This document shows positions 1-64,000 of a stretch of 64,000 bases of DNA, one piece after another. The stretch is from Flavobacterium oreochromis (lineage in GTDB: Bacteria; Bacteroidota; Bacteroidia; Flavobacteriales; Flavobacteriaceae), in assembly GCF_019565455.1 (NCBI RefSeq), contig NZ_CP067377.1, positions 2,734,001 to 2,798,000 of the forward strand. The letters are read 5' to 3'. The position numbers and the translations under genes are program-made. The notes below the pieces were generated by a model. It saw only the letters and a program-made list of their open reading frames with translations, searched no databases and was not told where the DNA came from. The number at the start of each line of letters is the position of its first letter. Positions within the stretch are counted from its first letter, which is position 1.

Positions 1-2
1 TA

Positions 3-170
3 ATCTGCATTAGCATTGTACTAGCTGTTACTTTTCTTTATGTTTTTATTAGAGCAGTAAGAAGTGGTCAGTTTGACGATGATTATACTCCTTCAGTACG
101 TATCTTATTTGAAGATGAGTTAAAAAATAGTAAACCCAAAACAAATATAAATTCAGAAAATCAAATTTAA
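3..170 (+). CDS. ccoS: CcoS, cbb3 oxidase maturation protein (3' part)
   Basis: The reading frame enters from the left edge and stops at 168-170. The visible 55 residues hold the end of a single membrane helix followed by a SGQFDDDYTPSVRILFEDE-like stretch, which is the family signature of CcoS/FixS. CcoS is a small inner-membrane protein needed to put heme b and copper into the cbb3 oxidase. Only 2 bases separate its stop from the ccoNO start, so the two are in one operon. The copper ATPase gene ccoI would be expected just outside the window, but this cannot be seen. Confidence 0.9.
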   Translation: MCISIVLAVTFLYVFIRAVRSGQFDDDYTPSVRILFEDELKNSKPKTNINSENQI

Positions 171-172
171 TT

Positions 173-2359
173 ATGGAAATGCAACAATTTTATTATGACA
201 ACAAAATTGTAAACAAGTTCATATACGCAACCATAGTTTTTGGGGTAGTAGGTATGTTAGTAGGGCTATTGTTAGCAACAATGTATTTATTCCCTAATAT
301 TACAGATGGTATTTCGTGGTTGAGCTACGGACGTTTACGCCCTTTGCATACAAATGCAATAATTTTTGCTTTTGTGGGTAATGCAATGTTTGCTGGTTAT
401 TATTATTCTATTCAGCGATTACTAAAAACCAGAATGTATAGTGATTTTTTAACGAACTTAAATTTCTGGGGATGGCAGTTAATCATTGTTGCAGCAGCCA
501 TTTCTTTACCTTTAGGTTATACGACTTCTAAAGAATATGCTGAATTAGAATGGCCTATAGATATTGCTATAGCACTAATTTGGGTAGTATTTGGTATAAA
601 TATGATTATGACTATTTTACGTCGTAGAGAAAGACACCTTTATGTAGCAATTTGGTTTTATATAGCTACTTTCGTAACAGTAGCAGTATTACATATTTTT
701 AATAGTTTAGAATTACCTGTTAATGGTTTAAAATCATATTCTGTTTATGCAGGAGTTCAAGATGCGTTAGTACAATGGTGGTATGGTCATAATGCAGTTG
801 CATTTTTCTTGACAACGCCTTTCTTAGGCTTAATGTATTACTTCATGCCAAAAGCTGCTAATAGACCTGTATATTCTTATAGGTTATCAATTATTCACTT
901 TTGGTCTTTAATTTTCTTATATATCTGGGCTGGTCCTCACCATTTACTCTATACAGCTTTACCTGATTGGGCGCAAAACTTAGGGGTAGTATTTTCAGTG
1001 ATGCTAATTGCGCCCTCTTGGGGAGGTATGATTAATGGTCTTTTGACATTAAGAGGCGTATGGGATAAAGTACGTACAGATGTTGTGTTAAAATTCTTCG
1101 TAGTTGCACTTACTGGTTATGGTATGGCAACTTTTGAAGGACCAATGTTATCATTAAAAAATGTAAATGCTATTGCTCACTTTACTGATTGGATTGTGGC
1201 ACACGTACACGTTGGAGCTTTAGCTTGGAATGGTTTTATGACTTTCGGTATCATCTATTGGTTATTACCTAGATTAACAAAAACACAATTATACTCTCAA
1301 AAATTAGCTAATTTTCATTTCTGGATAGGAACATTAGGTATTATTATGTACGCTTTACCAATGTATGTAGCAGGTTTTACTCAAGCTTCTATGTGGAAAC
1401 AATTTAATCCAGATGGCTCATTAGTATACGGTAACTTCCTAGAAACAGTAGCGCAAATTATGCCTATGTACGCAATTCGTGCTATAGGAGGAACAATGTA
1501 CTTATTAGGAATGTTAGTCATGGTTTATAATGCTTATAAAACAGTGGCAACTGGTCAATCAGTTGAAGATGAATTAGCAGAAGCACCGGCATTAGTTACT
1601 ATTGCTCCTTATCGTTTGAAAAACGAAAAATTCCATGCTTGGTTAGAAAGAAAACCAGTTCAACTAACAGTTTTAGCTACAATTGCAATTTTAATAGGAG
1701 GTGTTATACAAATTATTCCAACTATAGTAGTAAAATCAAACATTCCAACTATTTCAAGTGTAAAACCTTATACACCATTAGAACTAGAAGGTCGTGATTT
1801 ATATATTCGTGAAGGCTGTGTAGGCTGTCACTCACAAATGATTCGTCCTTTCCGTTCAGAAGTAGCACGTTATGGAGAATATTCTAAATCAGGAGAATAT
1901 GTATACGATCATCCATTCTTGTGGGGTTCTAAACGTACAGGTCCCGATTTATTTAGAGTAGGAGGAAAATATAATGATAACTGGCATTTTAATCATATGT
2001 GGGATCCCCAAAGTACATCAGCTGGATCTATTATGCCAGCATATAAATGGTTATTTGATAATAAACCAGCTGACTATTCTCAAATTGAGAAGAAAATGGG
2101 AGTAATGCAAACATTAGGAGTACCTTATACTCAAGAAGATATTAAAAATGCCAAAACATCTATTGCTGAACAATCTGCTAAAATTGAAGCTAATCTGAAA
2201 AATGATCCAGATTTTGTAAAAAGTTATACAGAAAGTGAAAAAAATGCAAAGATGCGTAACGAAGAGTTTGTTCCTATGAAAAATCGTGAGATTGTAGCTT
2301 TAATAGCTTATTTACAACGTTTAGGAACTGATATTAAGGTTAAAGATTCTCAAAATTAA
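173..2359 (+). CDS. ccoNO: cbb3 cytochrome c oxidase, fused CcoN-CcoO subunits
   Basis: This 728-residue protein joins the catalytic heme-copper subunit I (about residues 1-490) to the membrane-anchored monoheme cytochrome c subunit (about 500-728). In the first part the helices carry heme and copper ligands in RPLHTNAIIF, WWYGHNAVAFF and HVHVGALAWNGF. In the second part EGCVGCHSQM gives the CxxCH heme c site. The fused form is usual in Bacteroidota, whereas proteobacteria have two genes. The enzyme reduces oxygen at low concentration and pumps protons at the inner membrane. ATG at 173 follows the ccoS stop closely; an internal ATG at 179 is the only near alternative. It is followed 6 bases later by ccoQ. 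Confidence 0.97.
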   Translation: MEMQQFYYDNKIVNKFIYATIVFGVVGMLVGLLLATMYLFPNITDGISWLSYGRLRPLHTNAIIFAFVGNAMFAGYYYSIQRLLKTRMYSDFLTNLNFWGWQLIIVAAAISLPLGYTTSKEYAELEWPIDIAIALIWVVFGINMIMTILRRRERHLYVAIWFYIATFVTVAVLHIFNSLELPVNGLKSYSVYAGVQDALVQWWYGHNAVAFFLTTPFLGLMYYFMPKAANRPVYSYRLSIIHFWSLIFLYIWAGPHHLLYTALPDWAQNLGVVFSVMLIAPSWGGMINGLLTLRGVWDKVRTDVVLKFFVVALTGYGMATFEGPMLSLKNVNAIAHFTDWIVAHVHVGALAWNGFMTFGIIYWLLPRLTKTQLYSQKLANFHFWIGTLGIIMYALPMYVAGFTQASMWKQFNPDGSLVYGNFLETVAQIMPMYAIRAIGGTMYLLGMLVMVYNAYKTVATGQSVEDELAEAPALVTIAPYRLKNEKFHAWLERKPVQLTVLATIAILIGGVIQIIPTIVVKSNIPTISSVKPYTPLELEGRDLYIREGCVGCHSQMIRPFRSEVARYGEYSKSGEYVYDHPFLWGSKRTGPDLFRVGGKYNDNWHFNHMWDPQSTSAGSIMPAYKWLFDNKPADYSQIEKKMGVMQTLGVPYTQEDIKNAKTSIAEQSAKIEANLKNDPDFVKSYTESEKNAKMRNEEFVPMKNREIVALIAYLQRLGTDIKVKDSQN

Positions 2360-2365
2360 GACGCT

Positions 2366-2560
2366 ATGTTAAAGTTTGTCAAACACACTATGGAAAATAT
2401 TTCAGGTATTGAGATATATCCTATCATTTCATTGTTAATCTTTTTCTTCTTTTTTGTAGGATTATATTTTTGGGTTTTTACTTATAAGAAAGATAAGATT
2501 AATCAATTAAGTAATTTACCTTTTGCAGAAGGTACTACAGACGAATTTTTAAACTTATAA
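2366..2560 (+). CDS. ccoQ: CcoQ-like small subunit of cbb3 oxidase
   Basis: A 64-residue protein with one strongly hydrophobic helix (about residues 18-40) and a short charged tail KKDKINQLSNLPF. Size, topology and position between ccoNO and ccoP match CcoQ/FixQ, which stabilises the oxidase complex. The start lies 6 bases after the ccoNO stop. Sequence conservation in this family is low, so the assignment rests mostly on context. Confidence 0.85.
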   Translation: MLKFVKHTMENISGIEIYPIISLLIFFFFFVGLYFWVFTYKKDKINQLSNLPFAEGTTDEFLNL

Positions 2561-2642
2561 AGCATTAAATCGCTATTTATGACAAATGCTAAAAGTTTAA
2601 AGAGCGATCAGTATGTACTGCTAAAAAATAAAATTTAAGCAC

Positions 2643-3577
2643 ATGAAAAAAATATTTCCTATATATGTAAGAATTCCAGTATTTTTGCAATGTTTTTCAT
2701 TGCAATGGAATTCTTTATTGACTCGGGTGACCGTCCAGCATTTATTAAATACCCTATATTGAATGTTATTCTATTAATTTTTTTGTTAATATTAGTAGCA
2801 GTAGAGCTGGTTCTTAATGCAACAGATAAAGTGTTAGATACTTTATTAACAGACGAACAACGTAAAGCAAAAGAATTAGAAGATAACTTACCTTTTACTG
2901 AAACTCAGTTTTTTAAAGGAATTATGCAAAAACTAACTCGTTCTCGAAAAGTTGAAGAAGAAAATGAGTTAATTATGAATCATAATTATGACGGAATTCA
3001 AGAATTAGATAACGTTTTACCTCCTTGGTGGGTATATTTATTTTACGGGACTATTGCTTTTGCATTAATTTACTTAGTACGTTTTCACATGTTAGGACAT
3101 GATGATCAAACCGCTGAGTTTGAAAAAGAAATGGCTATAGCAAAAGTGCAAGTAGAAGAATACAAAAAAACGGCACCAGACTTAATGGATAAAGAAAAAG
3201 TTACTTTATTAACAGATGCTGAAAGTATTAATGCAGGAAAAACTATCTTTCAAACCAATTGTATTGCTTGTCATAAAGCAGATGGAGGAGGTGCGATTGG
3301 GCCTAACTTAACTGATAATCATTGGATTTTAGGAGGAGGTATTAAAAATGTATTTAATACTATTATGGAAGGAGGACGTGCAGGTAAAGGGATGATTGCT
3401 TGGAAAGATCAGATAAAACCTTCTGATATTCAAAAAATAGCTAGTTATGTATTGAGTTTACAAGGAACCAATCCTCCTGGTGGAAAAGCTCCTGAAGGAG
3501 ATCTTTGGGAAGAAGGAACATCAGCAGCTAAACCTGTAACAGAAACAGTAACTGTAGATTCAATAAAAGTTAAATAA
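2643..3577 (+). CDS. ccoP: CcoP, cytochrome c subunit of cbb3 oxidase (frameshifted near the start)
   Basis: The natural N-terminus MKKIFPIYVRIPVF starts at 2643. The frame then breaks in a five-T run near 2680 and resumes as AMFFIAMEFFIDSGD, so one T appears to be missing. The rest has two membrane segments (about residues 20-55 and 120-140 of the joined protein) and one heme c site, CIACHKADGGGAIGPNL, followed by the distal methionine region GKGMIAWKDQI. Only one CxxCH motif is visible, whereas proteobacterial CcoP has two. CcoP passes electrons from donor cytochromes to the catalytic subunit. The break is most simply a homopolymer sequencing error. Confidence 0.92.
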
Positions 3578-3641
3578 AAAATAGACTAAAGGAGAAAATA
3601 TAAGTTTCTCATGTAGTTTGTCATTCTTATGTAATAGAAGG

Positions 3642-3662
3642 AATCACATAAAGTATGTGATT
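3642..3662 (+). promoter_or_regulatory. Hairpin in the ccoP-ccoG gap
   Basis: AATCACATA and TATGTGATT form a perfect 9 bp inverted repeat with a 3-base loop. A further AATCACATA lies about 30 bases downstream, just before the ccoG start. It could be an mRNA structure or an operator for a CRP/FNR-type regulator, since such sites are dyads of about this size. No T-run follows, so a terminator is unlikely. Confidence 0.35.
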
Positions 3663-3701
3663 TCTTCTTTACATTCGAAATCACATAAAAATAAATTGAT
3701 T

Positions 3702-5121
3702 ATGGCAGGCCATTCACCATCAGATAGTTTTAGAGATACTATTGCAACTATTGATAAAGAAGGAAAGCGCGCTTGGATTTTTCCTAAAAAACCAAGTGGG
3801 AAATTTTATGACAAAAGAAAAATAGTAAGTTACTTTTTATTAATTTTTCTCTTTTTAGCACCTTTTATAAAAGTAAATGGTAGCCAGTTTTTACTATTTA
3901 ATGTAATAGAAAGAAAGTTCTCAATTTTTGGATTTCCATTTTGGCCTCAAGATTTTCATTTAGTCGTAATATCAATGATTATTGGAGTCGTTGGTTTAGC
4001 ATTATTTACAGTAGCTTTTGGTCGGATCTTTTGTGGTTGGATTTGTCCTCAAACTATCTTCATGGAAATGGTATTTAGACGTATAGAATACTGGATAGAA
4101 GGAGATAGAGGGGCTCAAATAAAACTAACTAAGCAAGAATGGAATGCAGAAAAAATTAGAAAAAGAGTAATAAAATGGATTCTCTTTTTTATAGTTTCTT
4201 TTTATAGCTAATGTTTTTTTAGCCTATTTAGCAGGAGGTGATCATGTTTTAGATATGGTACGTCAAGGACCTCTTAATAATACGGGAACATTAATAGCTC
4301 TTTTGATTTTTACAGGAGTTTTTTATTTCGTATTTGCATGGTTTAGAGAACAAGTATGTATTATAGCTTGCCCTTATGGTCGTATGCAAGGTGTGTTGTT
4401 AGATAATAAAACCATTAATGTAGCTTATGACCACGTAAGAGGGGAAGGAGAAAAAGGAAGAGCAAAATTTAAAAAAGGCGAAGACAGAACATTAGCTGGT
4501 AAAGGTGATTGTATAGATTGTCATCAGTGCGTAAATGTTTGTCCTACAGGAATTGATATTCGTAATGGGACACAGTTAGAATGTGTTAATTGTACAGCTT
4601 GTATTGATGAATGTAATACTATCATGAAAAGTGTAAACTTGCCTGTTAATCTAATACGTTATGCAAGTGAAGATGAGATTGTAAAAAAAGAAAAATTTGT
4701 TTTTACAACTCGAATGAAAGGATATATAGCCGTTTTAGTTATTCTTATAGGTATTTTTATAGGGATGTTGTTTTTAAGAAATGATGTAGAAGCCACAGTG
4801 TTGCGTTTACCAGGGCAATTATTCCAACACAAAGGAGAAAATATAACGAATGTTTTTACTTATAAAATAGTTAATAAAACTATGGATGATTTTAAAAATG
4901 TAACTTTTAAATTAGTTAATCCAGAGGGTAAAATTGAAATTGTAGGAAAACAAAGTATTCAAGTTAAAAAAGATAATTTAGCTCAAGGGACTTTATTCGT
5001 AGAAATTCATCCAGCATTTCTAGAAGGTGATAAAACAAAAATAAAAATAGAGGTTTATAATAATAACAAATTAATAGAAACAACGACTAGTAATTTTTTA
5101 GGGCCAAGAAAATTTAATTAG
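3702..5121 (+). CDS. ccoG: CcoG, 4Fe-4S protein for cbb3 oxidase copper maturation (frameshifted)
   Basis: ATG at 3702 (MAGHSPSDSF) is chosen over upstream codons because family proteins begin here. The protein has membrane helices, the CGWICPQ and CIIACPYGR motifs, then two 4Fe-4S clusters in CIDCHQCVNVCP and CVNCTACIDEC, and a C-terminal beta domain (IG-like, FixG C-terminal). CcoG is a cupric reductase that supplies Cu(I) during oxidase assembly. The frame breaks near 4197-4203 in a T run (SFYS then stop). Deleting one T restores FIANVFLAYLAGG. A sequencing error is likely. It lies between ccoP and the fixH-like gene. Confidence 0.93.
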
Positions 5122-5213
5122 CATCGTGACTTTTAAAGACCTATTAGAAATATAATGCAAAAGCTATTTATCATTAGGTTATACAACACAAATAGGTAGA
5201 TAATAATATAATT

Positions 5214-5660
5214 ATGAGAGCAAATTGGGGAACAGGAATTGTGATAGCATTTGGGTTATTTATCACATTCATATTATACTTTGTATTTAAAGTGCAAGGA
5301 ACGAAAGAATATGATCATGAAATGGTTACAGAAGAATATTATAAAAAAGAAATAGGATATCAGAATCAATTAGATAAAGAACAAAATGCAATTAATTTAA
5401 AAGAAAAAGTCCTTATAGAAACAAAAAGTGAAGGACTTATAATAAAATTTCCAAAATCATTTCAATATAAAAATATAATAGGTAAGGTGTCCTTTTATAG
5501 ACCGTCTAATCAGCAATTAGATTTCGATGTGCCCATATCGTTATCTTCTTCCAATTTGCTCATACCTAAAACCAAGCTGATTGGCGGTCGTTGGGACATT
5601 AGTATTGACTGGGAATACCAAGGGAAAAGTTATTTGAACAAAGAAAAAGTTAATCTATAA
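5214..5660 (+). CDS. ccoH: FixH/CcoH-like cbb3 oxidase assembly protein
   Basis: A 148-residue protein with one N-terminal membrane helix (about residues 7-26, after NWGTG) and an extracytoplasmic domain with the conserved-type segments EEYYKKEIGYQNQLDKE and GGRWDISIDWEYQGKSY. This pattern and the position after ccoG match FixH. The family takes part in cbb3 assembly, probably at the copper or subunit-stability step. The start follows ccoG by about 90 bases without an obvious promoter, so co-transcription is likely. Confidence 0.88.
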   Translation: MRANWGTGIVIAFGLFITFILYFVFKVQGTKEYDHEMVTEEYYKKEIGYQNQLDKEQNAINLKEKVLIETKSEGLIIKFPKSFQYKNIIGKVSFYRPSNQQLDFDVPISLSSSNLLIPKTKLIGGRWDISIDWEYQGKSYLNKEKVNL

Positions 5661-5798
5661 CTCAGTATCCAGTTTTTATTAATTTAAAAAATGAAAATAA
5701 AAAAACGTTTTTTTGAGTAAAAAGCTAATGAATTTAGGATTTAAAAATCTAACGAAAATAATATACTAGTTGAGTGCTAGAAATTAAGTACTTAAAAA

Positions 5799-6501
5799 AT
5801 GATCTATTCAGCATTCATATTAGGTTTAATTAGCAGTTTGCATTGTGTAGGTATGTGCGGTCCTATTGCTATGATGTTACCTGTTGATAGAAAAAAATCA
5901 AACAAAAAAAGTTATACAAATTATAATTTATAATATAGGAAGAATTATGTCCTATATTTTATTAGGATCATTTTTTGGTTTGTTGGGTAGAGGGCTTTTT
6001 CTTGCTGGTTTCCAGCAAAAAATGTCAATTATTATTGGCATTTTAATGATAGTAATAGTTTTAGTTCCAGAAAAAGTCTTCGCCCAATACAACTTTTCTA
6101 AACCTGTATTCATAATGTTAAGTAAAGTAAAAACATTGTTAGGTCAGCAATTTAAAAACAAAACCTATCAATCTATTTTTATGATCGGATTACTTAATGG
6201 ATTCTTACCTTGTGGGTTAGTTTATGTAGCACTTTTTGGAGCTATCGCTATGCAAAAAATTTCTTTAAGTATCGTTTATATGGCTTTGTATGGAATAGGA
6301 ACAATTCCTATGATGACTATGGTCGTATATATATCCAATTTATTGACAATGCCTGTACGAAATAAAATTCAAAAAATAATACCAATAGCAGTCATTGGAG
6401 TCGGAGTATTATTTATTTTTAGAGGATTAGGATTGGATTTACCTTTTTTATCTCCTAGTACCATGAGTTTGTTTATTCAAAATACGCCACATTGTAAATA
6501 A
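5799..6501 (+). CDS. SafE/TauE-like (urease accessory UreH-type) membrane protein (frameshifted)
   Basis: ATG at 5799 gives MIYSAFILGLISSLHCVGMCGPIAMMLP, the typical first helix with the HCVGMCGP metal-site-like motif. The frame then breaks in a seven-A run (about 5913-5919); removing one A joins it to VIQIIIYNIGRIMSYILLGS and the remaining helices. A second conserved block, GLLNGFLPCGLVYVAL, repeats the GxxxxxHCxxMCGP theme. Proteins of this type close cbb3 gene clusters in many bacteria and are thought to help copper or cytochrome maturation. The actual substrate is unknown. About six to seven helices are visible. Confidence 0.85.
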
Positions 6502-6568
6502 TGATAAAAGTTAGTTTAAGAAGCAGTAAAAAATAAGAATTATAGTAATAATTTAAATATAAGCAAAA

Positions 6569-6798
6569 ATGGAAAGACACAACCTACTGAACGAATTCCC
6601 GAATTCACCGAAAAAATTCATGATTTAAAAACAACAGACAATCATTTCAGAAAATTATTTGATGAATATCATGAAGTCGAACATGAAATTCATAGATATA
6701 ATTCTGGAGCAGAAGCCACTACAGATGCACATATGCACGAACTAAAAGCTAGATTGTTATTTTTGAAAGATGAAATTTTTTCAATGTTAAAAAACTAG
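6569..6798 (+). CDS. YdcH-like (DUF465) small protein (frameshifted)
   Basis: The frame from ATG 6569 reads MERHNLLNEFP and then needs one extra C in the CCC at about 6598-6600 to continue as EFTEKIHDLKTTDNHFRKLF, DEYHEVEHEIHRYNSGAEAT and KARLLFLKDEIFSMLKN. This is the short helical hairpin (about 76 residues) of the YdcH family, which begins with a heptad-rich DNHFRKLFDEYHEVEHEIHR-like stretch. The function of the family is unknown. It is the last gene of the cbb3 cluster. Confidence 0.8.
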
Positions 6799-6940
6799 AT
6801 TGACTAATTTGATATAAAGTATTTATAGTTAAAAGTTTAATGCAGAATTATTATGATATAAATTAAAAATTTAATCAGATATGATGTGTTTCTAATAAAT
6901 TATAAAAAAGTTTTAGTATCAATCCTGTGTTGATTTAAGA

Positions 6941-7110
6941 AAGAGGTTGTCTAAAAATCCTCAAATAGTCATTTAACTTTCTTCAGTGGCTTTCTCTAGT
7001 TATCTTTTAAGATAAACTAGAGAAACCCTGAATGAATACATAAAAAATTGATTTTGTTTTTTTATTAAATTGACAAACTGGGGGGTAATTTTACAATTAG
7101 ACAACCTCTT
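6941..7110. mobile_element. MITE-like element with 14 bp terminal inverted repeats
   Basis: The ends AAGAGGTTGTCTAA (6941-6954) and TTAGACAACCTCTT (7097-7110) are perfect inverted repeats 170 bp apart, with no coding capacity between. The interior carries a second hairpin, TTTCTCTAGTT pairing with AACTAGAGAAA, near 6991-7025. Such short non-autonomous elements are usually moved by a transposase encoded elsewhere. No clear target duplication was identified. Confidence 0.6.
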
Positions 7111-7700
7111 CTTCTTTTCTAAAACATAAGAATAAATACCTTTTCTTCCTTTTCATAGTCTTATTAAAAATCAATACATATTATCTTTATTTATCTTAAA
7201 AAACTATTGAAAATTAAAAGTTTTTGAAAATAGATAGCTTATTGCTGGATGAACATTGAAATATTTTTTGAAAATATTTGAAAGAATAGTCAAAATAATG
7301 AAATCTGAGAAGTAATTATAGACTGTATCCAAAAAATAAGACAATTTTAAACTTTATTTGTTACTGCGATGTAAATAAAAAAATGATGTTTTTTAAACCT
7401 CTATTTATTGTGTTTAAATTTAAATAAAATAAGCTCTTAGATTTTAGAATACTTTATTGATAATAGAAGTATAAATAGTATTATGCTATAAAATTTTAGG
7501 AAAAAAATTAAGGGAAACGGGCTGTTTTTTATTATTCTCTTCTTAGAAATCAGAAAAATAATTTAAATCTCATTGAAAATCTAAATAGAAAAGATCTATA
7601 AACCATATTTTTGACATTAAGAAATCAATCAGAAAATAGTTAATTTGAATACAAAATTAGGATCCAATCTTCAAGTATATGTAGAGTATATTTTAAAAAA

Positions 7701-7833
7701 GAGGCTGTCCTAAAAGTTAGTAGACTTCATCATTTTGTCAGAGGAAGAAATAATTGCATCATGTTGATTATGAAACTCCTTTTTGCGATAGTGTCAAACG
7801 ATACGTTGATTTCTTACTTTTAGGACAAGCTCC
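7701..7833. mobile_element. Short inverted-repeat element, possible MITE or IS remnant
   Basis: GAGGCTGTCCTAAAAG at 7701 and CTTTTAGGACAAGCTC near 7817-7832 are inverted repeats with two mismatches, enclosing about 100 bp without a gene. The ends resemble those of the element at 6941-7110 in style (GAGGxTGTCxTAA) but are not the same. It could be the outer ends of a deleted IS. Confidence 0.45.
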
Positions 7834-7838
7834 ATTAT

Positions 7839-7876
7839 AACAACTTATAGACTTTTAGGAAAGTTTATAAGTTGTT
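7839..7876. terminator. Long hairpin downstream of the acyl-CoA dehydrogenase gene
   Basis: AACAACTTATAGACTTT (7839-7855) pairs with AAAGTTTATAAGTTGTT (7860-7876) with a single G-T mismatch and a 4-base loop. It lies about 25 bases past the stop of the minus-strand gene. The T-rich tract is on the plus-strand side, so its role as terminator for the minus-strand gene is probable but not clear-cut. Confidence 0.45.
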
Positions 7877-7899
7877 ATTTTGTTTTCTTTCAGTAATTT

Positions 7900-9039
7900 T
7901 TATTTTACTAAACCTCTTGAAATAACAATTCTTTGAATTTCAGAAGTCCCTTCATAGATTTGAGTAATTTTAGCGTCACGCATCATTCTTTCTACATGAT
8001 ATTCACTTACATAGCCATTACCTCCGTGTATTTGAACCGCTTCTATAGTTACATTCATAGCAGTTTCTGAAGCAAATAATTTAGCCATTGCGCCTGAATG
8101 AGAAATATCTTGTCCTGCATCTTTTTCACAAGCTGCTTTTAAGCAAAGCATTCTAGCAGCTGTAATTTGAGTAGCCATGTCAGCTAATTTAAAAGCAATG
8201 GCTTGATGCTGAAAAATAGGTTTTTTAAAAGCTACACGTTCTTGTGAATATTTTAAAGCTAACTCATATGCTCCAGATGCAATACCTAAAGCTTGAGAAG
8301 CAATACCTATTCTTCCGCCATTTAAAACAGCCATAGCAAAATTAAAACCGAAACCATCTTCACCTATACGGTTTTCTTTCGGTACTTTTACATCAGAAAA
8401 CATAAGTGAATGTGTATCAGAGCCTCTGATTCCCATTTTTTTCTCTTTTGGACCTATAGAAAAACCTTCCCATCCTTTTTCAACAATAAAAGCATTAATT
8501 CCTTTATGTCCTTTTTCAGCATCCGTTTGAGCAATAACGATATAAGTAGAAGCTGAACCACCATTGGTAATCCAGTTTTTAGTACCATTTAATAAATAAT
8601 AATCTCCTTTATCAATTGCAGTCGTTTTTTGAGAAGTAGCATCTGAACCTGCTTCTGGTTCTGATAAACAAAATGCACCGATAACCTCACCTTTAGCAAG
8701 AGGAACTAAATATTTCATTTTTTGCTCTTCACTGGCAAATTTTTCTAAACCTGCACATACTAAAGAGTTATTAACGGACATAATTACTGCTGCAGACGCA
8801 TCAACTTTAGCTATTTCTTCCATAGCTAATACATATGAAACACTATCTAAACCAGCTCCTCCATATTTTGGATCTACCATCATACCTAAAAAGCCTAGTT
8901 CAGCCATTTTTTTTACTTGTTCCGTTGGAAATATAGAATGTTCATCTCTTTCTATAACACCTGGTAATAATTCCGCTTGAGCAAAATCTTTTGCCGCTTG
9001 CTGAATCATTAAATGTTCTTCGCTTAAATTAAAGTTCAT
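7900..9039 (-). CDS. Acyl-CoA dehydrogenase (short-chain/butyryl type)
   Basis: A complete 379-residue flavoprotein of the usual family length. Visible are the FAD-binding segments FCLSEPEAGSD and WITNGG, and the C-terminal IYEGTSEIQRIVISR motif, where the Glu position is the catalytic base in the butyryl-CoA/short-chain clade. It oxidises an acyl-CoA thioester at the alpha-beta bond in fatty acid or branched amino acid breakdown, passing electrons to ETF. The exact chain length cannot be read from sequence alone. A TATATTTG promoter box lies about 40 bases upstream of the start. Confidence 0.93.
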   Translation of the reverse strand: MNFNLSEEHLMIQQAAKDFAQAELLPGVIERDEHSIFPTEQVKKMAELGFLGMMVDPKYGGAGLDSVSYVLAMEEIAKVDASAAVIMSVNNSLVCAGLEKFASEEQKMKYLVPLAKGEVIGAFCLSEPEAGSDATSQKTTAIDKGDYYLLNGTKNWITNGGSASTYIVIAQTDAEKGHKGINAFIVEKGWEGFSIGPKEKKMGIRGSDTHSLMFSDVKVPKENRIGEDGFGFNFAMAVLNGGRIGIASQALGIASGAYELALKYSQERVAFKKPIFQHQAIAFKLADMATQITAARMLCLKAACEKDAGQDISHSGAMAKLFASETAMNVTIEAVQIHGGNGYVSEYHVERMMRDAKITQIYEGTSEIQRIVISRGLVK

Positions 9040-9079
9040 CGTATTTATGTGTTTTTGTTTTTATTTTTATAAAAGTTTT

Positions 9080-9087
9080 CAAATATA
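9080..9087 (-). promoter_or_regulatory. Bacteroidota-type promoter for the acyl-CoA dehydrogenase gene
   Basis: On the minus strand TATATTTG matches the TAnnTTTG -7 box of Bacteroidota sigma-ABfr promoters, and a TTGG sequence about 19 bases upstream fits the -33 TTTG box. The start codon is about 40 bases downstream. Confidence 0.6.
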
Positions 9088-9119
9088 GTTATTTATACTA
9101 ATTTACCAATAAGTTTGAC

Positions 9120-9127
9120 TATTTTTG
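9120..9127 (+). promoter_or_regulatory. Promoter -7 box for anmK
   Basis: TATTTTTG matches TAnnTTTG and ends only 6 bases before the ATG at 9134, so the anmK transcript would be almost leaderless. It shares the intergenic region with the divergent acyl-CoA dehydrogenase promoter. Confidence 0.5.
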
Positions 9128-9133
9128 CAAGTT

Positions 9134-10208
9134 ATGGAAAAGAACTTTTTTAATGTTGTAGGTGTAATGTCTGGCACCTCTTTAGACGGGGTTGATTTAG
9201 CTCACGTACTGTTGAAAAATGAAGATCAGATCTGGAAATTTGAAATATTAGAAGCAGAAACGATACCATATACTGAAGAATGGTTATTTAAATTAAAATC
9301 TGCTGTAAACTTTAGTCAGTTCGAATTACAAATTTTAAATCAAGAATATACAATATATTTAAGTTCTATTATTAGAAATTTTATACAAAAATATCATTTA
9401 AATAATTTAGATGCTATTTGTTCACACGGACATACTGTTTTACATCAACCTCAAAAAGGTTTTACTTTGCAAATAGGCAATTTACCAATAATAGCTCAGT
9501 TGCTTGGTCAAACAGTAGTGTGTGATTTTAGAATTCAAGATGTTAAAAAGGGTGGGCAGGGTGCTCCTTTAGTACCTATAGGAGATCAAATTTTATTTTC
9601 AGATTTTGATTACTGTTTAAATCTAGGCGGTTTCTCTAATATTTCATTTCAAATTCAAGGAAAAAGAGTCGCTTTTGATATATCTCCAGTAAATACTGTT
9701 TTGAATTTTTTATCCGAAAAAATAGGAAATAAATTTGATGATAAAGGGAAAATAGCTGCTTCAGGAAGTATTAATCAAGTTTTATTAACAGAGTTAAATC
9801 AACTAGAATATTACACATTACCCTTTCCTAAATCATTAGGGATTGAATATGTAAAAAGCAAAGTACTTCCTATTATTGATAGATATGATAATTTAAGTAT
9901 TCCAGATATTTTGTGTACATTTTGCGAACATATTGCTCTACAAATTAAAAAAGTATTATTTAAAAAAACAGGTAAAATGTTAATTACTGGTGGTGGAGCT
10001 TATAATGATTACTTAATTGAAAAAAATAAAAAAAAATAATCCGGATATAGAAATTACAGTGCCAAATAAAAATATAATAGAATTTAAAGAAGCATTAATT
10101 TTTGCCTTTTTGGGAGTACTAAAATTACAACATAAAATTAATGTACTTTCAAGTGTTACAGGAGCCTTTGAAGATCATTCAGCAGGATTCATATACGAAT
10201 ACAAATAA
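9134..10208 (+). CDS. anmK: Anhydro-N-acetylmuramic acid kinase AnmK (frameshifted near the C-terminus)
   Basis: AnmK phosphorylates 1,6-anhydro-MurNAc released during cell-wall turnover so that it can be recycled. The N-terminal GVMSGTSLDGVDL is the family signature and phosphate-binding loop. DFRIQDVKKGGQGAPLVPIGD, LNLGGFSNIS and ITGGGAYNDYL are further ASKHA-fold blocks. The frame breaks in a seven-A run at 10020-10026. Removing one A joins it to NNPDIEITVPNKNIIEFKEA and the conserved end LSSVTGAFEDHSAGFIYEYK. ATG 9134 (MEKNFFNV) is preferred over the TTG at 9125. The joined length of about 358 residues is close to the family norm. Confidence 0.93.
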
Positions 10209-10249
10209 GAATAAAAACTGTCATTTTTTGGAATCCTCTTTAAATGTGG

Positions 10250-10257
10250 TACATTTG
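10250..10257 (+). promoter_or_regulatory. Promoter -7 box for the chalcone-isomerase-like gene
   Basis: TACATTTG fits TAnnTTTG, with a TTTTTTGG sequence about 20 bases upstream in the -33 position. The start codon at 10282 is 24 bases downstream of the box. Confidence 0.65.
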
Positions 10258-10281
10258 TATTACCCTAAAAATATTCAGAAT

Positions 10282-10860
10282 ATGAAACTAAGAAAATTAT
10301 TTTTTGCCGCTTTTATGTTTACAACGTTTTTGTCTAGTGCACAAACGCAATTTGAAACAGAAGGAGTGATTGTTCCTAGAACAATAGAAGTAAATGGAGG
10401 AAAGAAAATTCAATTAAATGGATTTGGAACTAGATCAAAAGCTTGGGTTGATGTGTATGTGCAGGCTTTATATTTGACAGCATTAACGCAAGATTCTCAA
10501 GTGATTATGGATGGAGAAACAGACATGGCTGTTCGTATTGAAATAATTTCAAAAATGGTGACAGCCCGTAAGTTAACCAATGCAATGGAAAAAGGTTTTG
10601 AAAAATCATGCGGAGAAAAGTTAAATGCTATGATGCCTAAGATTAATCAATTTAAATTATTGCTTTCAGATGAAATTGTAAAAGGAGATGTGTATGTATT
10701 GTCATACAATCCAAAAGAAGAGGCTATTTCAGTTGTTAAAAATGATAAATTAAAAGGAAAAGTAGAAGGAAAAGACTTTAAAAAAGCCCTTTTTGGTATT
10801 TGGTTATCAGATCAACCAGCAGATGAAGATTTAAAGAATGAGCTTTTAGGAAAACATTAA
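10282..10860 (+). CDS. Exported chalcone-isomerase-like protein
   Basis: A protein of about 192 residues with a Sec signal peptide (KLFFAAFMFTTFLSSAQ, cleavage near residue 19). The mature part has the bacterial chalcone-isomerase-like fold signature, seen here in EVNGGKKIQLNGFGTRSK, VDVYVQALYLT and the C-terminal KKALFGIWLSDQPAD. Bacterial members of this family lack known chalcone isomerase activity, and their role in the periplasm is not established. ATG 10282 is chosen because it starts the signal peptide and follows the promoter. A bidirectional hairpin follows the gene. Confidence 0.85.
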   Translation: MKLRKLFFAAFMFTTFLSSAQTQFETEGVIVPRTIEVNGGKKIQLNGFGTRSKAWVDVYVQALYLTALTQDSQVIMDGETDMAVRIEIISKMVTARKLTNAMEKGFEKSCGEKLNAMMPKINQFKLLLSDEIVKGDVYVLSYNPKEEAISVVKNDKLKGKVEGKDFKKALFGIWLSDQPADEDLKNELLGKH

Positions 10861-10873
10861 AAACATAAGTCAT

Positions 10874-10916
10874 GAAAAAAGTTGTGCAAAATATTTACAT
10901 TTGCACAACTTTTTTC
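10874..10916 (+). terminator. Rho-independent terminator
   Basis: GAAAAAAGTTGTGCAAA pairs perfectly over 17 bases with TTTGCACAACTTTTTTC around a 9-base loop, just after the chalcone-isomerase-like gene and before the dehydrogenase gene. The U-rich 3' arm supports termination. Confidence 0.8.
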
Positions 10917-10949
10917 ATAATAGACACATCTAAATTTAAATAAAATAAC

Positions 10950-12175
10950 ATGAAAGAGCTTTTAAAGAAATTTGAAAATAAAGAACCAGAAGTAGTATTT
11001 CATTGGAAAGATCCTGAAACAGATGCAGAAGGATGGACTGTAATTAATTCGTTACGAGGAGGTGCTGCTGGAGGAGGAACTCGTATGCGTAAAGGCTTAG
11101 ATATGAACGAAGTTTTATCATTAGCTAAAACAATGGAGGTTAAATTTTCAGTTTCTGGACCAGCTATAGGTGGAGCTAAGTCAGGGATCAATTTTGATCC
11201 TAATGATTCTAGAAAAAAGAAGTCCTGCAACGTTGGTACAAAGCAGTCTCACCTTTATTAAAAAGTTATTATGGTACAGGAGGAGATTTAAATGTAGATG
11301 AAATTCATGAAGTAATACCAATGACAGAAGAATGTGGTGTTTGGCATCCACAAGAAGGGGTTTTTAACGGACACTTTAAACCTACCGAAGCGGATAAAAT
11401 TAATCGTATTGGACAATTACGTCAAGGAGTAGTAAAGGTAATAGAGAATACTACTTTTTCGCCAGATATTCATAGAAAATATACTGTAGCTGATATGATT
11501 ACAGGTTACGGGGTAGCACAAGCTGTAAGACATTATTATGATATCTATGGTGGAAGTGTTGTAGGTAAAAAAGCCATCGTTCAAGGTTTTGGTAATGTTG
11601 GTTCCGCAGCTGCTTTTTACTTAGCAGAAATGGGAGCCAAAATCGTAGGAATTATAGATAGAGATGGTGGACTTATTAATGAAACAGGTTTTAGTTTTGA
11701 AGAAATAAGATCATTATTCCTAAATAAAGAGGGAAATAAATTAGTAGCACAAAACATGCTTCCTTTTTCAGAAATTAATGAAAAAATATGGTCTATAGGA
11801 GCCGAAATTTTTGCTCCATGTGCAGCTTCACGTTTAGTAACTAAAGAACAAGTAGAAAGTATGATTACTTCAGGATTAGAAGTAATTTCATGTGGTGCAA
11901 ATGTTCCTTTTGCAGATAAAGAAATTTTCTTCGGACCTATTATGGAAGAAACAGATAGTAAAGTAAGTTTAATTCCAGACTTTATTTCAAATTGTGGAAT
12001 GGCTCGTGTTTTTGCTTATTTTATGGAACGTAAGGTACAAATGACAGATGAAGCAATTTTTAATGATACTTCTGATGTTATTAAAACAGCTATTCAAAAG
12101 ACTTTTGATTCAAGTTCAGATAAAAAGAATATTAGTGCAAGGGCATTTGAAATAGCATTAAAACAATTAGTTTAG
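10950..12175 (+). CDS. Glu/Leu/Phe/Val dehydrogenase family protein (frameshifted)
   Basis: An NAD(P)-dependent amino acid dehydrogenase. The N-terminal catalytic domain shows RGGAAGGGTRMRKG and GPAIGGAKSGI, where the Lys of GGAKSG is a catalytic residue, and the C-terminal Rossmann domain shows VQGFGNVGSAAA. The frame breaks in a six-A run at 11213-11218. Adding one A yields EVLQRWYKAVSPLLKSYYGT, which links the two halves exactly. The protein would interconvert an amino acid and its 2-oxo acid with ammonia. Glutamate or leucine specificity cannot be decided from sequence. Hairpin terminators flank the gene on both sides, so it is a single-gene unit. Confidence 0.9.
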
Positions 12176-12191
12176 CTTTTTAACTGATTAA

Positions 12192-12232
12192 AAAAAAAGA
12201 GATGGTCATAAAATCAAACCATCTCTTTTTTT
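12192..12232. terminator. Bidirectional terminator between dehydrogenase and comM
   Basis: AAAAAAAGAGATGGT and ACCATCTCTTTTTTT form a 15 bp stem with an 11-base loop between the convergent dehydrogenase and comM genes. A and T runs on either side allow termination in both directions. Confidence 0.88.
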
Positions 12233-12243
12233 ATAGATTATTC

Positions 12244-13777
12244 TTATCCTAGCCAACCTTCTCTGTCTAAGCTCCTATATTGTATAGCTTCTGCAATGTG
12301 ATGAGAGTGAATATTTTCTGAATTTTCAAGATCAGCTATAGTACGCGAAACTTTTAATATTCTGTCATAAGCTCTGGCTGATAAATTCAGTTTTTCCATC
12401 GCAGTTTTTAATAAATAAAGTGAATCTTCATTTAACGCACAATATTCTCTTATTTGTTTTGTGGTCATTTGGGCATTGTAGTGCAGATGTTCGTAATTTT
12501 TAAATCGTAGGCTTTGAATGTCACGTGCTTTACAAACCCTTTTCCTAATTTCTAAACTGCTTTCAGATTGACGATTATCTGAAAGTTTTTCAAAAGGTAC
12601 AGGTGTTACTTCTATATGTAAATCTATTCTATCTAATAAAGGACCTGATACTTTGCTCATATAACGCTGCATTTCGTTAGCACTACCACTTAACTTAGAT
12701 GTTGAATCATAAAAATAACCACTTGGACTAGGATTCATACTAGCAACAAGCATAAAAGAAGAGGGGTAAGTGATCGTAAATTTAGCCCTTGCTATAGTTA
12801 CTTCTCGATCTTCCAAAGGTTGCCGCATAACCTCTAAAACCTCTCTTTTAAATTCGGGTAGTTCATCTAAAAAAAGAACACCATTGTGAGCTAAGGAAAT
12901 TTCGCCAGGTTGTGGATAGCTCCCTCCTCCTACAAGAGAAACGCTAGATGCTGAGTGATGGGGAGCTCTAAAAGGGCGCTGATTGATTAATCCTGAATCT
13001 TTTGCTTTTCCTGCAACACTATGGATTTTAGTTGTTTCTAATGCCTCTTTTAAAGTCATAGGAGGTAATATGCTGGGTAGTCGTTTGGCTAACATTGTTT
13101 TACCAGCACCAGGAGGTCCGATTAAAATAATATTATGACCTCCCGCAGCAGCTATTTCCATACATCTTTTAATAGATTCTTGCCCTCTTACTTCAGCGAA
13201 ATCAAACTCGGGATAGTCTATAGTTTTAAAAAACGCTTCACGTGTATTAATTCGTATTGGTTCTAGTTGTAATTTTTTTCAAAAAAAGCAATGATTTCTT
13301 TTATATTTTCAATACCATATACGTTTAAATCTGATACAATAGCAGCTTCATTAGCATTTTGTTTAGGTAAGAAAAAACCTTTAAAACCTTCTTCTCGAGC
13401 TTTTATAGCAATAGGTAATGCTCCTTTTATCGGTTGTAAACTTCCGTCTAAAGAAAGTTCGCCCATTATGATGTATTGATTTATTTCTTCTTTATTTATT
13501 TGTCCAGAGGCGGCTAAAATACCTACTGCAATAGTTAAGTCGTACGCAGATCCCTCTTTTCGTAAATCAGCAGGTGCCATATTTACAATTATTTTTTTCC
13601 AGGAAAATGATACTCATTATTTTTAAGAGCTGCTGTTATTCTAAAGCAGCTTTCCTTAATTGTACTATCAGGTAATCCTACTAAATGATAACCAATTCCT
13701 TTTTCTGTATTAACTTCTATTGTTATGGTTGTAGCATCTACACCAAAAACGGCACTTCCAAATACTTTTACTAACAT
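12244..13777 (-). CDS. comM: ComM/YifB-type Mg-chelatase-like AAA+ ATPase (two frameshifts)
   Basis: The full-length protein would be about 511 residues, the usual size. It begins [20 protein letters not shown], followed by a LonC-like domain ([19 protein letters not shown]), a Walker A motif [15 protein letters not shown], the Walker B/sensor region FLDELPEF and the C-terminal helices [19 protein letters not shown]. ComM is a hexameric helicase that extends D-loops during natural transformation. Two single-base deletions in A runs (T runs on the plus strand, about 13592-13598 and 13273-13279) split the frame. Both repair cleanly (GKKIIVN and [19 protein letters not shown]), which argues for sequencing errors. 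Confidence 0.9.
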
Positions 13778-13939
13778 GGCTTATATTTTTTAAATGGCTT
13801 GTATATAGTAAAAATAATAAAAAAGTAATAGAGTTGTTTGTTTTTTAAATTTATTACTTAAAATTTTGTTAAAATTTAATATATGTGTTTTGTTTTGAAT
13901 GCTTATTTTTAATTTTCGAGAATAAAATAAACATCAATT

Positions 13940-16900
13940 ATGAAAAAAATAGTAACATTTTTATTCTTAAACTTAACATTTTTGAATAATATTAATTCTC
14001 AAGAATATTTTCCTAATAATGAAAGTGTTAAAACTAATATTTCTAATTATACTGCCTTTATTAATGCAAAAATTTATGTTACGCCTTCACAAATAATAGA
14101 AAAAGGAGCATTATTAATTAAAGAAGGAAAAATTATAGAAGTTGGTCAAAATTTAATAATTCCCAAAAACACTATAACTGTTGATTTAAATGGAAAAACT
14201 ATATATCCTTCATTTATTGATTTGTATACTAATTTTGGAGTTGAAACAATAAAATACACAAATGCTAATAGAACAAATAATCCTTTGTACGATACAAAAA
14301 GAAAAGGCTATTATTGGAATGAACATATTAAATCAGAAAAAAATGTATTTGAAGTTTATAAATATGATAGTCAAAAAGCAGAAGAATTTTTAAAAGCAGG
14401 ATTTGGAGTTTTGGGAACTCATATTCCAGACGGAATAGCAAGAGGAACAGGAGCATTGATTTTTTTAAATAATGAAAATGAGACAAATAACTTTTTAGAA
14501 AAATCAGCAACAAACCATTTTTCCTTAACCAGAAGTAGCTCTTCTAATCAAGCTTATCCTTCTTCATTAATGGGGACCTTAGCTCTGTTAAAACAAATGT
14601 ACCACGATGCTAGTTGGTATCAAAAAGGAAACTCAGAATATAAAGACGCTTCATTACAAGCTCTAATACAAAATCAAAAATTAGTTCAAATTTTTGATTC
14701 AGAAGATAAATTAAATACTCTGCGTGTAGCCAAAATAGGAAAACAATTTGGCGTTAATTATATATTTAAAGGCTCGGGTAATGAATTTGAACGGATTGAG
14801 GATATAAAAAAAATACAATCAAAACTAATCATACCTATTAATTTTCCTGAAGTATACGACGTATCAGATCCTTATATAGCAAATCAAATGGAATTAGCTG
14901 ATTTACGTTTTTGGAATCAAGCACCATTAAATCCTAAAATACTAGCTGATAACGGAATTGTATTTGCTTTAACAACTGATAAATTAAAAAAAATAGATGA
15001 TTTTAAAACTAATTTATTAAAAGCCATAGCGTATGGTTTTAGTAAAAAAACAGCATTAGAAGCATTAACAACAGTTCCAGCAGATTTATTAGGTAAATCA
15101 AACGAAATAGGTTCTTTAAAAGCAGGTGCTTATGCCAATTTCTTAATTACTTCAGGTGATATTTTTGATCCTAAAACTACTTTGTTTGAAAATTGGGTTA
15201 ATGGGAAAAAAATATAATAAATGATTTAGAAGCTAAAGATCCTAGAGGAAACTATTATGTAACTTTCAAAAATGAAAATTATAATATGAAAATAGAAGGA
15301 GAAATTAATGCTCCTAAGATAGAAATTAAAAATACTGATAATAAAAAAATAAATGCTAAACTAACCGTATCTAATAATTGGATAAATATCTTATTACAAA
15401 CAGCAGATACTACTAAAACAGAATTTAATAGATTAACAGGTTTTATTTCAGATAGTAAAAAAATTATAGGTAAAGTTGTAACAGCTGATGGATTAGAATC
15501 TACTTGGGAAGCAACACAAACAGATAAATTTATTCCCAATAATCAAGAATTAGAAGATAAAAAATTGAATAAAATTTTTCCTGTAACTTTTCCTAATTTG
15601 CCTTATGGAAATATAGAAAAACCACACGTAAAAAGTATATTATTTAAAAACGCTACGGTTTGGACAAATGAAAAAGAAGGAATTTTAACTGAAACAGATG
15701 TTTTAGTAAAAAATGGAAAAATAGCAGCTATAGGTAAAAATATAAAAGAAGATATAATTGAAAATATAGATGCAAAAGGAAAACATTTAACTAGTGGAAT
15801 TATAGACGAACACTCTCATATAGCAATATCTAGTGGAGTAAATGAAGGAGGTCATAATTCCTCGGCAGAAGTTACCATAGAGGATGTTGTAAATTCAGAT
15901 GATGTTAATATTTACAGAAATTTAGCAGGAGGAGTAACCACTTCACAGTTATTACATGGTTCCGCTAATCCTATAGGAGGACGCTCGGCTATAGTGCGTT
16001 GGAAATGGGGGCTATCACCTGATGAAATGATCTTTCAAAATTCCCCCAATTTATCAAATTTGCTTTAGGAGAAAATGTAAAACAATCTAATTGGGGTATT
16101 TCAGATCCAACTCGCTTTCCACAAACACGTATGGGAGTTGAACAAGTGTTTATAGATTATTTTACCCGTGCACTTGAATATGATAAAAATTGGAAACAAT
16201 TTAATGCCCAAGGAAAATCAGGCATAATGAAACAACCACGAGTTGATATTGAATTACAAACAATAGCCGAAATTATAAATCGTAAACGATTTATTTCATG
16301 TCACTCATATGTCCAGTCTGAAATTTTATCTCTAATGCGAATAGCCGAAAAATTTAACTTTAAAGTAAATACCTTTACACATATTTTAGAAGGTTATAAA
16401 GTTGCTAATGAAATGAAAGAACACGGAGTAGGAGCATCTACCTTCTCTGATTGGTGGGCTTATAAGTACGAAGTTAATGATGCTATTCCTTACAACGCCT
16501 CTATTCTTCATAAAAAGGAATACTTGTAGCCATTAATTCAGATGATGCAGAAATGTCAAGACGATTAAATCAAGAAGCTGCAAAAATTGTAAAATATGGA
16601 GGAGTATCAGAAGAAGAAGCTTGGAAAATGGTTACATTAAATCCAGCTAAACTATTACATTTAGATCATAAAATAGGAAGTATAAAGATAGGTAAAGATG
16701 CAGATTTAGTTTTATGGGATGACAACCCATTATCAGTTTATGCAAAAGTTGATAAAACCATGATTGAAGGAGTTGTGTATTATGATAAAGTACTGGATGA
16801 AAAACATAGAAAATCTATTCAATTAGAAAAAAAAGAGCTCATAAATCAAATGTTACAAGAAAAAAATCAAGGAGCAATTACAAGACCAGCAACTAAAACT

Positions 16901-16942
16901 GAGAAAAAACATTACCATTGTGATACAATGGAAAATTATTAA
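13940..16942 (+). CDS. Large exported two-domain amidohydrolase (three frameshifts)
   Basis: The joined product is about 1000 residues: a signal peptide (FLFLNLTFLNNINSQ), an N-terminal amidohydrolase-like half (about 20-430, ending LTTVPADLLGKSNEIGSLKAG) and a C-terminal half with the metal-site motif IIDEHSHIAIS and LNPAKLLHLDHKIGSIKIGKDAD. Single missing bases near 15211-15217 (A7), 16042-16046 (C5) and 16512-16516 (A5) break it into four pieces; each repair restores the family sequence. Amidohydrolases of this imidazolonepropionase-like group hydrolyse C-N bonds. The substrate is unknown. The next gene encodes a second, shorter relative, and the two are probably co-transcribed. Confidence 0.85.
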
Positions 16943-16972
16943 GATAAATCAAACTTTAAAAGATTCAGATTA

Positions 16973-18274
16973 ATGAAAATAGATATAAAAATTTTATGTT
17001 CCATATTATTTACAATAGGAACCTATTCTCAGCAAATACCAGCTCCTAAACAAACTCAGTCAATACTCATTATGAATGGTATAGCTCATCTAGGTAATGG
17101 GGAAGTAATAGAAAATTGTGCAATAGGATTTAAAGAAGGAAAGTTGACATTAGTTGCGGATGCACGTAATATTCGTATTGATTTAACTTCTTATGATCAA
17201 GTTATACAAGCAGAAGGGAAACACATATATCCCGGTTTTATAGCACCTAACTCTACTATAGGATTGGTAGAAATAGATGCCGTAAAAGCTACAGATGATG
17301 AAAGAGAAATAGGTACTTTTACCCCTAATATAAGAAGCTTAATTGCATATAATACAGATTCGAAAATAATAGAAACAGCAAGGATTAACGGGGTTCTTGT
17401 AGCTCAAATTACCCCTAGAGGAGGACGTATAGCAGGAACTTCATCTATTGTACAAATGGATGCTTGGACTTGGGAAGATGCTACAATTAAAGAAAATGAT
17501 GGAATTCATTGTAACTTTCCACTTACATTTAAAAAATCAGGTTGGTGGGCAGAACCAGGTACTATTGAAATAAATAATGATTATTTAAAACAAGTAACTG
17601 AATTTTCTGATTTCTTAAAACAAGCAAAAGCTTATTTAACTAATGAATCAATAGAAAAAAATATAGTATTTGAATCATTAAGAGGAGTTTTTAATGGAAC
17701 TCAAATACTTTATATAAACGCTAATGAAGAAAAACAAATTACTGATGCCATCCGAATAGTAAAAGAAAATCAAATTCCTAAATTGGTTATAGTTGGAGGA
17801 TATCAAGCAGATAAAATAGCCCCTTTATTAGTTCAAAATAATGTGGCAGTTTTAATAGGAAGGGTACACAGTTTGCCGAATTTAGATCAAGATGATATAG
17901 ATCATCCATTTAAATTAGCAAAACTTTTAACAGATAAAGGAGTTTTAGTAGCCTTAGAAAATAGTGGAGATATGGAGCGTATGAATACAAGAAACCTCCC
18001 TTTTCAAGCAGGAACTACTGTAGCGTATGGATTAACAAAAGAACAAGCCTTAAAAACAATTACCTTAAATACTGCTAAAATTTTAGGAATTGATAGCACT
18101 TGTGGTTCTTTAGAAGTAGGTAAAGATGCAACTCTCTTTATTTCTGATGGTGATGCACTTGATATGAGAACCAATAATTTATCAAATGCTTTTATACAAG
18201 GAAGAAAAATTTCCCTACAATCACATCAAACACAATTACACGATAAGTATAAAAAAAAGTACAATATAGAGTAG
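16973..18274 (+). CDS. Exported amidohydrolase-family protein
   Basis: An intact 433-residue protein with a probable signal peptide (ILCSILFTIGTYSQQ). It carries the amidohydrolase composite-domain pattern: EGKHIYPGFIAPNSTIGL near residue 83, and a C-terminal FQAGTTVAYGLTKEQALKTI and LGIDSTCGSLEVGKDATLFI. The HxH metal motif normally found after IYPGFI is absent (APNSTIG instead), so it may be non-catalytic or act with the upstream two-domain relative. It starts 30 bases after that gene. Confidence 0.85.
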   Translation: MKIDIKILCSILFTIGTYSQQIPAPKQTQSILIMNGIAHLGNGEVIENCAIGFKEGKLTLVADARNIRIDLTSYDQVIQAEGKHIYPGFIAPNSTIGLVEIDAVKATDDEREIGTFTPNIRSLIAYNTDSKIIETARINGVLVAQITPRGGRIAGTSSIVQMDAWTWEDATIKENDGIHCNFPLTFKKSGWWAEPGTIEINNDYLKQVTEFSDFLKQAKAYLTNESIEKNIVFESLRGVFNGTQILYINANEEKQITDAIRIVKENQIPKLVIVGGYQADKIAPLLVQNNVAVLIGRVHSLPNLDQDDIDHPFKLAKLLTDKGVLVALENSGDMERMNTRNLPFQAGTTVAYGLTKEQALKTITLNTAKILGIDSTCGSLEVGKDATLFISDGDALDMRTNNLSNAFIQGRKISLQSHQTQLHDKYKKKYNIE

Positions 18275-18438
18275 ATTGTATTAAAAACAAAGATTTAAGG
18301 CAGTTTACCTTTTTTCCTATAAATTATTTTTAATAAAAATAATAGGTCTATTTTTCAATAAAAAGACTTTATAAACAGATATTTAAATCAGATAGCAAAA
18401 CTTGAATCTCTAATTCTTGGTTCTTGAAACAAAAGTTG

Positions 18439-18446
18439 TAATTTTG
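18439..18446 (+). promoter_or_regulatory. Promoter -7 box for prfA
   Basis: TAATTTTG matches TAnnTTTG, 26 bases upstream of the prfA start, in a 197-base gap with no other feature. Confidence 0.55.
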
Positions 18447-18471
18447 CAATCCAAAATAGAAGAATTACAAT

Positions 18472-19545
18472 ATGTTAGAAAGACTTCAATATGTAAAGCA
18501 ACGTTTTGATGAAGTATCAGACTTAATCATCCAGCCAGATGTTATTGCTGATCAAAAACGTTATGTACAATTAAATAAAGAATACAAAGATTTAAAAGCG
18601 TTAGTAGAAAAACGCGATGAATATGTAAATCTTGTTGGAAATATTAATGAAGCTAAAGAAATTATAGCAGATGGTTCTGATGCCGAAATGGTAGAAATGG
18701 CTAAGATGCAGTTAGAAGAAGCACAAGAAAGATTACCTCAGTTAGAAGAGGAAATTAAATTTATGCTGATTCCTAAAGATCCAGAGGACGCTAAAAATGT
18801 TATGGTTGAAATACGTGCAGGTACAGGTGGTGATGAAGCTTCTTTATTTGCAGGTGATTTATATAAAATGTACACTAGATATTGTGAAGCTAAGGGCTGG
18901 AGAACCTCTGTTGTAGATTTAAATGAAGGAACAGCAGGTGGATTTAAAGAAATTATTTTTGAAGTTACAGGTGAAGATGTTTATGGAACTTTAAAATATG
19001 AAGCAGGAGTACACCGTGTACAGCGTGTTCCTCAAACAGAAACACAAGGACGTGTACATACATCAGCAGCTACTGTTATGGTATTACCAGAAGCAGAAGA
19101 GTTTGATGTACATATAGATATGAATGATGTACGTATCGATTTGTTCTGTTCATCAGGACCAGGAGGTCAATCTGTTAATACAACAAAATCAGCAGTTCGT
19201 ATGACACACATTCCTACAGGGTTAGTGGCACAATGTCAAGATGAAAAATCACAGCATAAAAACAAAGATAAAGCATTATCCGTATTACGTTCTCGTTTAT
19301 ATGAAATGGAATTAGCTAAAAAACAAGAAGAAGATGCTAAAAAACGTAATTCACAGGTTAGTTCAGGAGATCGTTCTGCAAAAATTAGAACCTATAATTT
19401 CCCACAAGGACGTGTAACAGATCACCGAATAGGAATGGATATTTTTGATATGGACGGTGTGATGGGAGGAAAAATTCAAAAATTCATTGATGAACTACAA
19501 TTAGTAGCTAATACAGAAAAATTAAAAGAATCAGAAGTTTATTAA
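18472..19545 (+). CDS. prfA: Peptide chain release factor 1
   Basis: A complete 357-residue class I release factor. The GGQ catalytic motif lies in [17 protein letters not shown], and [22 protein letters not shown] and [19 protein letters not shown] are family blocks. The codon-recognition loop corresponding to PxT is seen in the region [10 protein letters not shown]. It recognises UAA and UAG in the ribosomal A site and triggers hydrolysis of peptidyl-tRNA. The gene is a single unit with its own promoter and a strong terminator. Confidence 0.97.
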
Positions 19546-19580
19546 GAATAAAAGCCCTTATATATAAGGGCTTTTATTCT
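19545..19580 (+). terminator. Rho-independent terminator after prfA
   Basis: AGAATAAAAGCCCTTA and TAAGGGCTTTTATTCT form a 16 bp perfect stem with a TATA loop, starting right at the prfA stop codon. Confidence 0.9.
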
Positions 19581-19614
19581 TATACAATAAAAATTAATAA
19601 TCAAATAAGCTTAA

Positions 19615-21639
19615 ATGAAAAAAATTCTAGCATTAGTGTCCATGCTTCTTTGTGCAGAGCAAATAGAAGCACAATCCTATATAGGATTCTTACCTGATAA
19701 TTATAGTGGTGTACATGGAATGGTTTATAATCCAGCTACCATAGTAGGATCTCCCTATCGTTTAGATTTAAATTTAGTTTCAGCGAATGCTTTATTTAGT
19801 AATGATTATTTTGGAGCAAAAGTTACAGATCTCCTTAAAAAAGATTTTGATGTAGATCTTCAGGCTAAAAAATTTTCCTCGTTAAATAACAATGCAGTTA
19901 TAAATGCGGATGTATTAGGTCTATCATTTATGTTTAATATAGCTCCTAAACACTCTATTGGATTTTTTTCCAGAGCTAGAGGTAATACAAATCTACATGA
20001 ATTGAACGGAACTTTATTTGATAAAGTTCGAAAAGACTTTAAAGACATTACTGATTATCGTATAGAAGAAGGTGATTTTAATTTAGTAGCAAACACTTGG
20101 GCAGAGTTAGGATTGTCTTATGGAGCTATCATATTAAATAATGATAAATATTCATTAAAAGGAGGTTTATCCTTAAAATACATACAAGGTGTAGTTAATT
20201 CTTATGCTTATGGAAGAAATATAAGTGTATTTTATGATGCAGATAATATTGCCCAAAATAGAAAAATTATAGCTACTGGTGATTTTATTTTTGGGGGTAC
20301 TAGAGATTTTGATAAAATAGATAAAGAAGTTAAATTAAATCCTAATACGAGTAGTTTTGGTGCTGATTTTGGTGCTGTTTTTGAAATAAAAAATCAAAAT
20401 GTGCAAAAAAAATATGGACCTAATTATAAATGGAGATTTGGGGCATCTGTAACAGATATAGGGTCTATAAGATATAAATTAGATACACAAAAACATTACG
20501 AGTTTAATAGTGTTACCGTACAACAAATAAAAATTGAGTCAGAAAAAGATCTTGAAAAAGTTTTAGAACTGTTTGACCCTTCACCAGAAGAAGAAACATC
20601 TCAAAAAGTAATATTGCCTACAGCATTACATACTAATGTAGATTGGAATTTTTTTAGAAAATTTTATTTAAATCTTAATGCAGATTTTAATTTGAATGAT
20701 AAAAAAGCTTTAAATACCTTATCAATTGCAAATACTTATGCTTTAACACCACGTTATGAAACAAAGTGGTTTAGTTTTGCATTACCAATTAATTATATGG
20801 AATATAGGGGCGTAAATGTAGGGACAAGTCTTCGTTTAGGGCCTTTATTTGTAGGATCAGGATCTGTTTTATCAAATTTAATATCATCAGAATCTAAAGG
20901 AGTTGACTTATATTTTGGGTTAAAAGTGCCTATTTACAAAGGAGAAAAGAGAGTGAAACAACCTAAAGAAGAAGAAGAAGAAAAAATACAGCCAGTACCA
21001 GTAAAAGAAATATTAGATACAGACAATGATGGAATATTGGATGATGTAGACAAATGTATTAATGAAAAAGGACCTAAAGAAAATGCAGGATGTCCTTGGC
21101 CTGATACAGATAATGACGGAATTATAGATCCAGAAGATAAATGTATTGATGAAAAAGGGCCTAAAGAAAACGCAGGTTGTCCTTGGCCTGATACAGATGG
21201 AGATACAGTTTTAGATAAGGATGATAAATGTGTAAACGTTCCAGGAACAGTAGGAAATAATGGTTGTCCAGAAGTAACTCAAGCTGTTGTTAAAAAATTA
21301 AATGATTATGCAAAAACAATTTTGTTTGATGCAGGAAAAAATACATTTCAAGCTTCTACTTATCCAGTGTTAGAAGCAATGTCTGCCTTATTAAAAGAAT
21401 ATCCTACAGCTAAATTCTCACTAGAAGGACATACAGATAGTGATGGAAAAGCAGAAGTAAATAAAAAATTATCTGAAGCAAGAGCGTCTGCTATTAAAGT
21501 TTACTTAGTAAGTAAAGGAATTGATACCACTCGATTAACAACAGCTGGATTTGGAGAGTCAAAACCAATTGCATCAAATAAAACAAAAGCAGGAAAAGCA
21601 CTAAATAGAAGAGTAGAAGTGAAATTAATCATAGAATAA
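19615..21639 (+). CDS. DUF5723/OmpA-family outer membrane protein with TSP3 repeats
   Basis: This 674-residue protein has a signal peptide (ILALVSMLLCAEQIEAQ), a long beta-strand-rich barrel-like region (about 20-440), three acidic calcium-binding type 3 thrombospondin repeats (DTDNDGILDDVDKC, DTDNDGIIDPEDKC and DTDGDTVLDKDDKC, about 465-550) and a C-terminal OmpA peptidoglycan-binding domain with LEGHTDSDGK and NRRVEVKLI. This layout is a common Bacteroidota porin-like or anchoring protein. The domain order indicates it spans the outer membrane and binds the cell wall. The next gene encodes a small barrel protein and may be co-transcribed. Confidence 0.92.
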   Translation: MKKILALVSMLLCAEQIEAQSYIGFLPDNYSGVHGMVYNPATIVGSPYRLDLNLVSANALFSNDYFGAKVTDLLKKDFDVDLQAKKFSSLNNNAVINADVLGLSFMFNIAPKHSIGFFSRARGNTNLHELNGTLFDKVRKDFKDITDYRIEEGDFNLVANTWAELGLSYGAIILNNDKYSLKGGLSLKYIQGVVNSYAYGRNISVFYDADNIAQNRKIIATGDFIFGGTRDFDKIDKEVKLNPNTSSFGADFGAVFEIKNQNVQKKYGPNYKWRFGASVTDIGSIRYKLDTQKHYEFNSVTVQQIKIESEKDLEKVLELFDPSPEEETSQKVILPTALHTNVDWNFFRKFYLNLNADFNLNDKKALNTLSIANTYALTPRYETKWFSFALPINYMEYRGVNVGTSLRLGPLFVGSGSVLSNLISSESKGVDLYFGLKVPIYKGEKRVKQPKEEEEEKIQPVPVKEILDTDNDGILDDVDKCINEKGPKENAGCPWPDTDNDGIIDPEDKCIDEKGPKENAGCPWPDTDGDTVLDKDDKCVNVPGTVGNNGCPEVTQAVVKKLNDYAKTILFDAGKNTFQASTYPVLEAMSALLKEYPTAKFSLEGHTDSDGKAEVNKKLSEARASAIKVYLVSKGIDTTRLTTAGFGESKPIASNKTKAGKALNRRVEVKLIIE

Positions 21640-21685
21640 TTGTACTATTTTTTGTATCTTGAATGTTATTAAAATAAATCATGAA

Positions 21686-22285
21686 ATGAAAAAAATAGAT
21701 CTAAAAAGAATTAGTTTATTACTATTGTTTATCTCCTTTTTTTCCATTAATGCTCAAGAAAAAGGAACTAGTGAGTTTAAGGTCAGCTATGGATTGTTTT
21801 CAACAAATAACATTATTAATACTGTTACAGACATTTTAATTACCCCTGCAAGTTTAGGAGCTGTAACAGTTGAAAATAAAGTTAGTTCAGGAGTATTTAA
21901 TCTAGGATATAATTATACGATCATTAACAAATTAAATTTAGGGTTAGATTTTGCTTATGAAGCTTTTATTTCTGATGTAATATCCAATAACAAGTTTATT
22001 AATAAACAAAAAGAAGATGATTTTACCTTTGCTATAAAGTCTGATTATAATTATTTATCAAAAAACAAAATTAGATTATATTCAGGAGTAGGAATAGGCT
22101 ATACCTTTATACGAAATAGATCCAATAATTTATCATCAGAAGGTCTGTCTTTTGATAATTCAACTCGATTTAATTTTCAAATTACAGGTATAGGATTTAG
22201 ATATGGTGGAAAATTAGGAATAACGGCAGAAGCAGGATTAGGATATAAAGGAATTCTAAATGCAGGCATTTCATATCAATTATAA
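21686..22285 (+). CDS. Small outer membrane beta-barrel protein
   Basis: About 200 residues with a signal peptide ([17 protein letters not shown]) and alternating hydrophobic strands ending in aromatic or hydrophobic residues ([50 protein letters not shown]). This is the OmpW/PorT-like small-barrel pattern. The final residues SYQL resemble an outer membrane insertion signature, although not the usual terminal F. The start at 21686 (MKKIDLKR) is chosen because it begins the signal peptide; TTG at 21659 is upstream in frame. No specific function can be assigned. Confidence 0.8.
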
Positions 22286-22302
22286 GAATAATATATTTAT
22301 TT

Positions 22303-22331
22303 AAAAGGATGTTCAAATTGAACATCCTTTT
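22303..22331 (+). terminator. Terminator after the beta-barrel gene
   Basis: AAAAGGATGTTCAA and TTGAACATCCTTTT form a 14 bp perfect stem followed by T-rich sequence, just upstream of the pyrF promoter box. Confidence 0.88.
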
Positions 22332-22332
22332 T

Positions 22333-22340
22333 TATTTTTG
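22333..22340 (+). promoter_or_regulatory. Promoter -7 box for pyrF
   Basis: TATTTTTG matches TAnnTTTG and lies 16 bases before the pyrF ATG at 22357, directly after the terminator of the preceding gene. Confidence 0.55.
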
Positions 22341-22356
22341 CAGACAAAATTTTAAG

Positions 22357-23172
22357 ATGACAACACAACAATTAATCCATCAAATTCAACAAAAAAAATC
22401 ATTCCTTTGTGTAGGTTTAGATGTAGATTTACAAAAAATCCCTCAACATTTACTTAGTGCAGAAGATCCTATTTTTGAATTTAATAAAGCCATTATAGAT
22501 GCTACGCATGATTTATGTGTTGCTTATAAACCTAATATAGCATTCTTTGAAGCTTATGGGATTAAAGGCTGGATTTCTCTTGAAAAAACAATTCAGTACA
22601 TTAATAAAAACTATCCTGAAATTTTTACTATTGCAGATGCTAAAAGAGGTGATATAGGAAATACTTCTTCTATGTATGCTAAAGCCTTTTTTGAAGATTT
22701 ACAATTTGATTCAGTTACGGTTGCTCCTTATATGGGGAAAGATTCTGTAGAACCTTTTCTTACATTTCAAAACAAGCATACCATAATGTTAGCTTTAACA
22801 TCAAATGAAGGAGCCTTTGATTTCCAAACTTTAAGTGTTGAAGGAAAAGAGTTGTATAAACACGTTATAGAAACTTCAAAAAGATGGAAAAATTCAGAGA
22901 ATCTAATGTATGTTGTAGGCGCTACTAAAGCAGAATATTTTCAAGAGATAAGAAAAATAATTCCCAATAGTTTTCTATTAGTTCCAGGAGTAGGAGCACA
23001 AGGAGGAAGTCTACAAGAAGTATGCAAATATGGAATGAATGCTAATATTGGGTTACTTATTAATTCTTCACGTGGGATTATTTATGCTTCAAAAGATCAA
23101 GATTTTGCCGAAAAAGCAAGAGAAGAAGCACTCAAGTTACAAAAAGAAATGGAATTTATAATGGCTTTATAA
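22357..23172 (+). CDS. pyrF: Orotidine 5'-phosphate decarboxylase (class 2)
   Basis: About 271 residues, the size of the longer class 2 enzymes. Signature blocks are [41 protein letters not shown] and [18 protein letters not shown], where the Asp-Lys-Asp series of DAKRGD is catalytic. The end carries [10 protein letters not shown] and [10 protein letters not shown], which bind phosphate. It makes UMP in the last step of pyrimidine synthesis. ATG 22357 is preferred to an upstream in-frame codon because the intervening part lies in the terminator and promoter. Confidence 0.96.
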
Positions 23173-23278
23173 TGGCTTTATAATAACCTATACATAACAT
23201 AGAAATTAAAAGCAAATAACTAGTATCTAAGGGAAAACTTACATATTGGAATTAGTATGATTAAAAAATAAAAAATAA

Positions 23279-24115
23279 ATGATTTTTATTGATCAAGTAG
23301 GAACTCAACATACTTTTGAAACTACTCCTAAAAGAATAGTTTCATTAGTTCCTTCGCAAACTGAATTGTTATACGATTTGGGTTTAGAAGAAAAAATAAT
23401 AGGAATTACAAAATTTTGTATACATCCTTTTCATTTTAAATCTATTAAAGCTATTGTAGGGGGAACAAAAGATGTAAAAATAGAAAAAATAAAAGAATTA
23501 CAACCAGATATTATTATCTGTAATAAAGAAGAAAACACAAAAGAAATAGTTCAAGAATTAAGTCAAATTTGTCCTGTTTGGGTAACTGATGTTTATACCA
23601 TTCACGATAATAATAAAATGATTGAAGATTTTGGAAAACTATTTAATGTACGTACCGAAGCTCAAAAATGGATTGATAAAATTAATTTCGTTAAAAATGA
23701 TTTTCTTCATTTTATTCAAAATTATGAACAACAAACAGTCGCTTATTTTATTTGGGGAAAACCTTATATGGTAGCTGGTCGAGATACTTTTATTAATCAT
23801 TTATTAGAGTTAAATAAATACCAAAATATTTATGCTAATAATGAAAAATATCCTGAGCGCTATCCAGAAATTATTGTGCAAAAAATGCGTATTCAAGGTG
23901 ATCCAGACTTGATTTTTCTTTCCTCAGAGCCCTTTCCTTTTAAAGATGAGCATGCTTTTGAATTAGGACGTTATTCACATCATGCTAAAACCGTTTTTGT
24001 TGATGGTGAAATGTTTTCTTGGTATGGTTCTCGTTTAGTTAAATCTTTTGATTATTTTAAAAAATTACGTTTACGTATTGGTGAATTGCATTTACATCAT
24101 GGACATTCTCACTAA
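23279..24115 (+). CDS. TroA/BtuF-like helical-backbone metal receptor protein
   Basis: A 278-residue ABC-type binding protein fold: VSLVPSQTELLYDLGLEEKI, VGGTKDVKIEKIKELQPDII and FYHH-type C-terminal segments are typical of the periplasmic cobalamin/iron-complex receptor family. There is no signal peptide, so it may stay in the cytoplasm, as in many stand-alone flavobacterial members. No permease or ATPase gene is adjacent. The C-terminus is His-rich (ELHLHHGHSH), which would favour metal binding. The ligand is unknown. Confidence 0.82.
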   Translation: MIFIDQVGTQHTFETTPKRIVSLVPSQTELLYDLGLEEKIIGITKFCIHPFHFKSIKAIVGGTKDVKIEKIKELQPDIIICNKEENTKEIVQELSQICPVWVTDVYTIHDNNKMIEDFGKLFNVRTEAQKWIDKINFVKNDFLHFIQNYEQQTVAYFIWGKPYMVAGRDTFINHLLELNKYQNIYANNEKYPERYPEIIVQKMRIQGDPDLIFLSSEPFPFKDEHAFELGRYSHHAKTVFVDGEMFSWYGSRLVKSFDYFKKLRLRIGELHLHHGHSH

Positions 24116-24135
24116 AAAATATTGGTTCAAAAAAG

Positions 24136-24897
24136 ATGATTAACTATACTATTTATCAAAATACATCAAGTAATCAATGGGTTACTTTTATACATGGAGC
24201 AGGAGGAAGTTCTTCTATATGGTTTAAACAAATTAGAGAATTTCAAAAGTATTTTAACGTACTATTATTAGATTTGAGAGGGCATGGAGATTCAAAGAAA
24301 ACAAGTTTCTCAAAAAAATATACCTTCACAGCTATTGCTCATGATGTGTTAGAAGTTATAGATTATCTAAAAATACGATCTTCACATTTTATCGGAATTT
24401 CATTAGGAACAATAGTAATAAGACAATTAGCCGAAATGTATCCAGAACGAGTAGAAAGCATGATTATGGGAGGAGCTATTTTAAAAATGAATTTTCGTTC
24501 ACAAATATTAATGAGAGTAGGAAATGTCTTTAAATATATGCTTCCTTATTTAGTTCTTTACCGATTGTTTGCTTTTATTATCATGCCAAAAGAAAATCAT
24601 AAACAATCTCGTCTAATGTTTATAAATGAAGCTAAAAAATTATATCAAAAAGAATTTATAAAATGGTTTAAGTTAACATCAGAAATAAATCCCATATTAC
24701 GTTGGTTTAGACAAGTAGAACTAAATATTCCAACTTTATATATAATGGGTGAAGAAGATTATATGTTTTTGCCAACTGTCAAAAAGGTTGTAGAATCACA
24801 TTATAAAACAGCAAAGTTAACTGTTATAGAAAAATGTGGACATGTTGTAAATGTAGAACAAGCCCATATATTCAATAAAAAAGCAATTGATTTTTAA
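24136..24897 (+). CDS. Alpha/beta hydrolase
   Basis: A 253-residue alpha/beta-hydrolase fold protein. FIHGAGGSSSIWF contains the oxyanion-hole HG motif, DLRGHGDSKKT follows, GISLGT is the nucleophile elbow with the catalytic Ser, EEDYMFLP is near the acid residue and KCGHVVNVEQ carries the catalytic His. It starts 20 bases after the metal receptor gene and is probably co-transcribed with it. The substrate is not predictable. Confidence 0.9.
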   Translation: MINYTIYQNTSSNQWVTFIHGAGGSSSIWFKQIREFQKYFNVLLLDLRGHGDSKKTSFSKKYTFTAIAHDVLEVIDYLKIRSSHFIGISLGTIVIRQLAEMYPERVESMIMGGAILKMNFRSQILMRVGNVFKYMLPYLVLYRLFAFIIMPKENHKQSRLMFINEAKKLYQKEFIKWFKLTSEINPILRWFRQVELNIPTLYIMGEEDYMFLPTVKKVVESHYKTAKLTVIEKCGHVVNVEQAHIFNKKAIDF

Positions 24898-25157
24898 AAA
24901 AATTACAGTAGATAGACCATTAATTATTATTCATTTTTGCCATAAAAAGACACCTCTAATTTATAAGGTATAGCCTTTTATATTTCAAATATTTTTTACA
25001 AGTCCAATTAAAAATAATCTACTTATAAAAATAATATTATATTAATGGAATTAGATAATTAATAGTTATTTTTAAAATAATATTGTTTTAAAAAAAATAG
25101 AATTATTTTTATTGCAATATTCTAAATCATTTTAAAAGAATGTAGTATTTTTTAAAA

Positions 25158-25535
25158 CTATTTCTTGTTATTATTATTTACAAGGTTCATATATTTAATT
25201 CTCTCTTTATATAATTCAATTAATTCTAAATTATGATAGTAATCCAGAGAATTAGGATTTAAAATTTTTAGAATTTCTTCTCGTTGTAATATAAGTTCAT
25301 TTAAGTGCTTGATAGTTTTTTCATATCCATTTTCAGTAAAATATAGCAGACGAGGTTCTTTTACTTGATTAATGGTCGATAAAACAGTTTCTAATATTTG
25401 ATATTTAGTTGATGGAATCTTTTTTCCATTCTCATATCCATTATATGTTTGAAAAGATACGCCTATTAAATCAGCTACTTCCTTTTGTGTTAAGCCTTTG
25501 ATTTTCCTAGCTACTTTCAATTCTTCTGCATTCAT
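25158..25535 (-). CDS. XRE-family HTH transcriptional regulator
   Basis: 125 residues with an N-terminal helix-turn-helix: ELKVARKIKGLTQKEVADLI, then GVSFQTYNGYENGKKIPS, a typical Cro/CI-type motif. The C-terminal half is helical and charged, perhaps for dimerisation. It is divergent from the small gene at 25724, and the gap holds two long dyads likely to be its operator. The position at the border of the accessory region suggests a mobile-element or phage-type regulator. Confidence 0.85.
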   Translation of the reverse strand: MNAEELKVARKIKGLTQKEVADLIGVSFQTYNGYENGKKIPSTKYQILETVLSTINQVKEPRLLYFTENGYEKTIKHLNELILQREEILKILNPNSLDYYHNLELIELYKERIKYMNLVNNNNKK

Positions 25536-25640
25536 AATTTACTTTTTACTTTTGTTTAATTTTTAACATTATTACTTGTATTATAAAATATTTGATGTTT
25601 TATTTGTTGAATATCAAATATTTTATATATTTGTATCTGT

Positions 25641-25718
25641 AATTTTCACAGACAGTTTATGCAAATAATTTGCATATATAATTTTCACACATAGTTTACA
25701 CAAATTATATGTGTATAT
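25641..25718. promoter_or_regulatory. Tandem 39 bp operator-like repeat between divergent genes
   Basis: Two imperfect direct repeats begin AATTTTCACA at 25641 and 25680 (period 39). Each contains a dyad: TATGCAAATAATTTGCATA (25658-25676, perfect) and TACACAAATTATATGTGTA (25697-25715, imperfect). A partial third AGTTTGTGTATATAT follows at about 25719. The site lies between the XRE regulator and the gene at 25724 and is the obvious candidate operator for both. Confidence 0.65.
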
Positions 25719-25723
25719 AGTTT

Positions 25724-26023
25724 GTGTATATATTAAAAACAAATATACAAAAGTTTATGTCAGTTGATTCTACAAATACAATGAAGAAGAGGGAACTGTC
25801 TACATTAAAGCGTATTGAACTAGTTCAGCGTTCCAGTAGTCTTTTGATGTGTTTTTTTAATAAAGGATTTAGGAGTTTTGACGCTTTTAAAGCTGTTATT
25901 CAAAACTATTATCCTGAAATACCAGAGTCAAAAGTTTTTGATTTTTGGCATTTTAGAAACGTAAGTGAGGAAGTATGTGATAAGATAGAATTAGTTCTTG
26001 AATTATTAATAAATCAATCATAA
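25724..26023 (+). CDS. Small protein of unknown function under the divergent regulator
   Basis: An open frame of 99 codons; a later ATG (MSVDSTNTMKKREL) would give about 87 residues and fits the spacing to the operator better. The protein is mixed alpha-helical with no membrane segment or known motif: LKRIELVQRSSSLLMCFFNK, then ESKVFDFWHFRNVSEEVCDKI. I do not recognise it. Protein-like composition and the divergent arrangement with an XRE regulator and operator support a real gene. Confidence 0.6.
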   Translation: MYILKTNIQKFMSVDSTNTMKKRELSTLKRIELVQRSSSLLMCFFNKGFRSFDAFKAVIQNYYPEIPESKVFDFWHFRNVSEEVCDKIELVLELLINQS

Positions 26024-27006
26024 ATTAAAATTAGTATATTTAATTAATTTATAGTATTTTGAAAAAAAGTATTTTTAGATTACTTATTTTAATCCCTAAT
26101 TTTAGAATGATAAAAAATAATTCTAATAATTTGTCGAACTATAAAAGATATAAGGAAGTTTTTTCTTTACGATTATTATCATAAAAATTTGCTATAAAGC
26201 TAAGCTTTTAAATGACAGTATTAATGAAAATGGAGTAGGTGAAGATAGTAAGTCAAGTAAAACATTCTTACTAGTGTATTCTTTATTAACATTGAATTTT
26301 ATATATGAAAACTGTAAAAAGATAAGTATGTGTAATAACTGTATACTTTGGTTATTAATAGGTGTAATTCTAAATTTACTAGTTCAGAGTATTCTTTATT
26401 TGATATTATGATTATTATTTAATAATATGTTTTTTGAAAATATCTTGTTTTTCTTCTTAAATTATAATTTCTGAAAAAAACTTTAAAGCCTTTTATAATT
26501 AGTTATTTTATTAGGGATCTGCTCTTTTTAGTTTTTAGGTTTATTAGTTAAGAAGTCAGTTTTCCTATTTTTTGTTAAATAAGAATGTAAATATGTTTTG
26601 TTATTTACTTATAATAACATTAACTAATTATGATACTAATTTATGGATATTGGTCATTTAGTATTGTTTGCTTAACATAAACTGGATGTAAAATTATCCT
26701 TATTATGATCAATTAGTTATGGTTGTAATTATAGTTATGAAGATCTTATTTGAATTTAGATTCATCAAAAAACATTTTTTAACTATAATTAAATTTTTTT
26801 AAAAATAATATATGTTAGTAACTTAAAATTATATTAAGTAGCTATTAGATTTTTAATCTATTCTTTTTTATTTTGAAGAGTCAAAAAATATTTCTTATTT
26901 TCGATGATGATATGTTCTTAACTAAAGAATAATTAGACGCAAAAATATTTTATAAAACTTACTTACTCTATGCTTTGTTTATTATATATGTTGTAGAGGA
27001 TAGAGA
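26024..27006. other. Non-coding AT-rich stretch before the Rhs array
   Basis: About 980 bases with dense stops in all frames and no hairpin, repeat or RNA gene that I can recognise. It separates the regulator pair from the first Rhs tip. The Rhs frame at 27007 begins abruptly next to it, so the left junction of the array falls here. Confidence 0.5.
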
Positions 27007-28035
27007 GTGAAATATTATTACTATCCTTTTGGCTCCTTAATTCCTAATCGCCACGGATACAGTAAAGACTACCGTTACGGATTCCAAGGACAAGAAAAAG
27101 ATGACCAAATTAAAGGGGAAGGAAATAGTGTAAATTATGAAGCTCGTATGCAAGATACGAGAGTTGGACGATTTTTGAGTATTGACCCTTTAGCTAATAA
27201 ATTCCCTTGGTATTCTCCATATCAATTTGCTGGAAATACTCCTATCCAAGCAATAGATTTGGATGGCGCAGAAGAATATCATTATACTAGAATATGGGTT
27301 AATGGTAAGCCAATATTAAAATACACACATTCAAACGATATATATGAATACAAATGGAATCCACATAAAGATACTGAATCAACGGTAGGATTCTATTTGT
27401 GGGAACAGGTTAAAAATCCAAGAAAACTATATGTTGTTCATGAAGAAAGAGAAGGAACATGGGAAGAATTCGATAAAGTTAAATTTGTAACTTATGATGA
27501 AACTTGGACTTATACTTCACATGATAACATGGTAGAAAATAAAGATGGTGATTATGGTGGAGAGAGATATCAGTTTTATGCAATGAAAGGATTGCAGGCA
27601 GTTAGTGAAGAACAAAGAATGCAAGGTGGTGGAGGTTCGACTGTTAGTGGTTCAGTTGAATTGTCTAAATCTAGTTTAAGAGCTGTTAAAAGTCAAATAA
27701 AATCATGGAAAAACACTATTAGAAAATTTGATTTTACAAGTGCAGAAAAGAAAGCCCTTAAAACAGCAACTGGATATAGTAGACAGAGAATTGTTGATGA
27801 TGTAGCTATTATTGATCAATTTGGTTTTTATAATGAAACTTCGCATAGTCAGATTAATTTGATAAAAGAAGCTTTCAAAAGACATGGAGCTAAATCTATT
27901 GAAATTAGAACTAATTCAGTAAATGAAAAAATGAAAAAAATATTGGAATCTAGAATGAAATCAGGTAAGGGAATTTTTGGACTTAAAATTGAAAAAAATA
28001 TAGGTACTGGTTATAAACTATCGGGAAAATTATAA
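27007..28035 (+). CDS. Rhs tip 1: orphan RHS core with C-terminal toxin domain
   Basis: 342 residues. The first ~85 are the end of the Rhs shell: [52 protein letters not shown] and the core terminus AIDLDG. The remainder is variable, with a Gly-rich linker (MQGGGGSTVSGS) before a basic C-terminal domain (about 210-342) containing GYSRQRIVDDVAIIDQFGFY, SQINLIKEAFKRHGAKSIEI and GIFGLKIEKNIGTGYKLSG. I do not recognise the effector domain. The Rhs N-terminal body is missing, so it cannot be secreted as it stands. A candidate immunity gene begins 4 bases downstream. Confidence 0.8.
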   Translation: MKYYYYPFGSLIPNRHGYSKDYRYGFQGQEKDDQIKGEGNSVNYEARMQDTRVGRFLSIDPLANKFPWYSPYQFAGNTPIQAIDLDGAEEYHYTRIWVNGKPILKYTHSNDIYEYKWNPHKDTESTVGFYLWEQVKNPRKLYVVHEEREGTWEEFDKVKFVTYDETWTYTSHDNMVENKDGDYGGERYQFYAMKGLQAVSEEQRMQGGGGSTVSGSVELSKSSLRAVKSQIKSWKNTIRKFDFTSAEKKALKTATGYSRQRIVDDVAIIDQFGFYNETSHSQINLIKEAFKRHGAKSIEIRTNSVNEKMKKILESRMKSGKGIFGLKIEKNIGTGYKLSGKL

Positions 28036-28039
28036 TCTT

Positions 28040-28444
28040 ATGAGATTAAATGTATTAAAAGCTAAAATAGAGAGAAATAATTTATTGACAAATGCTGGAA
28101 AATACTTTATAGATGAAACTTCTGGAACAATAAAAGAATTGAATGAACAAGAAAAAAAAGCTTTAGTAGGAATTCAAAATAAAGATAAAGGAGTTTACAC
28201 TATTATTGGAGAACAGTTTGTTTATTATTTAACATCTTCTGGAAAGTGTGGGAAAATTTCGCATGATGAATTTATTGATGCATTACATGAAAATGCTTGT
28301 AGAATAGGAAAAGGCTACTTAAAGTTTAAATTTATGTATAAGAATATTGTTGTAAATAACAAAGACAAGGTGTGGTTACATAATGCCAATACTATGTTTT
28401 CCCTCTGGAATACAATCCTTTGGTTACAAAAACAAACCCCGTAG
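28040..28444 (+). CDS. Candidate immunity protein for Rhs tip 1
   Basis: 134 residues, no signal peptide, starting 4 bases after the tip 1 stop. This is the usual toxin-immunity spacing. Segments such as NKDKGVYTIIGEQFVYYLTS and KISHDEFIDALHENACRIGK suggest a mixed alpha/beta cytosolic protein. Its last ~20 residues (MFSLWNTILWLQKQTP) merge into the conserved cassette-end sequence, so the true C-terminus may be altered. No family recognised; the role is inferred from position. Confidence 0.55.
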   Translation: MRLNVLKAKIERNNLLTNAGKYFIDETSGTIKELNEQEKKALVGIQNKDKGVYTIIGEQFVYYLTSSGKCGKISHDEFIDALHENACRIGKGYLKFKFMYKNIVVNNKDKVWLHNANTMFSLWNTILWLQKQTP

Positions 28445-28638
28445 TCCCCAGCTCCCGCCCGAATCCTTTCGGGTGGTCAATCGATAACTATGGTTTTTCC
28501 AAATAATAATTGTTAAACTTTTCGATTATTTTTTGCGAATAATTCAATAACTTTATCTTGAAAAAACACAATAAGTCTTGCGAAGGGTAAGGAGTTTTTT
28601 ACTTCTTACCTTTCAAAAGAAAATTTATATGTTTTTGA

Positions 28639-29637
28639 TTAAGCTGCTTTTCTTTCGTATAGCTTATTATCTCTTACACAGGCGCAAATTCTATGCACTA
28701 GTTTGTTTCTAATATTGTTTATTATCAGCATTTTGTTTTTGCCTTCAGCTACTTTTCTTTCAAAATACTCTTTGAGTTCTCCTTTTGCTGAAATACAAGA
28801 AAGCGCACACATATGCAACTGTTTTTTGAGTGTTTTATTAGTCATATAATGGACTTTTGGTTTTGCTCTTACACTTTTTCCAGAACTGTATTCAAAAGGT
28901 ACTACACCGCAATAACAAGCTAATTGCCTTGGGTTTTCATACATTGTAAACTCATTGGTAAAACAAATCAACAACAAAGCGGTTACTTTTCCAACTCCAA
29001 CAACTGATGTTGTTTTTTCAAATAAATTGGTGAGTTTTTCATCATCTTTGATGACTTCATCCAATTCTTTCTCAATGTTTTTCAAATCTTTCTCTATTCC
29101 TTGAATGGTTGTTTTGGAATATTTTTCATTTAGCTTAGCCAGTTCTGGCTCAAAACTTTTGAGTTCATTAGTGTTTTTAATTAACAAGGCTTTGGTTTTT
29201 ACCAAATGATCTCTAAGAGTCAGTAACTTTCTAATTTTATCAATTACTTTTCTTGGTGGTTGATAAAACTGGGCTTCTTCTTGATTTTTCATCGCATAAT
29301 AGGCTATTCTTTCAGCATCTATTTTGTCATTCTTACCTCTTTGAATTCCTAAACTGCGAATAATTTTTAAAGACATTTCAACCCAAACAGAGAACTCTTT
29401 ATCAAGCAAATGGGGGATAATTATTTTGCCATATAAACCTGTATGTTCAAGGCAAACTAAGGTGTTTTTCGCATTAGATTGATTGGATTTCAACCAAGCT
29501 ATCAATTCTTTTAAACCTTTGCTATCATTAGTAAACTGATTGTGAATGCTGTTGTTTTTATCACCATTCAAAATCACTACTGCATCAAAATATTCTTTTA
29601 ACACGTCGATTCCTAGAAAATTGCTAAATTTACTCAT
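28639..29637 (-). CDS. IS110-family transposase (copy A)
   Basis: About 332 residues from MSKFSNFLGIDV, with a DEDD RuvC-like N-terminal domain (first Asp in FLGID; GKNDKIDAERIAYYA later) and a C-terminal Transposase_20 domain (TSVVGVGKVTALLLICFT, PRQLACYCGVVPFEYSSGKS) whose serine helps DNA cleavage. An in-frame MLILKSFS extension is possible. Copy A has Leu where copy B has Ser after GID (GIDVLKEYF against GIDVSKEYF). IS110 enzymes use a structured RNA to recognise both donor and target. Confidence 0.92.
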   Translation of the reverse strand: MSKFSNFLGIDVLKEYFDAVVILNGDKNNSIHNQFTNDSKGLKELIAWLKSNQSNAKNTLVCLEHTGLYGKIIIPHLLDKEFSVWVEMSLKIIRSLGIQRGKNDKIDAERIAYYAMKNQEEAQFYQPPRKVIDKIRKLLTLRDHLVKTKALLIKNTNELKSFEPELAKLNEKYSKTTIQGIEKDLKNIEKELDEVIKDDEKLTNLFEKTTSVVGVGKVTALLLICFTNEFTMYENPRQLACYCGVVPFEYSSGKSVRAKPKVHYMTNKTLKKQLHMCALSCISAKGELKEYFERKVAEGKNKMLIINNIRNKLVHRICACVRDNKLYERKAA

Positions 29638-29737
29638 AGAAAAAGATTTTAAAATTAGCAACCAAGTTATTGAATCTTCTATCCAAGCCTTAATAATAGT
29701 CCTTTATGACTGAATAACTATTTGATACTGATTCAAT

Positions 29738-29810
29738 AAAACTGACAAAGTCCTGATCGAAGGATAAGCCTAGAAACTTTGCAGTTCGAATGGTTTACTT
29801 TGTCAGTTTT
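29738..29810 (-). ncRNA. Candidate IS110 bridge RNA hairpin, copy A
   Basis: AAAACTGACAAAGT (29738-29751) and ACTTTGTCAGTTTT (29797-29810) form a perfect 14 bp stem enclosing a 45-base internal region, in the non-coding part upstream of the transposase gene. That is where the IS110 group keeps its bridge RNA. Copies B and C have the same structure, and copy C keeps the pairing with compensatory changes. Confidence 0.6.
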
Positions 29811-29854
29811 GGTTGTTATTAAATTTACGAATTTTTCAAAGAACAAATCTAAAG

Positions 29855-30215
29855 GGTTGTTTGCTCATTTTTTTAGAAGAAAGCCAAAGAGGCTTTTCTT
29901 AAAAATGAAGCGCTCTCTTTTGGCTTTCTTCCAAAAAAATCGAGCACCACAAGGCTAAAGTGCCTGTAAACTAAAGGTAAACACTCGAAGGTTAGTAAAT
30001 ACTTGCCAATGGATAAAGGATAAATAAACGGATTTTTATATATTTGGAATATAGCAATACAAGACGTTCTTTAAAAAAACAGTTGTAGTTAGAGGTAAGG
30101 CAAGCGGAAAATTTTTTTAACGATTTTGTCAGAAAAGAGATACCCAAAGTAGTGGTAACCCTAGTAAAAAACGCATAAATTATTATCCTTTTGGTTCGCT
30201 CGTGCCTAACCGCCA
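29855..30215. repeat. Conserved cassette leader, copy 1 (~350 bp)
   Basis: It starts GGTTGTTTGCTCATTTTTTT and runs to the YYPFGSL-coding start of tip 2. Nearly the same sequence precedes tips 3, 4, 5 and 6. It includes two AAGCC/GGCTTTC-type inverted repeats near its start and the landmark segments GTAAACACTCGAAG and GACGTTCTTTAAAAAAACAG. No convincing gene is encoded on either strand. It is probably a recombination homology or the remains of Rhs body DNA. Confidence 0.7.
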
Positions 30216-31277
30216 TGGTAGCTCAAAACCAAATGGTTATCGTTATGGATTTAATGGAAAAGAGGACGACTGGCAAATTAAAGGCGAAGGAAATAGTTAT
30301 GATTTTGGGGCTAGGTTTTATGATTCGAGGATTGGAAGGTTTTTAAGCCTTGATCCATTACAAACAAAGTTTGCAAATTTGAGTCCATATATTTATGCCG
30401 CAAATAATCCTGTTTCTCATATTGATCAAGATGGTAAATACGCTCTTTTTATCCATTATATGCTTACTAGATACAAATTAATGAAATCAGGTATTTCAGA
30501 AGTCGTAGCTAATCTAATTGCACATTATTCTTCAACTTATACAAACAATCCAGCATCTAGATCTTCAACTTATGAAGGGGCACTGATGGGAAGAGTTATA
30601 GTAGATAAGAATGTAAAATATAGTCAAGGTAATAACTCAATTTTCAAAAGTATTGGCGGAGCTTTAAATGGAGATCAAGCCAAAGGAATACTTTATAAAA
30701 AATGGATCGATTACACAAGAACTAAAGATTCACAGTCTGAAGGTGCTGAAGCTCAAAAGTGGCATTCTACAAGAACTTATTCTGAATCAAATATTATATC
30801 AGCTCAAGTTTCAATTAACAGAAGCCTTAATAATGCTTGGAGTTTATTATTCGAATCAGCAAGTTTAAGTTCTATTCAACATATGGAAGCAAATACAAAA
30901 GCCGTAGAAAATCTTGGAATGGCATGCATACTTTGCAAGATGTACAAGCACATAAAGGGGCTATATTTAGATCTACTGCAAAAAATTTATTTGGATATTT
31001 TAGTTGGGATGGAAATACCCACGATTTGGACAATGATATGCATCCTAATGAATTTGATTTTAAAAGAGCTTCATTTGCAACTGAAAGCGCAATAATTGTC
31101 CACCAAGCATTAAATGGTGTTTATAAAGGAATAAAAAATGGGCAGAGAATTTACACAGAAGGAATGACGACTGAACAATTAGGACAACTTAATCAGGCTT
31201 TACAAAAAGGAGGTTATGAATTAATAGATATAGAGAGAACAGATGTTAGTAAGATACAAAAGAAAGGAAAACGTTAA
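30181..31277 (+). CDS. Rhs tip 2: orphan RHS core with phospholipase-C-like toxin domain (frameshifted)
   Basis: The core runs [30 protein letters not shown] to SLDPLQTKFANLSPYIYAANNP and HIDQDG (residues 1-85). The C-terminal region has ANLIAHYSSTYTNNPASRSS and, after a missing G near 30915, GMHTLQDVQAHKGAIFRST and DNDMHPNEFDF. H-x3-D-x3-H (HTLQDVQAH) resembles the helical metal site of zinc-dependent phospholipase C-like proteins, so a membrane-lipid-attacking toxin is possible. This is inference from a short motif. No Rhs N-terminal body is attached. The lipoprotein gene downstream overlaps its 3' end. Confidence 0.75.
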
Positions 31278-31769
31278 AAAACTTTTTTTAGTTTTATGTT
31301 TGGTATGCGTTCTTTTTTCTTGCACAAGGACAAATTATTATTACACAGATTTAGATGATTCTAAATTAGAAGTTATAAAAAGAGAAACAAAAAAATATTC
31401 AATAATTATTTCTGTTATAGGTATTGATGACAAAATAGAAATTTTATCGAAAATTGAATCACTAGATGTAAAATTAGCTATTGATTCTCTCTCGTTAAAA
31501 ATTAATGATTCAATTAGTAACTTCTACAAAAAGAAATTCTTCTAAGCAATGGTAATGAAGTTACTTTTAGAAATTTTTGTGAATTAGAAAAATATAAGGA
31601 TAATAAAATCTCTAGAGAAAAGATTGTCAGATTTTATGTTAGTAATATAAGTTTTGAAAAAAATGAAAATATTAAGTTGAGTTTTTTAATAAATTCTAAT
31701 GACCCATTAAATAGTGAAAGGTTTGAGTTTTTTATGAAGAAGAGATCAAGGTATCGCTTGGTTTATTAA
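31243..31769 (+). CDS. Candidate lipoprotein immunity protein for tip 2 (frameshifted)
   Basis: An N-terminal hydrophobic stretch ends in a lipobox (LVCVLFSC), so the product would be lipidated and face the periplasm. That suits protection from a toxin acting on membranes or in the periplasm. A single A is missing in the A5 run at 31528-31532. The repaired frame continues KEILLSNGNEVTFRNFCELE to the stop at 31767. The coding region overlaps the tip 2 end by 35 bases. Not a recognised family; the role is inferred from position. Confidence 0.6.
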
Positions 31770-31860
31770 CCTGCATCTCCTTAAGTAATTCTATACAAAA
31801 GTGTCCGTTATAACGGAATTACTAGTAAATAAAGGGGTTTAGAGAGGGTATTTGAAATAA

Positions 31861-31897
31861 AAAAATCCCTAACGTTAATTTGTTAGGGATTTTTTTT
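31861..31897 (+). terminator. Terminator after cassette 2
   Basis: AAAAATCCCTAAC and GTTAGGGATTTTT form a 13 bp stem with a short loop followed by a T run, about 90 bases past the immunity gene. Confidence 0.85.
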
Positions 31898-32024
31898 ATG
31901 ATCTGTTTTTTGTGATTTTCCTAAAGGAGGTTGGTTTTTGTTTGGCTTGCACTTTCCACGATAATTTTAGCAAAAAGCGTCCCTTAATAAACACAAAACC
32001 AACTGTGATGCTGGTTTTGTTGTT

Positions 32025-32318
32025 TTATGGTTTTAATTTATCAAGGCTTTGATAGGTATTAAAAACGGAGTAAATGTGTACAATATTGTTTTCTTGGTCA
32101 ATATTAAAATAAACAAGAAACGGAAACGATTTAAATGGTATAGCTCTTAAATGTTTGTATCGTACTTGGTAAAAAGGATTAGTTTCTAGGTTTTGATATA
32201 CTTCTTCAAGTTGTTGGTCAAAATTAGCTACTGCAGAAGCAGAAAATTGACTGTAATACTCGTAGGCATTTTCAATTTCAAGCTGTGCTTGAGGCAAAAT
32301 AAATAAACTATAAGCCAT
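32025..32318 (-). CDS. RelE/ParE-family toxin
   Basis: About 97 residues from MAYSLFILPQAQLEIENAYE (an upstream MKS start is possible). PFYQVRYKHLRAIPFKSFPFLVYFNI is the usual beta-sheet core of ParE/RelE toxins with its Arg/Lys cluster. The gene overlaps the antitoxin gene upstream by about 10-20 bases, typical of type II toxin-antitoxin pairs. Members of this fold either poison gyrase or cut mRNA; which one cannot be told. Confidence 0.88.
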   Translation of the reverse strand: MAYSLFILPQAQLEIENAYEYYSQFSASAVANFDQQLEEVYQNLETNPFYQVRYKHLRAIPFKSFPFLVYFNIDQENNIVHIYSVFNTYQSLDKLKP

Positions 32319-32526
32319 ACTTTTCACGTAATTGGCTTAATTGTTCTCTAGCAGGCATAAAACTGGTTTTAGGTTCGTTTAAACGAGCGTCAAGTATTTT
32401 CTTTTGTTCTTCAGTTAGTGTAAAATCTTCTTCTTGTTTTTTCTCGTATTTAGCACCAATAAGTTCTAAAAATTCCAAAAAGAAATGTTGTTTATTATCT
32501 GGGATATTTACATTATATGAAATCAT
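32308..32526 (-). CDS. Antitoxin of the RelE/ParE pair
   Basis: A 72-residue helical protein with the C-terminal pattern LTEEQKKILDARLNEPKTSF and AREQLSQLREKYGL found in small addiction-module antitoxins (DUF2683/CHP02574-like). It lies directly before the toxin and overlaps it. The N-terminal half (NIPDNKQHFFLEFLELIG) may bind DNA for autorepression. Confidence 0.82.
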   Translation of the reverse strand: MISYNVNIPDNKQHFFLEFLELIGAKYEKKQEEDFTLTEEQKKILDARLNEPKTSFMPAREQLSQLREKYGL

Positions 32527-32538
32527 AACTTTACTTTT

Positions 32539-32889
32539 TTAGATAGATAATTGTTGTTGTAAATTACTTTTTAAAATAAAAGCATCTATTAACTCTTTTA
32601 CAATGTGTTTTTTCTCATCCGAAAGTTTTTCGATAGACTTGAATTGATTCAATAACTCTTTATCGGTTAGGGTAATATTGGCTAAATCTTCTTTAGTACC
32701 ATTTAATAAATATTCTGTGGTAACATTTAAGGTATTAGCGATTTTTGCTAATACATCAGCCGAAGGCATTGCTCCTTTGTTTTCATATCTTCCTATTTGC
32801 ACGTGATGTACTTGTGCTAGCTCGCTTAACTCTAGTTTAGAAAGTCCTTTTTCGGTTCGTAATTGCTTTAATCTACTGCTAAAATCCAT
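32539..32889 (-). CDS. XRE-family HTH regulator
   Basis: 116 residues. RLKQLRTEKGLSKLELSELA and HHVQIGRYENKGAMPSADVL form a Cro/CI HTH, and a helical C-terminal tail (EKKHIVKELIDAFILKSNLQ) may mediate dimerisation. It precedes the toxin-antitoxin pair by 13 bases and is likely in the same transcript. A divergent primase-like gene begins at 33060, so the gap 32890-33059 probably holds its operator; ACTATAAT and ATTATAGT form a loose inverted repeat there. Confidence 0.85.
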   Translation of the reverse strand: MDFSSRLKQLRTEKGLSKLELSELAQVHHVQIGRYENKGAMPSADVLAKIANTLNVTTEYLLNGTKEDLANITLTDKELLNQFKSIEKLSDEKKHIVKELIDAFILKSNLQQQLSI

Positions 32890-33059
32890 AACTATAAAGT
32901 TTATTAATTAAGCTAAATTAACTATAATGCAAGTAAAAAGCAAATAATTTGTGCGTTGTGGGTTAATTTTCAAAATTATAGTTTGTAAATATAAAAACTA
33001 TTTAGTTTATTTCTGTGCGAATTAGTTAATAAGTTAAATTTTTAAAAATATTTTAAAAG

Positions 33060-34647
33060 ATGAGTAATAACTTAAACACCACCAACCCCAACCACTACAT
33101 CCACGAAACCAAACACTTAAAAATAGCCATTTAGGCGGTATCAGGTTCAACAATTTAGAAGCCTTACGAGTAACACTGGGAATACAAAAACTAAAATCAG
33201 AGCAAGTTCTAAGACAGAATATTGATTTATACAATGACACCAGTATAGAAAAACTCACAAGAAAAGTAGCCGAAAAACTGGAAATAGGCACAACAATCGT
33301 AAGAAGAGATTTAGACGCATTAACCAATGAACTGGAAAACTACAGACTGCAAGAAGTAGAAAGAACAGTCGAAAGTCAAAAGTCGAAAGTCAAAAGTTTG
33401 ACTGAGAAAGAGATTAAACAAGCAAAGGAATTTTTAGCACAGGAAAATTTAATTGAACAAACACACAAAACTTAATCGGTAAATCGGGAGTAATCGGAGA
33501 AGAAATCAACCGCTTGTTAATGTACTTAATCTTTACCTCAAGAAAAACCAACAATCCATTACATTGTATATCATTAGGCAGTAGTGGAGCAGGAAAAACT
33601 CACCTGCAAAGTAAAGTAGCAGAACTTATTCCCGAAGAAGATAAAATAGAAATGACCGTTTTATCAGCCAATGCCTTTTATTACTTCAATCGCACGGAAC
33701 TACAAAACAAACTAATCTTAATCGAAGATTTGGACGGAGCAGAAAGTGTACTCTATCCACTTCGAGAACTACAATCAAAGAAAAAAATCACAAAAACCGT
33801 TGTTCATAAAGACAAAAAAGGCACTACTCAAACCATCCATTTAACGGTGGAAGGTCCTGTAAGTGTGAGTGGTTGTACTACACAAGAAAGCATCTACGAG
33901 GATAATAGTAATCGAAGTTTTTTATTATACATCGATGAAAGCCAGGAGCAGGATGAAAAAATTATGTTCTACCAGCGTGCCGTGTCAGCAGGACAAATCA
34001 ATTATGAAGAAGAAATACAAACTAAAATGTTACTTCAAAATGCACAAAGACTACTCAAAACCATAACGGTAAGAAATCCTTTTGCAATGCACTTAACACT
34101 TCCTCAATCCGTCTTTAAACCTCGAAGAACCAACGCCCATTATTTACAATTTATAGAAGCCATTACCTTTTACAAACAATACCAAAAGTTCCACCACATC
34201 GACAAAGAAACAGGAGAGGAATATATAGAAACATCAGTAGAAGATATACAAGAAGCCAACGAACTCATCAAAGAAGTGTTACTTAGAAAAAGCGATAGTT
34301 TATCAGGAGCGTGCAGAAACCATTTAGAAAACCTAAAAGAATATTTAAATCAAAGTAATCAAACTCAATTTTCCAATAGCGAAATAAGAAGAAATTTAAG
34401 AGTAAAAGAAACCACACTTAGACGATACAACACACAATTATTACTAGAAAACTAGATTAGAAAAGTAAAGAATAAAGTAGGTAAATCAAATTGTTATGAA
34501 GTAGTAAATATAGATGAATACAAAGACTTGAAAGACTTAATAAATAAAGCATTACAAGATTGTATGACACAAATACAACTCGCCAACTCGCCACAAACTA
34601 ACCTTACTCAAAAAACGAAGTCAATCAAAATAAAATCAACTAGTTAA
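33060..34647 (+). pseudogene. Broken primase-associated P-loop ATPase of a mobile element
   Basis: Read through two single-base losses (about 33130-33132 and 33467-33470) and an in-frame stop at 34453, this encodes about 525 residues. SNNLNTTNPNHYIHETKHLK starts it, GSSGAGKTHLQSKV is a Walker A motif, LILIEDLDGAESVLYPL a Walker B-like acidic stretch, and EIRRNLRVKETTLRRYNTQL a terminal HTH-like part. It resembles the C-terminal part of the CHC2-zinc-finger primase proteins of Bacteroidota mobile elements, but lacks the CHC2 domain. A short repeat (GTCGAAAGTCAAAA, twice) has been inserted at about 33368-33400. It lies next to a tyrosine recombinase. Confidence 0.65.
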
Positions 34648-34739
34648 GTGTAAAAAGTAAAAATAATCCAAAAAATAACATACACCAAAAAATAATTATT
34701 AACCATAAACAAAATTCCCCTTTTGGGGTTAGGGGGCTT

Positions 34740-35786
34740 ATGAAACAACTACACTTAAAAAACGAAAGCTATCGAGAAATACACAAGGATTTTAAAAACT
34801 GGTTGGATATATTAGGTTATGCGGAGAGTACACAAAAAAGTTTACCCAATCACCTCAAAGAGTTTTTTTATTACTTGGAAGAATACCAAATCAATCTAAT
34901 AAATGTACAAACAATAAAAAACTACTATCATCATCTAAAAACCCGAAACAATCAAACCCGAGACGGAGGACTTTCCAACACCTATCTCAACAAGCACATA
35001 CAAGCACTCATCAAATTGAACGACTACCTCAAAGCACACAACGCCAAACCACTTCCCATACATCTAAAACGAGAGGAATACAACCAAAGAGACTCTTTAC
35101 AAATCCTCACCCAAGAAGAAATTAAACAATTATTTAAAGCTACAGAATACAGTAATGAACAGGAGCGAATTAGAAAAAGAGATAAAGTAATTTTAGTGTT
35201 ATTATACAGTTGTGGACTACGACGAAATGAAGCGATAAACCTTGAAATCAAAGATATATTATTCGACAAAGAACGAATTTATGTTAGAAAAGGAAAAAAC
35301 TATAAAGAAAGATATGTGCCAATCAACGATTACAATTTAAAGATTATTGAAGAATACATTTACGACTTTAGACCAACTTTTTACAATTATAAACAAACCG
35401 AATATCTATTAATCAATTACAGAGGGATACAGTTATTAGGACAAACACTATGCAACAGATTAAGAGCCATAGAAAAAGCAAGCGGTATTAGGGAAAGCCC
35501 CTCCTGTGGAGGGGTTGGGGAGGCTCTATTTACATCAAGTTATGGAAATACAAACATCAGCAACGTATTAAAAAAGCTAAGTGATGAATTAAAGCTAATC
35601 AACTACAATTATCAAAACGCAATCCAAATCAGAAACAGTGTAATAGTAAACTGGCTCAAATCAAACAATCTTCGAAAAACCCAATATCTAGCAGGACATA
35701 GATATATCAGCAGTACAGAACGCTACCAACAAGACAATTTAGAAGAACTTCACGAAATGATAAACACTTTTCATCCGGCAGTATAA
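34740..35786 (+). CDS. Tyrosine recombinase (integrase), 3' end replaced by IS256
   Basis: 348 residues. The N-terminal SAM-like domain (about 1-100) includes FKNWLDILGYAESTQKSLP, and the catalytic domain includes VLLYSCGLRRNEAINLEIKD with the first catalytic Arg, QIRNSVIVNWLKSNNL with the second, and LAGHRYISSTERYQ with His and the nucleophile Tyr. The His of the HxxR box is not evident. An in-frame insert (SPSCGGVGEAL) is encoded by a palindromic repeat, CCCCTCCTGTGGAGGGG. The IS256 copy joins after TFHP, replacing the usual IK end with AV. Copies of its 3' end recur at three other places in the array. Confidence 0.85.
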   Translation: MKQLHLKNESYREIHKDFKNWLDILGYAESTQKSLPNHLKEFFYYLEEYQINLINVQTIKNYYHHLKTRNNQTRDGGLSNTYLNKHIQALIKLNDYLKAHNAKPLPIHLKREEYNQRDSLQILTQEEIKQLFKATEYSNEQERIRKRDKVILVLLYSCGLRRNEAINLEIKDILFDKERIYVRKGKNYKERYVPINDYNLKIIEEYIYDFRPTFYNYKQTEYLLINYRGIQLLGQTLCNRLRAIEKASGIRESPSCGGVGEALFTSSYGNTNISNVLKKLSDELKLINYNYQNAIQIRNSVIVNWLKSNNLRKTQYLAGHRYISSTERYQQDNLEELHEMINTFHPAV

Positions 35787-37139
35787 CACAAACTGTGTAA
35801 GTTAAAAAGTTATTCTGAAAAATTAGCTCGCTTAAAAGAGCTAAAATTTTTCGGAAATAACTTTTTAACGTTTTATATATTTACATAGTTATGATAGACA
35901 AAGAAGACTTATTAAACAACAAGGATTTTTTTAAATCCTTTAAAAATGGAGAAGATTTATCTTCCTTTTTTAAGCAAATGCATAAACGAGCAGTAGAACA
36001 CATGCTCAATGCCGAACTAGATGCTCACTTAGATACCGAAAAACATCAAAAAACCTCTGACGGCAATTATCGTAATGGTCATGGAACCAAGAAGATTAAG
36101 ACTTCCTTTGGAGAAGATCAAATTAAAGTCCCAAGAGATAGAGAAGGTAGTTTTGAACCTGTTTTAGTCCCTAAAAGACATAATATTATTGATGGTTTAG
36201 AGAATGTTATCATTTCATTTTATGCTAAAGGAATGAGTGTTAGTGATATTGAAGAGCAAATCAAAGAAATGTATAATTTTGACATTTCAACTTCTACCAT
36301 TTCAAGAATTACTAATGCAGTAGCAAGTGAGATAGTAACCTGGCAAAACAGACCATTAGATGAAGTTTACTTAATTGTTTGGATGGATGGAATTGTTTTC
36401 AAAGTTCGTGAAAACTCAAAAGTAATCAATAAAACTATCTATTTAGCAGTAGGACTTAATCATGAAGGACGAAAAGAAGTTCTTGGTATGTGGTTAGGTA
36501 AGAATGAAAGTTCAAGCTTCTGGATGAGTGTTTTAACCGATTTAAAAGCCCGCGGAGTGGAAGATATTTTAATAACGGCTACCGATAATTTAAACGGATT
36601 TACTCAAACCATACGTTCTGTTTTTCCTGAATCACAAACACAGATTTGTGTGGTTCACCAAATAAGAAATGCTTGTAGATATGTCGTATGGAAAGATAAA
36701 AAGCAATTTACAACCGACATGAAACTAGTCTATACAGCACCAACAAAACAAGCCGCCGAGTTAGCTCTAGAAGATTTTGCTCAAAAATGGGAATCTAAAT
36801 ATGGATATGCTATCAAATCTTGGAGGGAAAATTGGGACGAATTAACCATCTTTTTGACTTCCCGTTAGAAATCCGCAAAATTATTTATACCACAAATTTA
36901 ATTGAAAATCTTAATGGGAAAATTCGCAAGTACACCAAAAACAAAATGTCGTTTCCAACAGATGAGGCGGTAATAAAATCGGTTTACCTTGCCTTAAAAG
37001 AAGCAACTAAAAAATGGTCGATGCCAATACAAAATTGGGGTATTGTTTTAAACCAATTTAATCTTATATTTGAAAAAAGGCTCAGATTATAAAATCCAAG
37101 CCTAAACTTTTTAACTTACACACTTTGTAGGATAGTGTC
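35777..37139 (+). mobile_element. IS256-family insertion sequence, copy 1 (1363 bp)
   Basis: The ends GGCAGTATAACACAAACTGTGTAAG and its counterpart reading out to GGATAGTGTC are imperfect terminal inverted repeats sharing GTGTAAGTTAAAAAGTT. All three copies in the window are exactly 1363 bp. Flanks are TTTTCATCC on the left and AATTGCTAC on the right, with no target duplication. The copy has therefore been involved in recombination or deletion after insertion into the integrase gene. Confidence 0.9.
35891..37092 (+). CDS. IS256-family transposase, copy 1 (frameshifted)
   Basis: The joined ~400-residue protein is a Mutator/IS256 DDE transposase: [10 protein letters not shown] (first Asp), [13 protein letters not shown] (second Asp), [10 protein letters not shown] and, after the break, [16 protein letters not shown] (catalytic Glu). 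The frame ends at LTIFLTSR near 36868 and resumes as [14 protein letters not shown]; one T is missing from the T5 run at 36851-36855. The same break is in all three copies, so it is either an inherited mutation, a systematic base-calling error or, less likely, programmed -1 slippage. Confidence 0.9.
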
Positions 37140-37434
37140 AATTGCTACGAACCAACAACTAACAACCGACAACCTTTTTACCTCAAATTACGGCAACACC
37201 AATATCAGCAACGTATTAAAAAAATTAAGTGATGAATTAAAACTAATTAATTATAATTATCAAAATGCTATCCAAATCAGAAACAGCGTAATAGTAAACT
37301 GGCTAAAACAAAACAACTTACGAAAAACACAATATCTTGCAGGAGATCGTTACATCAGTAGTACAGAAAGGTATCAGCAAGACAATTTGGAAGAACTCCA
37401 CGAAATGATAAACACTTTTCATCCAATCAAATAA
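37140..37434 (+). pseudogene. 3' fragment of a second tyrosine recombinase gene
   Basis: After the right end of IS256 copy 1 and an AACAACC-rich short repeat, the frame SNYGNTNISNVLKKLSDELK continues to TFHPIK. This is the C-terminal third of an integrase similar to, but differing at many bases from, the one at 34740. The catalytic His is changed (LAGDRYISST instead of LAGHRYISST). It has the intact IK end that the upstream copy lacks. It is not functional by itself. Confidence 0.8.
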
Positions 37435-37460
37435 TCTTCCAAAGAACAATCAATCAATAG

Positions 37461-37931
37461 GTGTTCACTCCTGGCTCGCTTTGTTCCAGTCATCACTTCC
37501 AGTCGCTTTTACAAGCTCCGTTCTCGTTCTTCCTTGCACACACTCTCTGCGTCGTTCACGCTTCGCTATTTTGTCCGTTATAGTTTTTAGTGTGTTCCGC
37601 TTCGCTTCACCTAAATCAAGGAACACGTCCAACGCTCGCCGTGTTGTGGCGGTTGCTCCCTGTACTCTCAGTACGCCCTGCAAGGTGTAGCGAAGCTACG
37701 CCGAATAGATTTGCTACCTGCTTCGTTCCTCGCAGTACGCTTCAGGGCTATGCTTTCAGCACATTGCTCCTCGTCCGCATCCTGTGTCGCAGGCTTCGGT
37801 ACATTGCCGCAACACCGCCACATCGCTCCTCGGTAAGTAAAAAGGCTTTTTTATACCACTAACCGCATAACGCCTTTTTACTTCCCTGCGGTGCTTGGGG
37901 GTGTTAAACGTTACGCAGACTAACGCCCTTC
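37461..37931. repeat. GC-rich conserved block, copy 1
   Basis: A markedly GC-rich island in an AT-rich region, beginning GGTGTTCACTCCTGGCTCGC and ending ACTAACGCCCTTC. It contains a 12 bp stem (AAGTAAAAAGGC 37835-37846 with GCCTTTTTACTT 37872-37883). Copies 2 and 3 are nearly the same; this one lacks about 20 bases near 37760 and has a different stretch near 37910. Always placed between the integrase 3' end and the cassette leader. The open frames inside look like composition artefacts. Confidence 0.75.
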
Positions 37932-38283
37932 GGTTGTTTGCTCATTTTTTTAGAAGAAAGCCAAAGAGGCTTTTTCTTAAAAATGAAACTCTCTTTTTTT
38001 GCTTTCTTTCAAAAAAATCGAGCACCATAAGGCTAAAGTACCTGTAAACTACAGGTAAACACTCGAAGAATAGTAAATACTTGCCAATGGATAAAGGATA
38101 AATAAACGGATTTTTATATATTTGGAATGTAGCAATACAAGACGTTCTTTAAAAAAACAGTTGTAGTTAGAGGTAAGGCAAGCGGAAAAATTTTTTAACG
38201 ATTTTGTCAGAAAAGACATACCCAAAGTAGTGGTAACCCTAGTAAAAAACGCATAAATTATTATCCTTTTGGTTCGCTCGTTC
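37932..38283. repeat. Conserved cassette leader, copy 2
   Basis: Same ~350 bp sequence as at 29855-30215, from GGTTGTTTGCTC to the start of tip 3. Minor differences only. Here it directly follows the GC-rich block. Confidence 0.75.
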
Positions 38284-39312
38284 CTAATAGGCACGGATAC
38301 AGTAAAGACTACCGTTACGGATTCCAAGGACAAGGAAAAAGATGACCAAATTAAAGGGGAAGGGAATTCTTTGAATTATACGTTTAGAATGCACGACCCT
38401 AGGGTGGGAAGGTTTTTTGCTAGAGATCCATTAAGTTTTAATTTTCCTTGGAATAGTCCTTATGCTTTTTCTGAAAATAGGGTTATGGATGGAAGAGAGT
38501 TAGAAGGTTCTGAAGTTACCCTTATTGATCCCAAGAAAGATGCAACTATTTATAATGAAGCAGTAAAAAATACCGATAAATCTGCTGTACACGTATATAT
38601 GCACGGTTCACCTTCTTCTTTCGATTTAACAGGTAACGGTAAATGGACTGATAAACCTGGAGAATTTAAAGCTGTTTTAGAGAAAAGTGATGTATATAAA
38701 AATGCTAAAAGCACTGAAAAAATTGTTGTTGTTTTACATTCTTGTAGGACAGGTCGATCTTTCTTTAAAGAAAACGGTCAATACCTCAAAGCAATCGCAC
38801 AGAAAATAAGTGCTGAGTATCCTAATTTAATATTAATCGCACCAGACGAAAGAGGAGCATTTATTCCTGGGAAAGAATTAGGCCCTAGAAAAATCACAAA
38901 TGCCAAAAACAAAAGAGCCGATCCAGTTGATGGAGAACACGGAAAAGTAGATATTAATACTCCTGGTCATTGGAATTTATTTGAAGGAGGGGAATGGAAA
39001 GGACAATTTGATGCTGATTACAATGGTATGAGTGCTCCAAGTGCTTGGGACTATATGTTTAACTATACAGATGTTGATGTGACCATAACGGGAATAACAA
39101 CAGTTAATAATTTAAAAGTTAGGACTACAGCAGGTTATGGTAATAACGTTATTAAGCAATTACCTAAAGGATCATCATTAAATCTTACAGGAAAAGTTGA
39201 TGGTGCTTGGAAAGAGATTTCATTAGGTGGAGATAAAAAAGGATGGGTTAATAGTAGTTATGTTGAAGAAAATGTATCTGTTGAAGTTGGAGATAAGAAA
39301 AAGAATAAATAA
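38259..39312 (+). CDS. Rhs tip 3: RHS core, predicted cysteine-peptidase-like toxin and SH3 domain (frameshifted)
   Basis: [20 protein letters not shown] is followed by an extra G near 38332. The core then continues KDDQIKGEGNSLNYTFRMHD to [20 protein letters not shown]. The variable part has HVYMHGSPSSFDLTGNG and IVVVLHSCRTGRSFF. A His-Gly followed by an HSC-type Cys on a hydrophobic strand is the pattern of caspase-fold (clan CD, CHAT/C80-like) peptidases. The C-terminal ~70 residues (VNNLKVRTTAGYGNNVIKQL, KGWVNSSYVEE) form a bacterial SH3 domain. The enzymatic call is inference. The small membrane-protein gene downstream is a candidate immunity gene. Confidence 0.75.
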
Positions 39313-39326
39313 ATTTAAAATAAAAA

Positions 39327-39689
39327 ATGAGTAACTATAAAAAGGTATTTAGTCTAATTTTAATTATTTCAAATGTTGTTTTTGGAATATTATTCTTTAA
39401 ATATTATAATAAACATAAAGAGCAAATATTGTTTTCGAAATACCAGAATAAACAAGAAAAGAAATATCAAGAAAAATTAAATTATAGAAATTTTAAAGTT
39501 TATAATGAGGTATTTAATAAAAAAAACTATTCAATATATAAAGAATGTTTTAATTATGAATATATGGAACATCCAGTAGATGCCTATTTATTGGCAAACA
39601 CTTATTATAATTTAACAAAAAAGAGTGATGTTTTAAAAGATATCGATTTAGCAAAAAGACAATTGGCAGATATTTATAATGAAGATTGA
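39327..39689 (+). CDS. Candidate membrane immunity protein for tip 3
   Basis: 120 residues, 15 bases after tip 3. An N-terminal membrane helix (VFSLILIISNVVFGILFF) is followed by a Lys/Tyr-rich helical domain facing out of the cytoplasm (KKNYSIYKECFNYEYMEHPV, ANTYYNLTKK). No recognised family. The role is inferred from its position behind a toxin tip. Confidence 0.55.
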   Translation: MSNYKKVFSLILIISNVVFGILFFKYYNKHKEQILFSKYQNKQEKKYQEKLNYRNFKVYNEVFNKKNYSIYKECFNYEYMEHPVDAYLLANTYYNLTKKSDVLKDIDLAKRQLADIYNED

Positions 39690-39728
39690 TTAACTATTTA
39701 TTTTAGAACAAAATAAACATAAGACTAA

Positions 39729-39750
39729 GCTCAGATTATAAAATCCAAGC
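39729..39750 (+). repeat. 22 bp remnant of an IS256 3' end
   Basis: GCTCAGATTATAAAATCCAAGC is identical to the sequence just inside the 3' end of IS256 copy 1 (about 37080-37101) and here directly abuts the outer end of the inverted copy 2. It is a scar of a former second element or of a rearrangement. Confidence 0.7.
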
Positions 39751-41113
39751 GACACTATCCTACAAAGTGTGTAAGTTAAAAAGTTTAGGCTTGGATTTTA
39801 TAATCTGAGTCTTTTTTCAAATATAAGATTAAATTGGTTTAAAACAATACCCCAATTTTGTATTGGCATCGACCATTTTTTAGTTGCTTCTTTTAAGGCA
39901 AGGTAAACCGATTTTATTACCGCCTCATCTGTTGGAAACGACATTTTGTTTTTGGTGTACTTGCGAATTTTCCCATTAAGATTTTCAATTAAATTTGTGG
40001 TATAAATAATTTTGCGGATTTCTAACGGGAAGTCAAAAAGATGGTTAATTCGTCCCAATTTTCCCTCCAAGATTTGATAGCATATCCATATTTAGATTCC
40101 CATTTTTGAGCAAAATCTTCTAGAGCTAACTCGGCGGCTTGTTTTGTTGGTGCTGTATAGACTAGTTTCATGTCGGTTGTAAATTGCTTTTTATCTTTCC
40201 ATACGACATATCTACAAGCATTTCTTATTTGGTGAACCACACAAATCTGTGTTTGTGATTCAGGAAAAACAGAACGTATGGTTTGAGTAAATCCGTTTAA
40301 ATTATCGGTAGCCGTTATTAAAATATCTTCCACTCCGCGGGCTTTTAAATCGGTTAAAACACTCATCCAGAAGCTTGAACTTTCATTCTTACCTAACCAC
40401 ATACCAAGAACTTCTTTTCGTCCTTCATGATTAAGTCCTACTGCTAAATAGATAGTTTTATTGATTACTTTTGAGTTTTCACGAACTTTGAAAACAATTC
40501 CATCCATCCAAACAATTAAGTAAACTTCATCTAATGGTCTGTTTTGCCAGGTTACTATCTCACTTGCTACTGCATTAGTAATTCTTGAAATGGTAGAAGT
40601 TGAAATGTCAAAATTATACATTTCTTTGATTTGCTCTTCAATATCACTAACACTCATTCCTTTAGCATAAAATGAAATGATAACATTCTCTAAACCATCA
40701 ATAATATTATGTCTTTTAGGGACTAAAACAGGTTCAAAACTACCTTCTCTATCTCTTGGGACTTTAATTTGATCTTCTCCAAAGGAAGTCTTAATCTTCT
40801 TGGTTCCATGACCATTACGATAATTGCCGTCAGAGGTTTTTTGATGTTTTTCGGTATCTAAGTGAGCATCTAGTTCGGCATTGAGCATGTGTTCTACTGC
40901 TCGTTTATGCATTTGCTTAAAAAAGGAAGATAAATCTTCTCCATTTTTAAAGGATTTAAAAAAATCCTTGTTGTTTAATAAGTCTTCTTTGTCTATCATA
41001 ACTATGTAAATATATAAAACGTTAAAAAGTTATTTCCGAAAAATTTTAGCTCTTTTAAGCGAGCTAATTTTTCAGAATAACTTTTTAACTTACACAGTTT
41101 GTGTTATACTGCC
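39751..41113 (-). mobile_element. IS256-family insertion sequence, copy 2 (1363 bp, inverted)
   Basis: It runs from GACACTATCCTACAAAG to TTATACTGCC, the reverse of copy 1 and the same length. Flanks (AAATCCAAGC and GAAAAACCC) show no target duplication. With copy 1 it brackets cassette 3 (37140-39750) in a composite-transposon-like arrangement. It is also the left arm of a much larger inverted repeat with copy 3. Confidence 0.9.
39798..40999 (-). CDS. IS256-family transposase, copy 2 (frameshifted)
   Basis: Both parts of the product match copy 1 residue for residue: [14 protein letters not shown] to LTIFLTSR, then the second frame through [14 protein letters not shown] to FEKRLRL. The same missing T in the T5 run separates them. 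Catalytic D, D and E residues are all present if the frame is joined. Confidence 0.9.
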
Positions 41114-41226
41114 GAAAAACCCAATATCTAGCAGGACATAGATATATCAGCAGTACAGAACGCTACCAACAAGACAATTTAGAAGAACTTCACGAAATGA
41201 TAAACACTTTTCATCCAATCAAATAA
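41114..41226 (+). pseudogene. 3' fragment of the tyrosine recombinase gene
   Basis: About 37 codons (RKTQYLAGHRYISSTERYQQ to TFHPIK) of the integrase C-terminus, matching the gene at 34740 and keeping the His and Tyr. IS256 copy 2 is joined directly to its 5' side. Confidence 0.8.
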
Positions 41227-41250
41227 TCTTCCAATCAAAGGCAATCAATA

Positions 41251-41771
41251 GGTGTTCACTCCTGGCTCGCTTTGTTCCAGTCATCACTTCCAGTCGCTTT
41301 TACAAGCTCCGTTCTCGTTCTTCCTTGCACACACTCTCTGCGTCGTTCACGCTTCGCTATTTTGTCCGTTATAGTTTTTAGTGTGTTCCGCTTCGCTTCA
41401 CCTAAATCAAGGAACACGTCCAACGCTCGCCGTGTTGTGGCGGTTGCTCCCTGTACTCTCAGTACGCCCTGCAAGGTGTAGCGAAGCTACGCCGGAATAG
41501 ATTTGCTACCTGCTTCGTTCCTCGCAGTACGCTTCAGGGCTATGCTTTCAGCACACTGCGCCACATTGCTCCTCGTCGTGCCTCCTCGTCCGCATCCCGT
41601 GTCGCAGGCTTCGGTACATTGCCGCAACACCGCCACATCGCTCCTCGGTAAGTAAAAAGGCTTTTTTATACCACTAACCGCATAATGCCTTTTTACTTCC
41701 CTGCGGTGCTTGGGGGTGTTTATTGTTGAACCGCATAGGTTACTGAGCCTGTCGAAGTACTAACGCCCTTC
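41251..41771. repeat. GC-rich conserved block, copy 2
   Basis: Same block as 37461-37931, here full length, including CACTGCGCCACATTGCTCC and ACCGCATAGGTTACTGAGCC, which copy 1 lacks. Its right end leads straight into the cassette leader. Confidence 0.75.
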
Positions 41772-42126
41772 GGTTGTTTGCTCATTTTTTTAGAAGAAAG
41801 CCAATGAGGCTTTTTCTTAAAAATGGAGCTCTCTCTTTTGGCTTTCTTCCAAAAAAATCGAGCACCACAAGGCTAAAGTACCTGTAAACTAAAGGTAAAC
41901 ACTCGAAGAATAGTAAATACTTGCCAATGGATAAAGGATAAATAAACGGATTTTTATATATTTGGAATGTAGCAATACAAGACGTTCTTTAAAAAAACAG
42001 TTGTAGTTAGAGGTAAGGCAAGCGGAAAAATTTTTTTTTACTGGTTTTATCAGAAAAGACATACCCAAAGTAGTGGTAACCCTAGTAAAAAACGCATAAA
42101 TTATTATCCTTTTGGTTCGCTCGTGC
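41772..42126. repeat. Conserved cassette leader, copy 3
   Basis: Same leader, with the variants AATGAGGCTTTTTC and a longer T run (ATTTTTTTTTACTGG) that are shared with the inverted copy at 49808-50158. Confidence 0.75.
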
Positions 42127-43079
42127 CTAACCGCCATGGTAGCTCAAAACCAAATGGTTATCGTTATGGGTTTAATGGAAAAGAAGACGACCAAATTAAA
42201 GGGGAAGGAAATAGTTATGATTTTGGGGCTAGGATGTATGACCCGAGAGTAGGGAGATGGTTTAAGCAAGACCCCTTGTTTATGAAATATGCTTATGATT
42301 CCCCATATAGTTTCGCTGGGAATAGTCCGATATCAATCATTGATCCTGATGGAAAAAGAAAGAGAAAAGTAACTATTACAGCAAATGAAAATGGTGAAAT
42401 TATTAAAACAGATGCAAAATTAGTTGATTATTCATTAAAAAGAAAAGTAAGATACGAAACTGACCCGTTATCTGGTGATGCTGTTAAAGTCTATGATTAT
42501 TATGATACTGTAGATGTAGAGTACATAGTAAAGGATAAAAACAATAAAGTTTTAACTAGAAAAATCGTAAAAAACGATTCAGAAACACTTTCACATTCTG
42601 GAGTGTCTCCTATAACACCAGAAGCTTGGTTGATATTAAATGATAGAATCGATGATATCCCTCAAGAAAAGAATGACCCTTTGAAAGGAAATGAAAAAGG
42701 ACATTTTAAAGGAGGTATTACACTAGTAGTAGATGATGCTGGGAATATATTAAATGTTAGAGGTTTGGAACGAATTAATTCAGTAAGTAATACCACACAA
42801 ATTGATATTTCAGAGCTTTATATGATAGCATCTGGACAAGTTGGTGCGCCATCTATATCGCACCTAGATAATATAAACAAACTTGCAGATGGTGTAAAAG
42901 TGATGGAACAAGTTGAAAATGCAGCTAAATCAACAGTTAAACAAGTTGATGAATTAAATAAAAAAGAATCTAATCCTAAATCAAAAGATAGTGTCTATAT
43001 GGTTAAAACTGGACCTGGTGAATATACTAGAAACGATGTGCTTGAAAGACAGAAAAATAAGAAAAAAACTAATAAATAA
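42102..43079 (+). CDS. Rhs tip 4: orphan RHS core with unrecognised toxin domain
   Basis: [39 protein letters not shown] and SIIDPDGKRKRKV make up the core (about residues 1-85). The variable domain contains GNEKGHFKGGITLVVDDAGN, TTQIDISELYMIASGQVGAP and a Lys-rich tail. I do not recognise it. About 480 bp of this toxin region recur almost unchanged as tip 7. The stop codon overlaps the ATG of the next gene (TAATG), so translation is probably coupled. Confidence 0.75.
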   Translation, partial: YYPFGSLVPNRHGSSKPNGYRYGFNGKEDDQIKGEGNSYDFGARMYDPRVGRWFKQDPLFMKYAYDSPYSFAGNSPISIIDPDGKRKRKVTITANENGEIIKTDAKLVDYSLKRKVRYETDPLSGDAVKVYDYYDTVDVEYIVKDKNNKVLTRKIVKNDSETLSHSGVSPITPEAWLILNDRIDDIPQEKNDPLKGNEKGHFKGGITLVVDDAGNILNVRGLERINSVSNTTQIDISELYMIASGQVGAPSISHLDNINKLADGVKVMEQVENAAKSTVKQVDELNKKESNPKSKDSVYMVKTGPGEYTRNDVLERQKNKKKTNK

Positions 43080-43875
43080 TGACGAAACATTTTAAAGTTA
43101 TATTGATTATATTATTATTTTGTATTGCAATCATTTCTTTTTTAATTTATGAAAATATATTTGAAAAAAATATGTTTTAAAGGAATTTTATGCAAATGGA
43201 AAATTAAAAGGGATAAATGAATATAAAATTAAAAATTGCGATACTGTCTTTGACGGTAAATTTATTAATTATAATAATAAAGGGAATGTTACATCTGAAG
43301 GTCAATTTTTGAATAATGAACCATTTGGTTATTGTACATATTATTGCGAAAATGGTATAAAAGAATCTAAACATTATAGAAAAAATAGCAATATTACTTT
43401 AGAGAGTTTTTTTTATAGTAAAAGAGGTCTGCTTTCTAGATATGTAGTTAGTGATACGAATGATGTTCCTTTTTATGTTATACAATATGATAAAATAGGA
43501 GTAACCAGAAGTAGTGGACTACTTCAAGTTGAGTTGTTTCAACATGAACTTGATAAGCATTTGTATAATAAAGAGAAATTTGTAAAATATACTCAAAAGA
43601 AGAATGAACATAAAGTTGGAGGCAAAATTAATTGCAGGTTTATCTATCCGAATATTCCAAATTCAAAAAAAAGTTATAGTATTGAAATAGAAAATTCAAT
43701 AAATAAATATAAATTAAAAAATATTAAATATTCAAAACCATTTTTCTACGATTTAGAAGAAAAATTTTGTGTAAAGGGAAGAAATACTATTCAGAGTATA
43801 GTAAGGTATAAGTTTAATGACAATGTGACACCTATGTTTATTGATACATTAAAATTTGATATTTATGTAAAGTAA
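43079..43875 (+). CDS. Candidate immunity protein for tip 4, YwqK/MORN-repeat type (frameshifted)
   Basis: It starts within the tip 4 stop codon. An N-terminal membrane anchor (VILIILLFCIAIISFLIYEN) is followed, after a missing T near 43170, by MORN-like repeats (EFYANGKLKGINEYKIKNCD, GQFLNNEPFGYCTYYCENGI) and a C-terminal beta domain. This is the pattern of YwqK-type antitoxin/immunity proteins linked to secreted toxins. Its relative at 54908 goes with the near-identical tip 7, supporting a toxin-immunity link. Confidence 0.65.
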
Positions 43876-44057
43876 GTTTATTTAAAACCAGATTACCTAC
43901 CGATAACTATGGTTTTTCCAAATAATAATTGTTAAACTTTTCGATTATTTTTTGCGAATAATTCAATAACTTTATCTTGAAAAAACACAATAAGTCTTGC
44001 GAAGGGTAAGGAGTTTTTTACTTCTTACCTTTCAAAAGAAAATTTATATGTTTTTGA

Positions 44058-45056
44058 TTAAGCTGCTTTTCTTTCGTATAGCTTATTATCTCTTACACAG
44101 GCGCAAATTCGGTGTACTAATTTGTTCCTAATATTATTTATTACTAGCATTTTGTTTTTGCCTTCAGCTACTTTTCTTTCAAAATACTCTTTGAGTTCAC
44201 CTTTTGCTGAAATACAAGAAAGCGCACACATATGCAACTGTTTTTTGAGTGTTTTATTAGCCATATAATGGACTTTTGGTTTTGCTCTTACACTTTTTCC
44301 AGAGCTGTATTCAAAAGGTACCACACCGCAATAACAAGCTAATTGCCTTGGGTTTTCATACATTGTGAACTCATTGGTAAAACAAATCAACAACAAAGCG
44401 GTTATTTTTCCAACTCCAACAACTGAAGTTGCTTTTTCATATAAATTAGAAAGTTTTTCATCATCTTCGATGACTTTATCCAATTCTTTTTCAATGTTTT
44501 TTAAATCTTTCTCTATTCCTTGAATGGTTGTTTTGGAATATTTTTCATTTAGCTTAGCCAGTTCTGGCTCAAAACTTTTGAGTTCATTGGTGTTTTTAAC
44601 TAACAAGGCTTTGGTTTTTACCAAATGATCTCTAAGAGTCAGTAACTTTCTAATTTTATCAATTACTTTTCTTGGCGGTTGATAAAACTGGGCTTCTTCT
44701 TGATTTTTCATCGCATAATAGGCTATTCTTCCAGCATCTATTTTGTAATTCTTACCTCTTTGAACTCCTAAACTGCGAATAATTTTTAAAGACATTTCAA
44801 CCCAAACAGAGAACTCTTTATCAAGCAAATGGGGGATAATTATTTTGCCATATAAACCTGTATGTTCAAGGCAAACTAAGGTGTTTTTCGCATTAGATTG
44901 ATTGGATTTCAACCAAGCTATCAATTCTTTTAAACCTTTGCTATCATTAGTAAACTGATTGTGAATGCTGTTGTTTTTATCACCATTCAAAATCACTACT
45001 GCATCAAAATATTCTTTTGACACGTCGATTCCTAGAAAATTACTAAATTTACTCAT
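44058..45056 (-). CDS. IS110-family transposase (copy B)
   Basis: Same protein as copy A with a few substitutions (GIDVSKEYF here; GKNYKIDAGRIAYYA against GKNDKIDAERIAYYA in copy A). The latter change removes an Asp and a Glu in a stretch that includes the conserved DEDD-type acidic residues, so copy B may be inactive. The Transposase_20 part (VGVGKITALLLICFT, YCGVVPFEYSSGKS) is intact. Confidence 0.9.
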   Translation of the reverse strand: MSKFSNFLGIDVSKEYFDAVVILNGDKNNSIHNQFTNDSKGLKELIAWLKSNQSNAKNTLVCLEHTGLYGKIIIPHLLDKEFSVWVEMSLKIIRSLGVQRGKNYKIDAGRIAYYAMKNQEEAQFYQPPRKVIDKIRKLLTLRDHLVKTKALLVKNTNELKSFEPELAKLNEKYSKTTIQGIEKDLKNIEKELDKVIEDDEKLSNLYEKATSVVGVGKITALLLICFTNEFTMYENPRQLACYCGVVPFEYSSGKSVRAKPKVHYMANKTLKKQLHMCALSCISAKGELKEYFERKVAEGKNKMLVINNIRNKLVHRICACVRDNKLYERKAA

Positions 45057-45156
45057 AGAAAAAGATTTTAAAATTAGCAACCAAGTTATTGAATCTTCTA
45101 TCCAAGCCTTGATAATAGTCCTTTATGACTGAATAACTATTTGATGCTGATTCAAT

Positions 45157-45229
45157 AAAACTGACAAAGTCCTGATCGAGGGATAAGCCTAAAATCTTTG
45201 CGGCGCGAATGGTTTACTTTGTCAGTTTT
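45157..45229 (-). ncRNA. Candidate IS110 bridge RNA hairpin, copy B
   Basis: AAAACTGACAAAGT (45157-45170) and ACTTTGTCAGTTTT (45216-45229) form the same 14 bp stem as in copy A. The enclosed 45 bases differ from copy A at about six places (for example CTTTGCGGCGCGAATGG against CTTTGCAGTTCGAATGG), while the DNA around it is almost unchanged. Confidence 0.6.
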
Positions 45230-45272
45230 GGTTGTTATTAAATTTACGAATTTTTCAAAGAACAAATCTAAA

Positions 45273-45628
45273 GGTTGTTTGCTCATTTTTTTAGAAGAAA
45301 GCCAAAGAGGCTTTTCTTAAAAATGAATCGCTCTCTTTTGGCTTTCTTCCAAAAAAATCGAGCACCACAAGGCTAAAGTGCCTGTAAACTAAAGGTAAAC
45401 ACTCGAAGGTTAGTAAATACTTGCCAATGGATAAAGGATAAATAAACGGATTTTTATATATTTGGAATGTAGCAATACAAGACGTTCTTTAAAAAAACAG
45501 TTGTAGCTAAAGGTAAGGCAAGCAGGAAAATTTTTTTTACTGGTTTTGTCAGAAAAGACATACCCAAAGTAGTGGTAACCCTAGTAAAAAACGCATAAAT
45601 TATTATCCTTTTGGTTCGCTCGTTCCTA
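45273..45628. repeat. Conserved cassette leader, copy 4
   Basis: Same ~350 bp leader, following IS110 copy B instead of a GC-rich block, as in copy 1. Confidence 0.75.
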
Positions 45629-46670
45629 ATAGGCACGGATACAGTAAAGACTACCGTTACGGCTTCCAAGGACAGGAAAAAGATGACGAGTTAAAAGGTG
45701 AAGGGAACTACATAAACTTCACTTATAGAGGACACGACCCAAGGGTGGGAAGGTTTTTTGCGGTGGATCCTAAAGAAGATGAATATCCTTGGAACTCGTC
45801 TTATGCTTTTAGTGAAAATAGAGTATTGGATGCTATTGAGTTAGAAGGGGCAGAACATTTAAATGTTAATGTTTATCGCGTTTTCAAAAACAAAGGCGGT
45901 AAATATGAAGCAACGAAACAAATGAGTTATACTCAACAAAATGTTGGGACTTGGTCAGGTACAAAATCACAGAATCAATTTAATATTTATGGTGCGGATG
46001 GAATGGTAAAGGCGATTTATACTGGAGATAATTCTGCTTTAAAAATGAAGAAAGCAGGTATAACTATTAAAGAACTTAATTCAGGTGTAGGTACAGCAAC
46101 TACCATTAAAAAAGCTTTAAAATATGTTGCTACTTCAAATGACAGAGAAGCTAAGGCATTTAGAGAGACACTTAAAAATGTAGCTGTAGGTACAGTTGGG
46201 GTGATTTTAGCTCCTGTCATTGCTCCAACAGCTGCAATCTTAGATGTTGGAGCAGTTGGCACAATGTCTGCTACAGATGTAATGTTAACCAAAGCTGCAA
46301 TAAGTGTTAGCACACAAGCATTGATAAGCAAAGACGTTAACCTTGTTAAAGTGGCGGGAGATACTTTTTTGCGCCAGTAGTCGGAAGTGCAATTGGGAAT
46401 TCATCTAATTTAAGTATGAAATCAATGATTGATTTAAATTCTAAGACTCCTGTTTTTTCAATTTCTAGTGAAAGTGCTTTTAGAACTGGAATGATAACTG
46501 ATTTGACATTAGGAGCATTAAAAACGAAAATTCCAGTTGGTAATTTAGAGCCAGGTTCTGCTCAAACTGTCGGACAAGCTGTGATTGATACCACTGTTGA
46601 AATTAATTCTCAAGTGTTATCAAATAAAATTAATGACAACAATTGTTCCAGTGAAGAAAAATGTGATTAA
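45601..46670 (+). CDS. Rhs tip 5: RHS core with hydrophobic pre-toxin region (frameshifted)
   Basis: Core: [60 protein letters not shown] and ELEGAEH. The variable part includes a Gly/Ala-rich hydrophobic stretch ([20 protein letters not shown]) of the kind found just before toxin domains. A missing T in the T6 run at 46365-46370 breaks the frame. Repaired, it continues [16 protein letters not shown] and [20 protein letters not shown] to a Cys-containing tail (NNCSSEEKC). No enzymatic motif recognised. A candidate immunity gene follows by 12 bases. Confidence 0.7.
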
Positions 46671-46682
46671 TAAACTATAATT

Positions 46683-47072
46683 ATGATTCTTAATAAATCT
46701 AAAATCCTTTTATATATACTCCTTTTATGTATAGTTTCGCTATTTTATTATAGGTATTGTGTATTGTTGCCAAGGGTTGAGAAAGAAGGAAAATATACAA
46801 TTGGAGAAGTTACTGAATATCGCATTAAAAAAGGAGGTTCGTATAATGTGTTTTTTACTTTTGTAGTAAAGGGAAAAAAATTTAAAAATTATTCAAACGC
46901 TAGTTTTGAATTAGTTGAAAATTTAAAAATTGGTAACAGATTTCTTGTTGTTTTTCTTGAGAACGATAATATCTTAGGCTCTCCTGGAATAATATTAGAC
47001 AACCCAGTCCCTGATAGTGTTTTAGTTGCTCCACCTGATGGATGGAAAAGTAAACCTGAATGGGCTAAATAA
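46683..47072 (+). CDS. Candidate membrane immunity protein for tip 5
   Basis: 129 residues with an N-terminal membrane helix (ILLYILLLCIVSLFYYRYC) and a beta-rich domain (GKYTIGEVTEYRIKKGGSYN, VFFTFVVKGKKFKNYSNASF, GNRFLVVFLE) that resembles the DUF3592-like fold. The location after tip 5 suggests immunity. If so, the membrane anchor fits the hydrophobic pre-toxin of tip 5, but this is speculation. Confidence 0.55.
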   Translation: MILNKSKILLYILLLCIVSLFYYRYCVLLPRVEKEGKYTIGEVTEYRIKKGGSYNVFFTFVVKGKKFKNYSNASFELVENLKIGNRFLVVFLENDNILGSPGIILDNPVPDSVLVAPPDGWKSKPEWAK

Positions 47073-47251
47073 AATTAGAAGGCTCGAACCCGATCCCCTG
47101 CCGTCGCGAGCATTAGGTGTCATTGGGATAACTATGGTTTTACCCGTAGTCGCGGGAATGACAAAAAGTGAGTCTCAACACAAAGGTTACCAGATGGCGC
47201 AGGAATGACGCAAAGTGAGTCTCAACGCAAACGTTAGCGCGATTTTGTAAA
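47073..47251. repeat. Cassette-end region with short direct repeats
   Basis: GATAACTATGGTTTT at 47127 is the same motif found at the ends of cassettes 1 and 4, here without an IS110 next to it. Two imperfect copies of GGAATGACaaAaAGTGAGTC lie at about 47155 and 47203. No gene seen. Confidence 0.5.
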
Positions 47252-48461
47252 CATAAGTGTTCGAAACCTTAAATTTTATAATTTTACAAGAAACTATGCA
47301 AGTTTCGGAAGTGTTAAATTATATTCCAAAAGAGGAATTAGAAAGATTATCATTAAAGTACAAGGTTGATTACCAAGTTAAAAAGCTCAATGGGCAAACG
47401 ATGTTTCAACTTTTACTTTTTTCAATGCTAAATGTAAAAAATAATAGCCTGAGGGTTATGGAGGAATTTTATCATTCATTAGCATTTAAAAGTATTGCAA
47501 ACAATAGTTTTGACGGAGTAAAATACAATTCGATAAGAGACCGATTAGTTACTATAAATCCGTGTTATTTCGAAGCAATTTTCAAAAGTTGCTTGAAACA
47601 ATTTCAAAATAAATATCTTAATAAAAAGCACAACATCATTGCTTTCGACTCTACTTTAGTCAGTATTTCTTCTAAATTATTTGAAGAAGGAATGCAGATT
47701 AACAAACAAGGAGATAAAAGATTTGTGAAATTTAGTATGGCTTTTTCGAATGTTCCTATACACTCAAAGATATTTACAGAACAAGCTTTCGTTTCTGAAG
47801 ATTTTGCTTTAAAAGATTTGATAAATGAATGTCCTCTAAGTCCAGAAAATATATTGGTCTTTGACCGCGGACTTCAGGCAAGAAGTGCATTTGAAAGTTT
47901 TAATAACCAGAATTTTATTTTTGTTACTCGTCTTAATAATTATACTCGATTTGATATAGTTGAGGAATTTAAAATAGTTCAAAACGAAACAGAAAGATTA
48001 TATATTGAAAGAGATTTGAAGATCATATTGTTTGATAAACGAAATAAAAAAACAACTTCATTTTTAAGGTTAATCATTGCAAGAGAAAAGGAAAGTAATG
48101 AAATATTCTATTTTTTAAGTAATAGTAATGACCTGACTTCTAAAGAGATTGTCGATATTTACAAAAAGCGATGGGAGATTGAAGTGTTTTTTAAATTTAT
48201 AAAACAAAACTTAAACTTTAGTCATTTGATTTCTAGGAATCTAAACGGAATAAAGGTTGTTATGTATATGACTTTGATAATGGCGATCCTTTTGACAGTT
48301 TATAAAAAACTAAACAATCTAAAAGGGTACAAAATACCAAAACTAAAATTTGCTAACGAGTTAGAAGTATTAATCATCAAAGATATTGTGGAAAAATGCG
48401 GTGAAAACCCAAATCAAGTTGAGGATATTTTCAAACCAAAATAGGGTTTCGAACACTTATG
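47252..48461 (+). mobile_element. IS4-family insertion sequence, copy 1 (1210 bp)
   Basis: Ends CATAAGTGTTCGAAACC and GGTTTCGAACACTTATG are perfect 17 bp inverted repeats. The flanks TTTTGTAAA and GCGTGACGC do not match, so this copy lacks a target duplication and marks a recombination joint between cassettes 5 and 6. Confidence 0.9.
47296..48444 (+). CDS. IS4-family transposase, copy 1
   Basis: About 382 residues from MQVSEVLNYIPKEELERLSL. Catalytic residues: Asp in IIAFDSTLVSIS, Asp in ILVFDRGLQARS and the Y(2)R(3)E(6)K-type signature in YKKRWEIEVFFKFIKQNLNF. The frame is intact, unlike the IS256 copies. It differs from copy 2 by three residues or so. Confidence 0.92.
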   Translation: MQVSEVLNYIPKEELERLSLKYKVDYQVKKLNGQTMFQLLLFSMLNVKNNSLRVMEEFYHSLAFKSIANNSFDGVKYNSIRDRLVTINPCYFEAIFKSCLKQFQNKYLNKKHNIIAFDSTLVSISSKLFEEGMQINKQGDKRFVKFSMAFSNVPIHSKIFTEQAFVSEDFALKDLINECPLSPENILVFDRGLQARSAFESFNNQNFIFVTRLNNYTRFDIVEEFKIVQNETERLYIERDLKIILFDKRNKKTTSFLRLIIAREKESNEIFYFLSNSNDLTSKEIVDIYKKRWEIEVFFKFIKQNLNFSHLISRNLNGIKVVMYMTLIMAILLTVYKKLNNLKGYKIPKLKFANELEVLIIKDIVEKCGENPNQVEDIFKPK

Positions 48462-48508
48462 GCGTGACGCTCGAACTATCGGTGGGCGGGAGCGGGATTT
48501 TATATTTA

Positions 48509-48964
48509 TCAATAGTAATTATTTGAGAATCTAACTGTCCAATTTCCCTCATCTGATAAAAAGACATATATTCTTTTATACTTTTTATTTATTTGTAAAT
48601 CAAAACAAGATTTTTTTGATATCGACTCAATTTTAAGAATAGGTACAATTTTGTCATTTTTATAACTGTATCCAAAATAGTTTGTATGATTATCAGAATT
48701 ACTAGCTGTTTTTAAAAATTTGTCGTAATAAATTTTATTATTGACAAAAGCTTTTATAGAATCATTAAATGATTGTAAAAAGATAACTACAAAACCTTGT
48801 TTCTTAATATCTTCAGAAGATATTTTTTGAGATTTTAAAGGTTTATCATATTGTATAGTAATACTATTGTTACAACTAATACTTTTTATGGTTTGTTGTG
48901 TTGGGGAGCAACTAATTAAAGTAGTTAGTGTTAAAAACGAAATTAAAAAAGAGATAGTTTTCAT
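48509..48964 (-). CDS. Candidate lipoprotein immunity protein for tip 6
   Basis: 151 residues with a lipoprotein signal (ISFLISFLTLTTLISCSPTQ; Cys 19). The body is beta-rich (SITIQYDKPLKSQKISSEDI, KRIYVFLSDEGNWTVRFSNN). It begins 9 bases after the tip 6 stop on the same strand. A periplasm-facing lipoprotein would be suited to block an extracytoplasmic peptidase. Not a recognised family. Confidence 0.6.
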   Translation of the reverse strand: MKTISFLISFLTLTTLISCSPTQQTIKSISCNNSITIQYDKPLKSQKISSEDIKKQGFVVIFLQSFNDSIKAFVNNKIYYDKFLKTASNSDNHTNYFGYSYKNDKIVPILKIESISKKSCFDLQINKKYKRIYVFLSDEGNWTVRFSNNYY

Positions 48965-48973
48965 AAGTTGGAT

Positions 48974-49828
48974 TTATTGTCGTTTTTTAATTAATTCATC
49001 CATACTTTTAAACTGACCACTGGTTAGTTTTGTTCCTGAATTTGAACGATTATCTACATTAGTATTCTCTGATGAATTCATAAGGTTTTTTTGAACGGTT
49101 GAATCGCTTACTGCTGATGTCCCTTGTCTTATATCAGGATTGCTTATTTCCCAAGGATGTTCGAGACCAGCTGTGTGCCCAGCTTCGTGATTAAATGTTC
49201 TAGATATAGCTGAATTAGCTCTTTTACTACCATCTACTGTTACATTTAAATCAAAACTGTTGTTTTGTGTCTGACCTAGTTTTGCTGTCAGTCCACCAAA
49301 ATAAGTTTTACCAACTACTTCTTGAGTTTCTTTGTCAAAAACTGGGTAAGATTTCGTATCCTGTAGAATAACTAAAAAATCTCCTTTTGCTTCAGTAACA
49401 TTTTGTATAACTAAATTACCTGTTGCACCTTCTCCAGTGAAAATTTTATTAAAATTTTCTTTCAAAGTTTCTTGTAATTTTCCAACTTGTATTTCAGATA
49501 AACCAGAATTATTATGCATCTGAACAGTTAATTGTCTTGTAGTCGTTCCATCTTGATTTTTAATGCTTTCCCATTCCAGACCTTCTAATTCTACTCCATC
49601 AATAACCCTGTTCTCACTAAAAGCGTACGGAGAATTGTGTGGGTATTTAGGAGCCAGCGGGTCAATAGCAAAAAACCTTCCCAACCTAGGGTCGTGCATT
49701 CTAAATTCATAATTCAACGAATTCCCTTCCCCTTTAATTTGGTCATCTTTTTCTTGTCCTTGGAATCCGTAACGGTAGTCTTTACTGTATCCGTGGCGAT
49801 TAGGAACGAGCGAACCAAAAGGATAATA
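48974..49828 (-). CDS. Rhs tip 6: RHS core with zinc metallopeptidase toxin domain
   Basis: The core runs [40 protein letters not shown] and DPRLGRFFAIDPLAPKYPHN to GVELEG. The toxin domain (about 100-285) has TFNHEAGHTAGLEHPWEISN: HExGHxxGLxH is the metzincin/zincin zinc site with three His ligands and the catalytic Glu. LMNSSENTNVDN downstream may provide a Met-turn. The predicted activity is cleavage of target-cell proteins. The frame is intact from the YYPFGSL start; no Rhs body is attached. The leader and GC-rich block lie upstream in the same orientation. Confidence 0.82.
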   Translation of the reverse strand, partial: YYPFGSLVPNRHGYSKDYRYGFQGQEKDDQIKGEGNSLNYEFRMHDPRLGRFFAIDPLAPKYPHNSPYAFSENRVIDGVELEGLEWESIKNQDGTTTRQLTVQMHNNSGLSEIQVGKLQETLKENFNKIFTGEGATGNLVIQNVTEAKGDFLVILQDTKSYPVFDKETQEVVGKTYFGGLTAKLGQTQNNSFDLNVTVDGSKRANSAISRTFNHEAGHTAGLEHPWEISNPDIRQGTSAVSDSTVQKNLMNSSENTNVDNRSNSGTKLTSGQFKSMDELIKKRQ

Positions 49829-50158
49829 ATTTATGCGTTTTTTACTAGGGTTACCACTACTTTGGGTATGTCTTTTCTGATAAAACCAGTAAAAAAAAAT
49901 TTTTCCGCTTGCCTTACCTCTAACTACAACTGTTTTTTTAAAGAACGTCTTGTATTGCTACATTCCAAATATATAAAAATCCGTTTATTTATCCTTTATC
50001 CATTGGCAAGTATTTACTATTCTTCGAGTGTTTACCTTTAGTTTACAGGTACTTTAGCCTTGTGGTGCTCGATTTTTTTGGAAGAAAGCCAAAAGAGAGA
50101 GCTCCATTTTTAAGAAAAAGCCTCATTGGCTTTCTTCTAAAAAAATGAGCAAACAACC
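49808..50158. repeat. Conserved cassette leader, copy 5 (inverted)
   Basis: Reverse complement of the leader copies; closest to copy 3 (41772-42126), sharing its small variants. Confidence 0.75.
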
Positions 50159-50675
50159 GAAGGGCGTTAGTACTTCGACAGGCTCAGTAACCTATGCGGT
50201 TCAAGAATAAACACCCCCAAGCACCGCAGGGAAGTAAAAAAGGCGTTATGCGGTTAGTGGTATAAAAAAGCCTTTTTACTTACCGAGGAGCGATGTGGCG
50301 GTGTTGCGGCAATGTACCGAAGCCTGCGACACGGGATGCGGACGAGGAGGCACGACGAGGAGCAATGTGGCGCAGTGTGCTGAAAGCATAGCCCTGAAGC
50401 GTACTGCGAGGAACGAAGCAGGTAGCAAATCTATTTCGGCGTAGCTTTGCTACACCTTGCAGGGCGTACTGAGAGTACAGGGAGCAACCGCCACAACACG
50501 GCGAGCGTTGGACGTGTTCCTTGATTTAGGTGAAGCGAAGCGGAACACACTAAAAACTATAACGGACAAAATAGCGAAGCGTGAACGACGCAGAGAGTGT
50601 GTGCAAGGAAGAACGAGAACGGAGCTTGTAAAAGCGACTGGAAGTGATGACTGGAACAAAGCGAGCCAGGAGTGA
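50159..50675. repeat. GC-rich conserved block, copy 3 (inverted)
   Basis: Reverse complement of copy 2 with only scattered differences, including the full CACTGCGCCACATTGCTCC segment. Confidence 0.75.
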
Positions 50676-50700
50676 ACACCTATTGATGGCTCTACATTGG

Positions 50701-50869
50701 AAGATTATTTGATTGGATGAAAAGTGTTTATCATTTCGTGAAGTTCTTCTAAATTGTCTTGTTGGTAGCGTTCTGTACTGCTGATATATCTATGTCCTGC
50801 TAGATATTGGGTTTTTCGAAGATTGTTTGATTTGAGCCAGTTTACTATTACACTGTTTCTGATTGGATT
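50701..50869 (-). pseudogene. 3' fragment of the tyrosine recombinase gene (inverted)
   Basis: On the minus strand it encodes the last ~55 residues of the integrase (RNSVIVNWLKSNNLRKTQYL to TFHPIK), truncated on its 5' side by IS256 copy 3. It extends about 56 bases further into the gene than the 41114 fragment does. Confidence 0.8.
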
Positions 50870-52232
50870 GGCAGTATAACACAAACTGTGTAAGTTAAAA
50901 AGTTATTCTGAAAAATTAGCTCGCTTAAAAGAGCTAAAATTTTTCGGAAATAACTTTTTAACGTTTTATATATTTACATAGTTATGATAGACAAAGAAGA
51001 CTTATTAAACAACAAGGATTTTTTTAAATCCTTTAAAAATGGAGAAGATTTATCTTCCTTTTTTAAGCAAATGCATAAACGAGCAGTAGAACACATGCTC
51101 AATGCCGAACTAGATGCTCACTTAGATACCGAAAAACATCAAAAAACCTCTGACGGCAATTATCGTAATGGTCATGGAACCAAGAAGATTAAGACTTCCT
51201 TTGGAGAAGATCAAATTAAAGTCCCAAGAGATAGAGAAGGTAGTTTTGAACCTGTTTTAGTCCCTAAAAGACATAATATTATTGATGGTTTAGAGAATGT
51301 TATCATTTCATTTTATGCTAAAGGAATGAGTGTTAGTGATATTGAAGAGCAAATCAAAGAAATGTATAATTTTGACATTTCAACTTCTACCATTTCAAGA
51401 ATTACTAATGCAGTAGCAAGTGAGATAGTAACCTGGCAAAACAGACCATTAGATGAAGTTTACTTAATTGTTTGGATGGATGGAATTGTTTTCAAAGTTC
51501 GTGAAAACTCAAAAGTAATCAATAAAACTATCTATTTAGCAGTAGGACTTAATCATGAAGGACGAAAAGAAGTTCTTGGTATGTGGTTAGGTAAGAATGA
51601 AAGTTCAAGCTTCTGGATGAGTGTTTTAACCGATTTAAAAGCCCGCGGAGTGGAAGATATTTTAATAACGGCTACCGATAATTTAAACGGATTTACTCAA
51701 ACCATACGTTCTGTTTTTCCTGAATCACAAACACAGATTTGTGTGGTTCACCAAATAAGAAATGCTTGTAGATATGTCGTATGGAAAGATAAAAAGCAAT
51801 TTACAACCGACATGAAACTAGTCTATACAGCACCAACAAAACAAGCCGCCGAGTTAGCTCTAGAAGATTTTGCTCAAAAATGGGAATCTAAATATGGATA
51901 TGCTATCAAATCTTGGAGGGAAAATTGGGACGAATTAACCATCTTTTTGACTTCCCGTTAGAAATCCGCAAAATTATTTATACCACAAATTTAATTGAAA
52001 ATCTTAATGGGAAAATTCGCAAGTACACCAAAAACAAAATGTCGTTTCCAACAGATGAGGCGGTAATAAAATCGGTTTACCTTGCCTTAAAAGAAGCAAC
52101 TAAAAAATGGTCGATGCCAATACAAAATTGGGGTATTGTTTTAAACCAATTTAATCTTATATTTGAAAAAAGGCTCAGATTATAAAATCCAAGCCTAAAC
52201 TTTTTAACTTACACACTTTGTAGGATAGTGTC
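50870..52232 (+). mobile_element. IS256-family insertion sequence, copy 3 (1363 bp)
   Basis: Identical in length and ends to copies 1 and 2. The flanks (TGATTGGATT and TTTTTATGAG) do not match. Its left flank is an integrase fragment, its right flank a sequence repeated at the far end of the array (57079). Confidence 0.9.
50984..52185 (+). CDS. IS256-family transposase, copy 3 (frameshifted)
   Basis: Same two-part product as copies 1 and 2, with the same T5 break between LTIFLTSR and [10 protein letters not shown]. The Asp, Asp and Glu catalytic residues are all encoded. Confidence 0.9.
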
Positions 52233-52505
52233 TTTTTATGAGAAGTAAGCTTACTTCTCTTTGTGATTATGAATTAAGGAATTAGTAATAGGAAGAATAG
52301 TTCTTAGTATGATTACTCTTATATAAAATTGTGTATATTGGAAAATTTAGAGTTTTTTCTTTTCTATTTTTCTAGTTTCTAGGTCAAAATTTGTTCTCAT
52401 TGACACATAGATTTTATTTGTGTTCAGAATTGTGTCAAAAATCCTTTTGTTTGTACTTAAAACTGCCATATGTATTTTAAAAATTAGACATAAAAAAAAC
52501 TCACA
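52233..52505. repeat. 273 bp direct repeat, left copy
   Basis: From TTTTTATGAGAAGTAAGC to AAAAAAACTCACA; almost identical to 57079-57352, including GGAAGAATAGTTCTTAG and ACTGCCATATG. It stops inside what is, at the other copy, the stem of a terminator hairpin. No gene seen within it. Confidence 0.75.
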
Positions 52506-52666
52506 AACCAGTTAGAGCAGGTGAATTGAATACACCTAGTCCAGCTGACAGAGAGGCTTTAGATGTTTTAAATCAATCCAAACAATATATTTATCATGAT
52601 GGGCAAAGAACTACAATATATAGAGGTAAAGGTTCTGAAGCTGATGCATCAACAACAAAATATTAA
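52506..52666 (+). pseudogene. C-terminal tail of an Rhs-type toxin (tip 8 remnant)
   Basis: The frame THKPVRAGELNTPSPADREA continues to YRGKGSEADASTTKY and a stop. It has protein-like composition and is followed by a small gene with an immunity-like position, so it looks like the last ~50 residues of a toxin whose 5' part was lost at the junction at about 52505. Confidence 0.5.
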
Positions 52667-52669
52667 TTT

Positions 52670-52941
52670 ATGGCTATAATGATAGATGGAAGGAGTAAAT
52701 GTAAGATTTGTGGTAATGTTATGTATTCGAAAGAAGAATTGATAGCTTTTCCACGCTTCTTAATAAACGAAGATGACCCACTTTTCTTTTTTATGATAGG
52801 ATATTTCATGAGCATTGCTTTTTAAATTATTCAATGAGTAAAATTCTAATTAAAAAATTATTGGAAGAAGGTTATTTTGAAGAATTTAAAAAATATAAAA
52901 ATATGTTGTCCAGCCCCGATTACTATGATAAAAGCAAATAA
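52670..52941 (+). CDS. Small zinc-ribbon-like protein, candidate immunity gene (frameshifted)
   Basis: Starts 3 bases after the toxin tail. MAIMIDGRSKCKICGNVMYS holds a CxxC pair and, after one missing T in the T6 run at 52787-52792, YDRIFHEHCFLNYSMSKILI supplies HxxxHC-like ligands, suggesting a zinc-binding fold. The repaired product is about 90 residues, ending SPDYYDKSK. IS110 copy C begins at its stop codon. No family recognised with certainty. Confidence 0.5.
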
Positions 52942-53074
52942 TAATTGTTAAACTTTTCGATTATTTTTTGCGAATAATTTAATAATTTTATGTAGCAAAA
53001 ACACAATAAGTCTTGCGAAGGGGAAGAAGTTTTTTACTTCTTTCCTTTCAAAAGAAAAATTTATTTATTGTTTT

Positions 53075-54070
53075 TTATGCTACTTCTCTTATTTGGTAAT
53101 GTCTGTTTTCTCTAACACAAGCACATATAATGTGTACAAGTTTGTTTCTTACGTTATTTAAGACAAGCATTTTGCTTTTACCTTCTGCTACTTTACGTTG
53201 GTAATAAATTTTCATTTCTGGATTATGCATTACACAAGACAAAGCACACATATGCAATTGTTTTTTTAATTTCTTATTAGCCATAAAATGCACCTTCGGC
53301 TTAGCTCTTATACTTTTTCCAGAGGTATATTCAAAAGGAACAACTCCACAATAACAAGCTAATTGTCTTGGGGATTGAAAAGTTGTAAATTCTTTTGTAA
53401 AACAAATTAATGATAAAGCAGTAACCTTTCCAACACCAGGAACAGAAGTGATAGTATTGTACAAAGAATTTAATTTTTCATCTTCTAAAATAAGAGTTTC
53501 TAAATCTTTTTCAATCTTTTTAATGTCCTGATTAATTCCTTTGATACTTTGCTTTTGATGTTTTTGAGTTATCCTATAAAGCTCTTTATCCAATAACTTT
53601 AGTTCATTTACATTTGTAATCAAAGTAGCTTTAAACGCTACCATTTTTTCACGTAAAGACAACAATACTCGTATTTTTTCTAAAGACTTTTTAGGTGCTT
53701 TAAAAAGGGTTACTTCGTCTTGATTTTTAAAAGCGTAAAGTGCAATTCGTTCTGAATCAATCTTATCATTTTTACCTCTTTGAAGACCACTGCTTCGAAT
53801 GATTTTTAAAGACATTTCTATCCAAGTGTTACAATTCTTAGCAAGAAGAACACTAGACAATACTTTACTATACATCCCTGTGTGTTCCATACATATCAAT
53901 GTATTTTCAATAGAGGCATTTTCTTGTTTAAGCCATTTTAGAAAACCCTTAACACCTTTAACAGAATTAGCAAATTGATTGTGTTTTTGAATGTTACTTT
54001 CGACCAATAAAGTAGCATCGAAATACTCTTTGGAAATATCAATTCCAATAAAATGATTAAATTTGTTCAT
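53075..54070 (-). CDS. IS110-family transposase (copy C)
   Basis: 331 residues from MNKFNHFIGIDISKEYFDAT. DEDD-domain residues are kept (GIDISKEYF, GKNDKIDSERIALYA), as is the Transposase_20 part (TSVPGVGKVTALSLICFT, YCGVVPFEYTSGKS). The frame is intact, so this copy is the best candidate for an active element. Confidence 0.92.
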   Translation of the reverse strand: MNKFNHFIGIDISKEYFDATLLVESNIQKHNQFANSVKGVKGFLKWLKQENASIENTLICMEHTGMYSKVLSSVLLAKNCNTWIEMSLKIIRSSGLQRGKNDKIDSERIALYAFKNQDEVTLFKAPKKSLEKIRVLLSLREKMVAFKATLITNVNELKLLDKELYRITQKHQKQSIKGINQDIKKIEKDLETLILEDEKLNSLYNTITSVPGVGKVTALSLICFTKEFTTFQSPRQLACYCGVVPFEYTSGKSIRAKPKVHFMANKKLKKQLHMCALSCVMHNPEMKIYYQRKVAEGKSKMLVLNNVRNKLVHIICACVRENRHYQIREVA

Positions 54071-54164
54071 AACATTGAGTATTAGATAACCAAATACTGA
54101 ATTCTTTCGAAACCTTGATAATAGGTCTAAAAACCTTAATTACTACTCTGAAGCTTTTCAGTAT

Positions 54165-54234
54165 AAACCAACAAAGTCCTAATCGGGTCGTAAGTCGTTA
54201 ACTTTGATCGCTCGAGGGTTCACTTTGTTGGTTT
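54165..54234 (-). ncRNA. Candidate IS110 bridge RNA hairpin, copy C
   Basis: AAACCAACAAAGT (54165-54177) and ACTTTGTTGGTTT (54222-54234) form a 13 bp stem. Compared with copies A and B, CTG/CAG in the stem has become CCA/TGG, so pairing is kept by compensatory changes. The enclosed sequence is different (AATCGGGTCGTAAGTCG). Confidence 0.6.
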
Positions 54235-54283
54235 GGTCATTTTTGTTATAATTTACAAATTTTTCAAAGAACAAAACTAAAGG

Positions 54284-54901
54284 TTATCTGATGATGCTGT
54301 TAAAGTCTATGATTATTATGATACTGTAGATGTAGAGTACATAGTAAAGGATAAAAATAATAAAGTTTTAACTAGAAAAATCGTAAAAAACGATTCAGAA
54401 ACACTTTCACATTCTGGAGTGTCTCCTATAACACCAGAAGCTTGGTTGATATTAAATGATAGAATCGATGATATCCCTCAAGAAAAGAATGACCCTTTGA
54501 AAGGAAATGAAAAGGACATTTTAAAGGAGGTATTACACTAGTAGTAGATGATGCTGGGAATATATTAAATGTTAGAGGTTTGGAACGAATTAATTCAGCA
54601 AGTAATACCACACAAATTGATATTTCAGAGCTTTATATGATAGCATCTGGACAAGTTGGTGCGCCATCTATATCGCACCTAGATAATATAAACAAACTTG
54701 CAGATGGTGTAAAAGTGATGGAACAAGTTGAAAATGCAGTAGCTTCAACAAAAAAAACAAGTAGATAACTTTAAAAAAACTACACAATTTAGTTCTAATA
54801 AAGAGTCCGATTCAATAACAGTAAGTACTTATGATCAAAACAATGGCGGTAAGTTTGTTAAAAGTGAGAGAGTTGCAAGAAAAAATTTGAGTAAAAAATA
54901 A
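54284..54901 (+). pseudogene. Rhs tip 7: truncated copy of the tip 4 toxin
   Basis: Starts inside the toxin domain right at the IS110 copy C end and matches tip 4 from about 42470 to 42925 almost base for base. It then diverges to a different C-terminal tail (VASTKKQVDNFKKTTQFSSN). One A is missing near 54512 and there is an A8 run (54750-54757) with one A too many, so the frame breaks twice. The RHS core is gone. Confidence 0.75.
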
Positions 54902-54907
54902 GTTACT

Positions 54908-55684
54908 ATGAAAAATTTAATTCTTTTTATTCTTCTATTAATTTTTATCTCTTGTAAAAAGAATAAAGTGATTGAAAGAATAAACCCTGAAAACAATGAA
55001 AGAGAAATATATAATTATATTATAAAAGAAGGAGACACTGTATTACAGGGAAAATCTTATACATACAATCAAGATGGAGCGCTTGTATTAAAGTGCAGTT
55101 ATAAAAACAACAAACTCGACGGTAATTTATATAGATTTTTTGATAGTGGTAAATTAAAAGAAATCCAAAATCTCAGAAATGGAATGAATGATGGGATTGC
55201 TGTATCATATTTTAAAAATGGAAAAATAAATACTTTATTGACATATAGTCGAGATACTTTGTGTGGGGATGGTTTCTATAATTATGAAAACGGGAACTTA
55301 AGGAAATATATGTTATATGATAGTCTTGGAAAAGTACCATTTATAATTCGTTTAGATTCTTTAGGTAGGATAAAAAGTTATGAAGGAAAACCTGTGAACT
55401 GTTTTTTAGATTCAGACAAAATTAAATTTGGAGAAAAATTTAAAATGGATTGTATGTTGGCGAATATCCCAAATACAATAAGAAAAGTTGAATTTATCTA
55501 TTCAGATTTTCATAAAGGAAAAATAAAGATTAAAAAATCAGGAGTAAATTATTTATTACTAGAAGAGACAAAATATAAAAAAGGAAAAAATCTTTTATAT
55601 GTTATAGTAACTTATAAATTTAATAAAAAGTATTATAATCAAATTTTAAAAGATACTGCTTTTATAGATTATTATGTAAATTAA
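54908..55684 (+). CDS. YwqK/MORN-repeat lipoprotein, candidate immunity protein for tip 7
   Basis: 258 residues, intact. The lipoprotein signal ILFILLLIFISC is followed by MORN/YwqK-type repeats (GKSYTYNQDGALVLKCSYKN, DGNLYRFFDSGKLKEIQNLR, GIAVSYFKNGKINTLLTYSR) and a C-terminal beta domain (KFGEKFKMDCMLANIPNT). It parallels the gene at 43079 in position and C-terminal pattern (ANIPNTIRKVEF against PNIPNSKKSYSI) but has a different anchor and is overall much diverged. Confidence 0.7.
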   Translation: MKNLILFILLLIFISCKKNKVIERINPENNEREIYNYIIKEGDTVLQGKSYTYNQDGALVLKCSYKNNKLDGNLYRFFDSGKLKEIQNLRNGMNDGIAVSYFKNGKINTLLTYSRDTLCGDGFYNYENGNLRKYMLYDSLGKVPFIIRLDSLGRIKSYEGKPVNCFLDSDKIKFGEKFKMDCMLANIPNTIRKVEFIYSDFHKGKIKIKKSGVNYLLLEETKYKKGKNLLYVIVTYKFNKKYYNQILKDTAFIDYYVN

Positions 55685-55698
55685 TCTGACCCCCAGCC

Positions 55699-56908
55699 CA
55701 TAAGTGTTCGAAACCTTAAATTTTATAATTTTACAAGAAACTATGCAAGTTTCGGAAGTGTTAAATTATATTCCAAAAGAGGAATTAGAAAGATTATCAT
55801 TAAAGTACAAGGTTGATTACCAAGTTAAAAAGCTCAATGGGCAAACGATGTTTCAACTTTTACTTTTTTCAATGCTAAATGTAAAAAATAATAGCCTGAG
55901 GGTTATGGAGGAATTTTATCATTCATTAGCATTTAAAAGTATTGCAAACAATAGTTTTGACGGAGTAAAATACAATTCGATAAGAGACCGATTAGTTACT
56001 ATAAATCCGTGTTATTTCGAAGCAATTTTCAAAAGTTGCTTGAAACAATTTCAAAATAAATATCTTAATAAAAAGCACAACATCATTGCTTTCGACTCTA
56101 CTTTAGTCAGTATTTCTTCTAAATTATTTGAAGAAGGAATGCAGATTAACAAACAAGGAGATAAAAGATTTGTGAAATTTAGTATGGCTTTTTCGAATGT
56201 TCCTATACACTCAAAGATATTTACAGAACAAGCTTTCGTTTCTGAAGATTTTGCTTTAAAAGATTTGATAAATGAATGTCCCCTAAGTCCAGAAAATATA
56301 TTGGTCTTTGACCGCGGACTTCAGGCAAGAAGTGCATTTGAAAGTTTTAATAACCAGAATTTTATTTTTGTTACTCGTCTTAATAATTATACTCGATTTG
56401 ATATAGTTGAGGAATTTAAAATAGTTCAAAACGAAACAGAAAGATTATATATTGAAAGAGATTTGAAGGTCATATTGTTTGATAAACGAAATAAAAAAAC
56501 AACTTCATTTTTAAGGTTAATCATTGCAAGAGAAAAGGAAAGTAATGAAATATTCTATTTTTTAAGTAATAGTAATGACCTGACTTCTAAAGAGATTGTC
56601 GATATTTACAAAAAGCGATGGGAGATTGAAGTGTTTTTTAAATTTATAAAACAAAACTTAAACTTTAGTCATTTGATTTCTAGGAATCTAAACGGAATAA
56701 AGGTTGTTATGTATATGATTTTGATAATGGCGATCCTTTTGACAGTTTATAAAAAACTAAACAATCTAAAAGGGTACAAAATACCAAAACTAAAATTTGC
56801 TAACGAGTTAGAAGTATTAATCATCAAAGATATTGTGGAAAAATGCGGTGGAAACCCAAATCAAGTTGAGGATATTTTCAAACCAAAATAGGGTTTCGAA
56901 CACTTATG
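55699..56908 (+). mobile_element. IS4-family insertion sequence, copy 2 (1210 bp) with 9 bp target duplication
   Basis: Perfect 17 bp terminal inverted repeats as in copy 1. CCCCCAGCC at 55690-55698 and again at 56909-56917 is a 9 bp target duplication, so this is a clean, recent insertion into the cassette 7 end. Confidence 0.93.
55743..56891 (+). CDS. IS4-family transposase, copy 2
   Basis: Intact, about 382 residues, and nearly identical to copy 1 (differences include DLKVILF against DLKIILF and EKCGGNPN against EKCGENPN). All catalytic residues and the YKKRWEIEVFFK signature are present. Confidence 0.92.
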   Translation: MQVSEVLNYIPKEELERLSLKYKVDYQVKKLNGQTMFQLLLFSMLNVKNNSLRVMEEFYHSLAFKSIANNSFDGVKYNSIRDRLVTINPCYFEAIFKSCLKQFQNKYLNKKHNIIAFDSTLVSISSKLFEEGMQINKQGDKRFVKFSMAFSNVPIHSKIFTEQAFVSEDFALKDLINECPLSPENILVFDRGLQARSAFESFNNQNFIFVTRLNNYTRFDIVEEFKIVQNETERLYIERDLKVILFDKRNKKTTSFLRLIIAREKESNEIFYFLSNSNDLTSKEIVDIYKKRWEIEVFFKFIKQNLNFSHLISRNLNGIKVVMYMILIMAILLTVYKKLNNLKGYKIPKLKFANELEVLIIKDIVEKCGGNPNQVEDIFKPK

Positions 56909-56917
56909 CCCCCAGCC

Positions 56918-57078
56918 CCGCGAAGTCCCCCACTGGTGCTCGTTTATAACGAGTACCTACATACAGGAAAAAGAAAAACAGAGCATTTGTAATGCGGGTG
57001 ATACTGTAAAAATAAAAAGTTATAAAAAGAAACACGCTTTTGCTTCATTCTTCGCAATGACAGGGCGTGTTTTGTTTT
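56918..57078. other. Right end of the Rhs array
   Basis: Contains a palindromic sequence (GTGCTCGTTTATAACGAGTAC near 56937) and a hairpin AAACACGC/GCGTGTTT at 57030-57072 followed by a T run, a likely transcription terminator for the array. No gene. Confidence 0.5.
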
Positions 57079-57352
57079 TTTTTATGAGAAGTAAGCTTAC
57101 TTCTCTTTGTGATTATGAATTAAGGAATTAGTAATAGGAAGAATAGTTCTTAGTATGATTACTCTTATATAAAATTGTGTATATTGGAAAATTTAGAGTT
57201 TTTTCTTTTCTATTTTTCTAGTTTCTAGGTCAAAATTTTGTTCTCATTGACACATAGATTTTATTTGTGTCCAGAATTGTGTCAAAAACCCTTTCGTTTG
57301 TACTTAAAACTGCCATATGTATTTTAAAAATTAGACATAAAAAAAACTCACA
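57079..57352. repeat. 273 bp direct repeat, right copy
   Basis: Matches 52233-52505. Here it runs intact into the terminator hairpin and tRNA cluster, so this is probably the original position and the left copy is the duplicate. Confidence 0.75.
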
Positions 57353-57385
57353 GACCTAGTATTTACAGTGTCTTGTGAGTTTTTT
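57343..57385 (-). terminator. Terminator of the tRNA operon
   Basis: AAAAACTCACAGAC and GTCTTGTGAGTTTTT pair over about 14 bases with one bulge. Read on the minus strand it follows the last tRNA-Arg by about 25 bases and ends in a T run. Confidence 0.75.
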
Positions 57386-57409
57386 GGTAATTTTAAGTAT
57401 TCATATTTG

Positions 57410-57483
57410 TGATCCAATCAGGATTCGAACCTGAGACCTACTGCTTAGAAGGCAGTTGCTCTATCCAGCTGAGCTATTGGACC
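57410..57483 (-). tRNA. tRNA-Arg(TCT), downstream copy
   Basis: 74 nt cloverleaf: acceptor GGTCCAA/TTGGATC, anticodon arm ACTGC-CTTCTAA-GCAGT with anticodon TCT, T-loop GGTTCGAATCC. CCA is not encoded. Confidence 0.95.
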
Positions 57484-57512
57484 TTTTAGATAAAAATCTA
57501 AACTTTTCTATG

Positions 57513-57587
57513 TCGGGGTGGCAGGATTCGAACCTGCGACCTCCTGGTCCCAAACCAGGCGCGATGACCGGGCTACGCTACACCCCG
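57513..57587 (-). tRNA. tRNA-Pro(TGG), downstream copy
   Basis: Acceptor CGGGGTG/CACCCCG, anticodon loop TTTGGGA with anticodon TGG in a CCTGG/CCAGG stem, T-loop GGTTCGAATCC. CCA is not encoded. Confidence 0.95.
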
Positions 57588-57603
57588 AAAAGCTAAATAA
57601 AAG

Positions 57604-57687
57604 CGGAGAGACAGGGACTCGAACCCTGGCATCGGTTACCCGATGACAGATTAGCAATCTGCTCCGTTACCACTCCGGCACCTCTCC
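57604..57687 (-). tRNA. tRNA-Ser(GCT), downstream copy
   Basis: Acceptor GGAGAGG with CTCTCC, anticodon loop TTGCTAA with anticodon GCT, and the long variable arm (CATCGGGTAACCGATG) typical of serine tRNAs; T-loop GGTTCGAGTCC. Confidence 0.95.
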
Positions 57688-57739
57688 TTAATTAATTTAA
57701 TATTTTAATGAACGTATGATTATGTAAGTCATTAATTTG

Positions 57740-57813
57740 TGATCCAATCAGGATTCGAACCTGAGACCTACTGCTTAGAAGGCAGTTGCTCTATCCAGCT
57801 GAGCTATTGGACC
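57740..57813 (-). tRNA. tRNA-Arg(TCT), upstream copy
   Basis: Identical to the copy at 57410-57483; the repeat period of the triplet is 330 bases. Confidence 0.95.
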
Positions 57814-57842
57814 TTTTAGATAAAAATCTAAACTTTTCTATG

Positions 57843-57917
57843 TCGGGGTGGCAGGATTCGAACCTGCGACCTCCTGGTCCCAAACCAGGCGCGATGACCG
57901 GGCTACGCTACACCCCG
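57843..57917 (-). tRNA. tRNA-Pro(TGG), upstream copy
   Basis: Identical to the copy at 57513-57587, including the spacer towards tRNA-Arg (TTTTAGATAAAAATCTAAAC). Confidence 0.95.
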
Positions 57918-57933
57918 AAAAGCTAAACAAAAG

Positions 57934-58017
57934 CGGAGAGACAGGGACTCGAACCCTGGCATCGGTTACCCGATGACAGATTAGCAATCTGCTCCGTTAC
58001 CACTCCGGCACCTCTCC
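57934..58017 (-). tRNA. tRNA-Ser(GCT), upstream copy
   Basis: Identical to the copy at 57604-57687. It is the first gene of the operon on the minus strand. Confidence 0.95.
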
Positions 58018-58384
58018 AAACATTCTTTACAAGAACTTTAATTCGTTTTGCGGTTGCAAAGATATAATAAGATTATGTTTTTACAAGTATTTATTCGTTT
58101 TTTTTAAAAAAAAATAAAGTCTATTTTTATTGTTCTTGTAACAGCTTAGTGGTTAAATGTTTAGGTTTTTGAAAAGCAAAAGAGTTTAATGTAAAATATG
58201 TAGATCATACTGTTTGTGTTGAATAATTATATACGTATCGTAGTTTTTAAATAAAAATTAGACTATAATGAAATGTAAAATAAAAGTTTTAACTTGTTAT
58301 TTAATGTGAATATTCATTAAAGAGTTTATTTTTTCTATTTTAAATTACTAATTTCGCACAAACTAATTTAGAAAATCATTTGTA
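58018..58384. promoter_or_regulatory. Divergent intergenic region between tRNA operon and thiolase gene
   Basis: No gene seen. The region must hold promoters for both directions: AACCGCAAAACG-type sequence next to tRNA-Ser and TAATTTCG close to the thiolase start are weak candidates for -7 boxes. The rest is AT-rich. Confidence 0.35.
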
Positions 58385-59560
58385 ATGAAAAAAGTAGTTA
58401 TAGTATCAGCTGCCCGTACACCAATAGGAAGTTTTATGGGAGCTTTATCTTCTGTTACAGCTCCACAATTAGGTGCTGTTGCTATTAAAGGTGCTTTAAA
58501 TAAGATAAATTTAGATCCAGCCTTAGTTAATGAGGTTTATATGGGAAATGTAGTACAAGCAGGTGTTGGACAAGCTCCAGCTAGGCAGGCCGCATTATTT
58601 GCAGGTCTTACTAATGATGTTGCTTGTACTACTGTAAATAAAGTATGTGCATCAGGTATGAAAGCTGTAATGATGGGAGCTCAGGCTATTATGTGTGGAG
58701 ATGCAGATATTATTGTGGCAGGAGGTATGGAAAATATGTCCTTAATTCCACATTACGTACATATGCGCAATGGTGTAAAGTTTGGTTCTACTACATTTAT
58801 AGATGGAATGCAAAAAGATGGACTAACAGATGCTTATGATAATAATGCTATGGGAGTATGTGCAGATTTATGCGCAACAGAACATAATATTACTCGTGAA
58901 GAACAAGATAATTTTGCAATCCAATCATATAAGAGATCAGCAGCTGCTTGGGATGCGGGAAAATTTGATAACGAAATTGTTCCAGTTACAATTCCTCAAA
59001 GAAAAGGAGATCCTATAGTAGTTTCAAAAGACGAAGAATATGCGAATGTTAAATTAGATAAAATTCCAGCTTTAAATCCCGTTTTTACAAAAGAAGGTAC
59101 AGTTACCGCTGCAAATGCTTCGACTATTAATGATGGAGCTGCTGCTTTAGTTTTAATGAGTGAAGAAAAAGCAAATGAATTAGGTTTAAAACCATTGGCT
59201 TATATTAAAGGATATGCCGATGCAGCACAAGAACCAAAATGGTTTACTACTGCTCCAGCTAAAGCATTACCATTAGCTCTAAATAAAGCAGGTATCACTT
59301 TAGATCAAGTGGACTTTTTTGAATTTAATGAAGCTTTTTCCGTTGTAGGTTTAGCAAATGCTAAAATATTAGGTTTAGATAATGAAAAGGTTAATGTAAA
59401 TGGTGGAGCTGTTTCATTAGGACATCCTCTAGGATGTTCTGGAGCTAGAATTATTGTTACTTTATTAAATGTATTAGAGCAAAATAATGCAAAAATAGGA
59501 GCAGCAGCTATTTGTAATGGCGGTGGTGGTGCTTCTGCTATTGTAATAGAGAAAATCTAA
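58385..59560 (+). CDS. Acetyl-CoA C-acyltransferase (thiolase)
   Basis: A complete 391-residue thiolase. NKVCASGMKAVMMGAQAI contains the nucleophilic Cys (about residue 88), FFEFNEAFSVV the Asn/Glu-Ala block, NVNGGAVSLGHPLGCSGARI the His motif and AAICNGGGGASAIVIE the second Cys. It condenses two acetyl-CoA or cleaves 3-ketoacyl-CoA. The length and the sequence around VCASG fit the biosynthetic/acetoacetyl-CoA type. It may work with the acyl-CoA dehydrogenase at 7900. Single gene with its own upstream region. Confidence 0.95.
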   Translation: MKKVVIVSAARTPIGSFMGALSSVTAPQLGAVAIKGALNKINLDPALVNEVYMGNVVQAGVGQAPARQAALFAGLTNDVACTTVNKVCASGMKAVMMGAQAIMCGDADIIVAGGMENMSLIPHYVHMRNGVKFGSTTFIDGMQKDGLTDAYDNNAMGVCADLCATEHNITREEQDNFAIQSYKRSAAAWDAGKFDNEIVPVTIPQRKGDPIVVSKDEEYANVKLDKIPALNPVFTKEGTVTAANASTINDGAAALVLMSEEKANELGLKPLAYIKGYADAAQEPKWFTTAPAKALPLALNKAGITLDQVDFFEFNEAFSVVGLANAKILGLDNEKVNVNGGAVSLGHPLGCSGARIIVTLLNVLEQNNAKIGAAAICNGGGGASAIVIEKI

Positions 59561-59637
59561 TAATAAAATCTTATGAGTTATGGACTTAAGTCTTTATGTA
59601 TAAAATAAACTAGTTCATAACTCATAATTAAAATATC

Positions 59638-60407
59638 ATGATAGATAAAATGTTTGGCATTTGTAATTTAGCTAATATTCCTTTACGTTTTGAACCTAAT
59701 GATCGTAGTGAACTAGTTTCGCAAGTTTTGTTTGGTGAACATTTTCAAATAATTGATCAGAATTCTAAATGGTCTAAAATTAGATTAGCTTTTGATCATT
59801 ATGAAGGGTGGGTAGATAACAAACAATTTCAATTTATTACAGCTCAACAATATGAGTGTTTAAAAAACGCTGACTTGTTTTTAAATGGAGATTTAATGGA
59901 ATATATTACATCACCAGATAATACATTAATACCGATACCATTAGGAGCCGCTTTAAGTTTTTTATCTATATCTGATATAAATGTAGAAAATTACCAGTTT
60001 GAAGGATTAAAAGTTAGTGGACAAAAATCAAAAGCTGAAATTATAAATACAGCTTTCATGTATTTAAATAGTCCTTACTTATGGGGGAAAACCCCTTTTG
60101 GAATTGATTGCTCTGGTTTTACCCAAATGGTTTATAAGTTAAATGGCTATAAACTTCTTAGAGATGCTTCACAGCAAGCAACACAAGGAGATCCTCTTAG
60201 TTTTATAGAAGAAAGTGAACCTGGTGATTTGGCTTTTTTGATAATGAAGAAGGAAATATTATTCATGTAGGAATTATAATGGAAAATAATTATATTATAC
60301 ATGCTAGTGGTAAAGTTAGAATAGATCGATTAGATCATTTAGGAATATATAATGCAGAATTAAATAAGCATACTCATAAACTTCGCGTAATAAAAAAAAT
60401 AGTGTAG
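59638..60407 (+). CDS. SH3 - NlpC/P60 cell-wall hydrolase (frameshifted)
   Basis: The joined product is about 256 residues. The N-terminal half has SH3-like segments (GICNLANIPLRFEPNDRSEL, SKWSKIRLAFDHYEGWVDNK). The C-terminal NlpC/P60 domain has YLWGKTPFGIDCSGFTQMVY with the catalytic Cys and, after repair of a missing T in the T6 run at 60234-60239, GNIIHVGIIM with the catalytic His and a final HASGKVRIDRLD. It would cut the gamma-D-Glu to diamino acid bond of muropeptides. There is no signal peptide, as in several flavobacterial C40 peptidases, so it may act on cytoplasmic recycled peptides. Confidence 0.88.
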
Positions 60408-60635
60408 CCTATGTTTTAGCTGTGTAAAAAGAGATTATATCCTTTTCCTTTTTTAAGATGTTTTTATTTCCTTACTCTTAGTGTGTCTATTCTAAAAAAG
60501 TAGAGCAATAGATTGTGTTTAATACAAGATACAATGTTTTTCCGTTCAATTTATATTTAATATATTATACTAATCTGTGATTTTTTAATTCTTTAAAAGA
60601 TATTTTATTACAGGTTATTTTTTATTAAATAAAAT

Positions 60636-60643
60636 TATCTTTG
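60636..60643 (+). promoter_or_regulatory. Promoter -7 box for mnmE
   Basis: TATCTTTG matches TAnnTTTG, 24 bases before the ATG at 60668. Confidence 0.6.
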
Positions 60644-60667
60644 CATACGGTTTACATTCGATTAAAT

Positions 60668-62098
60668 ATGATCCCAAACGATACTATTGTTGCTTTAGCT
60701 ACACCTTCGGGAGCTGGTGCAGTTGCTTTAATTAGAATTTCAGGAAAAGAAGCTATAAATATTGCTAATCAGTCTTTTAAATCAATTAAAAATAAAGATT
60801 TAACAAAGCAAAAATCACATACTCTACATTTAGGTCATATTGTAGATGGTGAAAAGATACTTGATCAAGTTTTGGTTTCTATTTTCAAGGGACCTCATTC
60901 CTATACAGGCGAAAATACTATAGAAATTTCATGCCATGGTTCTACATTTATACAGCAACAAATTATCCAACTTTTTTTACGTAAAGGATGTCGTATCGCA
61001 CAAGCGGGCGAGTTCACCTTGCGTTCATTCTTAAATGGAAAAATGGACTTGTCACAAGCAGAAGCGGTTGCTGACTTGATTGCATCCGATAATGAAGCTT
61101 CACACCAAATTGCCATGCAACAAATGCGCGGCGGATTTAGCAACGAATTAGCCAAATTAAGAGAAGAATTACTCAACTTTGCCTCTTTAATTGAATTAGA
61201 ACTCGACTTTGCAGAAGAAGATGTTGAATTTGCCGATAGAAGTCAATTCATAGATTTACTAAACCGTATAGAATTTGTTTTAAAACGATTAATCGATTCG
61301 TTTGCTGTAGGTAATGTAATTAAAAACGGAATACCTGTAGCTATTGTAGGCGAACCTAATGTGGGTAAATCTACCCTCTTAAATGCCTTACTCAACGAAG
61401 AGCGTGCCATAGTTAGCGACATTGCAGGTACCACACGTGATACTATAGAAGACGAATTAGTGATTAACGGTATAGGTTTCCGATTCATAGACACTGCAGG
61501 TATACGCGAAACACAAGATGTTGTAGAAAGCATAGGTATCCAAAAAACCTTTGAAAAGATCGAACAAGCTCAGGTGGTTTTATTATTAGTGGATGGTTCT
61601 AAGTTAATAGTTGATGGTTCATCCCCTATAAAAATCGAAATTGAAAAAATAAAAAATAAATATCCTTTAAAACCTTTGGTAATCATTATCAATAAAAAAG
61701 ACATTATCGCTCAAGAAATGATTACTCAATTTCAAGTAGAACTAGCAACCAACAACCAACAACCAACAACCAACAACCAACAACTAACAACCTTATTCAT
61801 TTCGGCTAAAAACAAAGAAGGTATCGAAGAATTAAAAAATACTCTTTTGTCATTTGTGAATACTGGTGCTTTACGAAATAACGAAACAATAATAACAAAT
61901 ACAAGACATTACGATTCTTTACTTAAAGCACTAGAAGAAATTCAAAAAGTACAATGGGGTATGCAACAAAATCTGTCTTCTGATCTCATGGCTATTGATA
62001 TCCGACAGGCATTATATTATTTTGGTGAGATTACGGGTGAAGTAACTAATGATGAATTGTTAGGAAATATTTTTGCGAATTTTTGTATCGGGAAGTAA
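60668..62098 (+). CDS. mnmE: tRNA modification GTPase MnmE
   Basis: About 476 residues. MnmE with MnmG makes the 5-carboxymethylaminomethyl group on U34 of certain tRNAs. The N-terminal folate-binding domain has TIVALATPSGAGAVALIRIS, the G domain has GEPNVGKSTLLNALLNE (G1), DIAGTTRDTIE (G2), DTAGIRE (G3) and INKKD (G4), and the C-terminus ends in the catalytic FCIGK. ATG 60668 (MIPNDTIVALAT) is chosen over the TTG 27 bases upstream. A stretch of near-perfect NNQQPTT repeats (about 61747-61793) sits in a loop between G4 and SAKNKEG. Confidence 0.96.
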   Translation: MIPNDTIVALATPSGAGAVALIRISGKEAINIANQSFKSIKNKDLTKQKSHTLHLGHIVDGEKILDQVLVSIFKGPHSYTGENTIEISCHGSTFIQQQIIQLFLRKGCRIAQAGEFTLRSFLNGKMDLSQAEAVADLIASDNEASHQIAMQQMRGGFSNELAKLREELLNFASLIELELDFAEEDVEFADRSQFIDLLNRIEFVLKRLIDSFAVGNVIKNGIPVAIVGEPNVGKSTLLNALLNEERAIVSDIAGTTRDTIEDELVINGIGFRFIDTAGIRETQDVVESIGIQKTFEKIEQAQVVLLLVDGSKLIVDGSSPIKIEIEKIKNKYPLKPLVIIINKKDIIAQEMITQFQVELATNNQQPTTNNQQLTTLFISAKNKEGIEELKNTLLSFVNTGALRNNETIITNTRHYDSLLKALEEIQKVQWGMQQNLSSDLMAIDIRQALYYFGEITGEVTNDELLGNIFANFCIGK

Positions 62099-62177
62099 TA
62101 ACATGTATTACCTTGATACTATCATATATAAAATGCTGCATCAAACTACATAGAAAATTTTAAAATTAATTACTTCA

Positions 62178-62700
62178 ATATCAGAACGAATTGCAGTAAT
62201 TAATGCTATCCATTTATACAAACCTGCTAAAGAGTTAAGGAAAAGAAACCGTATTAAAACGATTCAATCTTCTTTAGAAGTAGAGGGGAATATGCTCACA
62301 GAAAAACAAAAAACTGTTTTACTAGAAAAAAAAAGAGTCTTAGCACCTCAAAAGGGTATTTTAGAAGTGCAAAATGCTATTAAGCTATATGACCAATTTA
62401 TAAAAATATCTGATGAAATAGGATATTTTACGTTGTTTATTAAATAATTCTACAAGTATTATTAAGCCTTCTTAAAATGCAAAATAATAACTTAACAGCT
62501 ATTGAAAGGATTAACCTCTTTCAAGAAATCATTAAATCAAATTTATTTAACAGAAAAGAGTATTTGTTACACTTCAAGGAAATTAGTAGAGTCACTGCAA
62601 GTAGAGACTTAAAATGAGGTGGGGAGTTGAAAATAATATTTTAACTATATCTGGAGATAAAATACTAACGATTATAACTAAACTTCTTGTTTTAGTTTAC
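62178..62700 (+). pseudogene. Degraded fic gene
   Basis: The first part (62178-62447) reads LRKRNRIKTIQSSLEVEGNM, EKQKTVLLEKKRVLAPQKGI and LEVQNAIKLYDQF, the N-terminal inhibitory-helix region of Fic-family proteins with the (S/T)xxxE(G/N) motif as SSLEVEGN. The second part (62477-62617 and beyond) reads FQEIIKSNLFNRKEYLLHFK and EISRVTASRDLK, the C-terminal HTH-like end; after an in-frame TGA it continues GVENNILTISGDK in another frame. The FIC core with HPFxxGNG is absent, so the gene is dead by deletion, not only by frameshift. Confidence 0.7.
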
Positions 62701-63136
62701 TTTATTTTGCTTTGAAAACGTATAGATAAGCACTTTTAAATATTAGAAAGATTATTAATTTTAATCTAAAATATTTTTTAAATAATAGAATGAAATAATT
62801 TTATCAGCATATTTTACTTTTATATCAATAGCAAAGAATAAAGTTATGATTCTTTATGACTTTAAAGAAATTAATATTAGAATTTTTACGTTTTAACCTC
62901 AGTTTTACACAGTTTTTTATGATTATTATTAAATTGCTTGCTTTTTTCTAATAAATACATTAGAAAAGTGGTTAGAATAAGATTTCATGTTTAAATCTTT
63001 ATTGAATGAAATAAATTCTATTTAGAATTAATATCAATTAAAAAAATTACTTATGACTAAGAAAGTAAAGTTGTAAAAAGGAAATATTCACAAAAGTAAA
63101 TGGAATTTTCCTAAAGAGATTTTAGAAATCAAGTTC
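62701..63136. other. AT-rich intergenic stretch
   Basis: About 430 bases with no convincing frame, RNA gene or hairpin. It separates the fic remnant from msrA. Confidence 0.5.
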
Positions 63137-63144
63137 TAAATTTG
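63137..63144 (+). promoter_or_regulatory. Promoter -7 box and rare Shine-Dalgarno for msrA
   Basis: TAAATTTG fits TAnnTTTG. AAAAAAGGAG at about 63148-63156 lies 6-8 bases before the ATG at 63163; such a clear Shine-Dalgarno is unusual in this window and supports that start. Confidence 0.6.
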
Positions 63145-63162
63145 TATAAAAAAGGAGTAGAT

Positions 63163-63663
63163 ATGGCAAACATTAAAAAAGCGTATGTGGCAGGTGGATG
63201 TTTCTGGGGGATGGAAGATTTATTTAGAAAAAGACCTGGTATTATTGACACAGAAGTTGTTTATTTAGGAGGAGAAAATGACAATCCTACTTATAGAAAT
63301 CACCCTGGTCATGCAGAAGGAATCGAATTAACTTATGATACCTCGATTACTAATTTTAAAGAAATATTAGATTATTTTTTTAGAATTCATAACCCTACTA
63401 CGATTGATAGACAAGGAAATGATATAGGAAGTAGTTATCGCTCTGCTATTTTTTATCAAGATGAAGAAGAAAAGATACAAGCACAAGACATGATAAATTT
63501 AGTAGAAAAATCGAATAAATGGGAAGCAAAAGTTGCTACAACTTTAGAACCTTTTACTAAAGCTTGGCTTGCAGAAGAATACCATCAAGATTATTTAGTA
63601 AAAAATCCTAATGGTTATACATGTCATTTTGAAAGATTTGATACTTTTCTTCATTCATTATAA
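63163..63663 (+). CDS. msrA: Peptide methionine sulfoxide reductase MsrA
   Basis: About 166 residues from MANIKKAYVAGGCFWGMEDL. GCFWG carries the catalytic Cys; YLGGENDNPTYRNHPGHAEG, PTTIDRQGNDIGSSYRSAIF and EEYHQDYLVKNPNGYTCHFE are the other family blocks. It reduces the S-epimer of methionine sulfoxide in proteins. The GGENDNPTYRNHPGHAE variant replaces the more common GGxxxNPTYxxVCxGxTGHAE, which places it in the shorter MsrA group. Start chosen by the Shine-Dalgarno. Confidence 0.95.
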   Translation: MANIKKAYVAGGCFWGMEDLFRKRPGIIDTEVVYLGGENDNPTYRNHPGHAEGIELTYDTSITNFKEILDYFFRIHNPTTIDRQGNDIGSSYRSAIFYQDEEEKIQAQDMINLVEKSNKWEAKVATTLEPFTKAWLAEEYHQDYLVKNPNGYTCHFERFDTFLHSL

Positions 63664-63822
63664 AAATCACAAAAATAGATTAAAAGTGACGAAAAATATT
63701 GAAATTATATAATAAATAACTAATAATGTGATGAATAAGAATGAATGAGTTGCTTTAATATTAATTTTCAAAATGACAAAAAAAGGTATTATTATATATA
63801 AAACTAATTAATATTTAAACGT

Positions 63823-64000
63823 ATGGAAACAGAAAAATGGAATATTATAAAGACAGAAAATGATGTTCTTGAAATTATTGAAAAATCAAATAATAAACCA
63901 CAAGTTATTTTTAAAGATAGCGTAAGCTGTGGTATTAGTGCATTTGCAAAAGAGCGATTAATAAACGGATTTAATCTAATTGAAGAACTATCAGATTTTA
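63823..64000 (+). CDS. YtxJ-like monothiol bacilliredoxin (5' part)
   Basis: The frame runs off the right edge. METEKWNIIKTENDVLEIIE and QVIFKDSVSCGISAFAKERL match the start of the YtxJ/DUF2847 family, with a single Cys (SCGIS) in the place of a thioredoxin CxxC. These proteins remove bacillithiol from mixed disulfides and are common in Bacteroidota. About 59 of an expected ~110-130 residues are visible. Confidence 0.75.
   Translation, partial: METEKWNIIKTENDVLEIIEKSNNKPQVIFKDSVSCGISAFAKERLINGFNLIEELSDF

What the first reader, a model, noticed from the sequence alone, without database searches (positions are those of the whole stretch)
27007..57078. Array of orphan Rhs toxin-tip/immunity cassettes with no Rhs body
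At least seven units share the final Rhs core (YYPFGSL...PNRHG...GRF...DP) and then carry different C-terminal domains and different downstream genes. None has an N-terminal Rhs/YD-repeat body in this window, so they look like a silent store of alternative tips. Orphan rhs-CT cassettes behind an intact rhs gene are known in Enterobacteria. What is unusual here is the number, the shared upstream leader and the association with a tyrosine recombinase 3' end, suggesting a dedicated tip-swapping locus. The idea of active recombination into an expressed rhs gene elsewhere is inference.
Basis: partly seen in the sequence, partly recalled or inferred. Interest (0 to 1): 0.9.

Follow-up and report, generated by a model that had tools for sequence, protein, structure and literature searches.

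The report
Recombinase elements that swap toxin tips
The window holds a worn-out copy of an array of exchangeable bacterial toxin ends, and relatives suggest that such arrays are built by a mobile element whose own recombinases plug new toxin ends into a carrier gene, a step for which no enzyme was known.

Summary
The window has six Rhs-core/tip/downstream-gene units (not seven) plus one coreless remnant; five share a ~300-nt leader. They lie in a 31-kb insertion absent from the same site in F. covae. Two carrier rhs genes exist elsewhere in this genome, each beside its own orphan array. The leader is the right end of an element: XRE repressor, CHC2 primase/helicase, recombinases TyrA and TyrB; in the window it is broken. 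Elsewhere units read tip–immunity–XRE–primase–TyrA–TyrB–leader|next core. TyrB homologs sit beside Rhs cores: 64 of 76 loci (101 of 102 core hits on TyrB's strand), 10 of 10 genomes in a second draw, 0 of 8 lone recombinases. Orphan cores begin in four discrete zones, and the TyrB tree predicts which (4 changes; shuffled mean 21). Orthologous carriers in three species bear three tips. Best reading: each unit is an integrative element whose left end is a promoterless gene 3' end; TyrA/TyrB insert it into the carrier's core, loading a new tip and pushing the old one downstream. Circles and excision are inferred, not shown. Two related elements sit by toxin-like genes without an Rhs core. This would supply the enzyme missing from the 2009 C-terminal-displacement model.

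The parts
26413..57391 (.). Whole array: insertion relative to F. covae
   Evidence: window 26277-26412 and 57392 onward align to L222 4550-4414 and 3711 downward; ~0.7 kb there against 31 kb here
27007..28035 (+). Unit 1: Rhs core + tip (junction ~27016; leader differs)
   Evidence: TIGR03696 44.9 bits
28040..28444 (+). Unit 1 presumed immunity gene
   Evidence: position only; no Pfam hit
28639..29661 (-). IS110-type transposase
   Evidence: near-copy (96-97%) of 44058-45080, which has IS110 domains
29894..30180 (+). Leader of unit 2 (element right end)
30181..31277 (+). Unit 2: Rhs core + tip, frame changes near 30837-31095
   Evidence: TIGR03696 53.6 bits
31243..31545 (+). Unit 2 small downstream gene
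32539..32889 (-). XRE-type repressor at element left end
   Evidence: HTH_3 54.6 bits
33071..34647 (+). Primase/helicase gene, in three frames
   Evidence: 80% nt to the L031 element
34740..35786 (+). TyrA-TyrB chimera left by internal deletion
   Evidence: matches L031 14955-15671 then 16483-16732; Phage_integrase to position 125 of 172
35891..37092 (+). Mutator/IS256-type transposase, in two frames
   Evidence: 98-99% to L032 4493-5695, Transposase_mut 365.7 bits
37135..37434 (+). Second TyrB 3' end fragment
   Evidence: 95% aa to TyrB
37451..37912 (+). Element terminal repeat
37972..38258 (+). Leader of unit 3
38259..39312 (+). Unit 3: Rhs core in two frames + tip with SH3_3
39327..39689 (+). 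Unit 3 presumed immunity gene
   Evidence: position only
39798..40999 (-). Mutator/IS256-type transposase, in two frames
41108..41727 (+). TyrB 3' end remnant and terminal repeat
41812..42101 (+). Leader of unit 4
42102..43079 (+). Unit 4: Rhs core + tip
   Evidence: TIGR03696 49.5 bits
43309..43875 (+). Unit 4 presumed immunity gene
   Evidence: position only
44058..45080 (-). IS110-type transposase
45312..45600 (+). Leader of unit 5
45601..46670 (+). Unit 5: Rhs core + tip, split in two frames
   Evidence: TIGR03696 35.5 bits
46683..47072 (+). Unit 5 presumed immunity gene
   Evidence: position only
47257..48444 (+). DDE (IS4-like) transposase
   Evidence: DDE_Tnp_1 67.2 bits
48974..49828 (-). 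Unit 6: Rhs core + metallopeptidase-like tip
   Evidence: weak M12/reprolysin hits below cut-off; TIGR03696 39.4 bits
48509..48964 (-). Unit 6 presumed immunity gene
   Evidence: position only
49829..50118 (-). Leader of unit 6
50195..50870 (-). Terminal repeat and TyrB 3' end remnant
50984..52185 (+). Mutator/IS256-type transposase, in two frames
53075..54070 (-). IS110-type transposase
54283..54750 (+). Coreless remnant: copy of part of unit 4's tip
   Evidence: 95-99% repeats D10, D12
54908..55684 (+). MORN-repeat protein, presumed immunity
   Evidence: MORN_2 33.3 bits; role by position
55704..56891 (+). DDE (IS4-like) transposase
   Evidence: 99% to 47257-48444

Best explanation
The units are integrative elements that carry toxin tips. 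One unit reads [3' part of an Rhs core - toxin tip - immunity gene - XRE repressor - CHC2 primase/helicase - TyrA - TyrB - leader]. TyrA (canonical) with TyrB (degenerate partner) recombines the unit's leader/core junction with a fixed site inside a carrier's core. The carrier reading frame then continues into the incoming core and tip; the old tip is pushed downstream behind the element. Repeated rounds build the orphan array. Shown: unit order, discrete junctions, recombinase lineage predicting the junction zone, same-strand association across the phylum, purifying selection, different tips on orthologous carriers. Inferred: circular intermediate, primase-driven replication, XRE control, toxin and immunity function, order of events. 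The window array is a decayed, carrier-less block of this kind.
For: (1) Association: 64 of 76 TyrB loci hold an Rhs core, 101 of 102 core hits on TyrB's strand. Second draw of 296 Bacteroidota genomes: 10 of 10 other genomes with high-scoring TyrB have a same-strand core within the fetched stretch; 0 of 8 lone recombinases do. In 21 Flavobacterium genomes 27 of 27 recombinase hits in element regions (25 of them from this genome) but 0 of 123 others have a same-strand core within 8 kb. (2) Order: in 14 of 14 loci with a long upstream carrier frame, that frame runs 185-349 residues past the core before the element begins. (3) Junctions: 8 of 11 orphans of R and W begin at the same carrier base (others -4, -3, +8). 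On one T6SS carrier, four orphans behind TyrB2 start at offset 155-156 and three behind TyrB3 at 102 (partly duplicates). (4) Across 47 TyrB proteins four junction classes need 4 changes on the tree (minimum 3; shuffled mean 21.0; 0 of 200 as low). (5) dN/dS 0.05-0.16 in 10 comparisons of TyrA, TyrB and helicase. (6) Orthologous T carriers in three species end in three tips while some orphan tips are shared. (7) In G136, one 1755-aa carrier frame, five elements with uninterrupted primase, helicase, TyrA and TyrB frames (XRE hit for four) and six orphan cores that all begin at profile positions 14-18, five of them behind an element.
Against: No circular form, excision or strain-level swap was seen; none of the 76 loci, 35 of them whole contigs, had overlapping ends; plasmid and viral collections held no close TyrB relative. 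Once a leader/core junction exists, homologous recombination in the core could move tips with the junction kept, so fixed junctions alone do not prove that each event is site-specific. Adjacent identical units can arise by unequal crossover. Some orphans have no element beside them (the T array of F. covae; 4 of 11 in T_own), and F. davisii has orphans at three other offsets (64, 164, -320). Of 12 core-bearing Flavobacterium genomes among 21, only 2 have TyrB, so tip arrays also form without it. In the tree the branch that sets class B apart has a support of only 5, and long-branch warnings apply. Three loci with flank showed no core (L137, L141, L152).
Confidence: 0.74

Rival explanations
1. 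Homologous recombination alone swaps tips (the 2009 C-terminal displacement model); the recombinase element is a hitchhiker that once inserted in an rhs core and is copied along with orphan units.
For: The shared core gives homology; tandem identical units; a tip shared between species without the element (T_own 69348 and T_dav 10551, homology over core, tip and next gene only); most core-bearing Flavobacterium genomes looked at lack TyrB (10 of 12).
Against: Does not explain why recombinase lineage predicts junction class, why two leader families (by eye) end at the same base, why the element stays under purifying selection and uninterrupted, or why it is found beside cores when other recombinases are not.
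Confidence: 0.17
2. The element is an ordinary mobile element whose insertion site happens to be the rhs core; it does not carry the tip to its left.
For: Its right end is exactly at the core junction, as for any site-specific inserter.
Against: Plain insertion would leave carrier body|element|old tip, with no tip left of the element. In 14 of 14 carriers the frame runs at least 185 residues past the core before the element; G136 shows the same.
Confidence: 0.06
3. About the window array alone, and compatible with the best explanation: it is dead sequence, a transposase-riddled remnant with no role.
For: Broken recombinases, eight transposase copies, cores or tips of units 2, 3 and 5 broken in frame, no carrier in the window, absent from F. 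covae.
Against: Units 1, 4 and 6 keep open core-tip frames and downstream genes; immunity genes could still protect; an intact class A recombinase pair exists at 739-741 kb.
Confidence: 0.5

Closest known systems
Rhs C-terminal displacement in Enterobacteriaceae (Jackson 2009, PMC2935791; passages read)
   Same: Carrier followed by orphan core-tip units; circular intermediate proposed; old tip displaced downstream
   Different: [quoted passage not shown] here a recombinase pair in the units and discrete junctions
Snodgrassella rhs loci (Steele 2017, PMC5727410; passages read)
   Same: Integrase-like genes near Rhs genes, suggested to help transfer
   Different: No element, site or junction defined in the passages read; different phylum
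Ornithobacterium hominis / Bergeyella RHS arrays (PMC13183296; passages read)
   Same: Bacteroidota rhs with 26 orphan tips; tips shared between genera independently of the RHS body
   Different: No recombinase mechanism for tips in the passages read
Polymorphic toxin loci with recombinases (Zhang 2012, PMC3482391; 12 passages read)
   Same: Tip replacement by standalone cassettes; XerC/D-type genes noted beside polyimmunity loci
   Different: There the recombinases are tied to immunity-gene arrays without toxin cassettes
Integron
   Same: Tyrosine recombinase, array, newest cassette next to a fixed expressed end (recalled)
   Different: Units here have their own recombinase pair, primase and XRE; the cassette is a gene 3' end fused in frame; TyrA scores 112.8 bits against a 265-bit cut-off for integron integrase
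Prophages and integrative elements that restore the 3' end of a target gene (recalled)
   Same: Insertion inside a gene with the element supplying the 3' end
   Different: Here the supplied 3' end is a different domain
Gamma-mobile-trio elements (recalled; name seen only)
   Same: Mobile elements with tyrosine recombinases carrying T6SS effectors
   Different: Carry whole genes (recalled); TyrA is far below the GmtY cut-off (39.4 vs 340 bits)

Membership tests
Rhs polymorphic toxins | Rhs-associated core domain TIGR03696 | tested here: met
   Five of six window units above cut-off, unit 3 below
Rhs polymorphic toxins | YD-repeat carrier in the same genome | tested here: met
   Carriers at 773-784 kb and 887-892 kb, both split in frames in this assembly; none in the window
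Rhs polymorphic toxins | Tip is toxic and neutralised by the next gene | not testable with these tools
   Sequence only; few domain hits
Jackson C-terminal displacement arrays | Orphans downstream of a carrier | tested here: met
   R, T and G136 arrays; the window array itself has no carrier
Jackson C-terminal displacement arrays | Core fragments of variable length | tested here: not met
   Discrete recurring junctions in R, W and most of T and across genomes; a few T orphans scatter
Jackson C-terminal displacement arrays | No co-occurring integrase | tested here: not met
Integron | One integron integrase serving the array | tested here: not met
   Recombinase pair per unit; integron integrase model below cut-off
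Integron | attC sites | not tested
   No search for attC was made
RIT elements (recalled) | Three adjacent tyrosine recombinases | tested here: not met
   Two adjacent per element in the intact elements (one unit of G057 and others have a further TyrA-like frame upstream of the primase)
Site-specific integrative element | Excised circular form | not testable with these tools
   No reads; no contig-end overlaps
Site-specific integrative element | Complete tyrosine recombinase | tested here: met
   TyrA of L031 matches Phage_integrase 2-169 of 172 at 141.6 bits and holds the HxLRH and Tyr boxes (sequence; boxes recalled); TyrB lacks the box-I Arg in 17 of 17 rows

The most novel reading that the evidence does not exclude
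A Bacteroidota-wide class of self-mobile elements whose cargo is the replaceable 3' end of another gene: dedicated recombinase pairs, each lineage reading its own site, load new C-terminal toxin domains in frame into carriers, Rhs in most cases and other polymorphic-toxin carriers in some (L265, L269), making an ordered archive of past tips.
Probability: 0.6. Interest if true: 0.93.

Novelty: new variant of a known kind. Interest (0 to 1): 0.86.

Why it matters
How toxin tips get onto polymorphic-toxin carriers has been explained since 2009 by homologous recombination with a circle whose origin was left open; [quoted passage not shown] An element that carries tip, immunity gene and its own site-specific recombinases would answer this for part of the Bacteroidota, explain why toxin and immunity travel together, and give a defined enzyme, site and readout to test. 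It would also be a natural way to replace the end of a gene in frame.

Tried and rejected
A general end motif GTTGTGCAG near the junction: found in only 5 of 49 loci, not general. Circular contigs by end overlap: none of 76 loci, 35 of them whole contigs. Plasmid search with one TyrB gave nine records, all under 60% identity; viral search gave one weak hit. Rfam found only tRNAs in the window at gathering thresholds. tRNA-directed integration at the window site was considered because of the adjacent tRNA cluster; comparing the two ends showed no convincing common repeat. 'Silent store feeding an expressed gene' was not adopted for the window because no exchange with the 773-kb carrier was seen. 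Literature: ten full-text searches showed no paper in their listings that describes this element; only openly licensed papers are held, so a description elsewhere cannot be excluded. Structure prediction was not used.
Full report
Observation. The window (bases 2,734,001-2,798,000 of a 3.54-Mb single-contig genome) holds six units that start at the same motif, TAYTAYCCYTTYGG, at 27019, 30181, 38259, 42102, 45601 (+) and 49815 (-). Each runs from there through the Rhs core into a different C-terminus with a small gene behind it. TIGR03696 is above cut-off in five of six. Five units carry the same ~300-nt leader. A seventh 'unit' is a coreless copy of part of unit 4's tip. Eight transposase copies of three kinds sit among the units. 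In F. covae the two flanks (hydrolase/XRE side and tRNA-thiolase side) are 0.7 kb apart where this genome has 31 kb. F. davisii has prophage genes beyond the same tRNA cluster, with an rve transposase and a tape-measure protein, so Mu-like.

Carriers. The genome has two. Locus R (724-784 kb): a 2873-aa protein with DUF6443 and RHS repeats, continuing through overlapping frames into a 594-aa frame with the YYPFGSL core and a tip; I left these frames as they are and cannot say whether the breaks are real or assembly errors. Its orphans lie on both strands. Locus T (882-956 kb): a VgrG-linked Rhs gene, also split in frames, followed by an array with most units about 8 kb apart.

The leader is an element end. 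Aligning the R and W junctions, the carrier, the leader-bearing units and the units with other leaders are homologous only from the YYPFG codons onward. Upstream of the leader lies a terminal repeat, then TyrB, TyrA, a primase/helicase and a divergent XRE gene. In the window this element is broken: TyrA is fused to the TyrB 3' end, a transposase follows, and two other units retain only TyrB 3' remnants. Intact TyrA-TyrB pairs exist at 739-741 kb and in locus T.

Generality. Of 150 Flavobacterium genomes 14, this one included, have a TyrB match at 1e-20. A 17-row TyrB alignment (A1) was used on one genome per species: 101 relatives, the best 80 kept, 76 loci, 73 of them titled as Bacteroidota. 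An Rhs-core profile seeded from this genome and seven relatives and iterated on the loci found a core in 64 of 76, 101 of 102 hits on TyrB's strand. Some of the 76 come from the seed genomes (for example L127, L139, L143). Of the 12 without, eight are contigs of 3.2-6.2 kb, L098 shows a core remnant by eye, and L137, L141 and L152 show none. Because the profile was iterated on these loci, I tested it on a second draw: 296 genomes spread over the phylum. Ten genomes other than this one have a TyrB of at least 186 bits, a line set at a gap in the scores (next 140) before cores were looked for; all ten have a same-strand core within the fetched 5-20 kb. Ten of the 53 lower-scoring genomes, taken by hand from near the top of the list, were fetched as controls: eight are lone XerC/D-like genes with no core; two (L265, L269) have the whole element but no Rhs core. 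In 21 Flavobacterium genomes, recombinase hits inside element regions have a same-strand core within 8 kb in 27 of 27, other hits in 0 of 123, with two more on the opposite strand. Of the 27, 25 are hits, often fragments, in this one genome; the recombinase list was cut at 150; 'element region' was set from TyrB hits and array bounds, so this control is not fully independent. Conversely, of 12 core-bearing genomes among the 21 only this one and G016 have TyrB: tip arrays also exist without the element.

Order. In 14 of 14 loci whose upstream core lies in a frame of at least 840 aa, that frame runs 185-349 residues past the core and the first element gene starts 347-2677 nt after it; an XRE hit is first in 12 of 14.

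Junctions. Mapped against the carrier, 8 of 11 orphans of R and W start at offset 4 and the rest at 0, 1 and 12. In T_own, of 11 orphans, four behind TyrB2 start at 155-156, three behind TyrB3 at 102, and four not directly behind a TyrB at 32, 99, -267 and -44. Of six in F. davisii three start at -263 and the others at 64, 164 and -320; of eight in F. covae four start at -269, one at -267 and three at -381. Copies are partly duplicates and so not independent. Across genomes the orphan core begins in one of four profile zones: YYPFG, YKYKYNG, YDYGARFY or FLSVDP. Of 46 loci with a core within 3.5 kb of TyrB, two were dropped (L093, L110: long downstream frame), and three lineages of this genome were added with classes read by me. 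On the TyrB tree the four classes need 4 changes (minimum 3; shuffled mean 21.0; 0 of 200 as low). The tree is a quick one: class D is one clade side with support 98, the branch for class B has support 5, and long-branch warnings concern the T-locus rows among others. Within the YKYKYNG class two unlike leader families, by eye, end at the same base.

Function of the genes. TyrA matches Phage_integrase at 141.6 bits and has the usual boxes. TyrB keeps the second Arg, His and Tyr but lacks the first Arg in 17 of 17 (box names recalled). TyrA, TyrB and helicase show dN/dS 0.05-0.16 in ten chosen comparisons. A degenerate but conserved TyrB suggests an obligate partner (inference).

Tip exchange. 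The T carrier, 72-77% identical between species with VgrG beside it, ends in a different tip in this species, F. davisii and F. covae. Orphan tips are shared: 90.5% with F. covae, 91.6% with F. davisii, 67% between those two. The tip shared with F. davisii is homologous over core, tip and next gene only, 1364 nt, with different junctions. G136 shows the cleanest array: a 1755-aa carrier frame, five elements with uninterrupted primase, helicase, TyrA and TyrB frames (an XRE hit for four), and six orphan cores that all begin at profile positions 14-18, five of them behind an element.

Mechanism. The order carrier-tip-immunity-element|core-tip-immunity is not what plain insertion of the element would give; it fits insertion of a unit whose left end is the tip. 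The circular form, replication by the primase, and control by XRE are inferred. Homologous recombination could also move units once a junction exists, so I keep it as the main rival.

Beyond Rhs. L269 has the element behind a frame of 1453 aa (cut by the fetched end) without Rhs core whose C-terminus is an AHH nuclease domain (46.1 bits), with two downstream frames that share an N-terminal part and differ after it; I could not map a carrier junction there. L265 has two copies of one tip that are identical from one point onward under different leaders, and a third frame with one of those leaders and another tip. These suggest that the element family also serves other toxin carriers.

Literature. 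Jackson 2009 proposed displacement with a circle, noted variable core fragments and no known integrase (passages). Zhang 2012 noted XerC/D genes near polyimmunity loci (passages). Steele 2017 noted integrase-like genes near Rhs (passages). Papers on Ornithobacterium, bee gut T6SS, Bacteroidetes polymorphic toxins and F. columnare genomes were seen only as passages found by search terms and do not describe the element there.

Noticed in passing
L265 (G347) and L269 (G307): Elements of the same architecture beside toxin-like genes without an Rhs core; L269's neighbour ends in an AHH nuclease domain
   Followed up: partly
window 57405-58017: tRNA Arg-Pro-Ser triplet in a perfect 283-nt tandem duplicate; both copies also align in F. 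covae and F. davisii
   Followed up: partly
L223 (F. davisii, syntenic site): Mu-like prophage genes beyond the same tRNA cluster, so this may be an insertion hotspot
   Followed up: partly
L066-L068 (T locus): Orphan units open with a short signal-peptide-like frame in the leader (by eye), so orphans might be made as small exported proteins
   Followed up: no
F. covae R array (L183-L186), F. davisii (L176-L178, L187-L188), L089, L105: Units in one array with 100% identical tips, as if the same unit inserted or was duplicated repeatedly
   Followed up: partly
G136 4.308-4.424 Mb: Stretches of about 6-17 kb between tip and XRE, of unknown content
   Followed up: no
G136, G057, G032, G121 elements: A further ~200-aa TyrA-like frame (22-26% identity) upstream of the primase in some elements
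   Followed up: no
window 21016-21189: 87-nt tandem repeat, calcium-binding-like DxDxDG pattern by eye
   Followed up: no
L128, L100, L094: Element-bearing contigs binned as Rhizobium, Bacillota and Deltaproteobacteria MAGs; transfer or mis-binning
   Followed up: no
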